Below, piece by piece: positions 1-64,000 of a stretch of DNA of 64,000 nt. A program made the position numbers and the translations under genes. Numbering within the stretch: position 1 is the stretch's first letter; the number at the start of each line of letters is the position of its first letter. The DNA is from Terramyces sp. JEL0728. Its lineage: Eukaryota > Chytridiomycota > Chytridiomycetes > Rhizophydiales > Terramycetaceae. The DNA is taken from the NCBI GenBank assembly GCA_027603945.1, contig JADIIU010000034.1:1-64000 (forward strand), written 5' to 3'. The notes under the pieces were generated by a model. The model did no database searches, had not been told where the DNA came from, and worked only from the letters and a program-made list of their open reading frames with translations.

Positions 1-300
1 ATCCTTCATCCCTACTTTTGCTGTTATTGCTACTACATTTTTGTTTGGTAAACATTGTGTATAATTACAAGTCAAACTTATTTTAGTATTCCAAAGCCAA
101 TTAGATTGAATGCGAGTGGAATTTGTTTATTTTTCAATGGAAATGATAATGATGTAAAGTTGATTTATGAGGAGAATAGTTGTAAGTTGAATTTCAAAGA
201 GTTTTTGGCAATATATAAAGTGGTGAGTGTTCCCTTTAATTTCTGTATATAAATTATCAGAATATATTAGAGCATGTGTTTGAGGAGAGATTCGTGCGAT
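1..300. other. Left edge, no supported gene
   Basis: One plus-strand open stretch of about 65 codons (55-252) is present, but it has no recognisable domain and I could not join it to anything with the short introns typical of this window. It might be an exon of a gene lying to the left. Nothing firmer can be said. Confidence 0.2.
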
Positions 301-301
301 G

Positions 302-718
302 TTATTTTTCATCACTCAACCATTCCATAATTTTTGTAAATGTATCTGCATTCGAAGGACAACCATTTTCAAACAACCATTTCATATTATCTAAATTTCC
401 ATTTTCTGCAGCATCTTGAAATGTCCGTTCATCCCAGGGACAATTATTCTTTTTCAACCATTTCATGTTTTCTAAATTTCCATTTTCTGCAGCATCTTGA
501 AATGTCCGTTCATCCCAGGGACAATTATTCTTTTTCAACCATTTCATGTTTGTTAAATTTCCATTTTTTGCTGCTTCATCAAATGTAAAAAATTCTATTC
601 TTTTCTTTACATAATTACTTTGCAATTCTCTTGTGTATTTAACAGTTTCTTCATCACATAATAGCCAAATCCTATCCCAAATTTCAACTGGTAAGCTTCT
701 TTTTTCTTCTGATTGCAT
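302..718 (-). CDS. F-box-like/ankyrin-repeat protein, 138 aa
   Basis: The first ATG in the frame is at 718 (MQSEEKRS). Residues about 6-20 (LPVEIWDRIW) resemble an F-box start. They are followed by three ankyrin-type units of 27 residues with the pattern F-x-D/E-A-A-x-N-G-N-L-x-N-M-K-W-L, each carrying an N-x-C-P-W or similar turn. Two units are almost identical in DNA, so they duplicated recently. Such short F-box/ankyrin proteins usually act as adaptors for ubiquitin ligases; that role is inferred here. Sequence derived from a hAT transposase begins 9 nt upstream of the start codon and is in frame with the gene, so the gene sits inside transposon debris. It may be a captured passenger, or a truncated member of a larger family. 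Confidence 0.6.
   Translation of the reverse strand: MQSEEKRSLPVEIWDRIWLLCDEETVKYTRELQSNYVKKRIEFFTFDEAAKNGNLTNMKWLKKNNCPWDERTFQDAAENGNLENMKWLKKNNCPWDERTFQDAAENGNLDNMKWLFENGCPSNADTFTKIMEWLSDEK
391..552 (-). repeat. Two tandem 81-bp ankyrin-coding units
   Basis: Units 391-471 and 472-552 are nearly identical, each encoding one 27-residue ankyrin-like repeat. A third, more diverged unit lies on each side. The 81-bp period keeps the reading frame. Confidence 0.9.
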
Positions 719-726
719 TTTGTTGC

Positions 727-826
727 AAGAAATTCGGGTAGACTCCAATTTAGAAAAGTAGTCAATTACGTTCTTAGTAGTAGATTCAGCTAAGGCCAAA
801 ATATTATTTCTAATAGTATTTGGTGA
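727..826 (-). repeat. 100-bp direct repeat of hAT transposase sequence (copy of 2872-2971)
   Basis: Identical by eye to 2872-2971, coding for the segment starting NTIRNNILALAEST of the transposase. Together with the next repeat it shows that a second, internally altered transposon copy lies here. Between the two repeat blocks (827-875) the sequence differs from the intact copy. Confidence 0.9.
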
Positions 827-875
827 TAATATACAGGAAATTAAATGGAACACTCACCTACTATCACCCGCCCTC

Positions 876-1252
876 GATTGTTTCTGATGATCATTGCAGA
901 AACAGCCATTTTGTATCTTTCTTGAGTGAACTTTGGTACCACTATTCCAGCATTGCTTAATACCATCTGACCTTACAATTAAAATAAATTACCACTTTCC
1001 AATTTCGCTTTTTTCATGTCAGGTAAATTTAGCTGTTTTAAATGCTCCTGTCTTAGATGTTTAGTCAAATTGGAGGTGTTTTTGTCGCCTTTGCCAACAG
1101 AATATGAATTTTGACAAAACATGCACCTTCGTTTGTAAACTATCAACTTTTTTTCATTTTTAATAGATTTTCTTTGAAATGCGATTGAATTTGCCCGAAA
1201 ATCTACTTTAATGATGTTGCTCTCTGAAATTGTTCTCTTATTTGACACTGTG
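876..1252 (-). repeat. 377-bp direct repeat of hAT 5' region (copy of 3046-3422)
   Basis: Identical by eye to 3046-3422. It covers the BED zinc finger, the 21-nt intron (972-992 here) and the start of the catalytic exon. Homology stops at 1252, where it abuts the 3' end of the second transposase copy, so one copy is joined to or inserted into the other. Confidence 0.9.
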
Positions 1253-1262
1253 GATAGAGGGT

Positions 1263-3711
1263 TGATATCCAATTTCCCTTTGCAATATTCCCGGTAATAT
1301 CTAATAAATTAAAGATTGTATAACCTGGATACTTCAATTTTGTACAATGGATTATCGTCTGTTGGTGTTTCTTCATCATCGCTTTCTAATAAAGTACATT
1401 CCGTGTTTATAGATTTTAGCGAAGGAGTGGAAAAACTAGTATTAAACTCTTCACTGTGGTATATAGGGCGATCTAAAATGACTGTTGACCAGTTAAAATT
1501 TGAACGTGGAACCAATCCCCTTAATTCAAATATATAGTTGTAGAGTGCCGCTATTTCAAGAAATCGACATTTCAATTCATCAATATCGGTAGGAATCCAG
1601 TATTTTTGGAAAAAAAATAGATTGCGTCTTGGATCTAATAATGTGCATAATTGAGCTACAACAACACATTTGTCATTATAGGCTTGCAATTTACCAACGG
1701 CGGATTTAATTGCTGTTTCAAATTGTTGCATAAAAGGATGAGTAGCATTTGCTGGTCGAAGTTGATCTTTCAATGTTAGTTCAACCCTTTCATAAGTATA
1801 TAAAGCAATAGAAAGTGTAGGTCTTTTGGATACGCAAAGTTCTTTTGAAGCAGTTTCGAATATTTGCAGGACTTTGCAAATCCTTTTATTAGTGCAATAT
1901 TACCTTTCAAGTGCGGTCCACTCAACCTCTGTTATCATAATTCCTAATGTAAACCCCATTTTAATTAAAGCGTCTTTTAAAATTAATGCTCGTTGAATCA
2001 TGTAATAAGTGGAATTCCACCTTGTTTGTACATCATACACTGGCTTCAATTTCTTTGAGTTATCATCTATTTTTTTTGAAGACTCTACAAGGAGTTGAAA
2101 TTCATTCATCCTATCAGTGCTATTCCGAATTTTTTTAATTAGATTTCTTAGGTTGCTGATTGGTTTTTTTGATGCTTTTGTGAAAGATCGGCAGCAGGAA
2201 CCTCGGTATACCTAAATTGGCTAATATTATTCATTAATAAATAATAAGGAGAGAAGTATTTATTATTAGCTTTGGCGCGTTTTAAGCTGAGCGCCACTGT
2301 TATTTTATACCATATTGGTCTCTCATTTCAACAGCTTTAAGGTCCTCATTGGAAAGTTGACGAACCAGAAAGTCCTCTTGATCATCATCAGTGTCGTTTT
2401 CTAAATCTTCCTGCGACAATTCACAATTTGTATCCTGTTGATCATTCAAGTAGTCCAAGTCAGGCTGGAAATACTCTTTATCATCAAAATCATTCTTTTT
2501 ACTCTTGATTTGCGAGTCAAAGTATTTCAGAAATGCCTTTGCAACCAAATTGATAACATGGGCTTGACAACGAATGTGTCCCCATTCTTTTTGAAAAGGA
2601 AACATCCAATCTACACTAATATGTTCAAGACGTTGGAGCATCGCGTCATTATTTGAAGCATTATCGCAAGTAATTCCCAGAATCTTGTTTTCCAGACCAA
2701 ATTTAGATATTGTAGTGGAGAGTAATTGTGCTAAATTTAATCCGGTTTTTTTAAATGGGCAGCAGCTGAAGCCAATATAGGTACTGTGATATTCCCAATT
2801 TGTATCTATCCAATGTGCACTTATTCCCGCAAAATCAAGATTGTTTGAACTTTTCCATCCATCAATTGTTAAAGAAATTCGGGTAGACTCCAATTTAGAA
2901 AAGTAGTCAATTACGTTCTTAGTAGTAGATTCAGCTAAGGCCAAAATATTATTTCTAATAGTATTTGGTGAAAATGTCTTGATTTCATTATAAAGAAATG
3001 TATGCAAATACCTTGTTTGAATCCAATCCACATATTCAAATGGTAGATTGTTTCTGATGATCATTGCAGAAACAGCCATTTTGTATCTTTCTTGAGTGAA
3101 CTTTGGTACCACTATTCCAGCATTGCTTAATACCATCTGACCTTACAATTAAAATAAATTACCACTTTCCAATTTCGCTTTTTTCATGTCAGGTAAATTT
3201 AGCTGTTTTAAATGCTCCTGTCTTAGATGTTTAGTCAAATTGGAGGTGTTTTTGTCGCCTTTGCCAACAGAATATGAATTTTGACAAAACATGCACCTTC
3301 GTTTGTAAACTATCAACTTTTTTTCATTTTTAATAGATTTTCTTTGAAATGCGATTGAATTTGCCCGAAAATCTACTTTAATGATGTTGCTCTCTGAAAT
3401 TGTTCTCTTATTTGACACTGTGTTTGTTTGTAACGACCTCTGGGACACGCTTGAAGATGGATTGATGGAAATGATAGTTACTTCACTTTCTGACTCTTCA
3501 CTTTCCAGATCGGACATTTTACAAAATGAATGTGCCACTTAAATTTGGACTAACAAATTGAAGCTAAAAGTAGGTTAAAGTTGCTATACAACGAGATTTA
3601 CTCTCATAGATACATAGAATCTTTATACCAAAATATTCAATATTTATCTCAATTATTGTTTTCGGTCGCCAAATCGCTCGCCCTGGGCGACTGCGACCCC
3701 TAAGTAAAACA
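1263..3711 (-). mobile_element. Decayed hAT-family DNA transposon
   Basis: The unit contains a BED-finger transposase reading right to left. Near its right end (about 3667-3703) is a GC-rich stretch that on the minus strand reads like a hAT terminus (TAGGGGTCGC followed by CGCCC), but a matching left terminus and target-site duplication were not found. The left end is cut by a second partial copy at about 1252-1262. An unrelated 100-nt AT-rich stretch near 2200-2300 interrupts the coding region; its edge reads GCGCCACTG, similar to hAT termini, so a small nested element is possible. Confidence 0.7.
1309..3516 (-). pseudogene. hAT transposase, broken
   Basis: The likely start is the ATG at 3516. 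An N-terminal BED zinc finger (C-x2-C, then H-x4-H) lies in the first exon. A 21-nt intron (3142-3162) follows and joins LESG to QMVLSNAG. The second exon has RNase-H-like transposase landmarks: LTIDGWKSSNNLDFAG, then GITCDNASNNDA, then WGHIRCQAHVINL. After position 2300 the frame breaks. Coding resumes around 2109-1900 (TRWNSTYYMIQRAL) and again at 1773-1309 (LDPRRN). The C-terminal dimerisation region is missing or frameshifted at the junction with the second copy, so this copy is very probably inactive. Confidence 0.8.
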
Positions 3712-3761
3712 CTTTATAGACATTGTTTTTTATTGCATATAATAATTTAAATGATAATTTA

Positions 3762-4762
3762 TTAAATATTCCCAACTGTAAAAGCCGAATTTTGAGTTTC
3801 AATTACATCTTTAATTTTAATGTCTGATAGGTAAATGTCACTCACTTCAAATTCATCATCCGAATCGTACTCATAATAATCTGTATCACCTCTCATGTGG
3901 AATATTCTTGCTAGCAACTCGTGAACACAAACATAAATTTCTGCTGGTTGAGGATGAGAGTTTCCAATATAGAGTAGTTGATTGTAGGATGATAGGGTTA
4001 CTGGTAAATCAGTTTCAATGCCATCGATTATCGCACGTTTAATTACATCTGTTGGCTTCTTTCATAACCCATCCTCTTCCACCTGCATTGCTTTGTAGAT
4101 TATGTTGTTATTAGAGTCAGTTTCCATCACAATAAACCAGTCGAATGCACCAAAGAACCTATGGGCTTCCTTATTTAGTAATATTCCATTTTCACAAACA
4201 TCCAAAGAAATTTGGTGGCAACCAAGAACACAAACGGAGGATATATGAACGAATCAAATATTTACCTCGTTTCTTTTCTTCGGTATCAGATTTTCTATCC
4301 AACAAAGACTGAGGAATAATGTGGGCTACTTCAAATCCTCTTGTGCGTTTTTCTGAAATTTTATCTGGTTTTCCAGTCAATACACACTTATTTTCATCTC
4401 TAAGGTTAATATTAAATACCTTTGTCTTACTTTTTCTTTAAATGCATCACTTCTCAGTGTCGAAGAGTGATTGTTGGTATCATCTTGAATTCGCTGAGTG
4501 GCAGAAGACGGCCTTGAATTGGGTCTTCCACCTTTTGCTCTCATAGGCATGAGAAACAAATTGTCGTATTCATTAGCCAATGTTTCTAAATCGTTTGAAG
4601 CAAGTATATCCGCTGCAACCACCTCGCTTGTTTTAATGAATTCCTTATATTGAAAGTAATTTGGAGCATTAAGCATAGAATTTAATATCTTGAATGTAGA
4701 GAAATCTTTGGCAAATTTTGTAGTTTTTCATTGGCTTTTTGTAAATTTTCGTCTGCTTGCAT
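3762..4762 (-). pseudogene. HNH-endonuclease-domain (HNH_2-like) gene with frame breaks
   Basis: From ATG 4762 the product can be followed to TAA 3762. A 20-nt intron at 4400-4419 joins KVRQR to DENKCVLTG. Characteristic HNH_2 landmarks are RDENKCVLTG, then FEVAHIIPQSL, then CENGILLNKEAHRFFGAFDW. Continuity fails three times: a one-base frameshift near 4714, another near 4201 (between LPPNFF and DVCENG) and an in-frame TGA near 4065 (between EEDGL and KKPTDV). After the stop the same frame stays open for about 100 codons with an acidic tail. This is either a recent pseudogene or a region of sequence errors. HNH_2 proteins occur as multicopy families in fungi; their function is unknown. Confidence 0.65.
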
Positions 4763-5188
4763 TTTGAGTAAATAATTTTGGTGATAAATTTCAAATGTCA
4801 ATGACTTTGCTAAGATGTTTCAGATTTTGAAATGATTTATGATGTCTCATATGTTGTTAATTTGCTTTGAGTTTAAAAATCGGAGAAAGGAATTTTATAT
4901 TAAGATAAATTCTAAAATGTTTCTTTTTCCGATTTTAGAATAGTAGAGAGTAATATTATAATTATGGAAAGACAATTTAGACGCGAAATGGAATTGCATA
5001 TTTGGCTGTCAAACCGGTCTTGACAGGACCGTACACAAAGAATTGAACATGTTGTTTATTAGTAATAAATTATTCCTTAAATACTAACTTTGACAATCTC
5101 GCATTCTTGTTATGTAGTTTGTTTCACTTTCTTTAGTGGTTCCGACAGTCCAACTAAAATGCATGTAAAATCAAGTTTATTCAAGTTT
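4763..5188. other. Intergenic, no gene seen
   Basis: AT-rich. A short inverted repeat (CGGTC...GACCG) lies near 5015-5031. An AATAAA just below 5189 on the minus strand probably ends the lipase transcript. Confidence 0.5.
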
Positions 5189-6112
5189 TCAACAAGTTGA
5201 AGATCCATTTAACCATCCATAGTAATCACTGTGTCTAGAAACGCTGAACTCGCCTCCATCATTCAGACAGCTGGAACTTTCCCCAGAGTTGGCGTCAACG
5301 GCACAGGCAGTAGTGGTTCCATCATCGTTGAGTTCATACTGGTGTCTGAAATGCTGGAATCCCATATAGTTGTATGGCAAATGTACAACTACTGTTAGAA
5401 ACAATGCTACCTGGATCACCAACTCTTGCTACTCTATAGAAACGATTGGCAATAGATAACCCGTCAACGTACACTGCCCAGTTGTTGTCTCCAATTCTTG
5501 GTTGGCCATAAGTATACAAAGAGATTCGACTGTCGTATCCATATACGTTTTGGAAATCAACGACTGCCATTCCAGCCAAAGCTCCTCCCAAAGAATGTCC
5601 AGTGAATACGATTTGGTAGCTTGGATATTGAGCAGCCAATTTTGCAGCGACAGGCAATACAGCTTGGCGAACACCTTCATAAGTCTTTTTAAATCCAGTG
5701 TGAACTTGCAAAGTGGTTGGGATTGGAGCATTGGCCGGACTTGCAACACTGATTGGAGCTGCGGTTTGGAAATCAGCATTCGATTTAACAGCGTCCAAAT
5801 CTTCTCCATCTGCAGTTGGATTATCAGTGCCACGGAATGCAATGACAATTGTTTGTAGATTTGCATTAACTCCAACAAATCCAGCGCCAGTAGTTGCAGA
5901 GTCATTTGCAGCAACAATGATTTGGGTTGAAGCTAAACTTCCACTGCACCTAACACCGCAATTGAATTGACCAGTCGTCCAAATTTGATTGCAATCTACA
6001 TTAGCTACAAATTACAAGCAGCTGCAGAATATTGGACATAGGTTGGAAAAGTGGAGGTTACATCAAAAGATGGGAGAGCAACAGTGGCAGCAACGAAAAG
6101 TAAAGTAAACAT
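5189..6112 (-). CDS. Secreted class 3 lipase, 294 aa
   Basis: A fungal triacylglycerol lipase-like hydrolase (alpha/beta fold) that probably acts outside the cell on acyl esters. The start at 6112 gives a hydrophobic signal peptide (MFTLLFVAATVALPS). Two introns are needed: 20 nt at 5996-6015, which restores YSAAAYCNQIWTTG, and 19 nt at 5392-5410, which restores GDPVVHL. Landmarks in order are the oxyanion-region motif IAFRGT, the nucleophile box GHSLGGALA (catalytic Ser), the YTYGQPRIGD strand, the likely catalytic Asp in RVARVGDPV and a His in the FQHFRHQYEL tail. Cysteines near the N and C termini suggest disulfides. AATAAA follows about 10 nt after the stop. Substrate specificity cannot be read from sequence. 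Confidence 0.92.
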
Positions 6113-7001
6113 TCTAGTTAAAGAGAGTCAATTCATCATTGCATTTATACTACTCTCGGCACACTTCAATACGACAAGGATGTCAGGAGTAACTATACCA
6201 AACTGTGCGCTATGAACGATGGTCTGTTATTCCACCGGATAATTCGTAATTGGTAAAACATAGCTGTCCTGATTGCGCATGTTCTAACACTACAGTGCGC
6301 GTGAATGATCAATAGTTGTCCGTTTGAATGTAGATTATAATCTATGCGGAAGTTGCTCTTGTGATGCTATCTAGCCCTAATGTGGTAATAGACATATGTG
6401 TGGAGCAAAGAGATCGATGCGAAAAACTATTGCGACATTGTAATTGGAATTGGAATTTGAGGAGCTCTTTTAAAGTAAATTTAATCGTAACATTGGTATT
6501 CTATTCTTAGAATGCCCTCCATTTTGGTGTTATTGAGTTGTACAACTGACGTTTATTCCGGCAGTACAAGACCAGCCGTACATTGACTTATTCGACCGCG
6601 CATGCATTCATCTGATCTTTATCAGACTGACCGACCATAATAAAATCGCCGCCAGTGATTGATCTTGATGTTGGCTGTAAAAGCAACACGGATAAACATT
6701 GATCTACTCAAGTGTCAAGTCTTTCATTCAATTCCATATATTTTATCCGAGTTAACCTTTTACCAAACAAAGTCGGATAATAACGACCAAGAATCGATTA
6801 CTGGAATAAAGATTCGTCCATTTTGTAAAGTGCGATTAGGTAATATTCTTGTCCGTTAATTTGGCACCTGAAGCTCCGTTACTAAAATCATACATATGTG
6901 CTGGTTCTTTCAAGTCAGTTTATATTGAGATACTTTGTCTTTATTGGCGATAGATTTCACTCACCAAAGTATTTCAAATTCCGACTCTTGATTATCCCGC
7001 A
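6113..7001. other. Intergenic between lipase and PDK1, no gene seen
   Basis: About 0.9 kb separating two divergent genes. A 66-codon open stretch at 6659-6859 has no recognisable features. The region presumably holds both promoters. Confidence 0.5.
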
Positions 7002-8397
7002 ATGGTTTATACCACGGTATCAAATAGAAATTTGACTGAAATGTCTGAATCTGAAGAACTGCGCAAACGTGTTCCCCAGGATTTCGAATTTGGAAGACTA
7101 CTTGGAGAAGGATCATATTCAACAGTATTATATTGCATAGAAAGGAACACTCCAAACGAATATGCAGTTAAAATCCTAGAGAAACAACAAATCATTCGAG
7201 AGAAAAAAGTACGCTTGATTAACGCAGGTAAAGTATGTCACCATTGAAAAGGATGTACTTCACCTCCTCAATCATCCCTTCATCATTACATTATTCTATA
7301 CTTTTCAGGATGCCATGTCTCTCTATTTTGTATTGCAGTATTGCCAAAATGGGGATCTGTTGCAGATACTCAACAAATATGGACGGCTTTCAATAGAAAA
7401 TACCATTGGGTATATGCAGGAAATTGTATCTGCAGTGGAATATATGCACACCAATAATGTAATTCATCGCGATTTGAAGCCAGAAAACATTCTACTGGCA
7501 AGTGATTTTCATATAAAAATAACAGATTTTGGGACAGCAAAGATATGGGAACCAAGAGAGGAAAAAGGGTCAACTGAGCTCAAGCGAAAAGGTACTCTTT
7601 CCTGATTTGAGGCTCTTTTGTTGGAACTGCAGAGTATTGTTCGCCAGAATTGTTAAACAACAAGGAATGCAGTTTCTCTTCGGATGTTTGGTCGCTTGGA
7701 TGTATTCTCTATCAGCTATCTGTAGGGGTTCCTCCATTTAAAGGCTCAAACGAATATCAGACTTTTCAAAGGATACTAAACTCTGAATACGAACTACCAA
7801 TAGAACTGGATGAAAAATCAAAATCGTTAATTGCAAAAATACTGGTTGCTGAGCAGGAAAGGATTGATATTAATGGAATAAAAAGAGATCCGCTGTTTTC
7901 TCTTTTGGACTGGGAGATATCAAGATTGCAGTCAAATACCATCGCATTTGAATATATAGAGCCACTCCGCAAACCTCAAGTGTTTATTGATCAATTTGAA
8001 CCGGATTTCCAGGCAGAAATAGACACGATGGACGAGCAATTCCAAGATCTTAAATACGTTGAAGGTGTTGATACAGATTCAGAAGAAGATATTATCCAAT
8101 TCATTCCAGATCAATACAACTATGAGATTATACATTTTTCGCTTGTCAAACAAGTACTCTGTGCTAATTTAGAAAAATACATTCTTCTCGCGGATCAAAG
8201 GGTTGATTTTGACAAAAGAATTGCTGGTGATGGTTGATTTAAAGACCAAGCAATGCACTGAGATGAACCGTGCAGAGATTGAAACTACTGGTGAAGAGCA
8301 TGGTTTCTCGTTTTTGCACAAAGGCAAAAAGGTTTCCATTGAGGTGATTGTTGCTAATAGCAGTGTGATGAACATGAAAAATGGCTGGAATTATTAA
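7002..8397 (+). CDS. PDK1-type (PKH) AGC master kinase, 445 aa
   Basis: A 3-phosphoinositide-dependent kinase-1 homologue, which phosphorylates the activation loops of AGC kinases. Introns at 7209-7227 (19 nt), 7592-7611 (20 nt) and 8154-8172 (19 nt) restore REKKVKYVTIEKD, KRKGSFVGTAEYCSPELL and VKQKNTFFSRIKGL. Catalytic signatures are GEGSYSTV (Gly loop), AVKIL (ATP Lys), HRDLKPEN and DFG. The activation-loop Ser in GSFVGTAEY corresponds to the autophosphorylation site of PDK1. The last 100 residues form a PH-like domain (FFSRIKGLILTKELLVMVD), which binds membrane lipid in animal PDK1. An alternative start is the Met at residue 14 (MSESEELRKRV). AATAAA begins one base after the stop codon. 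Confidence 0.95.
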
Positions 8398-8766
8398 ATA
8401 AAGCATAATACTAGTTTCGATCGTGCTTAAGCAAGCAATATGGCACAGTATCTTAACAAAAGTCCAACCACTAAATTGATGGCTGGCTAGTGTGCGGGAT
8501 TGACTGGTTTCGAAAAAAGTGAGTCACCAATTTCCCAAGCTAATAAAACGCAACTATCGAAAGTTGCAAATCCCAAGCATCCGACAAAGTGCTAGAATAT
8601 ATCTCGGAACATAAATATCCTTTAGCACAGTTTATTTGGCCAGGAAATGCAGAAAGTGACGTGGCAAATTTCATGTCGGGTGTTGGGTGCGCAAACCCGA
8701 GCGGGTTAAAACCCCTGCTTTCCACCACTGATTTTTTTGGAATTTATATTCTACTATTCTTACATT
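8398..8766. other. Intergenic upstream of the transcription-factor array
   Basis: No gene supported. It contains the promoter of the first array gene and a cluster of CGG/CCG triplets described separately. Confidence 0.5.
8677..8704. promoter_or_regulatory. Candidate Zn2Cys6 binding cluster (CGG...CCG..CGG)
   Basis: A CGG at 8677 and a CCG at 8697 form an inverted pair 17 nt apart, followed by another CGG at 8702, about 65-90 bp before the first array gene. Zn2Cys6 factors classically bind CGG triplets. Autoregulation is a guess. Confidence 0.25.
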
Positions 8767-10227
8767 ATGCGGCAGATAAGGACATGTACTGAATGCCAAA
8801 GGAAAAGTACCTTATATCTGACATAGAAATTAAATGTGATAGGAAGCAACCTTGTTTTAATTGCAGCAAGCATTCGATAAATTGCTCTTACGAACACTCT
8901 AAACGAGCGATATCAACAGGGATTATAGAGCACCCGCCAAGCCAAACCACAGACAGCTATCCTACTCCTACTACCGATAAGAGCTCGCTTTCAGTCAGAG
9001 ATTACGATTTAGAGTTTAAATTTGTACAGGAAAGTATGCTGGAAAGATACTCTTATTTTTCCTCAATGACTAAAGATTTCCTATCAAAATACCTACAGAC
9101 CGATTTTGCTGCGTATGTGCTAAGGGCAGGCTATTATATCAACAAGCGGGACGAAAAAGCTAATCTGTGGATAGAAAGCAGTATGATCGCATTCCCAACA
9201 CATCTGGAGCCAAACCTCTCGAATTTACTGACCAGTTTGCTTCTCTCTATCATGCTGTGCAGTAACCATTGCTAATGTAGAATACGGCAGGAAAATCCAA
9301 GGCGTGGGCGTGTTTGGTCACGTAGTAAGAGCTTCCAAATTGCTGGGGATAAATGATGAGCAAAAATTACAACTTTTGGTAAAAGACGAGGAAAAAGAAA
9401 ATGTGCGTAGTTTGTGGTGGCATATATATCAGATTGATCAATACCTCTGGTTCCACAATGCTGGTTTCTTGCACGAAGACGACCACAATGTCCACCTGCC
9501 GGGACTACACGGCGAATTTGACGATCGGCTGGGGGTATTGATCATGTCTTCGAAAGATTGGTTCACTCCGCCTCTGCCAAATGAAAGTATAAACGCCAAC
9601 AAGATCCTCTTGAATAGAATATTTGGTCAAGCAATCCGGCTGCAAAGGGAGGGGAACGATTTGCAAATGTCTAATCTTCAAGGGTCCCTACAATTATGGT
9701 ATATGAACCTACCTGAAAAATTTCATTTACATTTTAGGTTGATCTATGATTATAACCCACTGATTGAAAATCCAGAGCAGACATGGAAGATTCTAGACAC
9801 GCTTATTAAATTCCATTTCACGAAAATTATGATCAGCGAACCAATGTTTTACAAGAATTTTCAAACTGTTCAATTGACAGAGTGCACTTCGACTGAGCAG
9901 TCAATGCTGTATATCTGCAAACAAATGGCGGATATTTTTAGTTTCTATTTACAGCAGAATCCTCTGTTTGAATACACACCGTTGTTTACACAAATCTATT
10001 TGGTTCACATCATGGCTCCGCTTTTTTTGATCTCCAAGATCCGGATCGATTCTCAAATTGCCGTTGATCAGTGTATCTCTATATTATACAAAAGCCTCGA
10101 AGCTTTATGTAGAAGGCATGGTGATGAATTTGGAAATCTGGCCCGAATTGAAAATTGGTTCTTACTTGATGCTCGATCCGTTATGTTATCATTTAATGAA
10201 TTTAACTATCAAATGTCACATCTTTAA
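8767..10227 (+). CDS. Zn2Cys6 fungal transcription factor, array member A, 473 aa
   Basis: A nuclear DNA-binding regulator. Splicing the 20-nt intron 8807-8826 joins the two halves of a complete zinc binuclear cluster with spacing C-x2-C-x6-C-x5-C-x2-C-x6-C (residues about 7-34). A second intron, 9262-9280 (19 nt), restores IMLCKYGRK. The body is a PF04082-type middle homology region with the family motif around VRSLWWHIYQIDQ followed by HEDDHNVHLPG. It is the most diverged of the six paralogues. The start is the ATG at 8767 that precedes the cluster. AATAAA overlaps the stop (TTTAATAAA). Target genes are unknown. Confidence 0.9.
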
Positions 10228-10412
10228 TAAAATTATTCCGCTTATTAAATTTCCTGGGCATGAAAAACAGATAGCACTTGTGAAGCGATAATTTCTGGTA
10301 GCGATGGCCAATAAACTAGCTTTATCTGTCGGTGCTTTTTTATATATAGAATCTGGCTGGAATCAAATGTAGTTTCTGACTTGCATTTTTTTCCTTTCAA
10401 GCAATCCAGAGA

Positions 10413-11976
10413 ATGCCAAAAACTAGGAGAGCATGCTATGGATGCACGATAAAGGTACTCTATCCTAAACTAGAAACGAAAATGTGACAGGAAACAGCCT
10501 TGTGCGAGGTGTATAATATCGGATTTGGACTGTGAGTATCCTGGAGATCAACAACCAACATATCCGCCAAACCCCAAACTGTCGCTGTTGGCCCAAAACA
10601 TTCTATCGGCAATAAAGTTTCCTCGAATTGAAGAAATACAAAGTATATCCACCAGCGACAACCGCCAAATGTATATGGAGAAAATTGCCCTTGATAAGGA
10701 ATACGAGGCAATCCAGAATGGGATTATCCATCGGCTGAATTCTTTTACTAGGATATCAAAAGGATTCTTCCTGCGGGCATGCAGCTCGCCCCTGATGAAA
10801 TATGCCGTAATAGCTTTTCACTATACAATACAGAAAGACGAACCAAACCGAAATATATGGATTGATAAGTGTGTGTCGGAATTTACTCTGCAGCTACCTT
10901 TCCCTTCCTTTCCAAATTTAATGGGTGCCGTGATGCTATCCCTATGCTACTTTAAAAAGGGATTGTACAAAGCTGGACTGCCTTATTTCAGCTATGTCGT
11001 AAAGACGGCAAAAGAATTTGGAATAAACAGAGAGACTGGCTTGGCATCAATCACTACTGCACCGCAAGAAAAAGAAGATTGCAGGAATATTTGGTGGCTG
11101 CTACATCGTATTGATCAAATCTTGTGGTCGTTCAATAAGGGAAATATAAGCGACGAAGACAATGGAGTGTACCTGCCAGGAACAGCAGCATCTAATACTT
11201 TTGATGATCATGTTCGATCCCTAGGAATGGAAATAATGGGGCTAAATCGGTCATTCACTCCAGTTATTCCAATTCAAACAGTTGCCGCCCAAATTGTTCT
11301 GCTGGGTAGGCTATTTGGGTTGTCAGTCAAATACAGTGACCAGAGCATGACTGATCGCTCAATAGACATGCTATTTGTTTTACACAACCTGAAAGATTCC
11401 TTGTATCTCTGGCATTCAGAATTGCCGGATATATTTGTCGAGACGTTTGGGCTTTTAGATCAAAATATCCAGCCAGTTGATCTTTTTACGTGGCAGATAC
11501 TGAAAACTTACCTGCAGTACTATTTCGCAATGATTAGAATCAAAAGCGCAATTGCGTTCCCAAGTATTGGACAGTCGTATGAAGCTGTAATCAATGATAC
11601 CAACTTTACCAGTTTATTGTCTGACTGTGGGCATATCTCCCGGATCCTGGCATTCTATATCCTCAATAATCCCTTGCTTGATAAAGGAAGCTTGTTGTTT
11701 ATCAACTATGCGTACCATGCATCGGTTCCGCTGATACTTGCAAATTCGATAGCCGTGCTGCCCGTGCTAAACGAGCTGCTGGCCTCTTTGCAGATACTAA
11801 TACAAAAATACAATCTAGGAAACCCAATTTATGATATCATTAGTGGATACTTGCAAAGTGGCAATCCAGAAACCATAATAGATCAGCACAGCAAGTTCAG
11901 GCTGATTGAATATCTGTACGATAGTGATGAACAAAGTGACCAATGCGTCATGCAGTATTTGCGAGATGATGTGTAA
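10413..11976 (+). CDS. Zn2Cys6 fungal transcription factor, array member B, 514 aa
   Basis: The start ATG 10413 is followed by a 19-nt intron (10455-10473) inside the zinc cluster. Splicing gives C-x2-C-x6-C-x5-C-x2-C-x6-C with CDRKQPC in the centre. Unlike its neighbours it has no second intron at the conserved LCY position; the exon runs through LSLCYFKKGLYKAGLPYF uninterrupted. The middle region carries KEDCRNIWWLLHRIDQ and DEDNGVYLPG. A short acidic C-terminal tail (DSDEQSDQ) follows. The stop codon overlaps TAATAAA. The next paralogue starts 40 bp downstream, so its promoter is very short or overlaps this 3' end. Confidence 0.93.
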
Positions 11977-12016
11977 TAAACCGTAAAATTGTAGGCTATA
12001 CTTATTTTTTTCGCAA

Positions 12017-13488
12017 ATGCCAAAAGAATCTATTCCCAGGAACAATTCAAGCACAAGGGACGCCCCCTACTCCATACATCCGGATGCAACTCATAGAGTG
12101 CAGCCAAGAGACGGATTAGACAGCGGATCCACCTCTTCATTTGAGAGCAGCGATATTTCCAGTAGTGATTCTGAGGAGCACTATTACCAGCTAATTCCAG
12201 TGGGTCGTGCAGCATTGGACCTTGAATTTAGACAAATCCAGGATACAATTATAAACATCTTGCACTCATTAACCAGTATTTCAAAGTACTTTTTGGAAAT
12301 GGCTTGCAATGCTAAACTTATGCAATATGCTGTAAGAGCAATGTACTTTACAGTCAAAAGCGACAATAACAGTTTGCGGATATGGATGGAAAAGTGCATG
12401 CTGGAATTTGGAGCTCAAGTAGAGCATCCTTCGCTACCCAACTTGATGGGTGCTGTTATTGCATCCTTATGTTTTATTAGTAAGTCAGTATTAATGCAGA
12501 ATGTGGTGATTTTAACGCAGGTATCCCGTATTTTTCGTTTGCGATTTGTATGGCAAAAGAACTGGGGATAAATAAGGAAACAGGTTTAAGGAAACTTACT
12601 TTGAACCGGCAAGAAAGAGAAGATTGTAGGAACCTTTGGTGGTTCATACATCGTTATGATCAGTTGCTAAAGACCATAAATCGCGGTTGCATAAAAGATG
12701 AAGATAATGGAATATACTTGCCTGGCGCTGCAAATTGGAATGGCTGCCTCAGTAGTGACGATATCCGATCCCTAGGATTGGAAATAATGAAGTCAACCTG
12801 TCTGCATACCCCAACAGTCCCAAGTAAAAGTGTATATGTAAATAGGGTACTGTTGGCGAGATTGCTGGGACAGGCGACAAGGCTAAACGACCAATCCAAG
12901 AAAATCCAATCAATTGATACGCTGTTTTCGCTGGCTAGTCTGCGAGATTCGTTATATCTGTGGTACAGCAATCTGCCCCAGATATTTCCTCAAAAGTTGA
13001 ACATTACCGAGATGGATGACAGTCCGATTACTTGGTCAATCCTGGACACGTATCTTCAATACCATTTTGCAATGATTCAAGTGCTATCCCCATCAGTGTA
13101 TGCTGGCATTGAAAAGGATTACAGCAGTGCCATCCTTGATCCGTCATTTACTAATCTTCATGCTGAATGTGGAAAAGTTGCAGAATTATTCAAACTGTAT
13201 TTGAGCTGGAACCGTGATTTCAAATTCACGTTCATGTTTTCAATGAATTATGCATTCCATGCTCTAATTCCCCCAATATTGCTGTCGAAAAGTAATAACA
13301 ATGCCAAGGTCATCAATGTACTGTTAGATGCGCTTCAAGCGCTTACAGTCATCTTTGGACTTGGCCAACCCCTGCTTAACCTTGCCAAGAAGTTTATAGG
13401 GATGAAAGATCCAAAAATGATTGTGCACGAATTCAATGACTTTTCATTCCAATTGTACTTGAATGACCATTATATTATTGCTCAGTAA
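12017..13488 (+). CDS. Zn2Cys6-family paralogue lacking the zinc cluster, array member C, 483 aa
   Basis: The regulator body is intact (REDCRNLWWFIHRYDQ, KDEDNGIYLPG, then the helical C-terminal half). The intron 12480-12499 (20 nt) lies at the conserved LCFI|K position. The N terminus instead has a Ser/Asp-rich stretch (SSFESSDISSSDSEEH) and no cysteine cluster. Neither the 40-bp upstream spacer nor the first exon encodes one. It therefore probably cannot bind DNA by itself. If the paralogues dimerise through the body it could act as a partner or antagonist; that is inference. It could also be a decaying copy, but the open frame argues it is maintained. Confidence 0.88.
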
Positions 13489-13546
13489 ATTCTGTTTGTA
13501 GATTGCTCATTTTTTGTTTTCTTTAGCCTCAATTGCTTGCCCAAAA

Positions 13547-15056
13547 ATGCCAAAGATACCGACTACATGTAAAAACTGTCATAAAAAGGCAAGTTCTTTA
13601 TTAATACAGAAACGCAAATGTGACAAGCTGCGACCATGTTCAAGGTGCATTAGTGCAGGGACAGAATGCCGGTACTTTACCGACCCAGAGGAAATTAAAC
13701 CAGACCAATTATTTGCCCCACAATTAATCTCGAGCATCAATGTTCCGCAGTCGGTTAGTAAAACTAAAAGTACTCGGGCGACAAAAGAACCGGAAGTTGA
13801 CATTGAATATGAAATAATGCAGGATGTTGTTTTGAATATGATGCATGCAATAACCAATATTTCCAAAGGGTTTTTATCAAGAACTTGCGATTCGTTATTG
13901 ATGAGGCTGTCTATCCGTGCCATGTTTTACACCATCAAAAACAACCATTCAAGCAAAGCACAGTATCTGGACCAATGCAGCTACGAATTCAATATCCAAT
14001 TGCAGCATCCAAGTATATCCAATTTGGTGGGAGGGATGTTGCTTGCGTTGTGCTATATTAGTAGCTATTTCTAATGTAGAAAGTGCAAATTTTACAACTG
14101 GAATTCCATATTTTGCTTTTGTGGTAAGCATGGCAAAAATGCTGGGCATAAATAGAGAAACCGGGCTGGGGGAATTATCGATCGACTATCAGGAAAGGGA
14201 AGATTGCAGGAATTTGTGGTGGTTCATTCATCGATTTGATCAGCTGATCGCAACAATCAACAAGGGCTGTTTGCAGGAAGAAGATAATGGAGTCTATTTG
14301 CCTGGCACAGCAAGCCATAGTAAAATTATGGATTTGGATGTTGCATCGCTTGGATTAGATATCATGGCTTCAAAAAAGCACTATACACCCGTTGTGCCAA
14401 GCGAAAATATATATGTGAATAGAGTGTTACTCGACCGTCTTTTCGGACAAGCAATGAAACTAAATCAGCAGTATCACACAGATAAATCACTCGATACGAT
14501 ATTTGCCCTGTCAAAGCTGGTTGATTCACTGGGATTATGGTATTCAAATTTACCCTTCATCTTTACCCATCAACTTGGACTCCTAGTTGGAAATGGAAAT
14601 ATTCAGCCGTTGACATGGACAATTTTCGATACTTACTTTCAATATCATTTTGCTATGATCAAAGCTCAGTGTCCAAACATATACAGTAACATTACTAAGG
14701 ACTACAATGGAACTGTAAACCATTCATCGTTCAAGAGATTATACTCTGAAAGCTTGAAAATCGCCAGTTTATTCAGGTTTTACCTCGAAATGAATCCCAC
14801 ATTTGAATACACTACACTATTCTATATTAACTATGCATTCCATAGTATCATTCCATTGGTTTTACTCTCAAAATCCGACGAAATCATTCCCGAATTAGCG
14901 ATTTTGTACTCTGCACTCGAAGCGCTCGTCAAGACCTTTTACGTGGGTAAATCCATCAAGCTATTAGTTGATCGATTCTTGCTGGATAAAGTAAATGACA
15001 TCATTCATGAATACACAAATTTTTCATTCCAAGCTTTCTTGGGTGAGCCAAACTAG
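13547..15056 (+). CDS. Zn2Cys6 fungal transcription factor, array member D, 489 aa
   Basis: The start is set at ATG 13547 (MPKIPTTCKNC), matching paralogues E and F; an upstream in-frame Met adds an unrelated leader. Intron 1 (13589-13609, 21 nt) begins GC instead of GT. Removing it gives the correct C-x2-C-x6-C-x5-C-x2-C-x6-C cluster. It is a multiple of three and has no stop, so leaving it in would insert seven residues into the cluster. Intron 2 is 14061-14079 (19 nt), joining LCYI to KSANFTTGIPYF. The body carries REDCRNLWWFIHRFDQ and QEEDNGVYLPG. Confidence 0.9.
13589..13609 (+). other. 21-nt GC-AG intron inside the zinc cluster
   Basis: It sits at the same site as the GT-AG introns of paralogues B, E and F. 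It starts GCAAG and ends TTAATACAG. It is frame-neutral and stop-free, so both spliced and retained mRNAs are translatable. Confidence 0.7.
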
Positions 15057-15392
15057 AATCTTAATAAAGTTAGAACCCAAGTTTTGGTTATTTTTACTTG
15101 CAGCCGACAAACAACAACCAAAGTACAATTAATGTTACCAGACTCAAGAAAAGCAGTTTCATTCTCCAGGGCTGAAGCATGTGAAATTTGAGTTTGAAGT
15201 TAAACCCGGATTTTTTTACCAAAGAATACAACAAGTGAAAACCCAAGAGTAGACGATAGTTTTGCGTACTAATAAACAATCACTGCAATGATTCCCGGGT
15301 TTAGTTTTGAATCGCACCAATTGCACTGAATCCAAAAATTGAACTCTTTTCCCACCCATTTGGATGAAATTTTTCTCCAAACTTTCAGTCAA
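15057..15392. other. Intergenic between array members D and E
   Basis: No gene supported. A short minus-strand open stretch (15094-15279) ends in a hydrophobic segment but has nothing else to support it. AATAAA lies 7 nt after the D stop codon. Confidence 0.5.
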
Positions 15393-16913
15393 ATGCCAAA
15401 AATCCCAACTGCATGTGTTTCATGTTATAAAAAAGTAGACTGGAATTAACGCAGAAAAAGCGATGCGACAAACAGCGGCCCTGTGAAAGATGCACGACAG
15501 GCGGATTGGAGTGTAAATACTTTACAGATACCCCCATTGAGTTACCTCAGGACAGAAAACCAATAGGCAATAGCAGCCAAGTATTGTCCGGAAACAAGTC
15601 TATTTTCACTGATCTAACGACTGATAAATCGCCGACAAGCGATAGTAGCGATGCTGGATATCAAGCTATTCAAGATACGATACTGAATAATATGCACATC
15701 ACTTCAAGTATTTCTTTAGAGTTTTTATCGAAAACCTGTGATTCACTGCTAATGCGCTGTGCGGTTAGGGCTCTCTATTATACTCTGGGGAAAGATGATA
15801 CCAACAGAAACATATGGCTTCAAAAAGGCTGTAAAGAATTCAATGTTCAACTTTCAAACCAGACAATTTCCAACCTCGTGGGATCAGTTATACTCACCTT
15901 GGGGTTTATCCGTAATTATTAGTAATGTAGAATGCTGTGATCTAGCAAACGGAATCCCGTATTTTGCGTTTGTGGTTAGTATGGCCAAACAGTTGGGATT
16001 AAACACCGAAATAGGGCTAGCAAGGCTGACAAGGGATCGCCAGGAAAAAGAAGACTGTAGGAATTTATGGTGGATAATTCATCGATTAGATCAGCTGATT
16101 TTAACACTCAACAGAAGCAAACTTGGCGAAGAAGACAATGGAATATATTTACCCGGAACAGCTCAGCCCAGGCGAAATGGAGATGATCTTGGATCTTTGG
16201 GACTAGAAATCATGAAATCAAAGAAATCTTTTACGCCGCATATTACGAGCCAAAATATTTTTGTAAATAGAGTGCTACTGGACAGACTATTTGGCCAAGC
16301 AATTAAACTCCATGAACAATTCAAAAAAGACCAATCCATAGATACCTTGTTTGCATTGCACAGCCTTAAAGACTCGTTATTTCTCTGGTATGTAAATCTG
16401 CCGCAGAGTTTTACACGACATTTACAGTTTAGCCAGATTGACTCTTTTGACAGCCTGCAGCACTGGACGGTTTATGATATAATGTTCCAATACCATTTCG
16501 CGAGAATCAAAGTGCAATCGCCAATCGTGTATGCAAGTATAGCAGAAAACCCCAGTGCGATTTTTGACATTAGCTTCAACAGTCTCTATTACGATTGTGA
16601 AAAAATTGCAGAATTATTCCAATTTTACTTGGAAAGGAATCCAAATTTAGAGTTTGTTTCCATATTCCACCTTAATTATACCTTTCACGCACTGATCCCC
16701 CCAATCCTGCTCTCTCACGTTCAAGATAGTTCCACAATGGTTTCGAATAATCCAAATGTGCTTGCTGTGCTTTTGACTGCTGCCCAAACAATAGTTAAAC
16801 AGTACAATCTGGGTCTGCCAATCCAAGCACTGCTAGATCGGTTTCTCCAACTAAACGCGGTACAAATAATTCGGGAATATGAACAATTTTCTTTTGAAAA
16901 TTACTTGAAATAA
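15393..16913 (+). CDS. Zn2Cys6 fungal transcription factor, array member E, 493 aa
   Basis: ATG 15393 starts MPKIPTACVSC. Intron 15435-15454 (20 nt) splits the zinc cluster; spliced spacing is C-x2-C-x6-C-x5-C-x2-C-x6-C with CDKQRPC. Intron 15912-15930 (19 nt) restores LGFIQCCDLANGIPYF. The middle region has KEDCRNLWWIIHRLDQ and EEDNGIYLPG, and the C-terminal half is helical and leucine-rich. It is closest to D and F in start sequence and intron positions. The TAA stop lies inside an AATAAA. Confidence 0.92.
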
Positions 16914-16937
16914 ATTATTTAGAGCAAGTTTAAATAT

Positions 16938-16953
16938 CGGAGTACGGTTTCCG
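16938..16953. promoter_or_regulatory. Candidate Zn2Cys6 site, CGG-N4-CGG-N3-CCG
   Basis: Triplets CGG (16938), CGG (16945) and CCG (16951) cluster about 220 bp before array member F. Everted or inverted CGG pairs are typical targets of this factor family. No binding evidence exists. Confidence 0.25.
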
Positions 16954-17173
16954 CTCGAAAAGTCATTGGTCAAAATTCCTGAGCACAGACATTGGTCTTT
17001 TGTGCAAAACGGCTATGAGTAAGAAGCAGAAGTGGTAGCTACTACACTTTAATTTAATCACGCCCAAAGAACTGTTTCTACTCTTTCTGAGTCGTCTTAA
17101 TCCTCAAATATTTTTTTGTTTTTATCTAATTTTTTCATATCCATATTTCCGCTGTAATTTTTTCTCTTAATTA

Positions 17174-18754
17174 ATGCCTAAACAGCCGAAAACCTGTATA
17201 ACTTGTGCTGCAAAAGTAATGGGTACTAATCCAGAAACGGAAATGTGATAGGAAGCGTCCTTGTTCAAGATGCTCGACAAGTGGTTTTGGATGTATTTAT
17301 CCCGGAGATCCAATAAAACATCCCCCAACCATACCAAAGACAATCCCAAAGATAATACCCGGAAATGAATCTGTATTCACCACTCATGCTTCTCAGTCGC
17401 CGGAGCTAACCTCAGATGATATGGAATATAGTGAGACGATAGAAGGAAATACAATAACTATGGATGCAGAATCCTTGTCTATTTTGAACAAAATGCTGGA
17501 TGCAATGGAAATATTTATGAAACTATCGAGAAGATTCCTTGAAAAATGTTGCCAGTCGCTCCTAATGCGATTAGCAACCAGAACTTTTTACTATGTCTTG
17601 AACGTAGACCCACATAACAGACAAATATGGTCGGAAAAAAGCGTATATGAATTCTCTGTGCAACTAAAGAACCCGTCACTGCCAAATTTACTGGGGGCTG
17701 CAGTGCTTTCACTAAGTTTTATAAGTAGCTGACTATTAATATAGAAAGCGGTGACTTTAGGATTGGAATTCCTTACTTTTCATTCGTAATTAATATGGCG
17801 AAACTGATGGGGATAAACAAAGAAACGGGATTGGCTAAATTGACCAAAGATCCGCAAGAAAAAGAGGATTGCAGGAATTTGTGGTGGGTGATTTACAGAG
17901 TGGACCAATTTATGACTGTCCTTACTAAAGGAATCATATCCGAAGAGGACAATGGAATATATTTACCTGGAACGGCATCGCAATCGCACAATGATGATGT
18001 TCGGTCGCTGGGATTGGAAATCATGACTTCGAAAACGTGCTTTACACCTTCGATGTTTAGCGCAAACATTTATGTAAACAAACTGCTACTTGATCGCTTG
18101 ATGGGACAAGCCGTCAGGGTTCATGAAAAGTTTAAAAGCGACCAATCCATAGATACAATTTTCGCTCTTGTCAATTTGCAAGATTCACTCTATTTGTGGC
18201 ACTTTAATCTTCCTCGGGTATTTGAGAATGAGATGAAATTGCTGGATGGAATAGGGAGTGTAAATCGGTCTATCACCTGGGTTATTCTCGATGCTTATCT
18301 GGAATACTATTTTGCAATGATCGTAGTCAAGTGTCCACTTGTGTATTCAAACCTATCGTCAGATTACGCAACTACAATCAAAAGCAAAGCCTTTGCAAGT
18401 TTATGTTCAGACGCAGTGCAGCTAACACGGATACTAAAGTTTTTTATCAAGAATAATCCATCATTCGAATACTCGACCCTATTCTACATTAATTATGCGT
18501 TTCAAGCACTGGTGCCGCAGCTACTATGCAAATTAACAGACCAAACACCAGTGATTTTGCAAACGCTTCAAGTACTGCCCAAGAAGTTCCAAATCGGAAC
18601 CTCGGTATATAATTTAGCTAATTATTTGATTTGTTCGGATGAGCTAGTTATTCTTCAAGAGTATAGCAGGTTTTCATTCGTCGATCACTTACAACACGAA
18701 GATGGAGATACGCTGTTTGAAGAGTTTCTCAACGACGATATTCTTGTTGATTAA
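17174..18754 (+). CDS. Zn2Cys6 fungal transcription factor, array member F, 513 aa
   Basis: ATG 17174 starts MPKQPKTCITC. Introns are 17216-17234 (19 nt, inside the zinc cluster) and 17725-17744 (20 nt, at the conserved ...FI|K site). The spliced cluster is C-x2-C-x6-C-x5-C-x2-C-x6-C with CDRKRPC. The middle region has KEDCRNLWWVIYRVDQ and SEEDNGIYLPG. An acidic tail (LNDDILVD) ends the protein and could be an activation segment, which is inference. The stop overlaps TAATAAA. This is the last member of the head-to-tail array. Confidence 0.92.
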
Positions 18755-18847
18755 TAAATAATATTACATCCCTAATGGATTATGCTGCTGACCATTTAGC
18801 CATTGCAAGGATCAGTAGCTGCGTTTCATAATAATGCAGGTGTAAGG

Positions 18848-19412
18848 TCAACTTTTCTTTATTCTGTATTTGTAAATCAAAAATAAAAAGACAAAGATCA
18901 ACGTGTATATCCATCTTTTTGGTTTGGGCTTCATTTCAATCAGAGGCGCTAATCTTTTTAATAACATCTTACCTGTTTTCATTCTTGACATTTAAATCAC
19001 GCTCATAAACCACAACTGGAGTCTTTAATTTCACGTAATCAATCTCGTCGATTTTTTGCAAGAATTTGATATTCTCTTCAATATTTTCGGATTTCTTTTC
19101 TGGTATAGACAGGAATGGCGTGAGAATGTCAATGGTGATTCTAATATAGCCAATCTTTGCTTCTCGTAGCGATTTATTTGCCAGTTTCTTCCATGCATTC
19201 CATTTATATCTCTTTATAGAGTCCCACCATGGAGGCTGTGCTTGCTTGCAATCGCCTTTGGTTGCTTGTTTGAAATACGCGTATGTAAGTAACCTGTTTG
19301 AAATGGGGATTGTGGGCCAGTGGGATGGAAATGGTGTCAATGAAGTGAGTTGCTTTAGAGCATCGCATGCATGATCGAATAGGTCGTTTACAAGCTCCTC
19401 GTTATTTGACAT
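18848..19412 (-). CDS. Acyl-CoA-binding protein with C-terminal membrane anchor, 181 aa
   Basis: An N-terminal ACBP domain (residues about 1-95) binds long-chain acyl-CoA. Signatures are YAYFKQATKGDC, WWDSIKRYKWNAW and SLREAKIGYI. A 19-nt intron (18954-18972) joins KNENR to a basic, hydrophobic C terminus (WIYTLIFVFLFLIYKYRIKKS), a single tail-anchor segment with the ACBP domain in the cytosol. This layout (ACBP, linker, C-terminal transmembrane helix) matches ACBD5 and yeast Atg37, which sit on peroxisomes and serve lipid transfer or pexophagy. Peroxisomal location is inferred. Without the intron the anchor would be missed. Confidence 0.88.
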
Positions 19413-19504
19413 GGCAAAAATCCATTGTTTACTTTTAATATTTAGATCACGGCAGACTATTCCTTTGGTATGCTAAATAGCGATGCTAAATATTTCTGTG
19501 GAGC

Positions 19505-19564
19505 AGTATTCAAATAACAATCCGAGTATTCAAACAACAATCCGAGTATTCGAATAACAAGCAG
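19505..19564. repeat. Three 20-bp tandem repeats
   Basis: Units of the form AGTATTCAAATAACAATCCG at 19505, 19525 and 19545; the third is diverged. They lie between the divergent starts of the acyl-CoA-binding gene and the ARF-GEF gene, so they are promoter-proximal. Confidence 0.85.
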
Positions 19565-19691
19565 CTACATTCTCAAAAGAATTTGATTCAAGTGCAATTT
19601 CACTGATCGCTGTTTTTACACAGAGTGCGGAATATCATTTAGTTGATATGTGGTTCAAATTTCTGCATTTTAAAATTTAAAAATCTCAAAA

Positions 19692-22600
19692 ATGAAGAAT
19701 AATACCCATATATTCATACGGACTACATTGGATGAATTCTTGATGCACAGAGATACGAAAGAAGATGTCAAATTGGCAGTTGAAGAGGCCAAGAGTACTC
19801 CTTGCTAATGTAGGATATCTGGGATTGGAATCACTGGAGTTGATGCAGTATGATGTGATTTTTAAACCATTCATGCTGGTTTGTCAATCAAGAAACCCTC
19901 AGTTGACTGTAATTGCTCTTAGCTGCTTAGGTAATCTGCACTAATCTTAGGTATCTAATTTCTAAACCAGGAAAACTATTCCAGTACAATTTCTGGGAAC
20001 ATGCTTCGGATCTGCTGAATTTGGTTATTGAAACAGTTTCCAATTGTTTTAATGGTGAACACACTGATGAGCAGATTCAAACTCATGTTATTAATGCCCT
20101 GTCTTCAGCTATTTCGATTGAAAATACCAGTTCGCAGTTACATGGGGGGATTTTATTGAAAGCTGTTAGAATTATTTACAATGTTTTTCTGCTTTCAAAA
20201 TTTCCTGCAATCCAAACTCTTGCACAAGCTTCATTGATGCAGATTTCCACGAGGTAATTAGATTTCATTATAGTGTGTTTAATAGAGTGCCTACCGAGTA
20301 TAATTTTGGAGAGATTATGAGGAATCATAAAGATAAAACCAAAGGCGAGCCAAATAGATTGGTAGATACAACTAGGACTGATAATGAAGAATTTGAAGAG
20401 CCAATGGGACTTGCTATACTCGAAAAGCTTGGTGAACGTGATCCTTCAACCAGACACTCACAGGACATTTTAACAGACAGCAATCAGCAACATGAATCCA
20501 CCCATGATAAAATAGCAAAAGATGCTTATTTGCTATTCAGAGCGTTCTGTAAATTGTCAATGAAGCCCATTAATGGGCCTGAATGTGCGACTGATTTGAA
20601 ATCGCAAGCAATGCGCTCAAAGCTACTCTCGCTGACATTGGTTTACAACACTCTAAAGAATTATGGGAAAATGTTTTCGTATCCGTCGCCTGTGCTCTTT
20701 ACTTCAATTAAAGTAACAAAACCAAACGATGTGGTAACTGTTTATAATTGCAGGCATTTATTTTGGCTGTTAGACAGTATATTTGCTTGGTTTTTACTAG
20801 GAATATTGTCAATATTGTTCCGCAAGTGTTTGACTTGGCAATGGATATTTTTGGAAGAATGCTGTTGGAATTGAGACAATTGTTGAAAAAGGAAATTTCA
20901 ACCATCTTTACGCAAATCATTATTCCTATTATTGAAGTAACTTTGATTAATAGCAGGCATCAATCCCAGTTACATATTACCAACGTGTGTCGCTGATGAA
21001 AGCCTTACAGAGAGCTTTTTCGAGACCTGAAGGTGGGAAATTGCTGGTTGAACTGTACTTGAATTACGATTGTGATTTATCGACTGAACCGGAAGAGAAT
21101 ATTTGGGAAAGGCTCAATAACGCACTAGCTCAAGTAATGACAGGTAATTTGCCAGAATTACAAGAACCTCCGCCATCATTTGATTTCACAGCAAGCAATA
21201 CCAACGTTTCCTACTCTGGTGCAATCACCACGCAAAACTTGACCAATTACACTAGAGAACAGGTTCGTCAGTTGTATCTCCCTTATGGCGATAACAATGA
21301 ATTGCGAAAACGAGTCCTTGAATTGGTAGTTAAAGGAATCCTGTATTCACTCAACAACTGGGTAAAGGAAGAAAAGAAGGAAGTCAAACAAGAAAGAAAA
21401 GAATTTGATTATGAATATGACGATCCATCGGCATTCCTCGAATCAAAAACCAAAAAACAAGTTTTGCAAGAAGGAGTCAAAATGTTTAATCAAAAACCAA
21501 AGAAAGCCATTCGCATATTGACTGAAGGCCGGGTAATCGCGGGCAAGCAACCTAGACCTATTGCACACTTTATATTAAACTGTCCCGGTTTGGATAAAGT
21601 TGTGATTGGAGAGTACTTGGGTGAAGGAGAAGAACAGTTTGTTGCTATTATGCACGCATTTGTTGATATGCAGGATTTCACCGGGAAAACGTTTGTTGCA
21701 GCAATGAGAGATTTCTTGAATACTTTTAGGTTTTTATTGCTAATGCTAGATTGCCTGGCGAAGCGCAAAAGATTGACAGATTCATGTTAAAGTTTGCAGA
21801 TAGATATGTTCAATGCAATCCAAATTCCTTCACTACAGCTGAGACTGCTTACGTCTTGGCCTACTCTGTCATAATGTTGAACACTGATCAATACAATCCC
21901 CAGGTGAAGAGGAGAATGACTTGCGAAGATTTTGTAAAGAATAATCGCGGAATCAACGAAGGAAAAGATTTGCCATACGAATTCTTGGTTGCGATATTTA
22001 ACGAAATCAAAGAAAAGGAGATTAAAATGAAAGATGATCCAAAGGTTGTAGTTGCAGCAAACATTTCGCCAACCACAAAGCAACACGCAACAAAAGCAAA
22101 ACAGAAATTGAACAAAACTGAAAGCTTGTTGATTCAAATGCGCAACAACAACTCCACCACCAGAGACCCAAATATTTTTGATTCGCACTTTGAAAACACT
22201 GATCCCACTGTTTTCTACGAAGCTACTCACTTTGAACACGTCAAACCAATGTTTACTATAATTTGGATGTCTTGCTTAATGTCCGTATCGTCATTCCTTC
22301 AAAAATACGAGGAAATCGATACAATCATCACTTCACTTGAGGGATTCAAGTATTCAATCCACCTGGCATCAGTTTTTGAATTGGATTTGGAAAAGAAGGG
22401 GTTCCTCACGAATTTATCCAAATTTGTTGAAATCAACAATATTTTGCATGTTACGCACAAGAATATCGAAGCAGTCAAGATGTTGCTCGAAATTACATTT
22501 GTCGATGGCAATAACTTTAACGAAAACTGGCACACTGTTGTCAAGTGTATGAGCCAGCTAGAAAAGATCCAACAGCAAGGCATTATTGATCCAGATCCCA

Positions 22601-24846
22601 ACAAACCGTCGGATCAAAGGAAAAAAGATGCCAAGCATATCGAGGAAATGTACCAGTTGATATCGTCGCAGGCAGTTACATTATCTGTGGATAGAATATT
22701 CACTTCAAGCTCTAAACTCTCAGTAAACGCCATTTGTCACTTTAGTAGAGCTTTGTGCGACATGTCTTGGGATGAAATCATGTTTTCATCAGACAAAGTA
22801 GCTAATGTTAATGGTAGGAACACCCACGAATGTATTGTCTCCAAAGAATTATTGAAATTTCTTACTACAACATCAACTCTAGAATCAGATTGGAGTGGAC
22901 CCAAATTTGGCAAATTCTTGGGCCGCATTTCAACCAAGTTGGCTGTCACTCCAACACAAACATAGTATTCTTTTGTTTGGATAAATTACGTCAACTCAGT
23001 AGCAAATTCCTGGAACTCGAAGAGCTGCAAAACTTTAAATTCCAAAAAGACTTTTTGCGACCATTTTCATTCATTTTTGAAAACAACCCAGATATCAAAA
23101 TCAAAGATATGGTTCTCACTTGTGTCAACAATCTCTTGATGTACAAGCCTGCCAATTTGAAATCTGGGTGGAAAACCATTTTCGATGTATTAGGCTTATC
23201 AGCAAATGAAAAAACCGAATCTATAGTCAAGCTTGGATTCGCAATTACAAGCACTATCCAAAAAGACTACTTGCACTTTGTATCTGCGCAAAACTTTTAC
23301 CCTGAATTTGTCAGCACTCTATCAAAGTTTTGCCAAAACTTTAAATTCCCAAAAATCAATGCTCAAGCAGTTCAGGCGTTGCGCAGCGGCGCTGAAATAC
23401 AGTCTAAACCTGTGGTAAAATCAAAGGCAAAAGAAGAAGAAGGAAGTGACAAGCAATGGATGGTTACTTTTTCCAATATGAAAAATGTAATTTTAACTTG
23501 TGAATTGGAAGTTCGTCAATCGTAATGCTTCATTAACCTAGATCTTTGACAAACCTGTTTGAAATCATGTTTGAAAGCGGAGATGAATTCACGAATGACT
23601 TGTGGATACAGATTCTGAAAGAAATCATCATGCCATTGTTTGATGAACTTAAAGATCCAACAAAAAGTAGGAAAAGCAAAGAAGATGTGCAAATCTGGTT
23701 GTCTACCACATTAACAACCACGATGAAGCTCTTGGTTGAATTATACACAAAGTTCCCAATCTTGTCTGAAATCGCCCTCGATGGACTCCTTGACCTTATT
23801 TCACTAGTGATTCTACAAGAAAACGATACCTTGGCAAGACTAGGATCAAGTTGCCTTCAGGAATACGTTGAACACAATTTGGAAGCAATCAATAGTGATA
23901 TTTGGGACAATATCATCAATCGGGTTTTGTATTGGCTGGATGTGACTACTCCAAAGGATCTGGTGTTTGATTATTCCAACAGCGGAGCGGCTGACTCTGA
24001 ATTTGGTTTCCCATATATGAAGAAACCAGTCCGCAAAGAATTTCCAAAGATTATTACAAAATGCGTATTGCATTTGATAATTGTCCAGACAGTAAACAAG
24101 CTCTTTGTTGGGGCAAGTGGAACCACATTATTCCAAACCCTTCAGTCGCAACATATCTATACTATTGGAGACGCCATTTACAAGTCATACAATTTTGCAA
24201 AGACATTTAACCAGCAAATGGAACTTCGACAAGCCCTTCACCAAATGGGTTTCATGAAAACGTTGCCAAATCTGCTTAAGCAAGAAACTGTTTCGGTTTC
24301 CACTTACTTGACCATCCTATCGCACGTTTTTGCCGACAACTCACCTCAGAGCAAAGATATGAACTTTGAAATTGAACGCAGACTACTACCGTAAATTATA
24401 ATTAATCCAGACTGTCTTATTTGCTGTTGACTCAATTTATTCAATTTGATATGGAAGCGCAAAGGAACAGTATCTTGACTTGGTCGACAGTGGTTGAGTC
24501 TATAGTTGTCGGATTCAGCAAGTACAGTGATTTACAGTTTGAAAAGCACATTCCATACTTTTACGATCCTTTTGTAAAGCTGTTGGACTATGGACACATT
24601 CCATTCTTGTCACCGCTTGCAACAATTTTCAAACGGGTTGGATCTACATTTAGTATTTCAAAGAATGATGTTCCGTATAGTCAGACTATATCCTCCTTCC
24701 CAGAATTGCTTGGATCTTCAGTTGACGAAACAGCTGACAATGCACTTGACGACATGGCGGAAAATCTAGTAAATATAACGCTTAAGGAGAGTATGGAATC
24801 CCTGCAAGAAGAGTTGTTAAAAGACTATGATCCATTCCAACAATAA
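19692..24846 (+). CDS. Large Sec7/BIG-type ARF guanine-nucleotide exchange factor, 1651 aa
   Basis: Activates ARF GTPases on late-Golgi membranes to drive vesicle coat assembly. Removing introns 19795-19813, 19931-19970 (40 nt), 20254-20273, 20734-20753, 20937-20956, 21730-21749, 22798-22817, 23522-23541 and 24391-24410 leaves 1652 codons in one frame. The N-terminal part matches the DCB-HUS region (RVSLMKALQRAF, NYDCDL). The Sec7 domain lies at about residues 540-730 with the catalytic glutamate in FRLPGEAQKIDR and the AYSVIMLNTDQYNPQV helix typical of the large, brefeldin-sensitive class. HDS regions follow (HPRMYCLQRIIEISYYNIN; FQKDFLRPFSFIFENN). The length fits Sec7p/BIG proteins, which usually exceed 1600 residues. 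The TAA lies inside CAATAAA. Confidence 0.95.
19931..19970 (+). other. Two abutting 20-nt intron units with no exon between
   Basis: The 40 nt split exactly into GTAATCTGCACTAATCTTAG and GTATCTAATTTCTAAACCAG, each with GT, a TAAT/TAAA branch-like site and AG. Removing only one leaves the ARF-GEF frame broken; removing both restores ALSCLGKLFQYNFW. Confidence 0.85.
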
Positions 24847-24966
24847 AACAATATTCATTGACGCATTTATGCGCGGTTAAAGTTTATTTACATTGATATC
24901 CTATTGCACTTGACTTGCCTGTTGCAACAGAATAGTCAGCGGCTTGCCGTCAACAATAAAATATAT

Positions 24967-25237
24967 CTATGGTATATACACTGGAGGAGGTGTTTCGGTT
25001 TCTTGCCTCCCAAGAGTATGCAACCCTTCCTCTTCGTGATGCTCCCTGTACATTGGCAAAGGTTCAGAAAACTCTGATCTATTCTCCCATCTGCGAAGAA
25101 ATGCATAAGTCCTGCAAGTTGCAAACACCATCAGTCCGACTAGAAACATGTACAAAATAAATATTAGTATGATCTGGGTTAGCGGTATTTACTAATGATG
25201 CGGGAGGTGCTGTATCTGTCGAGTCTGAATTGTCCAT
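24967..25237 (-). CDS. Small single-pass membrane protein with PPxY motif, 83 aa
   Basis: ATG 25237 begins MDNSDSTDTAPPASL. A 19-nt intron (25174-25192) joins it to a transmembrane helix (ILIFILYMFLVGLMVFAT) followed by RTYAFLRRW and a polar tail ending TPPPVYIP. PPVY fits the PPxY motif that binds WW domains of Rsp5/NEDD4 ubiquitin ligases; small membrane proteins of this design often act as ligase adaptors. That role is inferred. No homologue is recognised. The gene converges on the ARF-GEF gene, with 120 bp between stops. Confidence 0.6.
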
Positions 25238-25394
25238 TTTTATTAAACTTTTTATCAGGCTATGTTGTCTGTGCGTGATTTTCAGGCTACATGTGTGATG
25301 TACCATTCAAAATGCGTGCCAAAGTAGGGTTGCATAGTAGTTGCCAAAGATATATGCCGGATTCATTGCCGAGTAGTAGCCTAGTCGTCAAGAC

Positions 25395-25706
25395 ATGCTG
25401 GCTGTTCTCTGTAGGTTCAATTGCTTTAGTTGTCGGTTTGATTCACACCAGAGTGTTATCAACTTGTCCTTAAAAAGAGATACTGTTACTGTCCTGCGTG
25501 TGATACTGATGGCAACTGCGTTGGTGTTGCTTGGACTGTTGTTAGATTCGGTGCTGATAATCCTGGCATCTGGAATTGCCATGCATATTGATTGGCGGGT
25601 TAGGAATAGAATCTGCTCAGGTTTGAACCACAAACTTTGGCGACTTGAGCAAACTAATAAATTATTGTGGAAACTACAAAGTTTGATTATAACCAAGGAC
25701 TTTTGA
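25395..25706 (+). CDS. Possible small membrane protein
   Basis: A 103-codon plus-strand frame contains a long hydrophobic stretch (VLRVILMATALVLLGLLLDS and beyond) followed by a basic amphipathic tail with WR, LWRLEQTNKLLWKL. The first part is doubtful: a 19-nt GT-AG intron candidate lies at about 25411, and an upstream frame (25291-25473) also has a hydrophobic segment. An equally long minus-strand frame overlaps but is not membrane-like. No homologue is recognised. Confidence 0.33.
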   Translation: MLAVLCRFNCFSCRFDSHQSVINLSLKRDTVTVLRVILMATALVLLGLLLDSVLIILASGIAMHIDWRVRNRICSGLNHKLWRLEQTNKLLWKLQSLIITKDF

Positions 25707-25915
25707 CACTCGACCAAGACGAGCTGTTTAATGGATTCGTCATGTACTTGGACTGAATACCTTTCAAGTTAATATTATCTGTCATTCAATGGCGAAACCC
25801 AAAACTCAATCATACTCAAGAAAATCATGAACGGCTTTTAATTTAATGATTTCCATTTTCGATGCCAAAACCGCACCTGACGATCACTTGCTCAATTTTT
25901 TCACAAAATAACAAA

Positions 25916-27215
25916 ATGCTCACCAGACTATCATCAAGAGTCCTTAGGAGAGCAGCCCCACGATTCTATTCATCGCAAGCTGCATTCCCTGGAGCTCCGA
26001 CTTCCCAATACACAGAAACTTTGAAAGTTGAGCGAGATTGGCCAGTTATTCCAACTTACAGGGTATTGGATTTGGAGGGAAATGCACTCTCTTCACCTCC
26101 ACCGCTTGATGATTCGGTACTGGTTAAAATGTATGAAAAGATGGTTACTTTGAATACCATGGATGTGATCATGTATGAAGCCCAGCGACAAGGTAGATTT
26201 ATTTAACGCCAGGCCGTATTTCTTTCTACATGACCAGTTACGGAGAAGAAGCTACCCACATGGGCAGTGCTGCAGCGCTCACTTTGGATGATGTGGTGTT
26301 TGGTCAATACAGAGAAGCTGGTGTACTTTTATATAGGGGCTTCACACTGGATGAATTTATGAACCAGATGTATTCAAACGATTTGGACTATGGAAAAGGA
26401 AGACAAATGCCTGTACACTATGGGACAAAGAAATTGAATTTCCAGACTATTTCATCGCCATTAGGAACTCAAATTCCCCAAGCTGTCGGATCTGCCTATG
26501 CATTGAAATTATCTGGCAAGAAAGCGGTTAGTATCTGCTACTTTGGTGACGGTGCTGCTAGTGAAGGCGATTTTCATGCTGCATTGAACATGGCTGCTAC
26601 TACTGAAAGCCCTGTTATTTTCTTTTGCAGAAACAACGGGTAACTTTTTACTGATTGTAGGTATGCAATCTCTACCCCAGTAAAAGATCAATACAGAGGC
26701 GATGGTATTGCTGCCAGAGGGCATGGATATGGCGTAGATACAATCAGAGTAGACGGAAACGATGTATTGGTATTTGGGTTTTTATATAGGCTGTATACAG
26801 TGCAACTAAGGAAGCAAGACGCATTTGTCTTGAAGAATCAAGACCAGTGTTAATTGAAGCAATGACATACAGAGTCGGCCACCACTCTACTTCCGATGAC
26901 TCTTCAGCCTACAGAAGTAAACAAGAAGTCCAAGACTGGCAAACCAACGATTCGCCAATCAACAGATTCCGCAAGTATCTTGAAAAGAACAAGCTGTGGA
27001 ATGATGAAAAGGAAAAGAAATTCGCTGGAGATGTCAAGAAGCAAATCTTGAAGAGCTTCACTACGGCTGAAAAACGCAAGAAGCCTTCTCTGGATGGGTT
27101 GTTTAGTGAAGTTTATGATAAATTGCCTCAACATTTGGTTGACCAACAAAATGAATTGAAGCGATTGATCAAGCAGTATCCTGAGCACTACGATACCTCT
27201 GGGTTTGCTCAATAA
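25916..27215 (+). CDS. BCKDHA: Branched-chain 2-oxoacid dehydrogenase E1 alpha, 412 aa
   Basis: The thiamine-diphosphate-dependent alpha subunit of the mitochondrial complex that decarboxylates keto acids from Leu, Ile and Val. The start at 25916 gives a basic presequence ([20 protein letters not shown]); an upstream Met is less likely. Introns are 26193-26212 (20 nt, restores QGRISFYM), 26640-26660 (21 nt, restores CRNNGYAIS) and 26770-26789 (20 nt, restores [12 protein letters not shown]). The ThDP motif runs GDGAASEGD...CRNNGYAIS. The phosphorylation loop [17 protein letters not shown] matches the animal enzyme's regulatory serines. The whole length aligns with human BCKDHA after the presequence. 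The stop overlaps CAATAAA. No E1 beta gene is in the window. Confidence 0.96.
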
Positions 27216-27488
27216 ATATTCTTATTCATTTATATGGATTTGATTCAGGAGTCCTTTTAATTAGCATGAATGTAATTGTAACGGGAAGAGTGCATGCTCA
27301 GCAGTACCAGTAATGAAACAGCGCTGTACACAGCAAGTGTCTCTCATTGAAACGTTGGGCACTTGGTAGTAGAAATATCCTGGATGGATACCAATATGCA
27401 CTTTGAGCACTGTATCTGGTCCATTTGTCTCCCAGATGTATCTGAACCCCATTTCAGTTTTACAAAAAATCTTTCAATCTAATCCAAA

Positions 27489-29796
27489 ATGGCAACAAAA
27501 GTTACTGCTCAATGGTCAGCTCAAGAAAAGAATCAAGCAAAACGAAATCCGGTCAACAACCCCTACGCTTATCCAAGAGATTTACTCTTGAACGTTTTCT
27601 CCACAACGCTTCCTCTGCCTGATGATACCGATAAATCACTTGCTGCTTTTGTATCAGAACCAAGACCACCTTTGGCTCACCTTCCATTATCAGATATTGA
27701 AAAGAAGGTTTTAAGTATGGTATCGATCAACAGCGAAGCTACAAGAAGAATGTATAGCAGGGATACTCCAAAGAAGCCAGTCAAAGAAAAGGCCATCGCA
27801 CCATCTAAAAAAGACGATATGTGGGATACTCCAACTACCGGCGGTAGTTTTGGTGCAAATGGCGTCTTTGGATTTGGAATAAAAGATGAGGTTCGTGCTT
27901 TGCCAATCAAAAATAACTGGAGTGTGTTGGAATCGCAGATGGATGATACCAAAAGTTCACCACCAAACAAAAAAGTACCAGATTCAGATTTGTTCAACCA
28001 ACCACAATTTACCTCTCATAGTGCTGGAAGGGATCCGTTTGGAGGATTTGGCATGCATGAACCTATGGATTATCCACGACCTAATCCTGCTACTATCCCT
28101 CCTTTTATTTTCAACCCTCCAGAGTGGGTTTATCAAGATCCAGCTGCAAGAATTCAAGGACCTTTTACTTCTGAACAAATGCATGGATGGTACAAGGAAG
28201 GCTATTTCCCACCAGGATTGCCTATTAAATGCGTCGGGGATACAATGTTTATCCCTCTGCTCCAATTTGTTGAAAAGTTTGGCAATGAACAACCATTCTT
28301 GGAGTCTTTGATTGAACAAGAAAATTTGGAGCGAGAGTTTTACTTGCGCAAATATGGACCACTTTTGGGAATGCAAAAATCTGCTCCAACCCCTATAGGG
28401 CTGAATCCTAATTTTGATCTCCAAAACCCCTACTTTAATGATCACTTTGGCCAACCGATGATGGATCCTAGAGGTCCAAATCCGTTCGGGATGCCATTTG
28501 CCCAACCACAATTAATGCCAGAACCACAACCATTTATTAACTTTATGCAACCTGCCGTCCCTGTTAAAAACGAGCGTATTCAACCACAGGATGAAGTCCC
28601 TGAGCCAATACCTCGCCAACCTTCTCCTGCCCATTCAGTTCGATCACAAAAGTCTGCAAAGAGCCCTAAAGTATTAAAGGACGATTTTCCAGAACCTGTC
28701 AAGGAACCTGAAGCTCTGCAAGAAGAAATAAAAGAGGAAACAGCAATTCCGTCCAAAAATAAAAAGAAAAAGCAAAAGAAACAAAAGCAGCCTGTTGAAT
28801 CTGAAGAACTGCCAGCTGCTGCTGACCCAGAAGTGGCTCAAGAACCTCCAAAGGAAGTCGCACCTGCCAAGCCTGCACCATGGGGCAAAACGGAAGCTAA
28901 ATCCGAAAAAGTACAGCTAAAGTCAATACAAGATTCCGAAGCAAAGAAGCAAGTTGAACGTGATCGCATTTTAGCAGAAAGGGCAGAACAGAAATTACTT
29001 GCGGAAGCCCAAGCTCTTTTACAACAAGAGCAAATTGCATCTCAAGCCTCTATTCCTGCTGCAGCACAGTGGGCTACTAAAACTGAAAAGCCAAAGAAAA
29101 CTTTATCACAAATCATTGAAGACGAGCGTTTGAAAAAAGAGCATGAAGAAAGGACAAAACAGACTACAAAAGGTTACGCTAACGCTGCAACCGCAGTCAA
29201 ATCTAATGTTAAAGCTAAACCATCTATTGCTTCGGTCGTCAAACCACTTTCCAATATGTCTATTGATACTGGCGATGACAGCGCATGGAAAACCGTTGGA
29301 AAGAACTCTGCCAGATCCCCAGTAACCGCCAGCTCTCCAGCTCAAGTCAGACCTCCAGCAAAAAGTAATCTGTCTCCGCAGGTTACAGTACCGGCCCCTG
29401 CTAAACCAAATGGACCTTCAAAAGAACTTTTGACTTGGTGCAGAACTTCGCTAAAAGGGTTAAAAGGAGAGTTATCACGTAACTTAATTACTTATCATAG
29501 CTGATGAATTTATCAATATACTCCTCTCCCTGCCAATAACAGAAACCACAACCATTAGACAGATTTGTAATGACGCATTAGGTGGGTTTACCTCTATTGA
29601 CTGCCGCAAATTCTCTGAAGAATTCATTCTCCGTCGGCAAGCAGATTTATCTGGAGATCCAAACTCTTGGAAAGATAATGAATGGAACGAAGTCAAAGGA
29701 GGAGCACATCCATCTAGACCTAGTCGGGAAAATAGCGGTACATTTGCAAGCGAAAATAAGTTTGTAGTAGTTGGAAAGAAAAAGAACAAGAAATAA
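27489..29796 (+). CDS. GYF-domain protein (Smy2/GIGYF-like), 761 aa
   Basis: A cytosolic adaptor; GYF domains bind proline-rich peptides, and Smy2/GIGYF proteins act in translational repression and ER-Golgi traffic. The GYF domain is at about residues 210-260 (EWVYQDPAARIQGPF, QMHGWYKEGYF). The N-terminal block (NPYAYPRDLLLNVF) and a KKKKQKKQKQ lysine-rich coiled segment follow the usual layout. A 22-nt intron (29479-29500) joins GELSRN-type sequence (ending ELS) to a conserved C-terminal module (DEFINILLSLP, GGFTSIDCRKFSEEFI) and the basic end VVVGKKKNKK. Without that splice the C-terminal 98 residues would be lost. AATAAA overlaps the stop. Confidence 0.9.
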
Positions 29797-29838
29797 ACTA
29801 CAGTATTTTTAATTCCACTTTAAAGTTGCGGTCTAAAA

Positions 29839-31120
29839 ATGCTCAAACTGGAATCTGAAGAAAAACAAGAAACAAAATTCAACCCGCCATTATGGAGACA
29901 GCGAAGAACTTTTGTTTCGAAATATCTCAAGATATATCCAGAGATCAAGAAGGTATGCGATGCCGGATGTGGTGAAGGTGCGTTACTAGAGATACTCTTG
30001 AACGATACCCAATTCAATTTACTTGCTGGTGTGGATATACACGAACCTGCAGTTATTGAATGCTACAACCGGTGCAAGCCTAACGACATGGATATGAAAT
30101 ATCTACGAGAACTGCCAATCACTTTGGAACTATTTCATGGATCGCTTGCGGATACAGATGCCCGATTGCAAAGCTACAACTGCTTTGTTTTACTTGAAGT
30201 CATCGAGCATATGGATGAAAAAACACTGGATAACCTTCCAAAGAACTTGTTTGGCTTCTACCGTCCAGAACACATAATTATATCAACCCCAAACGCGGAA
30301 TTTAATGGTACTATTTACTAACCTAGTCTACTTTCCGGATTTAAAGTATGGGACTGATGACCAGGTATTTCGACACTGGGATCACAAGTTTGAATGGACG
30401 AGGAAAGAGTTTCAAAGTTGGTGTAAAAAATGTGCAGATGAATACGGGTATGATGTCGAATTTGATGGAGTCGGCCTGCTGGGACCAGCTGATCATGGTT
30501 ACTGCACTCAAATTGCAATATTCAGTAATCCAGAACCAAAAACCCAAGATACGCTTCCTTTAACCTACAACTTCAAGTACCAGGTTGAATATCCGTACTT
30601 TGAACAGGACGATTTCAGTGATGTAGACATTGAAGACGAAATACTGGATAATTTGTATATGATTATTACAGACTGGGACGAATTCAAAGCCAATCCAATA
30701 ATCCAGTTTGAGCATATCTGGTCGATATTACGAATCCGTCAAGTGTGTAAATACAAGAAGAGGTTGACCTTGGTAATAGAAAACAGCCGTAGCATGCGGC
30801 TAGATGGGAATTGTGTAGAGATACTAGTCGGATTAGAAAAACCTAGAGAAATATGTGTAGAGAGCGATCAGAGCAAAGTAGAATCGCAAGATGATGATTG
30901 GGGTAACGGCTACGAACACACTCAAGGCGGTTGGGGTTATAAAGAAAATCGCAACGACGAATGGAACTCTAATAGTGATCTCGAATACAATCAAGATGGC
31001 TGGGATGAAGAAAATGAAGAGTGGAGTTCTGGCAGTCAGAGTGGTGAACCAACACAAGATTGGAAAGCAAATTCTGAAACTGTTGGTAATACGATATCAT
31101 CCAACCAAAACAGAGACTGA
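29839..31120 (+). CDS. HEN1-type small-RNA 2'-O-methyltransferase with Trp-rich tail, 420 aa
   Basis: Methylates the 3'-terminal 2'-OH of small RNAs, protecting them from decay. The SAM-binding motif is KVCDAGCGEGALLEILL (residues about 35-50). The metal-site and catalytic region shows LLEVIEHM and, after the 19-nt intron 30308-30326, STPNAEFNVYFP and FRHWDHKFEWTRKEF, all diagnostic for HEN1. Residues about 350-410 form an acidic tail with six tryptophans mostly beside Gly, Asp or Glu (DDWGNG, GGWGYK, DEWNSN, DGWDEE, EEWSSG, QDWKAN). This resembles Argonaute-binding WG/GW hooks (inferred). Its presence implies an active small-RNA pathway in this fungus. It starts 43 bp after the GYF gene. Confidence 0.93.
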
Positions 31121-31124
31121 TTTA

Positions 31125-31806
31125 TTACTTGGAGCAAACATTTTCAGAGCACGCATTCTTGAACTTTAGTGCTCCTTCATCAATAGCTTTCTTTACAACC
31201 GCGTCAGAGTCAAAATTGATACCTGGTTAATAAAAATAATACCTTTATCAGGTGCAAATTGTTTGCAGGCATCTAGTACTTGTTCAACAGGCGGATGGTC
31301 TCCAAAGTGCTTTTCCGCATATTTGTATACAGAATTACCTTCCTTATCAACCACACAGACACCACCCAGTACGAACCCTTCACCGGCAAGATTACCGGTA
31401 TAGCCATCATTATTTGCTCGGTAACTGTTCTTCACAGATCCAGGATAAACTAGGCCAAGTGCCGAAGAGCTGGCACCACTACATTAAACAAACCTTACTT
31501 TACAAACTTGTAGAATTCTCTAGATTCATCAATGTACATGTCATCACGCCAATACGTTGGCTTGAATTCACCAGTTCCTAATTCTTCCTTGAAAATAGCT
31601 ACCAAGTCAACGCCGAATTTGTGAATGTCTTTGCGAAAGTACGATACTTTAGCTGCTTGCTCTCTGCACAAGAAACAGCCTGGCCTGCGAACGACTAGGA
31701 ATAGGGTTGGGTTTTTTAGTATTGCCAGTGATGAAGTTGTTTCTTTTGTTGCGAGGTTGAATAATTTTATATCTGGGATTTTCATTGGAAAGTTTTGCGA
31801 GCGCAT
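31125..31806 (-). CDS. PRXL2/AhpC-TSA-2 thioredoxin-fold protein, 213 aa
   Basis: A peroxiredoxin-like protein of the PRXL2 family, with redox cysteines in RRPGCFLCREQA (CxxC). Introns 31479-31498 and 31223-31242 (20 nt each) restore KFVNGASSSALGLVYPGS and DKGINFDSDAVVKKA. The second half carries the family stretch NLAGEGFVLGGVCVVD and EKHFGDHPPVEQVL. The ending ACSENVCSK adds two more cysteines. Cytosolic antioxidant or prostaglandin-synthase-like activity is known for animal relatives; the substrate here is unknown. The stop is four bases from the stop of the HEN1 gene on the other strand. Confidence 0.88.
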
Positions 31807-31907
31807 TAAAGGTCACTTGAATGTTTCCGCATGAATCGAGAAACATGTACTGAGTTGAGCAATCGCAAATTAAAACCTGGTTCGGTAATTAAACAAAAAA
31901 TGTTTTA

Positions 31908-32789
31908 TTAAGCATAGTTCCTTTCAGATGTAGATGAGCGGTACTGCGGTTTGTGCATTTTGTCTTCGGATGTATTGTTGTTGGTTTCCAAAATATCTCT
32001 AAACCGCTTTCTCTTTGAAATAATGTTGATCGTGTTCGCCAAGAATAAAACTACAGGCAGGTTCAAGTAAAAGATATTGAAGATACCTACATTGTCGCCG
32101 CCCTTGTCGAGTTTATAGAACAGCAAGAACACTAGCTCGGCAATCAAATATACTATGAATGTGTAGAATTCAAAATCGATCAGTGAGCGAATCATTTTGA
32201 ATACTGCTTTGCTTTTGGCGGTTTTGTAAACGAATAGCAGGAGGTAAAAGAAGAGACCGAATTCGAATGCTACCGACACGAAATGTTCTTGATATACTAG
32301 AGTCGATGGGAATACTGTCTTGCACGGCCCATCTCCGCTCCCATCTGCGTCATAAGACGGCTTTCCATGCACAAAGATTCCGTTATACACGTACGACACG
32401 AATCTGCACAATCCAAGGAAATATATAAAATAAAAGCTTTGCTTCATCTTTTTGGAGTTGGAGCTGATAATTGCAATGATTTTCTTCATTTGCAGCACAT
32501 CGAACAAAAAGAATCCAATGTATCTTATTGGGTAAGAAATTCTTCTATTCCAATCGCATTCCGTGTAACTGTTTTCGGTCATAAAGTATGACAGCGACAT
32601 GAGGAATCCAATGAACATGCAGACAGTGCATAAGAGGGCTAGATTCGAAAAGGTTCGAGGAAGTCTTCTGTACAAGTGGGCAATGATACATAACGTCACG
32701 AATTCAAATATAACTGAAAATGTGTATAAGAACAGTGTTGCTATTTGGAGTTGGTTGTTTTGGTAGTCTAAAAGCCCGTCGAATTTCAT
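31908..32789 (-). CDS. Seven-transmembrane protein, paralogue 1, 293 aa
   Basis: Single exon. Seven hydrophobic helices can be drawn, beginning LQIATLFLYTFSVIFEFVT, NLALLCTVCMFIGFLMSLSYF, YIGFFLFDVLQMKKIIAII, FYFIYFLGLCRFVSYVY, VSVAFEFGLFFYLLLFV, FYTFIVYLIAELVFLLFY and GIFNIFYLNLPVVLFLA, then a basic, polar tail. A Cys just before helix 3 (ECDWNRR) and one before helix 5 (GPCKTVF) are conserved in the neighbouring paralogue and could form the disulfide seen in many GPCRs. No named family is recognised; a receptor role is inferred from topology only. Confidence 0.75.
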   Translation of the reverse strand: MKFDGLLDYQNNQLQIATLFLYTFSVIFEFVTLCIIAHLYRRLPRTFSNLALLCTVCMFIGFLMSLSYFMTENSYTECDWNRRISYPIRYIGFFLFDVLQMKKIIAIISSNSKKMKQSFYFIYFLGLCRFVSYVYNGIFVHGKPSYDADGSGDGPCKTVFPSTLVYQEHFVSVAFEFGLFFYLLLFVYKTAKSKAVFKMIRSLIDFEFYTFIVYLIAELVFLLFYKLDKGGDNVGIFNIFYLNLPVVLFLANTINIISKRKRFRDILETNNNTSEDKMHKPQYRSSTSERNYA

Positions 32790-33377
32790 GACTTGATCAA
32801 AAAGCTTGCGGTTATATACCTATGGCTTTACCGCCAGTTTGGCGACCAACCGCAAGAACGTGGGATATCAATTGCATAATACCAAAACGGAAACTTGTTT
32901 GGTGATTCAAATGCGACAATTGCCAGCAGACTGTTTGCCAAACTGATTTTATATCAATTGATTGTATTTTAATCCTCACTACCATCCCATTTGCATCTGT
33001 TTGATGTCCTGTTTAAGAAACACGTTTTCAAAGAAAAATACCATTTTCAGAAAACGTTGTGCATAAATTAAATATTTAATCCAAGATATTTTGAGGCGCA
33101 GGTAAGCAATTTGGAGTCTGTTCAATTACACTTTGTAACCACCAGCTCAATGTAGTTTTTCATGACGCGGTTTAATTTAGTCTGCATAGTACTTGAACAA
33201 TGAGCAATGCTAATGCAAGATTAACGGTCCTTGAATTACATATTAACGCATAAAATACGCGACTGTCTCAGAAACATTAGAGTAATCAACACTATCGCGT
33301 CATTATTACCAATATAGCAGCCCAAGAAACAGTAACTTGAAATAACCGCAGAGATAGAAAATAAAAGTCTAACTGTA
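32790..33377. other. Intergenic between the two seven-helix genes
   Basis: About 590 bp with no gene seen. A TATATA-containing stretch lies just upstream of the first paralogue. Confidence 0.5.
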
Positions 33378-34297
33378 TTACCAAAATTGGACTCCTCCCT
33401 TATCAAAAACGTTTACATCGCTGGTTGCAGATTTCATAGGCAAACTAGATGTCTTTTGTGTAGAAACAGTCTTTCGAGGCATCTTTTTCTTCATGATTCG
33501 CACATGCACCAAGTTGGAAAAGAATAAAATGACAGGAACTACAATTAGTTTAAATCACCATTCAAATAAAAGATGTTGTATACAGAGACGTTCTGGCTAG
33601 ATAGGACAAAGAACACTGACATGTACAGAATTTCTATAATGAAATACGCAAGGAAAGTCACGATTTCAAAATCAAGCAACTTTCGCATCATCTTGAATAT
33701 TTGGTAACTGTAGGATTTTTGAAAAATATCCAGTCCAATCAGCAGGAATAAAACAAATTCAAACAAGATTGAAATTCCGTGTTCCGTCCAGATCATGTAA
33801 TCTTGAAAGATTGTTTTGCACGCACCGTTGCCATTTTCAACTACAATCTGCACTGTACCCGATACCCAGATTGAATTGTAAATGTAAGAAGTGATGCGCA
33901 AAAATGTAATGAAATAAATAACGAATAATTTGGTGGTGGATATAGGTGTGCTAATCGCAATCACTTTTTTAATTTGTAGGTAATCAAACAGAAAGAATCC
34001 AATGTATCTGATCGAGTATGAAAAATTTCTGTTGAGATGGCATTCAAAATTAGTGTTTACAGTGACAAATGCCAGCGTTGACAGTCCAAATCCGACAAAG
34101 ACTAAAAACGTACAGATGAATCCCAACCACCATAATGTCTTTGGCATATTTCTGTATGTCATCAAATAGACTATGAGTGCAAATAATTCAATGCCCAGTG
34201 AGAAAAAATACAAGTATAAAGTCGTCCAGTCGAATGGCTTGAAATCATTGAATAATTCTGGTTTATAGTACATGGTTTTTTTCACAACGTTTCTCAT
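33378..34297 (-). CDS. Seven-transmembrane protein, paralogue 2, 299 aa
   Basis: Same layout as the gene at 31908. The shared core is SIRYIGFFLFDYLQIKKVIAI, matching RYIGFFLFDVLQMKKIIAI. The Cys pair is kept (FECHLNR, GACKTIF), as are LLDFE before helix 6 and YNIFYLN before helix 7. A 20-nt intron (33539-33558, starting GTG rather than GTA) lies within helix 7 and joins FYLN to VPVILFFSNLVHVR. The cytosolic tail is basic and Ser/Thr-rich. The intron is absent from paralogue 1, so it was gained or lost after duplication. Function is unknown. Confidence 0.75.
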
Positions 34298-35028
34298 TTT
34301 ATATAGTTGCCGATCTGCGGTTTGTCAATCACAGACTAGAATTGTGATACCGGAGAATCTGTTTTATCGAATTTCAAACAGTGGATTGAGATCAAGTTTG
34401 CGGAAATCGATTTCTGCTAATTAGGGGAATCTGGATTATTACATGCTGAGAGGAATTGAAGCCCGCCTATATAATTGTGAACACGTTTCGTTAAAAGCCG
34501 AAAACGTTTTCACTGTGATAAGAGATACATTAACCAATTGATGGCAATACCTGTTGTATATTATGGTGTAATGAGAATTGCTGTAGCATGCCGGACAAGC
34601 AACCTTAGCAACTAGGACCAAATGCCACGAGAACGTGGTGTCCTACGGAAGCAGCTAGGAGTAGGTAAAAGTATACGATTTACCATCATACTTATAGGAT
34701 TGCTGGTACTTGTATATCTCCTGTATGGCACTGTAGACTAATTCTGTAGATCTGCGTGTACTTGAACAGGAAATGCCAATATCAATGATTTACAATGGTG
34801 ATTGCGAACAGTAGTAGCCTTGGTATTTACAACGACTAGCCATAGATTGCGAAACCATAGTACAAGTTAATCGGACAATATTTCGTGTTAAGGCAGAATT
34901 ACTCTTCCAAAGAGAAGTCTGCAGAGCATACACTCTGGCAATAATTTAGTTTCTCTGGTGATTTTGGAGGTGCCTTTGAGTAGAGTGGAATTTAAAGGTG
35001 ATTCAATTTTCACCAGAAATTCACCAGC
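34298..35028. other. Intergenic, no gene seen
   Basis: About 730 bp between divergent genes. It contains only short, unconvincing open stretches. Confidence 0.5.
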
Positions 35029-36699
35029 ATGCGGTATAAATGTGGACTTTGCAAAGCAGAAGCGTTTGAAAAACCAAAAGAACTCGAGAACCATCTTCAT
35101 GCACACTTACCAGCCAAAGCGGCCAAAGATAAACTGACATGCTCAAAGTGTGGTCTCATTTGCAGGACAATCAAAAAGTGCCAGGATCATGAAGTATCCC
35201 ACTTTATCAACGCTTTCTGTTGTAACGAGTGTGGAATAAAGTATACAGGGATAGGGAACTTGGTAAAACACTTTCATTCAGCCCATCATGATATTCACAA
35301 CGCTATTACTGAACAATCTATCGAAACCAAAATATTGGTAAATGAGTTGATTAGGAATGCTGGTGTAGTAGATATGGTGAGAAAAAATTTGGAAGGTGAG
35401 CTTACGGATAAAGAGTTGATGACGGCAGTGATTCAGAATCCTTCTGGGAAACACACCCTGGATACTGATGATACACAACCACCTATTTTTAAAGGCACGT
35501 CTGTGAAACAAAGCCATGCAATTGATGAACCAGATACAAACTCAATGGAATCCAATCCAGCAATAGAAAGGCTTTCATTTTACGAGTCAGTTACAAATAA
35601 AAAGTCGATTGCCAGTCCTGCGAAAACCCCATACGCAGCTCAACGATCTAATCAACAAAATGGAAATACCCCTCAAAATGTGCAACAGCCTAAAACTCCA
35701 GTTGCAAGATCAAACGTAGATCAAAGACCACCATCCAGCCAACAACACGATAGAAAAACACCGATTTCAAAAGATAAAACCAATTATAATCAGTCAGTTT
35801 CAAGAAATCAGACTCCTCTTCCACAGAAAACTAACCAGATTGGGCACCAGAAGGCAGCTCCTAACCAACAACCTGTACAACAAAGCGCAACTCAAACCAG
35901 CCAACAGCGAGTAACACCTAGCGATCAACGAATCCCCATTCTACCTATCACAGAGAGAATCTCCATTACACCAGAGGGAACTGTGAGGAGGAATGTTGCG
36001 CACAATAGTCCAAAGATGCCTCCACTTAAACCTATTTTGCAACAGAATACACCTCAACATTCTGTAGTAAATGTATTACAAACAAATAGTATTCAAAAAT
36101 CAGCTGGGAACAACAGTCCTGTCACTCAAAAAAAGAATGTAGCTCAGCCGATTAGTAAAGCTTCTCCTCTACAGCAAAGAGTTGAACAGGTTACTGCTCA
36201 AAGAAAGTTGTCTTCCAACAGTGTCAACAAGCAACCAATTAGAGAAAATTCAATGTCAAATATGTCAACACTATCTAATACTCAGACAGGTACACCACCT
36301 GGTCGTACTGAACAAAAAATCACCGATTTGAAACGAAAATATGAGGAATTACAAGTTTCAAGAAAACGTCAATTTAGAGATGATTTATCGCTGTTGGATG
36401 ATTTTGAAACTAGAACGATCGGGCCATTAACAATAGCTGATTCAGTAGTAACAGATCTTAAATCCACAACGTCAAATGAGCCAACACTGAAACCATACGA
36501 TAAGGAATACGATCATGTGGAATACTATGAGAAAATCAAACAGTTTGATAGAGATTTTCCATCGCAATTCCCAGTTCACAAATGGCCAGTGTTTACGAAA
36601 TTGATTGAAGCGGATGCTGGAACCATCAAAGCCATTGTTGACAAAGTCATGAAATGGGATACTGAAGGTATGCTGCCTATTGACTATCAGCTGGACTAA
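35029..36699 (+). CDS. C2H2 zinc-finger protein with long Gln/Pro-rich region, 556 aa
   Basis: Single exon. Three C2H2-like fingers occupy residues 1-85: CGLC...H-x3-H, CSKCGLICRTIKKCQDH and CCNECGIKYTGIGNLVKH...H. Residues about 180-420 are low complexity, rich in Gln, Pro, Asn, Ser and Thr. A short coiled coil follows (DLKRKYEELQVSRKRQF). The C-terminal 65 residues look folded (EYDHVEYYEKIKQFDRDFP, HKWPVFTKLIEADAGTI). It is probably a nuclear DNA- or RNA-binding regulator; the target is unknown. The stop overlaps TAATAAA. Confidence 0.8.
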   Translation: MRYKCGLCKAEAFEKPKELENHLHAHLPAKAAKDKLTCSKCGLICRTIKKCQDHEVSHFINAFCCNECGIKYTGIGNLVKHFHSAHHDIHNAITEQSIETKILVNELIRNAGVVDMVRKNLEGELTDKELMTAVIQNPSGKHTLDTDDTQPPIFKGTSVKQSHAIDEPDTNSMESNPAIERLSFYESVTNKKSIASPAKTPYAAQRSNQQNGNTPQNVQQPKTPVARSNVDQRPPSSQQHDRKTPISKDKTNYNQSVSRNQTPLPQKTNQIGHQKAAPNQQPVQQSATQTSQQRVTPSDQRIPILPITERISITPEGTVRRNVAHNSPKMPPLKPILQQNTPQHSVVNVLQTNSIQKSAGNNSPVTQKKNVAQPISKASPLQQRVEQVTAQRKLSSNSVNKQPIRENSMSNMSTLSNTQTGTPPGRTEQKITDLKRKYEELQVSRKRQFRDDLSLLDDFETRTIGPLTIADSVVTDLKSTTSNEPTLKPYDKEYDHVEYYEKIKQFDRDFPSQFPVHKWPVFTKLIEADAGTIKAIVDKVMKWDTEGMLPIDYQLD

Positions 36700-36781
36700 T
36701 AAATCCCCTTTTTTTGACATTATTTTACCAGCCCCATTTTGCGGTTATTTAAAAGCCAAAAATTTGCCGAAAATATTGACT

Positions 36782-37528
36782 ATGAACCCAGTATTTGCTC
36801 CACCCACACTACTGTCAAAGAAATCGACGGGCAACATCACTGATACCATACCCACTCCAACAGCAATTCCAGACACACTTCAAAGAGTAAACAGCTCACT
36901 AAGAAACTCCTACCAAGGTTTCGATTATATGCTAGCGCAGTTTGTAGAGCAGACACAGGTGGCAAACGAAATAACCCCATCCTACCCGCTCGAAAGCTTT
37001 ACAGAAACACTAACAATAACAGACCCTTCAAAGGAGAATACATTTATCCCACCAAGATTACTGACAAAGAAATCCTTCCGTGACGAACCACTACAAAGTC
37101 AACTAGATGTAACTCCTACAATTACAGTTACGTTTGCACCACCAAAACTCTTGCCGTTCACTAGACAACCATCGTCACTCCGAAATACAATTGATCACAC
37201 CGAACCAGATAATTTGGACATTCAAGTATCACTATTTGAAAAAGAGATTCAAAAGAAATCGCCGAATGTGACTGATTTGAATTTGTTTGAAAAGGAGATT
37301 TCGCTTAATAGGATGAAATCGCTTTCAAAGAGTCCATTGGATTTGTTTGAAAGTTTGCCGTTTAGAAAGTCAGTCAAGAGTCCTGGCAGTATTAAACGCT
37401 CGGCAAGTGTTGGGTCTAGGAGATCTTTTGAGTACGAATCTGAAGCAAAGTTGTTTTATGTCGCGCCGTTGGATATTACAGAGGTGAAAGCGTATTGGCA
37501 GATCAGTGAAGAGTATCATGGTATATAA
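36782..37528 (+). CDS. Unknown Ser/Pro-rich protein with repeated FxPPxLL motif, 248 aa
   Basis: The start at 36782 is preferred because the first motif follows at once. The motif F-x-P-P-x-L-L occurs three times (VFAPPTLLSKKS, TFIPPRLLTKKS, TFAPPKLL). A second repeated piece is LFEKEI (twice), with a related LFESLPF. The protein is disordered and basic in its later part (SIKRSASVGSRRSF). FVPPRLLRKES and SLNRVKKSL also occur in the nearby cyclin at 39247, where the matching pieces here are FIPPRLLTKKS and SLNRMKSLS. So this may be a partner of that cyclin, or a cyclin paralogue without its box. No known domain. Confidence 0.7.
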   Translation: MNPVFAPPTLLSKKSTGNITDTIPTPTAIPDTLQRVNSSLRNSYQGFDYMLAQFVEQTQVANEITPSYPLESFTETLTITDPSKENTFIPPRLLTKKSFRDEPLQSQLDVTPTITVTFAPPKLLPFTRQPSSLRNTIDHTEPDNLDIQVSLFEKEIQKKSPNVTDLNLFEKEISLNRMKSLSKSPLDLFESLPFRKSVKSPGSIKRSASVGSRRSFEYESEAKLFYVAPLDITEVKAYWQISEEYHGI

Positions 37529-37669
37529 AATCTTTTTTAATTTTTAACCATTTCTTGTGTGAATGCAGTATTATTGAAACGCATTATCAATTCTCTTGGA
37601 ACTAGCAATTCCATGGAATTCTGTTCCTTTGATGCCGATTCCATTGCGGCCAAATAAATCTTTAAAAAA

Positions 37670-38008
37670 ATGCCAATAATCAACGGTACATACAAGCCAA
37701 TTAGTGAACCAGCGGAAGGGTTCAAGACTCTATCTGCATTCTATCCGTTTTACTTGGGCGAACATGCAAACATTACCAACCGTCGTTTACACATTATCGG
37801 AACTACGGGTGTCGTTGCATTGCTTACAACCTCATTTTTCCACCCGAGATTATTACTGGCAATTCCGCTAGTAGGCTACGGATTCGCATGGTTTGGACAC
37901 TTTGTGTTTGAAAAGAACAAACCAGCTACATTCCGGTATCCAATCTACTCTTTAATCTGTGATTTCAAAATGTGGTCTGAAGTAGTCTCGTTCCAACGAC
38001 CATTTTAA
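37670..38008 (+). CDS. DUF962/Mpo1-like small membrane protein, 112 aa
   Basis: Family PF06127. Yeast Mpo1 (YGL010w) is an Fe2+-dependent dioxygenase that alpha-oxidises 2-hydroxy fatty acids in the ER. Signatures are FYPFYLGEHANITNRRLHIIGT, GYGFAWFGHFVFEKNKPATF and YPIYSLICDFKMW (given here as three separate segments). The histidines in EHAN, RRLH and FGHF are the likely iron ligands. Two hydrophobic helices lie between the blocks. It is shorter than yeast Mpo1 but typical of the minimal family form. The stop overlaps TAATAAA, and the LRR gene's stop is 8 bp away on the other strand. Confidence 0.9.
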   Translation: MPIINGTYKPISEPAEGFKTLSAFYPFYLGEHANITNRRLHIIGTTGVVALLTTSFFHPRLLLAIPLVGYGFAWFGHFVFEKNKPATFRYPIYSLICDFKMWSEVVSFQRPF

Positions 38009-38016
38009 TAAATTCT

Positions 38017-38763
38017 TTATTTACAGTATTTGTAGATTAGGCAGCTGCGTTTTAGTTCGATACAGCTGAATTGTTGGTTTACTAGTTTTCCAACTGATTG
38101 GCGGGAGAGTAAGACTTGGATTTCGATATTGTACAGTCCTAGTAGTTGTAGGATCAGTATTTTGATGTCGGTTGGCAAGTCGAGCAGGATTAAGCTTCTG
38201 CAAAACAGTGTAATCCCGTGCAATTGCTTGGTGCGGTGAATATGATTCAGTTGGTTTCTAGGTACAACTGACTCTACCATTTGGTTTTTAATCAAATCAA
38301 TGCGAGACATTGGCTGGTCTCTGATTCTGGAAATCACTAGAAATGGGTGTGTAACAAGGCATTTGTACAAATAAAAGCAGCCTTTCATTGTAATTGGATT
38401 ATTCGTAAACCCTAGTTCCGAAACTGAATTTAACGAGTTGCATAGTGAAAAAGTACCTTTATCTGAGATTAGGTTAGATCCTAGATCAAGCATGACAAGG
38501 CTATAATTACATTTTAATGCTTGGGATAGATAAATGACACCTTTATCTGTGATTCTATTTTTTGACAAGTCTAATGAATGGAGAGACCAGTTGGATTTCA
38601 ACACTGAAGCAATCGTTTTACATCCGCTGTCCAATATTTGGCAGCCATACAAATTCAAGTCTCGGATATGATTGGCTTTGATGAATGTGATACTGACTGA
38701 TAGCGGTATACTACGTGGCCGTTTCCTTGTATCTTTCTTTTGTCTGGAGTGTTGCGTTTTCAT
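38017..38763 (-). CDS. Leucine-rich-repeat protein (RNI type), 248 aa
   Basis: About four 28-residue repeats of the ribonuclease-inhibitor type occupy residues 30-145 (LNLYGCQILDSGCKTIASVL, LDLSKNRITDKGVIYLSQAL, LDLGSNLISDKGTFSL). They are followed by a non-repeat helical C terminus rich in Leu, Ile and Cys. The N terminus is very basic (RQKKDTRKRPR) and may be a nuclear signal. LRR proteins of this kind are protein-binding scaffolds; partners are unknown. Single exon. Confidence 0.75.
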   Translation of the reverse strand: MKTQHSRQKKDTRKRPRSIPLSVSITFIKANHIRDLNLYGCQILDSGCKTIASVLKSNWSLHSLDLSKNRITDKGVIYLSQALKCNYSLVMLDLGSNLISDKGTFSLCNSLNSVSELGFTNNPITMKGCFYLYKCLVTHPFLVISRIRDQPMSRIDLIKNQMVESVVPRNQLNHIHRTKQLHGITLFCRSLILLDLPTDIKILILQLLGLYNIEIQVLLSRQSVGKLVNQQFSCIELKRSCLIYKYCK

Positions 38764-39246
38764 TACAAGTTAAAAACGAATCATGGGACGTATGCATGAT
38801 TAGCAGTCGATTGATCGCAACCACAAACACAATGGCTGGAACTGGCAATTGCCAACAACAATAGGGCTGGAAATAGTCATTGATACCAGACTGCTTCGCT
38901 TTCAGTACAGTATTCTGGCTCACCACAAAGAAATTAAACCTAAAGATCTCTCTTGACCAGGAAGGCACTCAAAGAAATGAACTGCTCCCACTTATTTCAT
39001 GTTTGAAACTTTGCTGTAAAACAAAGCCTCAATATTTATGTAAATTTTCAGATTTAAAACCACAGCAAATTGGGATAAATGCCCTTAATTGCTGCGAAAC
39101 TTTCCTGTAAAATCACGTACCGTATTCCAACTTCTCCACTGTTATTACGTTGACTGATTTTGATGCTGTAACTGAGACTCTCTAAGCCACCCTTTGTGTG
39201 GTCTTAAAATGTGACAGACTTTACAGTAAATTTTTGAATAAAAGAA
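38764..39246. other. Intergenic, no gene seen
   Basis: Divergent promoter region between the LRR gene and the first cyclin. No RNA gene or repeat was recognised. Confidence 0.5.
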
Positions 39247-40248
39247 ATGAATGTAAATGAAAATCACAACTTTGTGCCGCCAAGATTATTACGTAAAGAA
39301 TCAGAGTTGATGGATCAGACAGCATTACTACAAAATAGTGATGAAATGCAGGTGGATAAGAATGAGCTGGAGGGGAAAACTCCGGCAATGGAAGGAAAGA
39401 CTCCAGCAAGTTCAAATAGGGAAACATCACTAAACAGAGTAAAGAAATCGTTACCAAGAAATGCAAAGGCGCTTACATCAGAATTGGCGGAATTCGTTAT
39501 ACATGCACTTGTAAGGTTGTGGGATGAAAGAGGAGTTGCGCCATCAGTACAAACAAAGACCTTTGGAGATTGGAATGAAGGGGATATGGTTTCTCCAGCT
39601 GGTTATGAAGGAATATACCCTAAAATGGTCCAGAACTTTTTGGAACTGCTGCGTAGAACAGATATCAGTCTATCAATCATTCTATGTGCGCTGCTATATG
39701 TATTCAGAGTACGACAGAGTATAAAGGGAAGCGTGGGGCATGGAACACAATATCAGGTCCTAATCACTGCTATAATACTATCCCAAAAGATGAACTCGGA
39801 TGAACGATATAGTAATAGCGCTTGGTCAAAAGTAGTGCCTTATACAACAGAGCAAATCAATAATATGGAAAAACAGTTCTTTGGGCAGCTAGGAAACAGA
39901 TTATTTATCAAAAAAGAGCATTACGAGTCATGGACAGAGACTATGCAGACACTCGGCAAAGAACGTAATATAATTAAAAGTGCATTGGCAATGAACCCTG
40001 AAGAACAACAGAAATTATTCAGCACATTGTCCAAACGACCAGATCTAGTTCAAGAAATCCAATGGATAATATCTAACCGGGAGCAGGTTCGACAACGGAA
40101 GATCAATGATTCAGGATACGGAAATTCGAACGGGTTTGCTCTCCCACAAAAGAATTATGGATATCAGGAAGTGTATGATTCTGGAATAAGCGTTAGACAA
40201 GAGCGGACGGATTCTAGCTATGATTCTGCAATTGGAATGAATAAGTAA
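39247..40248 (+). CDS. Pho80/PCL-like cyclin 1, 333 aa
   Basis: Regulatory subunit for a Pho85-type kinase. The cyclin box spans residues about 75-230: ELAEFVIHALVRLWDE, SIILCALLYVFRVRQ, VLITAIILSQKMNSDERYSN, SAWSKVVPYTTEQINNMEKQFF. The last two pieces match the core ('NRAWS', 'LNxLE') of PCL cyclins. After the box a tail shared with cyclins 2 and 3 follows (LGKERN...RPDLVQEI). The C terminus carries DSGISV and other DS pairs; the N terminus has FVPPRLLRKES. Single exon. Kinase partner and targets are unknown. Confidence 0.87.
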   Translation: MNVNENHNFVPPRLLRKESELMDQTALLQNSDEMQVDKNELEGKTPAMEGKTPASSNRETSLNRVKKSLPRNAKALTSELAEFVIHALVRLWDERGVAPSVQTKTFGDWNEGDMVSPAGYEGIYPKMVQNFLELLRRTDISLSIILCALLYVFRVRQSIKGSVGHGTQYQVLITAIILSQKMNSDERYSNSAWSKVVPYTTEQINNMEKQFFGQLGNRLFIKKEHYESWTETMQTLGKERNIIKSALAMNPEEQQKLFSTLSKRPDLVQEIQWIISNREQVRQRKINDSGYGNSNGFALPQKNYGYQEVYDSGISVRQERTDSSYDSAIGMNK

Positions 40249-40369
40249 TTGATCTATTTGTAATTGATCGATTTGAATGTGACCGTGAGTTTCAGTGCGG
40301 CATTGGTTTACCTAATAAACGTGTATCAACTTGTTATCAATTGTTTTGCCTTTCTAACCAATAGTAAAT

Positions 40370-41278
40370 TTATTCAAATCTATCGTATAATAATTTCAAG
40401 TTGATCAAAGTCTCATTCGACCCTACAGTAAACGAATCCCTCAATTTAGTTTTGAGTGGATGATCAATCGTGCTGACACTCTGGGAGCTCCGTACACTTC
40501 GAACAACTAAACTTCGATTATGCATATCTTGGACGTGCAGCGGGACATCCCCAATCCCGAATTTCTCTTTGAGGTATGTTGGTAATTCGAGCATTCCTTT
40601 TCCGTCTGGGGTTTTTTGCCGCAAGGACATTGTGCGATACGTTTGGTCTGTTGATGGGTCAAGTCCTTTTTTGATTGAGGTTTGACGCTTCATCAAACTT
40701 TTTTGACGTTTAAGCAGGAATTCTTCGCGGTTGATGGTGCGTTCAAGCGGGAATCCGACAGTAACACCGCGGTTGAGTTTGGGTAGCCGTGAGCCGAGCG
40801 TCATTGTTCGTTTAAGTGTTGGCAGCGAATTAATCCGCGGTGGTTCTTGAGCACTTTTGCTCTTTGTTAATTTCTTTCTCTTGATAGAGTGCTTGATTCT
40901 AGGATTAAAGATATTGGTTTCCATGTCAGAATCATCGGATTGGTTCAAAGTTTCACTTCCGTTGACACTTGGATCGAAGCTAAACGCACTCGTGGTTCTT
41001 GTCATTGTCAGCATTTCATCCACATTAAATAACGCACTTTTTGGTTTTTTTATGGACAAGGATTTCTGGATTTCTGTCAAGAGTTCGATATCAATACTGG
41101 TTTCTCGCTGTTCGAATTCTTTCAGTTGGTCATCAATAGAAACTTGACAAACAGTTGGGGTTTCCTGCATGCCAACTTTTTTCAAGTGGAGCTTGCTGTA
41201 ATGCACGGTATACGAAACTAAAATTGTTAAAAGGATTGTTCCAATGATACATGCGGTTATGATTGCATTTGGATCCAT
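40370..41278 (-). CDS. Single-pass membrane protein with long basic, disordered tail, 302 aa
   Basis: The N-terminal helix ITACIIGTILLTILVSYTVHY (residues 6-26) anchors a 275-residue Ser/Thr/Lys-rich cytosolic part. This contains repeated T-x-x-LGSRLP and RGVTVGFPL-like segments and many RxxS/T phosphorylation-type sites (LKRTMTLG, KRQKSLMKRQTS). No domain is recognised. It converges on cyclin 1 with 121 bp between stops. Confidence 0.65.
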   Translation of the reverse strand: MDPNAIITACIIGTILLTILVSYTVHYSKLHLKKVGMQETPTVCQVSIDDQLKEFEQRETSIDIELLTEIQKSLSIKKPKSALFNVDEMLTMTRTTSAFSFDPSVNGSETLNQSDDSDMETNIFNPRIKHSIKRKKLTKSKSAQEPPRINSLPTLKRTMTLGSRLPKLNRGVTVGFPLERTINREEFLLKRQKSLMKRQTSIKKGLDPSTDQTYRTMSLRQKTPDGKGMLELPTYLKEKFGIGDVPLHVQDMHNRSLVVRSVRSSQSVSTIDHPLKTKLRDSFTVGSNETLINLKLLYDRFE

Positions 41279-41594
41279 CGTCTATTTTTAATAATCAAGT
41301 TTGTGCTTTTCCACAATTTAACACAAAACCGTGTGTGGGCTCATCTTGAACGAGCCGTTGGTATGGGTCAATGAAAGATTTCATCCTAATTATTACTTGG
41401 GTAGATTAATTATTGGTACATGGTTCAAACCGCGAGCCGAGTGAATTTTGGCAGCAGAGCATTGTGAGTAAACACCAATTTCTTTAGTACATCCCTTCCT
41501 TAGGTTACTGCACGATAATACTGTATTTCACCACATTACAGTCGTTGGATGTACTAAACACGACAGAAACTCTAAAATCTATTTATTCTAAAAA
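41279..41594. other. Intergenic, no gene seen
   Basis: About 316 bp between two same-strand membrane-protein genes. Nothing recognised. Confidence 0.5.
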
Positions 41595-42479
41595 CTATTT
41601 CCATTCTTCGTAGTCGTAATCTTCATCATACAATTCCGCTGAATCATTTCCACCTAAATGCAAAGACTGCCGAAGCTTTGAGCGCAAGCTCTTCTTTTTT
41701 GTTGGAGGAGCCGCTTTGCGCGGTAGAGTCAATACGCCTTTCGTATATACCACATGAAGATCCTTTGGTAATGAATCTTCTCTAGGTCTGGCGTAATATT
41801 CTAGCGTTGGTTGTGGTTTTGCCTTTTTCTTTTTCGGTTTGATTTCTTCCTTGGATTTGGATGCTTTGGCAGGTGCCTGGACGTGTTCTGACTTGTCGCC
41901 CATCAAACTCATGTGTCTAGTTGGTATTTTGATATCTATCTTTGGTGCTGGGTCGACATCTATTGCCGCAAATTCTTTTGTTTTGTCCAGGGCTTTGGCG
42001 GGTAACTGAATAGTTTTTGCTTTATCTTCCATTGGATTGGATTCAGCGGTAATATTTTTGCTGCTGCTTCTTCCAGGCAAAGTCAAGGCTCCTTCTTGAC
42101 GGCTATTCAATAACTTGTCAAATACATCTGATAAATCGCTTGAACGGTTGACAAACAACCCGTTTTCACCAGATAGCGCAACTACCCTGGACTGTCTGTT
42201 GACTCTGGGGATTTTACTTGAGGAGTCATCCACAAATGCTGGGATTTCCTGGACATATTTTGCACTGTCCTTTTGATTGTACCAATGTGCCATAGCTTTA
42301 GCGTGCAGGGCAAATAGACACATCAATCCTACTGAGCCAGCCAATCCTAATACGAGAGATGCTGGTATAATATAATATGGAAATGGGTTTGGGTTGGCTA
42401 TGGCAGGAGGAAAGTCTGTACCTGTGCCTATAGAAAAGTTTGCTCCCAAAATAATCATGACGGCTGAGGTCGTTTGCAT
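41595..42479 (-). CDS. Single-pass membrane protein with Lys-rich tail, 294 aa
   Basis: A short N-terminal hydrophobic start (MQTTSAVMIILGANFSIG), possibly a signal sequence, is followed by a proline-rich stretch and a transmembrane helix (YIIPASLVLGLAGSVGLMCL). The tail is about 225 residues, polar and basic (KPKKKKAKPQP, TKKKSLRSKLRQSL), ending in an acidic DEDYDYEEWK. The layout resembles the neighbouring 40370 protein, but no sequence similarity is evident beyond composition. Function is unknown. Confidence 0.65.
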   Translation of the reverse strand: MQTTSAVMIILGANFSIGTGTDFPPAIANPNPFPYYIIPASLVLGLAGSVGLMCLFALHAKAMAHWYNQKDSAKYVQEIPAFVDDSSSKIPRVNRQSRVVALSGENGLFVNRSSDLSDVFDKLLNSRQEGALTLPGRSSSKNITAESNPMEDKAKTIQLPAKALDKTKEFAAIDVDPAPKIDIKIPTRHMSLMGDKSEHVQAPAKASKSKEEIKPKKKKAKPQPTLEYYARPREDSLPKDLHVVYTKGVLTLPRKAAPPTKKKSLRSKLRQSLHLGGNDSAELYDEDYDYEEWK

Positions 42480-43439
42480 GTGTGTTTATAGCTTGATTGG
42501 GTTCCGAGTTGGGCTTGGTCTCACCGTATATCATATAGTAAATCACCAAGCTTCTGGTCATAAGGCATGCGAGGCGAACTAGTAATTCTCGCTTATCCGG
42601 TGAATCATTTAGTCTTACTCATTTGCGATGGAAAACACACTGCATAAACCAAATACTTTTTTCCATCGCAATTGCTATTGCTCTGTAAGCCTCTTTCCTT
42701 ATGAGGATTATGAGGAACGCCATGAGAACAAATAGCCCGCAATGTTCTACCTGGAATATTCAATCTACTTTGGCATGAAGCTCACGCACCTTTGGAGTGT
42801 TAATGGCACAAACGGATATTGGCGGATATCTGATCACTCGACTTTTATTATGGACTTGGCGTCTGTTCGCTGTTTCAAAAGTTACACAAACTGGATATTA
42901 AAAAGTTTAGCAACTCCGACGTGTGAACCACTTTATTAAAATCACAGGAAAGTGCTCCTCAATGGCCCGGCAGCAGATTTAGCAGAGAGTAAGAGTTACC
43001 ATTGGCTGGATTCTGAAACAAAAATTTCTTTGTGGAAACGGGCACAGCAAATAAATGTATTTTACAGATCAATTGGCGGATCTACCAAACAAAACGCAGA
43101 GAGAAGGCGCGGGGAATTGCCCCCTCAGTTCCGCTGGTCCTTTTAAAGTAGAAATTAGCCTACTGTGATCAAACGTTTATTGCACAAAAAGGTCCCACAA
43201 CGCCACGCTACTCCCCACCAGATTGTTTCTTGATAACAATGGATCGCCAACGATATACCAAGTATAGCCAGACAGATAATTATCTGCAAAGAGCTTAATT
43301 CACAGATTCCTTTTTCATTTTTCGATTTTTGTGATTTCAATGATTTTTTGAGGGCTCGAAATAAGCGCACAAAAGCATTTAGTTACACAGGAACGGCAAA
43401 TAAAAGAGCGAAAAAAGTTTCAAAATTTTCAACGTCCTC
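42480..43439. other. Intergenic, no gene supported
   Basis: About 960 bp. Two plus-strand open stretches (42742-42939, 42952-43146) and a minus-strand one with a hydrophobic segment (43155-43370, no ATG in frame) were considered and not accepted. Confidence 0.45.
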
Positions 43440-44186
43440 ATGTTTATCGATTCTGGTATATCAGTATCACCAGTTATAACTCCAAATCTCCAAAAATCAA
43501 AGGAGGAGAAAGAGTCCAATTTATCGTTTGAAGCAACAGAATTTGTTAGTTTTACAATGTATCGACTATGGCAAAACAAAAATTCACCAAAACCTCTTAC
43601 ATCTACAGCACAAGATTCATCACTCAACCATATTGTTTGTTCAGCAGGGACGGAAGATTGGTATCCTCAATTCGCAATGAAAGTCAACAAATTGCTAAGA
43701 AAGGCAAAGCTGCCGACAGCAATAATATTTGTTTCATTGTTATATATCGCTAGGCTGAGGCAGGCGGTCAGCACTGTCACTCCTAGAGAACAGCTCTCAC
43801 AACTATTATACCAATTGCTAGTGTCTAGTTTGGTCGTTGCGCAGAAACAACATTCAGATTTCAGGTACAAGAATTCACTGTGGGCAGAGATGTCTGGATT
43901 TTCATTGTCGGCACTGAACACTTTAGAATCAAATTTTCTAAAAGGAATTCATTGGAAACTACATGTAACGGATGATCAATACTTGCAATGGGTAAAGATT
44001 ATCCAAACTTTGGGGAAGGAGCATGCACTGGTACTTAAAGCTGTCGCAATGCCTGCTTCAGAGTTAAAGAAACTGGAAACTGAAAAATTAAAATCCAGAA
44101 CGGACTTAATTGAAGAAATCGCACTAATAAGAAAGTTTAGAGACGAGCAAGCGTTGATCGAAAAGACCAAAGTCTGGTTTACTTGA
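43440..44186 (+). CDS. Pho80/PCL-like cyclin 2, 248 aa
   Basis: The cyclin box covers most of the protein: EATEFVSFTMYRLWQN, TAIIFVSLLYIARLRQ, LVVAQKQHSDFRYKNSLWAE, LNTLESNFLKGIHWKLHV. It is followed by LGKEHALVLKAVAM and the conserved SRTDLIEEI tail. The N terminus begins MFIDSGISVSP, with the same DSGISV hexamer found at the C terminus of cyclin 1. It is closest to cyclin 3. Single exon. Confidence 0.88.
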   Translation: MFIDSGISVSPVITPNLQKSKEEKESNLSFEATEFVSFTMYRLWQNKNSPKPLTSTAQDSSLNHIVCSAGTEDWYPQFAMKVNKLLRKAKLPTAIIFVSLLYIARLRQAVSTVTPREQLSQLLYQLLVSSLVVAQKQHSDFRYKNSLWAEMSGFSLSALNTLESNFLKGIHWKLHVTDDQYLQWVKIIQTLGKEHALVLKAVAMPASELKKLETEKLKSRTDLIEEIALIRKFRDEQALIEKTKVWFT

Positions 44187-45043
44187 TGGATACCCTACAA
44201 TTCTTAATTGCTGTACATAATAGACCAAAGAATCTCATAATAAATGCATTTATTATACATACTGGTGCAAGTAGCGTGCTAGACTCTGTCCCAGACACGA
44301 GACTGCTATAATTGATACACCAGCGGATCCGCAACTCCCAATCAAGGATTCCCATTTACCTTTTTGAAATGATTTGGATATAGGATAAAATGGGCAGGCT
44401 TCTTTGAGTTACTTAATTGAGGTTCATTGTTACACCGAAATCGAGGAGAATCTTGCTTGATCATCAGGATGAGCCAAAGAACATCCAACAGAGAGCCAGT
44501 TTGCGAAAGATCAACGGCAGATATTGACTGGGGTTGCTACCGTCCTGCCCGCCAAGTAGTGCCATGAAGCGTCTTGCAATTCTAGTGCTTGAACGTCCAG
44601 AAACGCCGACGTGGAAACTTTGGTAAAGCGATGATAGAAGCAAGCAAACTAAAAAGTCCAGGTAAGCGGTTGATTAAATAGAAGCGGTCTGCTAATTTCT
44701 ATTCCACCGCTCCCTTTTAATTTATCGCCTTTAGCCAATCTTTATTTAATAAAAAACGCTCTGATCTGCAGTCGGCTGAAGAAAACTTTCGGGTCACACT
44801 CCCTTGTACAAATTAGGCTGAAGGGAATCAAACAAAAAAACTAAAAATCTTGGAAACCAGACAAGCAATCACTACTGGTTTTTTTTGAGATCATTGCTCG
44901 ATGGCAGCAGCGTTTCTTTTCTAACAGGCCCCATCTTGTTTCATTTAATTTTTGTCATCTGTTTCGCCCCTTCAGGTATAGGCAGCTGCGCCTGAAAGGC
45001 TGCACCAATATATTTCATTCGCAAGAAATTTCTCTTTACAAAA
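44187..45043. other. Intergenic between cyclins 2 and 3
   Basis: About 860 bp. AATAAA occurs near 44240. No gene, repeat or RNA recognised. Confidence 0.5.
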
Positions 45044-45817
45044 ATGATATCCAATACGATGCCGCCTATACCAGATTCTGGAATAGACTTGTCAATGGCA
45101 CAGAAAACCTCATATGCAGCAACAGCGACTAATATTTTGTCTACCGCTTCACCACTACAGACCAAGGATTCAAAAGCAGTGGATGCCAGCGAGTTTATTA
45201 GTTATGCAATGTATAAACTGTGGAATCCAAAACCCGTATCAAGGAGAAACACTTTTGCCGGATTTCCACACAGCACAAATCCAGACTTGCCTGCACCATA
45301 CAATGATATCGTATGTCCTCCAGGCACTCTACACTGGTACCCAAAATTCGTACATGATGTTCATAATTTACTTCATTTATCAGCCCTGCCGACTCCGATA
45401 ATTTTTATAGGATTAATGTACGTAGCAAGGCTGCGCCAAATGATCTCTATGGAAGTTGGCGAAGGAAGTGAATTTAGACTCTTTTCCGCAGCAATGATGA
45501 TTGCGCAGAAACAAAATTCAGATTCTAGGTATGCAAACAAAGCATGGGCGAAAATGACTGGGTTTACGCTGCCGGAAATCAATTTGATTGAAAAAGACTT
45601 TTTACAGGGGATGAAGTGGAAGTTGCATGTTAGAGACGATCAGTATGATAAATGGGTAAACACGCTCCAAGTGCTGGGGAAGGAACATGCTTTGGTTCTG
45701 CGAGCCGCAAAAATGCAGGAGACAGAGCTGTTATCACTAGAAAATCAGTTACAGAGCAGACCGGATTTGGTGGAAGAAATCAAGCAAATACGACGTGCGA
45801 ATACCACTAGAAACTAA
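45044..45817 (+). CDS. Pho80/PCL-like cyclin 3, 257 aa
   Basis: Cyclin box landmarks: ASEFISYAMYKLWNP, TPIIFIGLMYVARLRQ, MMIAQKQNSDSRYANKAWAK, INLIEKDFLQGMKWKLHV. The tail LGKEHALVLRAAKM then SRPDLVEEIKQIRR is shared with cyclin 2, which argues for local duplication. The N terminus carries PIPDSGIDLS, a DSGI motif like those of cyclins 1 and 2. Probably the regulatory subunit of a Pho85-like kinase. Confidence 0.88.
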   Translation: MISNTMPPIPDSGIDLSMAQKTSYAATATNILSTASPLQTKDSKAVDASEFISYAMYKLWNPKPVSRRNTFAGFPHSTNPDLPAPYNDIVCPPGTLHWYPKFVHDVHNLLHLSALPTPIIFIGLMYVARLRQMISMEVGEGSEFRLFSAAMMIAQKQNSDSRYANKAWAKMTGFTLPEINLIEKDFLQGMKWKLHVRDDQYDKWVNTLQVLGKEHALVLRAAKMQETELLSLENQLQSRPDLVEEIKQIRRANTTRN

Positions 45818-46040
45818 GATACATAGATCTCCTGTAAATTACTCTATAAATGAATCTCATAATAAAATCTCTCTTTTCACTTGCCACTGTCCAGTTTGTC
45901 CGAAGAGACAACCATATATGGAACATCTGAATCACAGTAAAGCTACATGAGATCTACCAAATAAATATATCCGTGTCAAAAGAGCGCCCTGAGCCAAGAT
46001 ATCCAAATCTGGAATAGCAAAAATGTATACTACAGATATA

Positions 46041-47204
46041 TTATATTTGGGAATTAGCAATAAAGATCCGTCTACCAGACTGCCTAGATGGGCTGTTTCG
46101 GGGATACACGTCTACATTAGGTTTGAATAATGAATCGTAAATCTTGCTTGTAACTGAATATGAAAAGGTGGCAGATGTGTACAGTGTGGTTATACCAAAC
46201 AAGAATATAATGCCAGCCAGAATACCAAGGACAATAATAGATCCAAGGATGGGTATATGGTTGATTTGGAACAATACGCTGAATATCCATCCAGTTACGT
46301 ATTTGGACAAGTACAGGTTGGTAGCTAGGACTGTAAAATAAAAGCAGCTGCTAAACATTCGGTGTCTGCGCAGTTTTTTAAAGTACCTGACCCACATCAG
46401 CCGTTGTAGCGCTGTATTATATCCCAAAGATATTGAAATCAGCACAAGAACAACTGACGCTACAACATTGCCCATTTTTGCATGAAGTAATACGGGGAAC
46501 AGCTCTAGAACAGGAAATACATGCAGGGCAACAAAATAAAAGAGTGTAAACATTAATGCAAATCCAACCAATTTCGCATCGGTATCTACTTCATCTACTA
46601 TTGGTGACTTTGCCCTCTGTTTGAATTCGAAATAGTCTGGTGCTGGCGATTGAGCTCGTACTGTATTATTATCTTCATGCTCAGAATCCGACAATTCCTT
46701 TACATCCGGATTATTGAAATTGTCAATATACCGTTTGCTGGGATACCGTTGGTCATGGAAACGCTGATTTTGTGCTGGATCTTGAAACCGCAGAGTTGTA
46801 AAGTTTTCATTGTACATTTGGTCTTGGTTTGGAGCTTGCAGTCTCGAATCGTGCATTTGCTCATGGAACCGTTGAGTTGGATCTCCAAGTCTGTCAAACT
46901 GTCTATCGTCATTATAATTCCATTCATCTTGGTAGTTTAGATCGTTTTGGAATCTGTATTCGTCGACTATCCTTTTATCATCTCGATCCTGTGTCCATAC
47001 GTCATCCTCTTGCTGCAGCACTCTAACGTCCTTTTCTTGTACAGTTGAATCACTATCTTGCAGGTCACTATCGGATAAATCGTTAATAGGAGGCGAAGTT
47101 GGTCTATATCTATTGGTTGGAGACTTTGATTTATTAAATGGGTAGCTGTATGATCCGGACTGGTACGGGGATGCAGATCTATTTGATCTGTAGTAGTAAG
47201 ACAT
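46041..47204 (-). CDS. Multi-pass membrane protein with disordered N terminus, 387 aa
   Basis: The start is ATG 47204 (MSYYYRSNRSASPY). Residues 1-205 are disordered, acidic and rich in Asp, Gln, Arg and Tyr, with SP-containing sites (KSKSPTNRYRPTSPP, RAQSPAPDY). Residues about 210-365 hold roughly four transmembrane helices (LVGFALMFTLFYFVALHVF, VVASVVLVLISISLGY, FYFTVLATNLYLSKYVTGWI, ILGSIIVLGILAGIIFLFG). The C terminus is short and basic. No family is recognised. Confidence 0.7.
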   Translation of the reverse strand: MSYYYRSNRSASPYQSGSYSYPFNKSKSPTNRYRPTSPPINDLSDSDLQDSDSTVQEKDVRVLQQEDDVWTQDRDDKRIVDEYRFQNDLNYQDEWNYNDDRQFDRLGDPTQRFHEQMHDSRLQAPNQDQMYNENFTTLRFQDPAQNQRFHDQRYPSKRYIDNFNNPDVKELSDSEHEDNNTVRAQSPAPDYFEFKQRAKSPIVDEVDTDAKLVGFALMFTLFYFVALHVFPVLELFPVLLHAKMGNVVASVVLVLISISLGYNTALQRLMWVRYFKKLRRHRMFSSCFYFTVLATNLYLSKYVTGWIFSVLFQINHIPILGSIIVLGILAGIIFLFGITTLYTSATFSYSVTSKIYDSLFKPNVDVYPRNSPSRQSGRRIFIANSQI

Positions 47205-48011
47205 GAACTTTTTTAATTTTTGCAAAAATTGGTCACTTGCGTTTTTTTACGATCTAAAATTAAACTAGATCTCAAAGTCAGATTTTGCAGTCTATGCGGA
47301 CTTTCGGACTCAAAACGCCAAGGTCATTCACGGGTCGTTTATTGATGTTTATCGCTTGTCTGTTTACACGCTCTGTTAAGCATCACGCTTGTGATTGCTT
47401 TATTTTGTATGCATTGTTTGTTTATCCATGTTTGATCTTATTGATGACGTGACTTGTTTATTTGTTTACGTCTCATGGTGCTGTTTACGCATGGTTTCTT
47501 ATCGCATTGTTTACTGTTTAATTCTGTGTTTTTCCTTATTTACAACATGCATGATTTTGTTGAGATGCCCAACTGATATTCTGCTGAATGGCATTTGGCT
47601 GTCGTCCATGGCTTTTGATACAAATCGTTAAGGGGTCTCGTTTGTAAACGGACAATATGTTATTGCCAAGTAACTCAATGGTGGGCTGATGCCGCATTTT
47701 ACGTGGTCTGAATCGTGCGCCTTAAAGACAATAGTGAGAACATATCATTTGGGGCTATGCCAATGGCGCACGGCGCTCAACAATCATTGTCGAATCGGAA
47801 TAGAGTGGAAAATTGCTTTGGTGTTTCGGAGTTATTGTGAGTTGTACCCCATTTTCCACAGATGATCCATGTCCAATCAGAACCAACCAAATATTTGTGA
47901 AACATTGAAGGGCAATTCCGGGACAAAGGGGGAATGCGGGAAAGACTCGAGCTTAATCAAGAGATGAAGCAACAGATGAAAATAATAGGGTATACTAAAA
48001 ATATATTAAAA
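47205..48011. other. Intergenic, T-rich, no gene supported
   Basis: The stretch 47380-47540 is rich in TTGTTTA-like words. A hydrophobic open stretch at 47395-47631 follows from that composition and is not accepted as a gene. Confidence 0.45.
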
Positions 48012-48737
48012 TTACATCCAATTAACTCTTTGAGCGGTATTATCAATAGATTGGTATTTAATAGGGTATGGCGAGGTGGTACCAAATACCGGTGGCGAGG
48101 GAATAGCTTGCGCATTCCACGTAGGTACTGGCGACAATACCATCTGATCTCTAACCGGTCGCATTAAAGGTTGAACAACCATAACTTGCTGTGGATAGAC
48201 GGTTACTGGCTGCGCTTTGTAATAAATTAACGGCGACATTTGCGCAGACATTCTTTGTAACGACGTAATCCAGTTTCCATAGTCTTGCTCTGTAACATGC
48301 AGATCGTAATTGATTGTTTCCAAAAACATCTTTCTCATCTTGATACAATCTGAAATTGGGGTTTTTGTTACTTGCGACCAGGATTTTACTGCGTAAGCTG
48401 CGTCGTTGAGATATACATCTGCTAGCATTAACGAGGTTGTCCATAATTGAAATTCCTGTTCTGGAGGAATCGACAATCCCATTACCGTCTGCTTATTGAC
48501 AAATCTGGAGAGATATAACAGCGACGTCAAGATCACTGGCGATGTAACATTGTTTGTAGTTACTGTAAGAATTCTATGAATGTACTGTTGAAAGTTCTTT
48601 ACCGATTGATGGTTGGAATCAGTGACAGAGTACAACAAGTAAAACACTGTTGTAGATATAAATTGTGCGACATGAAAGGTTCCGTTAGTGTAGTTTTCAA
48701 TAGACATGGATTTATTGTCGTATGGAGGTGAAATCAT
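48012..48737 (-). CDS. Diverged Pho80/PCL-like cyclin 4, 241 aa
   Basis: A cyclin box can be traced at residues about 22-165: VAQFISTTVFYLLYSV, SPVILTSLLYLSRFVNK, SLMLADVYLNDAAYAVKSWSQVT, MRKMFLETINYDLHV (each quoted piece is separate). It lacks the conserved PDLVEEI tail of cyclins 1-3. Instead it has a Pro/Gln/Val-rich C terminus (VYPQQVMVVQPLMRPV), like PCL5/Clg1-type cyclins. Single exon, opposite strand to the other three. Partner kinase unknown. Confidence 0.78.
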   Translation of the reverse strand: MISPPYDNKSMSIENYTNGTFHVAQFISTTVFYLLYSVTDSNHQSVKNFQQYIHRILTVTTNNVTSPVILTSLLYLSRFVNKQTVMGLSIPPEQEFQLWTTSLMLADVYLNDAAYAVKSWSQVTKTPISDCIKMRKMFLETINYDLHVTEQDYGNWITSLQRMSAQMSPLIYYKAQPVTVYPQQVMVVQPLMRPVRDQMVLSPVPTWNAQAIPSPPVFGTTSPYPIKYQSIDNTAQRVNWM

Positions 48738-50499
48738 GAAATTAATTTTTTTCTTTGTGTGCTTTTATATCTTCGGCCACTCACACGGCGATTGTGAGGG
48801 GCTCAAATTTGTTTTGAACGAGGATCGTATTTGGAAGGCACCTAGGTCACAGATTTTGTCTGGGACCCAATAGAACCCAGAAAAAATATTGCATTTACGG
48901 TGGTTGAAAATTATATTAAATTCTCCCGAACACCATAATCTCCTCCTCGAATATTCAACGAATATCTCGTGCGGTTTGACATATTTTTCCCTCTCAGATC
49001 GATCTCATCATTACAAACACACTCCTGATACAGGGGTTTTTGATTCATTCAGAAGGAGCGGGTGGCGCAAGATTAGTGGACAAAACAAACAAACTGCAAG
49101 CCACAGATTAAATACAAAAGACCACATGGACCACAGTTAATAATTGAATATTCCGACTGATTAAGAGCAAAATGAAAAAGGCAACATGATCTGGCATCAA
49201 TTAGTTAGATTAAAATCCTGGTGTTTGCTAGAGAGATCCCGAACTTGGTGGCAAAATTTCTATTCCTTTTCAGGCTTGTTAGGGTTGGGGTGTGATGTTT
49301 GGAAATAATCACTGGCTTGTTTTTAATGGCTTGCGATCATAATGACAAGCGGCTTTTTGCAAAAGCAAGTCTTACTTCTTTCAAAGCCCATTGACACGAC
49401 TAATACTGAAAGCACACTGTTTTTTGTGTTCCTATGTTTTACCGACCGACCACGCTGTTACACCGTAAAATGAAAACAGGAATGGAAAGACGATCTTCCG
49501 TATGCGGCCCTTACTGAGATCTCAGTTGTAAGAGAAACCCAATGCGGAATGGTCGGATGTGAGAAATTGTATCATAAGCACTCTTATCACACCGTGGCAC
49601 CAAGTTTTTCCCACTCGACCTTGTGAATCCTGAAACCCTTTTATGACGAATATGGTATCCGAGTTATGAGACAAAAACTCGAGTGATTAAAAAGATTCAA
49701 AGAAGCAATTCGCCGCTATCCTTACAGCTATTCGACGATTGCACCTTGTTCAATTGATCATGTTTCATATGAAAGTCATTTGCTGGTCAATGGTGACACT
49801 GTCTTTTGCGTTTTCCTTTTGGGGATCGGCAATCATTTTCGCACCTCACTCTGACCGCATTTGATCCGTTGACCGCTCCTTTATGACATGCAAACAGCCG
49901 TTGAGTTTCCCAATTAAATTTTCCCCTGCTGATTTAGTTTACCAGTAGTTCCGGCTGAATAGCTTTCATTTTGGCTCATTGAGTCGCCTCATTTACGAGT
50001 TTGTGTACTAGTTTGGCTAGTTGGGTGGGCTGGAGTTTCGTTCAGTTTCAATACGGTCATTGAAATGGAATATGGTGACTTGGCTTTCCTTTATTGGCAT
50101 AGGCTATTCAATCGTATCAGAGAGGGGTGCGTTGGAAATTATGAGCAGCACATGTTTCCGAAAGCAGCCATTGACGAATGCGATTGCCCAGTTGCTTGAT
50201 GTAAAAGCAACGTATTTGTGGCCAAGTGAGCAATCTTGGCCTATCGAAACTGGTAGAACAGCGCCAGCTTCAATGAAACTCAACTGGAGAGTTAGTCCGC
50301 AATTATTCGTATCTATAAAGATTCACTATAACCGCGTTCTATGATATGCTTTCTAAAATCACATGCATAGCGGCTAATAGGATGATTTCCACTCAGAATT
50401 CCAATCGGCATCAAAATGATCGAGACTAGTTGCACATTGACAGTCCACCTCCAGTGGGAAATTTCAAACACAAAATCGTATCTAAACACAGACAATCTA
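48738..50499. other. Large gene-free stretch, 1.76 kb
   Basis: The longest non-coding gap in the window. Short open stretches on both strands (for example 48889-49140 and 50021-50344) show no conserved features. No tRNA, rRNA or tandem repeat was recognised. It may hold long regulatory regions, an unrecognised RNA gene or relics. Confidence 0.45.
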
Positions 50500-51801
50500 T
50501 TATTTTTCAATGTACCGAAGCAAAGTGTCTTCATCTACTTCATAAACCCTCTTATTCTCTAAATTTTCCAGTATGCTCAACCGCAATATAGATTCTAGTA
50601 GACACAGATCATTCAATTTTTGATTAACCGTAGTAACAGTGAATACAGATGGAGTGTCTACGCCAGGAGTGTTGTGTTTCGCAGGTGTTTTAGGTGTTTT
50701 AGGTGTATTTGGTGTATTTGTTGATGGTGAATCGAAAAGTGATGTTGGTATCTTTGACGGTACTTTTGAAGGCGTCCTTGGCGTTGAAAGAGGTGTTTCT
50801 GGTTTGCTGTAAAAAGGCGTTTGGAATGGAGTATTGCTCTTTGGTGTAATAGTGAGCTTTTCCACATCATTAACCAATTCCTCTTCACTTTCGGACGCGC
50901 TTTCCGACTCCTTTTCTGATTCAGTATCACCTCTATTCTTGAACTGATAGTCATATAGCTCAACCGCTATCCACTCTTGCTTTGAATCTTTGAGTTTGAG
51001 CACTAGCACAGGATTACTTTCCTCGTTGATTTTCAACAACTTTGAAGACACTGTATAAAATATCTTTTCAATTGAAACCACCGGTGTTTTCAAAATGATT
51101 GGTAGTTCATCATGGTATCTGTCATCATCGAATTCTTGGATAACCTCTAAATTGTATTCGTACTGTTCAGTCTCGATTATTCTTACTTTGGCCTTGTTCA
51201 TCTCCTCTTTCCATTGAATCGTCACTCCGTTAAACAAGTAATAAATCTTTACAATGAAACTCTTTTTCTGATTCAACAAGTGCGAGGCTAATAATATTCT
51301 GGAGATATTGGTCTTGTTGGTGCTGGTGGATATGTACAATGTGAGTAGCGGAATCAAGTCGGTAATATAATCAATCGCTTCCTCTGCACTAAGCGAATCC
51401 AATTTAGAAATATGGTCTAGTTAATCTTGAAATACCAAGGATATAATCGTCATTTCCCTGCGCTTTTTGTGAATCTCTGCTTACCTACAAGAACCAATAC
51501 TTTGTTTATAATTGGCTGGAGAATCAATGTCTTCAACTCTAGTTTTTCCTTTAATTTCTTTTTCAAGTTTCCTTCATTTAATTTCAGCTGGATCTGTTGA
51601 GTTGTGAATGACCATGCTGACTAAGATTTTAAATACCTATGGTTATCTTGAGCTTGCCTGCACTTAGATTTCCTATTACCAGGATTTTAATTCATTCTTA
51701 CCTGCTTTTCCTATAAACGAAACGCCAGTAATTGCGACTTTGGTAATCAGGTCGTCCTTGGAATTAGTTATTAGTACCTACTGTTAGCAATTGTGCACCA
51801 T
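50500..51801 (-). CDS. Ran-binding protein of the Yrb30 type (PF05508), about 396 aa
   Basis: A fungal protein that binds Ran-GTP and regulates nuclear transport. The core matches PF05508: TIQWKEEMNKAKVRI, YNLEVIQEFDDDRYHD, SIEKIFYTVSSKLLKI, NPVLVLKLKDSKQEWIAVELY and the end LCLLESILRLSIL. Upstream exons are short. Introns are placed at 51778-51798 (21 nt, directly after the ATG), 51673-51701 (29 nt), 51617-51636 (20), 51463-51484 (22) and 51417-51435 (19). These give an open product beginning MVLITNSKDDLITKVAITG. The 29-nt intron could instead be 44 nt (51658-51701), removing five residues. A TP-rich linker (TPNTPKTPKTPAKH) and acidic Ser/Glu run precede the C terminus. Confidence 0.85.
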
Positions 51802-52176
51802 TTTTGATTCTATGGATTTTTGCAAAATTAAAGATCTGGAGCAAAAGTATTTCTGAACGTTAATCTCGCGGAACCACAAAGACACTTTGCAAGCATCTTG
51901 TGAGAAGCGGTAATTCATTTTCAACAGCTCAGAGCGTCATATCTCTTACTTGACATCGTGTTTCGAATATGTGATCGCTATTGCTGGGTCCACTTTTCCT
52001 CATGACATGGTATCTACACCAAATATGCAGCAACAAGATAAATTAAAAACTCCAATAGGATACACTTATCGCGTTTAATTTCCGATCGCTTTCCGCCTAT
52101 TTTTCCCAGTCCGTCTATTTATAGAGCTCTTTTTTGAGATTTTGGAATTTGAAACGAAAAAAAGTTGCCAAAACAA
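51802..52176. other. Divergent intergenic region
   Basis: About 375 bp between divergent starts. Nothing recognised. Confidence 0.5.
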
Positions 52177-52719
52177 ATGACAGACAAGAATGAATTCACT
52201 CCAGAATTAATAAAAGCAATCGACTCTGTGATCAAAATGCAAAAATTAAAGGAACCCCAAGACAAACTGTGCTTCATGTGGTACTCTATGCTAATCTAGG
52301 TTACTAGGGAAGAACAAGGAACCTCAACCAAAGCTGATATGCTTCCGCAAGCAAAAAAATACACTGCAAATGACCAGTTCAGTCAATCATTCGGAATTTG
52401 ATGAAATTATTGAGCATACCAGCAGAATAAAATGGGATACTGTCGATGCACCTCCACTAATCAAGACGAAATTGTTTGATGTGCTGATAAACAATGAGGA
52501 AACTACTCTGATGGATAAATTAAATGCTATTTATGCTCCGCATATATCCCTTTGGAAGCGGTATTACTTTTCTAATGTAGATATGCAGAGAGCTGGGGGA
52601 ACGGAAAGAGCATCGCTGTCATAAAGAAATATACAGGCACAATTATCAATGGATATCCAATTACTCTAGTAGAAAACATGTATACTAAATTATCGTTATG
52701 GATCAAGAAATATACTTGA
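52177..52719 (+). CDS. Unknown protein, 167 aa
   Basis: ATG 52177 begins MTDKNEFTPELIKAID. Introns 52281-52299 (19 nt) and 52561-52580 (20 nt) both have the usual GTA...TAAT...AG form. They yield one uninterrupted frame through FMWLLGKNKEPQPKL, then IKWDTVDAPPLIKTKLFDVL, then SLWKRYAESWGNGKS, ending KLSLWIKKYT. It looks like a soluble alpha/beta protein. No family is recognised. The next gene starts 280 bp downstream on the same strand. Confidence 0.65.
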
Positions 52720-52998
52720 TTAATTTAAATTTATTGCTAGGAATTATTTGAGTTTTAATTTAATACTTGCATGATTGACTGGATACGATTGCGGGTGTTT
52801 CTACATTCGAGTATTCAGAGGCACAGATTAGGGAGGGATTTGATGTACAGCTTCCATCTCTCCAAAGCTGCTATCAGACACGCATTTATAGTTTGCTATC
52901 ACAGACCACATTCATATATAGGGTTATATTGCCCCACCGATTGTAATGACATACCCGATCCAGAGTAATGACCAAAGTTTTTCAAATCCTGCAATCTG

Positions 52999-54869
52999 AT
53001 GTTGAAAAAAATGAGTCGATTATACAACACAGGTACGACGAATTAACCCAGGCATCCTATTTAAACACCAATCTTCACTACCAAAATTACCCGTCCCTAC
53101 TCTTGACCACACTCTTGCATTGTACCTCGAGACTGTAAAACCACTCACTACCCCTGCAGAATACAAACAGACTGAAAAGAATGTACAAGAATTTAAGAAT
53201 AATATGGGGCCAGTCTTGCATCAGCGATTGATTGAAAGGGATAGCAGCACCGACAAGTCATGGCTGATTGAATGGTGGAATGATTATGCCTATATGGGAT
53301 ATAGAGACCCTGTGGTAATCAATGTCAATTACTTTTTCGCCTTTTCTGATGACAAGGTAGGGAATTATTAATGAGAAACGCATGGAACCTGCTGCAAGAG
53401 CTGCATCCATCATAGTAGGTGCTTTACAGTTCCGTGATTTAGTAGTTTCTGGCGAATTGGACCCAGAAGCCACCAAGCAAGGACCATTATGTTCTGAGCA
53501 ATACAAATATCTGTTCAATTCTACTCGTATCCCAAAAATTCCAAGTGACATCACCAGAGGATCAGACCCTACTTCCAATCACCACATTGTTGTGCTGAGA
53601 AAGAATCAATTTTACAGAGTAGATTTAGTCCAAAATGGAAAGAGATTGAATTTCGCTGAAGTAAAGAGTCAACTGGAATACATTTACAAAAGTGCTGTTG
53701 ATGAAGAAGCTTCAGTTGGTGTGTTGACCACTGAAAACAGAGATGTCTGGACAAAGGCTAGAAACGAACTGCTTGCCATTAGTGATAAGAACAAACACAG
53801 TTTTGATTCCATTGAAACTGCTGCCTTTGTCGTTTGCTTGGACGATACTAAACCAGTCACCAAGAACGAGCATTCTAGAGCTGCCTGGCATGTAATTATT
53901 GTTAATTTAGGGAGATGGAAGAAACAGATTCTTTGACAAGTCCATGCAATTTATTATTCACGACAATGGAAAGGCTGGTTTCAACGGAGAACATTCCATG
54001 ATGGAAGCTACTATTACTCACCGTGCTTGTGACTATATTCTGCAAGGGTAATTAAAAAGTAATGTAGATTAAATGATGGAAAGATTGAACTTGGGGCAAA
54101 TACTGTTTCTACCGGTTTGGCTCTTCCAAAGAAACTCAACTTTGATCTGAACCCTTCAGTCTACCGCTATATTCAGAATGCCGGTGCTCAATTCGATGCA
54201 TTAATTGATAAGCACGACTTGGAGGTTGTAACATTTGAAGGCTATGGAAAGAATTTGATCAAGAAGCTTGGTGTGTCTCCAGATGCATATGCTCAAATGG
54301 CAATTCAACTAGCCTACTACAAAATGTATGGAGTATCAAGAGCCACATATGAATCTGCTGGAACCCGCAAGTACAAATACGGAAGAACCGAAACTGGACG
54401 AAGTGTATCTTTGGAATCTGTAAAATGGGTCCAAGCAATGCAAAACCCTCATTTATCCAAAAAAGAACAAGGAATATTAGGAAGACAGGCAATCAAAGCT
54501 CAATCTGGGTATATGCAAAAAGCAGGCGATGGACACGGTGTAGACAGACACTTTTTGGGAATGCGTTTGCTTTTGAAGCAAAATGAAGAAAAACCAGCAA
54601 TCTTTACTGATCCAGTATTTGCACGATCATGCCACTGGAATTTATCCACCTCTCAAGTTACTAGCGAGCTCTATGACGGGTATGGCTGGGGAGAAGTAGT
54701 CCCAGATGGCTACGGTATTGCATATATGGTAAAGAACAACTCTTTGCAATTCAATCTTGCTAGTATGAAATTAAACAATCGCCATTTGGATACTTATTTC
54801 CATGAAGCTTTGAATGAAATACGTGCCGTCTTTGAAGCTAGCTTGCCTGAAGTCAAAGCTAAGTTGTAA
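52999..54869 (+). CDS. Carnitine O-acetyltransferase, 597 aa
   Basis: Transfers acetyl groups between CoA and carnitine for shuttling between peroxisome, cytosol and mitochondrion. Introns 53033-53051, 53357-53375, 53892-53910 (19 nt each) and 54048-54067 (20 nt) restore NTGILFKHQSSLPKLPVPTL, DDKKRMEPAARAAS, WHGDGRNRFFDKSMQF and LQGLNDGKIELG. The likely catalytic His lies in NGEHSMMEA. The substrate-binding end of the family is seen in QLAYYKMYG, RTETGRS and SQVTSELYDGYGWGEVVPDGYGI (two adjacent blocks, SQVTSELYDGYGWG and EVVPDGYGI). The basic N terminus (MLKKMSRLYNTG) suits a mitochondrial presequence, and the C-terminal AKL is a peroxisomal PTS1, as in yeast Cat2. Confidence 0.95.
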
Positions 54870-54991
54870 ACTCAATAAAGAGCTTCATTAATCTTTGTTG
54901 AGATCTTCCAGCACATTGCTCCTGCTTATATTAGTCGCGGTTCATTGAAACTCCCTGGATCCAGATTCCAAATGATCAATTGCGTGATTTG

Positions 54992-55331
54992 CTACCACTT
55001 ATTGTGGGAAATGTTAATGCTATAGATCTGCGGCAGGTGATCCACCATGTCTGGCTTCAAAATTTGGGCTTGTTCATAAATGAGTGGAATTGATTGTTTC
55101 ATTAAACGGCTGCTATGACGATAGCGTTTGTCTCTTGATTGAATATTATCAATAGTTCTGGCATGTGATGGTATCGCATGTGCATTGAATGTCAGTGCGA
55201 AGTTGAGACACACTGATGCTTGAATGAGTATTACAAATACAGCTGTACCAATCGCTATTCATTAGCTCGATATCTGGCTCTATTAGTTCATGGATGTTAC
55301 TTTTTTGTGAGATCATGCGACACTGTTTCAT
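54992..55331 (-). CDS. Possible small protein, 105 aa
   Basis: ATG 55331 begins MKQCRMISQKSNIHEL. A 22-nt GTA...AG intron (55219-55240) would join DWYS to SSVCLNFALTF and give a single frame ending INISHNKW. Composition looks coding, but there is no recognised domain and the branch site is weaker than in other introns here. Confidence 0.3.
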
Positions 55332-55650
55332 GTATTTGATTTAGTTGTGAACACCAACATTCAAAGTCAATAACCGACGGGCAAACCGCAGGATTTTTGG
55401 TTCTGCTATCCGTATGCTCTTTCCGAAGGACGTTTACATCCTTTGTTTTTCCTTGGCATCGGAACATTCAATTGCTTATTTGGAATTTGTCACGAAAAGG
55501 GAACCTCGTGTTTACGAAACACAGCATAGTTAAGAAAACTGAATACTTGGTATTACGACTGGTCTGTACTCTAGTTGCCCATCGTCTACACTGCTTATTC
55601 TTTCCATTTCTCACCGTCCAGTTATTAATATACGCGGCGCTATTTTTCAT
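55332..55650. other. Intergenic, no gene supported
   Basis: About 320 bp upstream of the gene at 55651. Overlapping short open stretches on both strands (55397-55654 plus, 55468-55650 minus) cancel each other as evidence. Confidence 0.45.
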
Positions 55651-56319
55651 ATGAAATCGCTGATGCTGCTCACGCCCCCAGAATTATCACACCAACCACG
55701 AGGACAAAAGAATCGCATGGCCAGTGTGAATAAAAAGCCAAGCGTTTCTTCAGAAACAATGCAAGACATTAGACCTTCTTCGTGGGACAGCCAATCGAGC
55801 ACTTCAACTGCATACTCGTTCACAATGGAAAGAGTAAGGTATACATGTCAAGCAAAACAAACAGTCAAGGGGTTCGAGGGAGCTTACGAACATACATATA
55901 CTTCCCCCTCACCTGCGACACAATACCCACAAGCGCAATTCTCAACTTCAGTTACATCAACAACCACGCTATGTTCCTACAGCGACTATAGACCTCCAAC
56001 TCCAGAACAGAAAAAGTTTATACAAAACAGAATAAACACTGAGAACGCTCAAAAGGAGCTTGTCCTGGTAGAAAAACAAGAAATCAAACAAGTCATAAAA
56101 CAAACAGTGATGCCTACCGCCTATATCAATACTAATACTTGCAAACTAAGGACTCTTCAGAAACAGTTAATTAGCCGACATTTAGATAACGTTCATGACC
56201 CGCAACATCGGTTTCACCCTAGCAATCACAAGAAATTGATGGTTGAGGGCATGGTTATTGATCAGCAGTTAAAAAGTTGTAGCCTTGATCCGCTACAGTT
56301 GTCCATAGGTAGATTATAA
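55651..56319 (+). CDS. Unknown Ser/Thr/Gln-rich protein, up to 222 aa
   Basis: Single exon. The first Met gives MKSLMLLTPPELSHQ; a second Met at residue 23 (MASVNKKPSVSS) is an equally likely start. Residues 30-110 are disordered and Ser/Thr-rich. A later segment looks helical (EQKKFIQNRINTENAQKELV, then EKQEIKQVIKQ). No family is recognised. TAATAATAAATAA follows at the stop, so an AATAAA overlaps it. Confidence 0.6.
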   Translation: MKSLMLLTPPELSHQPRGQKNRMASVNKKPSVSSETMQDIRPSSWDSQSSTSTAYSFTMERVRYTCQAKQTVKGFEGAYEHTYTSPSPATQYPQAQFSTSVTSTTTLCSYSDYRPPTPEQKKFIQNRINTENAQKELVLVEKQEIKQVIKQTVMPTAYINTNTCKLRTLQKQLISRHLDNVHDPQHRFHPSNHKKLMVEGMVIDQQLKSCSLDPLQLSIGRL

Positions 56320-56433
56320 TAATAAATAATATCATAATGCAAATCTCTTGTTGATCCAATATCTGCTAGTGCGGCGACCTTCTAATACCAGCAGTTTTGA
56401 TTACTGTCAAAAATCACCAAACTTTTTGTAAAA

Positions 56434-58210
56434 ATGGTGGGAGACAAACCAGAAATAGACACTCCAGCACCACAGCAACCGAACCCGATACCTGGAGAAA
56501 TAGAGCAAAACAGCAATATGAATATACTTAAAATTTACTTTATGCTGTTCATCTTTCGTTTCTACAACGTAATCCTACTAAAAACATGGTTTGATCCGGA
56601 TGAAACCTGGCAGTCGCTTGAAGTAGCTCACAACATTGTATTCGGGGTCGGTAAATTGACTTGGTACAGTTTACTAACAAAGGGAGTACGTATCATTAAT
56701 GTAGATGGAAATTGGGCATACGTGGAGCTACGCATCCAATGATATTTGCTCTAGTCTACAAACTAATACAATATTTGCAGTTGGAACATACAGAATTGAT
56801 CGTACTATACTTTAACCTAGATTTACGGACCAAGGATCTTACAGGCGGGATTTGCAGCCCTAACTGATTTGTACGCATTCCTGCTCTCCTTTAAAATGTT
56901 TGGAATTGAAACTGCAAGATGGACGTTAACGTGCATGATTTTCTCTTGGTTTAATTTCTATTGTCTTGTCAGGACGTATTCGAATTCGCTTGAAGCTACA
57001 CTGACTATTGTTGCGCTATATTATTGGCCAAATAGGAGGTCGAGTAGAAAGTAATTGGATATAATGTTAGGGAGTTTAGGATTGCTTTGGCAGTCGCGGC
57101 ATTCGCTTGTATTATTAGACCTACAAATGTGCTTATCTGGGTTTACATGGGTGGAGTGTTACTATCGACATTTTCACATAGGACCAGCTCAATTATATAC
57201 GATGTAACAGTCACTGGAGTGTTTGCGTTACTATTTTCATTAGGAATAGATTTCATATTCTACAAGCGATTCATATTTGTGCATTGGTACTTGTCAATAA
57301 CCAAAGGGAATTCTTGAAAATCAACGTAGTAGAAAAGGTTTCGCTGTTTTATGGTTCGCATCCATTCCATTGGTATTTCACACAAGCTATTCCACTAGTT
57401 GCATTTACTCTTCTTCCATTTTCAATCTATGGAGTGTCAAAGTTGCGGACCTTTGAAAAGAGGAATATTTTCTACATGTGTGTGTTTGTTTGTTTGGCGC
57501 TGTCGCTGCAAGCACATAAAGAGTTTAGGTTCTTGATGCCAATTCTGCCGCCAATTCTTGTATATGCCGGTAGAGGGCTTCACTACATACAGAAGTCTGA
57601 CAAGAGGCTAAGCAGAGGCGGCCCCAAATCACTGCTTGTTAGATCCCTGTTTTTCATTATATCTACTAATGTATTACTAGGATATTATTTCTCTAGATAT
57701 CATAAGAGTGGGGTTTTGCAAGTAGTGAAATACCTTCGCCATCAAGCTTATTTGGGACGAGTGAAGAGTGTACTATTTTTAATGCCGTGCCATTCCACAC
57801 CATTTTACTCCCACATCCACTTGAACATCCCAATGCGATACATCACTTGCGAACCACCAATACAGTAACCATCACTGACACTAGTCAAAATAGAACCATT
57901 TACCGAGATGAAACTGATTTATTATACCAAGACCCAGAAAAATTCATTTCAACGTACTTTGAAGGCAAAGGAACCATTAAAGTACCTTACCAAAACTATA
58001 CGATTCCTTCATATAGTTGGCCAAGCCATCTGGTATGGTACGACAATCCACATTTGAAACCTGTTCTTGAGCCAATATTGTTTTCAAAGGGATACTTTGA
58101 GGTAAGAGCAACTAACGCAGTGTGCGAGGTTCTTCAACACTCATTTTCATGATGATGACAAGCAAGCTGGTGATCTGGTTATCAGTTGCACTCAAAAATG
58201 GTTAGTGTAA
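56434..58210 (+). CDS. GPI mannosyltransferase 3 (PIG-B/Gpi10), 546 aa
   Basis: ER enzyme adding the third mannose to the GPI-anchor precursor (GT22 family). Seven introns are removed: 56664-56682, 56686-56704, 56802-56820, 57051-57070, 57287-57306, 57865-57884 and 58102-58120. The product has exactly 547 codons including the stop. The signature FDPDETWQSLEVAH carries the acidic catalytic pair after the first helix. The LTWEWKLGIRGATHP motif is built from three exons, one of them 3 nt long. Later family blocks are RILQAGFAALTDLYAF, SNSLEATLTIVALYYWP, FYGSHPFHWYFTQ, KEFRFLMPILPP and FFNTHFHDD. Many hydrophobic helices are present. The N terminus is a Pro-rich cytosolic stretch. It converges on a PIG-Y-like gene. 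Confidence 0.95.
56683..56685 (+). other. 3-nt microexon GGA
   Basis: Flanked by GTACAGTTTACTAACAAAG (56664-56682) and GTACGTATCATTAATGTAG (56686-56704). It supplies one base of the W codon and two of the E codon in the conserved TWEW motif. Skipping it creates TGA. Confidence 0.85.
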
Positions 58211-58258
58211 TTAATATAAATACTTTATTACAACATTGTCCCCTCGAGTATAGCCTCT

Positions 58259-58304
58259 GCGGGTCTCCACGATGCAGATCCTAAAGGATATCGTTGAAGC
58301 CCGC
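58259..58304. other. Imperfect hairpin between convergent GPI genes
   Basis: GCGGG at 58259 pairs with CCCGC at 58300. Inside, ACGAT pairs with ATCGT and ATCC with GGAT around a TAAA loop, with a GCAG bulge. It lies between the PIG-B stop (58210) and the PIG-Y stop (58307), so it could be part of either 3' UTR. Confidence 0.5.
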
Positions 58305-58306
58305 AA

Positions 58307-58654
58307 TCAAGCATTATGGCGAAAGTATTTCATCCCCAGCCAGTTTAAAAGTGTAAATATCCAAGCTACAAGTAGCTGCACTGGTATCAAGTAGCAGTAA
58401 AAGTGATCGTCCCGCAAAGCTTGAAATATATCCCAAGTAGTATACTGAACTAGTACCAGTGCAAAAATATTGTACCCAAAGAATAGTACAGTAAGTATAC
58501 CAAGAAAGGTGCCATCAGTAGAAGAAGGCGTAGATATACGCGGCGAAGGCATTTTAGTCCTTGGCGAGTACACAGAAAGCGGGGTCGATAACACTTCTTC
58601 AGCGCCAAATTGCTTTGAGTATCGCCTTGCAGTTTTTATCGTCGGTTTTTGCAT
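58307..58654 (-). CDS. PIG-Y-like subunit of GPI-GlcNAc transferase, 115 aa
   Basis: PIG-Y (Eri1 in yeast) is a small ER protein of the complex making GlcNAc-PI, the first step of GPI synthesis. The C-terminal half has two helices (TFLGILTVLFFGYNIFALVL and IPVQLLVAWIFTLLNWLGM). It ends MKYFRHNA, very close to the MGIKLFRHN end of human PIG-Y as I recall it. The N-terminal 47 residues are Ser/Pro-rich and extend beyond the animal protein. Single exon. Its ATG lies 28 bp from the ATG of the SH3-EH gene on the opposite strand. Confidence 0.72.
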   Translation of the reverse strand: MQKPTIKTARRYSKQFGAEEVLSTPLSVYSPRTKMPSPRISTPSSTDGTFLGILTVLFFGYNIFALVLVQYTTWDIFQALRDDHFYCYLIPVQLLVAWIFTLLNWLGMKYFRHNA

Positions 58655-58682
58655 TTAAGATTTCATTCAAAAAAGCAAATCA

Positions 58683-59915
58683 ATGAAGTCTGCTATCGCA
58701 TTGTACGACTGTGTTGGGGAAGATACATCGGAATTGTCGTTTCGGAAAGGCGACGTCATTACTAAAGGTAATTTTTAGTTTATGTAGTGGAGCCGCATAC
58801 CGAGAAGGGTAGATTTATTTAACTGTAGGATGGTGTGTAGGACAAGTAGGATCACAGCGAGGACTATTTCCTTTAAATTACGTAAAAGAGAATGATACAT
58901 TTCAGGCAGATGAATCGTTGACTCAATTTTCTGCTCCATATCAGATAAAACCAGCAGAAAAGAAAGATGTAATGCCAAACTAATTCAGAAAATTGATGTG
59001 AATCAGACTAGACAGCAGTTGCTAGGACGATCAAGCTCAATTGTGAACGAGGCAATCAAAAACAGGACTTTAGTGTTTGAAGATGCCAATCAAAATCCAT
59101 GGGCACAGCAAGCTAAACAAAGGCCAAAACCACCAGTACCCACTAGACCGCAATCGGAAGTATTTACAAAACCAAGTATCAATAGACCACAATCAGAAAT
59201 AACTACAAACCCGCTATATTCATCGCCAAAACCGCCAATTCCTCAAAGACCAAAGTCAAATGATGCCGATACTATGATTAACAAAATGGACTCGCCAAAA
59301 GTTCAGCCAAAGAGACCCGCTCCAGCACCACCCAGGAAACCAGACGTGTTTTCAATGTTGGAAGCCTCGGAAAACCAAAATATTTCTCCTAAATCACCAG
59401 AGTCGATTGACAGCGAAAGGTCAGCCACTTCAAACGATCAATTCTTGAGTGGGAAACCCGTGGTACCTCTTGGCACAAAACCAGCAATCAACCGACCCGC
59501 TATTCCACCACCGTCCACTAAACCTCTGTCAAATTCATCCAGTGAAAAACCTCCCATATTCGATAGACTGAATAACGCGGTAAATAGACCTGCACCATTA
59601 CCTCCAAGACCAGCATTAAAACTCATACACAACATACCAGAAGATGCTTATTTGCGATACCAAGAGCTTTTTAGACAGTCTGATAAATTTCAACAGGGGT
59701 ATCTTTCAGCAAATACTGCACGGAACATTTGGCTGAAAAGTCAGCTAGCACCTATAAAACTAGGCCAAATCTGGAAACTACTGGAGACTACTAATGGCGG
59801 ATTAAATGAGTTGGAGTTTTGCATAGGTATTTTTTGTTTGATAATAGGTATGTATCAAATCGATGAATTACTACGGGGCAAGGAGCTAGTCCAGAATTTT
59901 GACAATTTCCGTTAG
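58683..59915 (+). CDS. SH3 and EH domain adaptor, 390 aa
   Basis: A cytosolic adaptor, probably for endocytosis or the actin cortex. Introns 58768-58787, 58809-58828 and 58969-58988 (20 nt each) assemble the SH3 domain at residues 1-58 (AIALYDCVGEDTSELSF, KGDVITKVEPHTEKGWCVG, SQRGLFPLNYV). One exon in it is only 21 nt (58788-58808). Residues about 100-290 are Pro-rich with many PxxP sites (RPKPPVPTRPQ, PAPAPPRKP, APLPPRP). The C-terminal 90 residues form an EH-like domain (YQELFRQSDKFQQGYLSA, LGQIWKLLETTNGGLNELEF), which would bind NPF peptides. A 21-nt GT-AG sequence within the EH domain (about 59826-59846) was judged exonic. Confidence 0.88.
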
Positions 59916-60001
59916 AATAAATACTCGTTGAATTTACAAATCTGTGTATTAATCTGCATGTGATATCATCTTGGTGTGACTCGTTAACTTTTTTCTTGAA
60001 A

Positions 60002-63000
60002 ATGGAGCAGACAAAAAAAGTTGGAAAGAGCTGGTCCTTTTTGAATTTCATTAAAAAGAAAGAGAAACATCAGGATACGGAGAGTAAACCAAATCTAGAC
60101 ACGAAGCTGAAGAAGAAGCAGTTTCTATCAGCATTCGACCTGCGAGATAAATTTCGGAAGAGCAAAAAGGATATCCAAGCGCCAAATGCAGTTATTCAGA
60201 TAACACCTCCGACTCCTCAATATGGGCTGGTTCTTGACACTGATATACCAAAAGTACAAACCCCCGAACCTCAAACCGCGCCAATTGAGCTGCAATCCCC
60301 ACCTCCAGCTAAACAAACTGAGGATATCGAAATTGACACGGCTGAACAGAAAGACACAACTGAAAAAATAGATACAGCTGAAAAGAAGGATGTACCTGAG
60401 CGGAAAGAGACGGTTGAACGTAAAGATACGCAAACAGAAGAGAAACCAAGTAGACTTGGCTCGATTGGTCGCGCTCTCACAACAAACATCCCTTTTGTAT
60501 CATGGTTCAAGACATCAAACGCAATCCAGGACAATATCAATCCCATACTACATTTAGCAACCGTATCAATGAACATGTCTGAATTAAAGGATAATAAAGG
60601 TAAGGGAAATTAATCCAGAAAGCGTCTCAACTGTCCATCAATTACTGGCACCAAGCGGAAAAGGAGCTTATCCGGGATTGTGGGACGATATAGACGACAC
60701 CAGTTCAATTGAAAGTTACGATAGCAATTACGAACGTGTCGCATCATCTGAGAATCAAAGCACCGATAAGTTGAATGATGACGCGACCACACCAGTAGGA
60801 CAGCTGAAGAAGGAATATTCTGTATCATCCATAGCACTCAAACCTGAAGTTGAACTGTCCATTGAAGAAAAGTTGCAAATTGTTTTTGAATTGCCAGAGA
60901 GAGAAACATATGTGGACGAGTTTGCTTGCTGGATGATGCGGTCAGTGCCTTTGAAAGGGTACATGTATGTCACACAAAGCCATATATGCTTTTATTCTTC
61001 GCTACCATCTATGCCTGTAAGATTAATTAATACCAGGGCGAGCTATGTAAATCTGGCTACTTGCAAAAGCTGTCGCACGGAACAGTGCGTAATACATACA
61101 GTACAAAATGGTTTGTCTTGAAATCGCATGGACTATACATTTATCCGGATGCGACAAAGCTGTATAATCCAACCAGCACCATCTACTTGAAAAGCGTTGT
61201 GGAGGTGCGCCAGTCATCAACTGCAACGAACGTCATTAAACTGAAAACAACGGACAAGGAGTATCGCTTCAAAGCAGACACCGAAGTCCAGTTAAAAGAA
61301 TGGCTGGAGGCGTTTGAAACTGCCATATTCAATGCAAAGAATTCAGGAAATGATGTTAAAGTGGTATTTCCTTTTACTTCCCTTGCTAGTGTTTCAATTG
61401 CAAAAACAAGTTTTGGAAATGATTCGTTGAAGATTACAGTAGTGTGTGAAGAGTCGATCACTACTGACGATGTAACTATTTCTAATCATAGTACCTATTC
61501 TCCTACTTTAACGACGTTCAAAAGTGTTATGTCATGCTAAACTTGCTTTGGCAGCAATCCAAAGACATGCAACACACCATCAGGAAAAAAACTAGCGGAA
61601 GATTGCTCCACAGAAAAGACACGGATGGACAGCCAAAAGAGCGACCTAAATCGCAATTATCAATTTCATCCACCTCGCTTCAACGGACAACTTCAATTCC
61701 AAAAATTTCAGTATCATCAGACCCTGTTATTACAATCACACCGACAAAATCAGCCCAAGCAGCTAGCGGCGATGATAAACTAAATTATTCTCCTCCCGCT
61801 GATTCACCACTCGCCATAGTAGATTTGCCACCGCGATCGGATAAACCCCCGTCAATGAAAGTAGTTACTAATGAACATCGCAAGAGCAATTCTTTTGCTG
61901 CTCCTATGAGTGTACCAATTTTATCGCGATCGCCGCCTGAATTGAAATACGACGGAGGCTTTAAAGTGGACGAAGATAAAAGGCGAAGTTGGTGGAGCTC
62001 GCATAGAAAAACATCGTCGGATGGCGGAGAGATATACAATGAAAAGGCAATCGCAGATGACCAAAAAAATTCACAATTTGTATCGCTGTTTGCTGTTCCT
62101 GAAACGGAAAAGCTAGTGCAGAGTAACTATTGTATAACCTAGCATTCTCTGTGTATTACATATCCCTTATCCCCTATATTGGCAAATTGTACATTTCCAG
62201 CAATTACGTATGCTTCAAATCCAGATTAGTTGGTGCTCGAGCCAAAGTTGTATTACCGTTGAACGAAGTTGTTTCAGTGGAAAAATTAAAGAGATTCACT
62301 CCATTAGACTCTATAGTTTTAAAAACAAAGTCTCGGGATGAAGTAATACGTTTTTAACTAGATTTTATTTGATTTCCACACTACAGAATCCAGAAACGAG
62401 TGTTTGAAAATATTATCTGATTTGATGAAACATGCCAAGACCCAAAAAGTTGATTTAAATTCTCCTGCAGCAGACAGTTTGCTAGAAGTGCTGCCACGCA
62501 AGGACGAGCACGTCAAATCCTCTTTAAGTGACGGTATTTATGTTTAATCCCAGAGGATATAACCAATCTTCAACCTTTTGTTACCCCCAAACCACCAGTT
62601 CCTGAAAAAATGCACATTACATGTTTAACTATTGGGACCAGAGGAGATGTCCAGCCATACATTGCTTTGTGTAAAGGATTTATGGGTGATGGGCACACTT
62701 GCAGAATTGCCACGCACGATGAATACAGAGAATGGATCGAAGGATTTGGAATTGAATTTTCTTCAGTAAAAGGAGATCCGGCTGAACTAATGCAGCTTTG
62801 TGTCGATTATGGAGGCATAACCGTTGGGTTCATTCGCGAAGCCTTGAATAAATTCACTGGATGGATAGATGAATTACTGGATTCGTGTTATGATGCATGC
62901 CAAGGAACCGATTTACTGATAGAATCTCCCACGGCTTTTGGAGGATTGCATGTATCCGAGAAATTGCAAATTCCATTTTTTTCAGCATTTCCAATGCCGT

Positions 63001-63965
63001 GGACTAGGACCAGAGCCTATCCACATCCATTTGCAGTACCAGACAAACATATGGGCGGAACATACAACTACATGTCTCATGCAATGATTGAGCAAGTGCT
63101 ATGGAAAGGAATAGTGGGCCAAGTTAATACATGGAGAAAAAATAAGCTGGACCTTGTTCCGCTGCCATATGCATTAGAAAACAAGAAAATTCCATTCTTG
63201 TATTCTTTTTCGCCGTCTGTAGTTCCTCAGCCAGCTGACTGGCCAGATTGGATTCATACATGTGGATATTGGTTCTTGGATAATCCAGAGCACAATTGGA
63301 ATCCTCCAGAAAGCTTAACAGAGTTTCTTAATAGTGGACCACCTCCAGTGTATATTGGGTTTGGCTCCATTATTGTTCAAGATCCAGGTATTCAATATTA
63401 ATTCAGATGAAATGACGCAAATAGTCATTGATGCAGTGGTTAAATCTGGAGTTCGTGCAATTCTTTCTAAAGGATGGTCTGCCAGAGGACAGACTGGGCC
63501 AGCAGCAGCGATTGAGTACCCGCCATCAATATATCCGCTAGATAGAGTTCCTCACGACTGGCTTTTCCCTAAATGTGCCGGAGTTGTTCATCATGGAGGT
63601 GCAGGTAAATTATAATTCATGTCAGGCACTACGGCAGCAGGACTACGAGCAGGAAGACCAACAGTAGTAAAGCCGTTCTTTGGAGATCAATTCTTTTGGG
63701 GCGATCGAATACATGATGTAAGTTTTATTAAGATTAGCTTGGGATTGGTGCTTGCTTGCGTAAATTCACAGTAGACACGTTTGCTAGTGCTCTGACATCA
63801 ATCACCACCGACGAGACAATGAGGGAGAAGGCAGCAGAGATTGGAAACAACATCCAGAAAGAAAATGGTGTACGTGCCGCCATAGACTATGTCTATAGAG
63901 ATTTGGAATTTTCAAAGAAGAGGATACACGATTTGGCAGCTATCCACAAAATGAAGCAAAAATAG
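60002..63965 (+). CDS. ATG26: Sterol 3-beta-glucosyltransferase (Atg26/Ugt51 type), 1261 aa
   Basis: Transfers glucose from UDP-glucose to ergosterol at membranes; in some fungi it is needed for pexophagy. Nine introns are removed (60600-60618, 61017-61036, 61472-61491, 62123-62142, 62343-62361, 62534-62553, 63388-63406, 63605-63625, 63718-63737), leaving 1262 codons. Domains in order: disordered acidic N terminus, GRAM 1 (about 283-330), PH (about 333-430, [20 protein letters not shown]), GRAM 2 (about 673-773, [16 protein letters not shown]) and GT1 glycosyltransferase (about 830-1260). The GT part begins [18 protein letters not shown] and has the UDP-sugar-binding end [19 protein letters not shown]. 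The length is typical for fungal Ugt51. The TAG stop is followed by AATAAA about 20 nt later. Confidence 0.96.
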
Positions 63966-64000
63966 TAATAATTGGCATGTAATAATAATAAATAATTTGG

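Follow-up and report, generated by a model that had tools for sequence, protein, structure and literature searches.

Ciliates, mikrocytids and nucleomorphs provide known examples of genomes with tiny spliceosomal introns. In Stentor coeruleus, introns measure 15-16 nt (92.81% are 15 nt) and lack a strong branch consensus, the branch A being nucleotide 10, and Cwc25 is without the GGG plug (PMC9505925). Mikrocytid introns are 16-17 nt long, with 224 predicted in M. mackini, and the spliceosome is highly reduced, with 17-19 proteins identified; the same paper cites chlorarachniophyte nucleomorph introns of 18-21 bp (PMC10245619). Among fungi, Cryptococcus neoformans has introns with a mean of 63 bp (PMC8476143), and ascomycetes have stwintrons and abutting complex introns, removable by consecutive splicing reactions. 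A stwintron has an intron that interrupts a splice signal of a second intron; in the Hypoxylon set the shortest measures 114 nt (PMC9024468; PMC7138796).

The chytrid Terramyces sp. JEL0728 (Rhizophydiales; Terramyces below) is a fungal variant of these tiny-intron genomes. It resembles Stentor in a near-single intron length, AT-richness, a GUA donor (the commonest Stentor intron starts GUAAUU), a branch A close to the 3' end that leaves a 5-nt tail, and a conserved U2 GUAGUA and Prp8 (PMC9505925); in contrast to Stentor it is a fungus, with introns of 19-22 nt, the A at 14-15, a strong YTAAY box and the Cwc25 MGGG kept. Mikrocytid introns share the extreme shortness, uniformity and sequence conservation (PMC10245619), whereas in Terramyces the tested core proteins look canonical and the predicted coding sequence carries about 2 introns per kb. 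Nucleomorph introns span almost the same length range, but in the relic nucleus of an endosymbiont and not in the 15 Mb nuclear genome of a fungus. Cryptococcus introns, likewise fungal and U2-type, are about three times longer (PMC8476143). Among the literature matches listed, with subscription papers mostly outside their scope, there was no report of a tiny-intron fungus, in agreement with the original prediction. The predicted Terramyces introns come near the lower end of known intron sizes. On sequence evidence, they are very probably U2-type spliceosomal introns shrunk genome-wide to a narrow floor of 19-22 nt, the few supported longer ones reading as abutting units.

Introns of 19-22 nt in the window

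We applied a gene finder with a splice motif model, trained on its own predictions and with intron length restricted to 18-24 nt, to the window (the whole 64-kb stretch of DNA analysed). It predicted 81 introns, 67 of which scored at least 9 and measured 19-22 nt (20 nt, 33; 19 nt, 21; 21 nt, 10; 22 nt, 3), across 24 predicted genes, with 53 on the plus and 14 on the minus strand. About 61 of the 67 are judged trustworthy, and the earlier tally, about 65 spread over more than 20 genes, was correct. One of the 24 genes is two paralogues fused in the prediction.

At 4-18 kb the introns below were placed by the gene finder, together with paralogue comparison for the Zn2Cys6 genes, unless another basis is given.

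4400..4419, minus: 20-nt intron, gene-finder score 14.5
5389..5410, minus: 22-nt intron, class 3 lipase gene
5996..6015, minus: 20-nt intron, class 3 lipase gene
7209..7227, plus: 19-nt intron, PDK1-like kinase; junction in a gap-free block against solved PDK1
7592..7611, plus: 20-nt intron, PDK1-like kinase; removal restores GSFVGTAEYCSPELL, 5-residue alignment gap just upstream
8154..8172, plus: 19-nt intron, kinase
8344..8363, plus: 20-nt intron, kinase
8807..8826, plus: 20-nt intron 1 of Zn2Cys6 paralogue A, whose gene starts at 8767; removal restores CTECQRKKIKCDRKQPCFNC
9262..9280, plus: 19-nt intron 2, paralogue A
10455..10473, plus: 19-nt intron 1, paralogue B
12480..12499, plus: 20-nt intron 2, paralogue C
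13589..13609, plus: 21-nt GC-AG intron 1, paralogue D
14061..14079, plus: 19-nt intron 2, paralogue D
15435..15454, plus: 20-nt intron 1, paralogue E
15912..15930, plus: 19-nt intron 2, paralogue E
17216..17234, plus: 19-nt intron 1, paralogue F
17725..17744, plus: 20-nt intron 2, paralogue F

Intron 1 is common to five of the six Zn2Cys6 paralogues and intron 2 likewise to five; the shared introns differ in sequence and measure 19-21 nt. Paralogue B is without intron 2, and the protein alignment there is gap-free.

At 19-54 kb the basis is again the gene finder unless stated.

19795..19813, plus: 19-nt intron, Sec7/BIG-type ARF-GEF gene
19931..19950, plus: 20-nt intron forming the upstream half of a tandem with a zero-length exon (AG|GT), ARF-GEF; gap-free against a Sec7 chain
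19951..19970, plus: 20-nt intron, downstream half of this tandem; gap-free against a Sec7 chain
20254..20273, plus: 20-nt intron, ARF-GEF
20734..20753, plus: 20-nt intron, ARF-GEF
20937..20956, plus: 20-nt intron, ARF-GEF
21730..21749, plus: 20-nt intron, ARF-GEF
22798..22817, plus: 20-nt intron, ARF-GEF
23522..23541, plus: 20-nt intron, ARF-GEF
24391..24410, plus: 20-nt intron, ARF-GEF
25174..25192, minus: 19-nt intron, small predicted protein
26193..26212, plus: 20-nt intron, branched-chain keto-acid dehydrogenase E1 alpha (BCKDHA); gap-free junction
26640..26660, plus: 21-nt intron, BCKDHA; gap-free junction, retention would bring an in-frame stop
26770..26789, plus: 20-nt intron, BCKDHA; gap-free junction
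29479..29500, plus: 22-nt intron, GYF-domain protein
30308..30326, plus: 19-nt intron, methyltransferase
31223..31242, minus: 20-nt intron, AhpC/TSA-like
31479..31498, minus: 20-nt intron, AhpC/TSA-like
33539..33558, minus: 20-nt intron, predicted protein without Pfam match
52281..52299, plus: 19-nt intron, predicted protein without Pfam match
52561..52580, plus: 20-nt intron, same gene as 52281..52299
53033..53051, plus: 19-nt intron, carnitine acetyltransferase; gene finder, beyond the homologue alignment
53892..53910, plus: 19-nt intron, carnitine acetyltransferase; small alignment gaps nearby
54048..54067, plus: 20-nt intron, carnitine acetyltransferase; 2-residue gap about three residues downstream

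At 56-64 kb the fractions give the alignments that are gap-free at the junction; the SH3/EH introns come from the gene finder.

56664..56682, plus: 19-nt intron 5' of a 3-nt exon, GPI mannosyltransferase (PIG-B type); 106/114
56683..56685, plus: predicted 3-nt exon GGA, PIG-B type; required for LTWEW
56686..56704, plus: 19-nt intron 3' of the 3-nt exon, PIG-B type; 108/114
56802..56820, plus: 19-nt intron, PIG-B type; 106/115
57051..57070, plus: 20-nt intron, PIG-B type, variable region; 40/119
57287..57306, plus: 20-nt intron, PIG-B type; 118/120
57865..57884, plus: 20-nt intron, PIG-B type, variable region; 31/116
58102..58120, plus: 19-nt intron, PIG-B type; 98/103
58768..58787, plus: 20-nt intron, SH3/EH-domain protein
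58809..58828, plus: 20-nt intron, SH3/EH-domain protein
58969..58988, plus: 20-nt intron, SH3/EH-domain protein
59827..59847, plus: 21-nt intron, SH3/EH-domain protein; in-frame read-through possible
60600..60618, plus: 19-nt intron, sterol 3-beta-glucosyltransferase; 3/3
61017..61036, plus: 20-nt intron, same gene; 3/6
61472..61491, plus: 20-nt intron, same gene; 5/6
62123..62142, plus: 20-nt intron, same gene; 5/5
62343..62361, plus: 19-nt intron, same gene; 5/5
62534..62553, plus: 20-nt intron, same gene; 4/6
63388..63406, plus: 19-nt intron, same gene; 5/6
63605..63625, plus: 21-nt intron, same gene; 6/6
63718..63737, plus: 20-nt intron, same gene; 6/6

Compared with solved structures, the three BCKDHA introns, the first PDK1-like intron and three of the sterol glucosyltransferase introns were gap-free. 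The carnitine acetyltransferase junctions adjoined small alignment gaps, and two of the eight PIG-B junctions sat in regions too variable for judging. The statement that every removal brings back a conserved motif is borne out at most junctions compared with homologues, which are a subset of the introns. The predicted 3-nt exon GGA of the PIG-B type gene is well supported, and the public protein model loses frame there. For the sterol glucosyltransferase, public model P0121 agrees at the protein level at eight of nine junctions, while at 63388..63406 it misses 10 residues that relatives possess; over the introns compared, public models are right for most and wrong for some.

If retained, 57 of the 67 introns would break the frame by their length and six more by a stop, so that 63 break the protein and four are silent. 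One silent prediction, 8846-8866, was read as false and replaced by 8807-8826 in Zn2Cys6 paralogue A. Among 21-nt introns a stop was present in 52/77 (0.68), compared with 0.63 over all phases; since stop-less 21-nt introns are not depleted, there is no sign of selection by nonsense decay, which acts on Paramecium introns.

Further counts pointed to the same lengths. In the window, stretches of the form GTA...TAAY...AG numbered 24 at 19 nt and 20 at 20 nt, compared with 3.4 and 3.15 for 20 order-1 shuffles, with 0-7 seen and 1.4-4.95 expected at other lengths of 12-59 nt. A motif-free frame test, counting any GT..AG that links two 40-codon open frames, gave a weak excess (38 at 19 nt and 39 at 20 nt; 16-34 at each other length of 8-79 nt not divisible by three). 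Run without any splice motif and with a length prior kept flat over 10-120 nt, a gene finder placed 13 of 31 GT-AG introns in the window at 19-22 nt, against 1/29 with GA-AC and 0/30 with CT-AC decoy ends; the remaining 18 were scattered and decoy-like.

Several predictions were set aside: 11973-11994 and 12503-12520 on inspection with the Zn2Cys6 paralogues; 57158-57181 (24 nt, PIG-B gene) as unsupported (gap-free 17/118); 53357-53375 and others with scores below 9; four unsafe introns in the doubtful gene 50500-51801; three in transposon-like ORFs at 891-3292; and the five 24-nt predictions in the window as a group. The prediction 20055-20074 vanished once tandem introns were permitted in the gene finder.

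Splice signals and spliceosome components

We extended the gene predictions to a 264 kb sample of the 15.0 Mb genome, covering coding-region introns of up to 120 nt. At 19-23 nt there were 316 introns against 12 with decoy ends; at 24-120 nt there were 146 against 294 and no excess. The distribution is narrow and lies near its floor, with no longer class up to 120 nt, and 18-nt introns (6 real, 5 decoy) were not accepted. Ends were GT-AG, rarely GC-AG, and decoy ends gave no length spike; this uniformity is partly built in, because the finder accepted only GT, or GT and GC, donors. Two GC-AG introns are supported, 13589-13609 in the window and one in SF1 (L038), where introns first predicted at 63 and 47 nt were resolved into 21-nt GC-AG and 20-nt introns.

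The donor is GTA, with GTAATT the commonest hexamer and G not favoured at +5. The branch box is YTAAY, complementary to GUAGUA of U2 RNA, and a T-rich stretch lies between donor and branch box, not 3' of it. Most introns of 19-21 nt have the branch A at nucleotide 14-15 and most of 22 nt have it at 15-16, with 5-6 nt to the intron end in most; its original placement, 12-14 nt from the 5' site and 5-7 nt from the 3' site, agrees to within one base.

The spliceosomal components found mostly looked ordinary. Prp8, examined up to the end of the stretch analysed and so without its last part, has 76-98% identity in local alignments to the 120 homologues listed, and the junctions of its five introns are gap-free in most alignments (118/119, 120/120, 86/91, 120/121 and 120/120). 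The Prp8 model P0001 of Boothiomyces sp. JEL0866 agrees at four of the five junctions and carries a 7-residue insert, LSFTNCR, at the fifth. U2 RNA was found (140.2 bits) and carries GUAGUA; SF1 has its KH domain and zinc knuckle; the U2A' gene is present and ordinary-looking. Cwc25 begins MGGGDLNLKKSWHP and retains the MGGG start, so the GGG plug loss of Stentor was not found, although that is a Stentor feature and may not define tiny-intron genomes. A U2AF65-like match reached 251.7 bits, below the family cut-off of 310.3.

U6 RNA was not found with Rfam, three patterns or a DNA query, nor U1 RNA with Rfam; 48/1328 and 41/233 first-look candidates, respectively, were scored, and non-detection here does not equal absence. 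Two weak Rfam U6 matches (27.4 and 26.9 bits; cut-off 44) read as coding DNA on two near-identical contigs. A 16-base U6 pattern with one mismatch allowed gave three matches in which the remainder of U6 was missing, and each of two gapped patterns gave a single match, that of the second falling within a predicted protein gene. The missing U6 and U1 may reflect search or assembly failure. Of the components originally named for inspection, U2 and SF1 thus look ordinary, U2AF65 is represented by a match below cut-off, and U6 escaped detection. The suggestion of an unusual or heavily constrained spliceosome stands in its second half, as the length constraint is real; an unusual machinery is not shown, since U2 RNA, Prp8, SF1, Cwc25 and U2A' have a canonical appearance. 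The introns would have shrunk while the core components tested stayed canonical, so a reduced spliceosome need not be involved.

Two readings would dispense with splicing. Excision is deduced here from DNA sequence alone, and the segments could in principle be eliminated from the DNA, as in ciliates, or bypassed by the ribosome; we regard this as very improbable, given the GT(GC)-AG ends, the U2-complementary branch box at fixed spacing, a U2 RNA with GUAGUA and genes for SF1, Prp8, Cwc25 and U2A', and bypassing has no need of such signals. That the inserts are real protein loops in genes spliced little or never is scarcely credible: four of the 67 window segments can be read in frame and the public JEL0866 Prp8 model retains one insert, but the other 63 shift the frame or contain a stop, that Prp8 junction is gap-free in 118/119 alignments with the JEL0866 model the sole exception, and Zn2Cys6 paralogue B does without the segment. 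The spliceosomal character and near-universal 19-22 nt size originally proposed are supported by the length spike, frames, homologues and paralogues.

Probable abutting introns

Beyond the original prediction, the sequence points to abutting pairs of ~20-nt introns with a zero-length exon, in addition to the single 3-nt exon. Six apparent introns of 40-44 nt can each be divided at AG|GT into two ~20-nt introns with an exon of length zero. Besides 19931-19970, the pairs are:

51757-51798: window, inside the doubtful gene 50500-51801; gene finder
L013, 5234: gene that we take to be RPA1
L023, 5813
L023, 6097
L037

Both U2A' tandems and the Sec7 tandem lie in gap-free alignment stretches. Because no solved structure matched the SLC38-like protein at 1e-5, its tandem rests on a family motif. 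No triple tandems were found among the predicted introns. As in recursive splicing, each composite has complete predicted splice signals flanking an AG|GT ratchet point. Complex intervening sequences open to consecutive removal are also a property of stwintrons (PMC9024468; PMC7138796), but here no internal intron splits a donor, branch or acceptor; two whole units abut with their signals intact.

It is possible, and we propose it tentatively, that a canonical core has a built-in ruler, accepting only ~20-nt units, so that longer introns are tandems with zero- or few-base exons removed recursively. On the reading given above as very probable, each unit would leave with a lariat loop of ~14 nt and a tail of 5-6 nt, and the two halves of a 40-44 nt tandem would be removed recursively, removal of the first regenerating a donor where the exon ends. 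A polypyrimidine tract 3' of the branch point would have no space, and U1 at the donor and U2 at the branch box would be nearly in contact; the donor would therefore probably be passed to U6 before or while U2 docks.

An account less likely than not, though still to be taken seriously, is that the composites are single ordinary introns in a thin tail of longer ones, their inner AG|GT being chance or unused. The outer sites alone yield an identical mRNA, the cases are only six, two of them in one gene, and 51757-51798 and L013 5234 stand without homologue comparison. When frame is ignored, three pairs occur at gap 0 and likewise three at gap 36, in a count with 91 decoy against 350 real candidates. 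Yet in three pairs both halves score at least 11, each with its own donor, branch box and acceptor; within predicted genes six pairs are adjacent and none are spaced by 1, 2, 4 or 5 nt; and introns of 24-120 nt do not outnumber decoys.

Meaning for fungal splicing

Gene models fail at some tiny introns: public proteins retain one, drop 10 residues that relatives possess and go out of frame where the 3-nt exon lies. Exons of zero or three nucleotides would be substrates for asking how closely two splicing events can be spaced. If splicing is confirmed, a lariat of ~14 nt would not depend on losing the Cwc25 plug, which is kept here. Should the ruler reading be true, U1-then-U2 co-occupancy and a tract 3' of the branch point would be dispensable for ordinary spliceosomes.

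Fungi are the kingdom of the best-studied spliceosomes, and Terramyces is free-living. The finding places a near-minimal intron population in a fungus, and comparison can separate what tiny introns require from by-products of parasitism or ciliate biology.

Intron length in the window and in the genome sample

The original prediction put some 65 introns of 19-22 nt in over 20 genes, which agrees well with the gene finder: it placed 67 such introns (score at least 9) in 24 predicted genes of the window. Stretches of the form GTA...TAAY...AG numbered 24 at 19 nt and 20 at 20 nt, compared with 3.4 and 3.15 in shuffles (n = 20); the remaining lengths between 12 and 59 nt gave 0-7 versus 1.4-4.95. 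Because the answer was not to be presupposed, splice motif and length preference were left out of the first gene finder (a coding model with a flat intron-length prior of 10-120 nt). In the window, 13 of its 31 GT-AG introns were 19-22 nt long, versus 1/29 and 0/30 with decoy (false) splice ends, and the other 18 were spread in length as the decoys are. A cruder test using open frames only gave a modest excess (38 and 39 versus 16-34 at other lengths that are not multiples of three).

Retention of most of the 67 introns would disturb the protein: 57 have a length not divisible by three, an in-frame stop occurs in a further 6, and 4 would be silent. Our list of 61 accepted introns drops one false prediction, four unsafe ones and three in transposon-like ORFs, and adds 8807-8826 and the second half of a tandem. 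About half of the 61 junctions were checked by homologue or paralogue; the others come from the model and the reading frame. Two stretches within window 891-3292 share long segments and form a remnant that we take to belong to the hAT-like transposase family; the shared parts include the same 21-nt intron-like sequence, present at both 972-992 and 3142-3162. A short ORF at 302-718 has near-identical internal repeats, ankyrin-like by eye. The window (1-64,000) yielded no Rfam family at gathering score and no tRNA gene.

A motif model was trained iteratively on the window and 20 chosen 10-kb stretches from 16 contigs, together 264 kb of the 15.0-Mb genome. With it, 478 introns were called, versus 320 in a decoy run with complemented motifs.

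Predicted introns by length in the 264-kb sample (real; decoy)
13-17 nt: 10; 9
18 nt: 6; 5
19 nt: 78; 2
20 nt: 135; 2
21 nt: 70; 2
22 nt: 23; 4
23 nt: 10; 2
24-120 nt: 146; 294

Scores above 12 were reached by 59 real and 71 decoy introns of 24-120 nt. By these counts, therefore, 19 nt is a sharp floor and 20 nt the mode, and longer introns, as far as 120 nt, form no class that rises above the decoy in this sample; the near-universal size of 19-22 nt, proposed from the window, recurs as a spike across the 264 kb. Over 329 kb, both strands, 510 introns were predicted in 254 kb of predicted coding sequence, in a run that omits five overlapping or second-haplotype copies and a sixth locus, L035, without such reason. 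Contig pairs L041/L042 and L030/L031 are 99.2% and 98.9% identical over 3.1 kb, which suggests a diploid assembly with both haplotypes retained in places.

Intron anatomy and the splicing machinery

Among 301 introns, the commonest donor hexamers were GTAATT (51) and GTACTT (21), with G at +5 in 10-20% of the 19-21 nt introns. The branch A, assigned from sequence, lay at position 14 in 65/77 introns of 19 nt, at 14 or 15 in 120/133 of 20 nt, at 15 in 49/69 of 21 nt and at 15 or 16 in 17/22 of 22 nt, mostly 5-6 nt from the intron end. Acceptors were TAG (187), CAG (84), AAG (29) and GAG (1). AT content was 70%; from the donor to the branch box, T was the most frequent base at the majority of positions. 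The last exon base was G in half of the introns.

Splice signals, spacing, frame logic and homology can be taken as shown at the level of the DNA. The major spliceosome would excise these introns through a lariat of about 14 nt, and there would be no space for a polypyrimidine tract 3' of the branch point. U1 and U2 would stand in near-contact on a single intron, and donor hand-over would therefore be quick.

U2 RNA has canonical branch-pairing and U6-pairing regions. In SF1 the helix-hairpin, KH and zinc-knuckle domains are all present, and an RRKTRW stretch, which presumably serves in U2AF binding, aligns with the U2AF-binding end of SF1. A U2AF65-like gene scored 251.7 bits, below the family cut-off of 310.3, in a match that runs through four stops, as expected from unspliced introns. 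In the same 15 Mb assembly with a strong U2, neither a U6 RNA gene (Rfam, patterns and DNA query; candidates partly scored) nor a U1 RNA gene (Rfam; first-look candidates partly scored) was found. Cwc25 retains its MGGG plug, unlike in Stentor, where its absence was reported and linked to tiny lariats (PMC9505925). Of the unusual or heavily constrained spliceosome originally proposed, the constraint is thus visible in the introns, while the tested parts (U2, SF1, Cwc25) look canonical and a change in the machine is not demonstrated.

Proposed tandem introns and a 3-nt exon

With frame ignored, pairs of strong introns abutting at gap 0 occurred three times in the 264 kb, as did pairs at gap 36, with one pair each at nine other gaps; decoys gave 0 pairs, from just 91 candidates versus 350 real ones. 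This count by itself is weak evidence for tandems. When abutting pairs were permitted, the gene finder returned six composites of 40-44 nt in the window, L009-L028, L037, L038, L040 and L041 (L numbers denote loci outside the window); permitting 1, 2, 4 or 5 nt between members gave none at these loci.

Tandem pairs
Window 19931-19970: good pair, Sec7-type gene
Window 51757-51798: doubtful pair
L023: two pairs, in the U2A' gene at 5641-6458 (U2 snRNP part, itself spliceosomal)
L037: one pair, SLC38-like gene
L013: one pair

Complete removal leaves gap-free alignments with solved U2A' and Sec7 chains. The two halves, unlike each other by eye, would be removed in two steps.

Two 19-nt introns at window 56664-56704 flank an exon of just 3 nt, GGA. 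Its inclusion yields LTWEW in the protein, matching L[TS]WEW in 101/120 homologues; if it is left out, a stop results. The Boothiomyces sp. JEL0866 protein model loses frame here.

Homologues, public models and paralogues

Against solved relatives, three junctions each in branched-chain keto-acid dehydrogenase E1 alpha and sterol glucosyltransferase were gap-free, as was the first in a PDK1-like kinase, whose second adjoins a small gap; those of carnitine acetyltransferase lie close to small gaps. In multi-homologue alignments (gap-free over about 7 residues each side), the five Prp8 junctions gave 118/119, 120/120, 86/91, 120/121 and 120/120, and nine in sterol glucosyltransferase 3/3, 3/6, 5/6, 5/5, 5/5, 4/6, 5/6, 6/6 and 6/6. 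In a PIG-B type mannosyltransferase, five of eight were mostly gap-free (106/114, 108/114, 106/115, 118/120, 98/103) and two fall in variable regions (40/119, 31/116); a 24-nt prediction there was unsupported (17/118).

Prp8 is 98% identical to the protein of JEL0866 (like Terramyces sp. JEL0728, Rhizophydiales, Terramycetaceae), and the spliced sterol glucosyltransferase equals the public JEL0728 protein P0121 save for a 10-residue gap in the latter. The window therefore belongs to JEL0728 or to a strain almost identical with it. Public models concur with 12 of 14 junctions compared in two genes, so the raw fact is already in databases. At tiny introns and around the 3-nt exon, four models from the two Terramycetaceae (P0001, P0121, P0122, P0127) retain an intron, miss conserved stretches or lose frame.

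The original prediction knew of no fungus with such introns, and titles and abstracts of the open literature held none among the matches listed. Boothiomyces or Terramyces papers mentioning 'intron', mostly judged by title, gave no sign of such a report; in PMC11210171 the word names a kit maker. Published accounts give Cryptococcus, mean 63 bp, as a short-intron case (PMC8476143) and lengths of 16-17 in mikrocytids, 18-21 in nucleomorphs and 15-16 in heterotrich ciliates (PMC10245619). Among the matches listed, we found no open-literature account of tiny fungal introns as a described phenomenon.

Six Zn2Cys6-type paralogues (A-F) stand in tandem at window 8767-18754. Intron 2 (19-20 nt) occupies the same position in five, with differing sequences, some similar at their 3' ends; paralogue B lacks it, and the protein alignment shows no gap there. 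Paralogue C (12017-13488) lacks both zinc cluster and intron 1. The array is a natural experiment on intron presence and absence.
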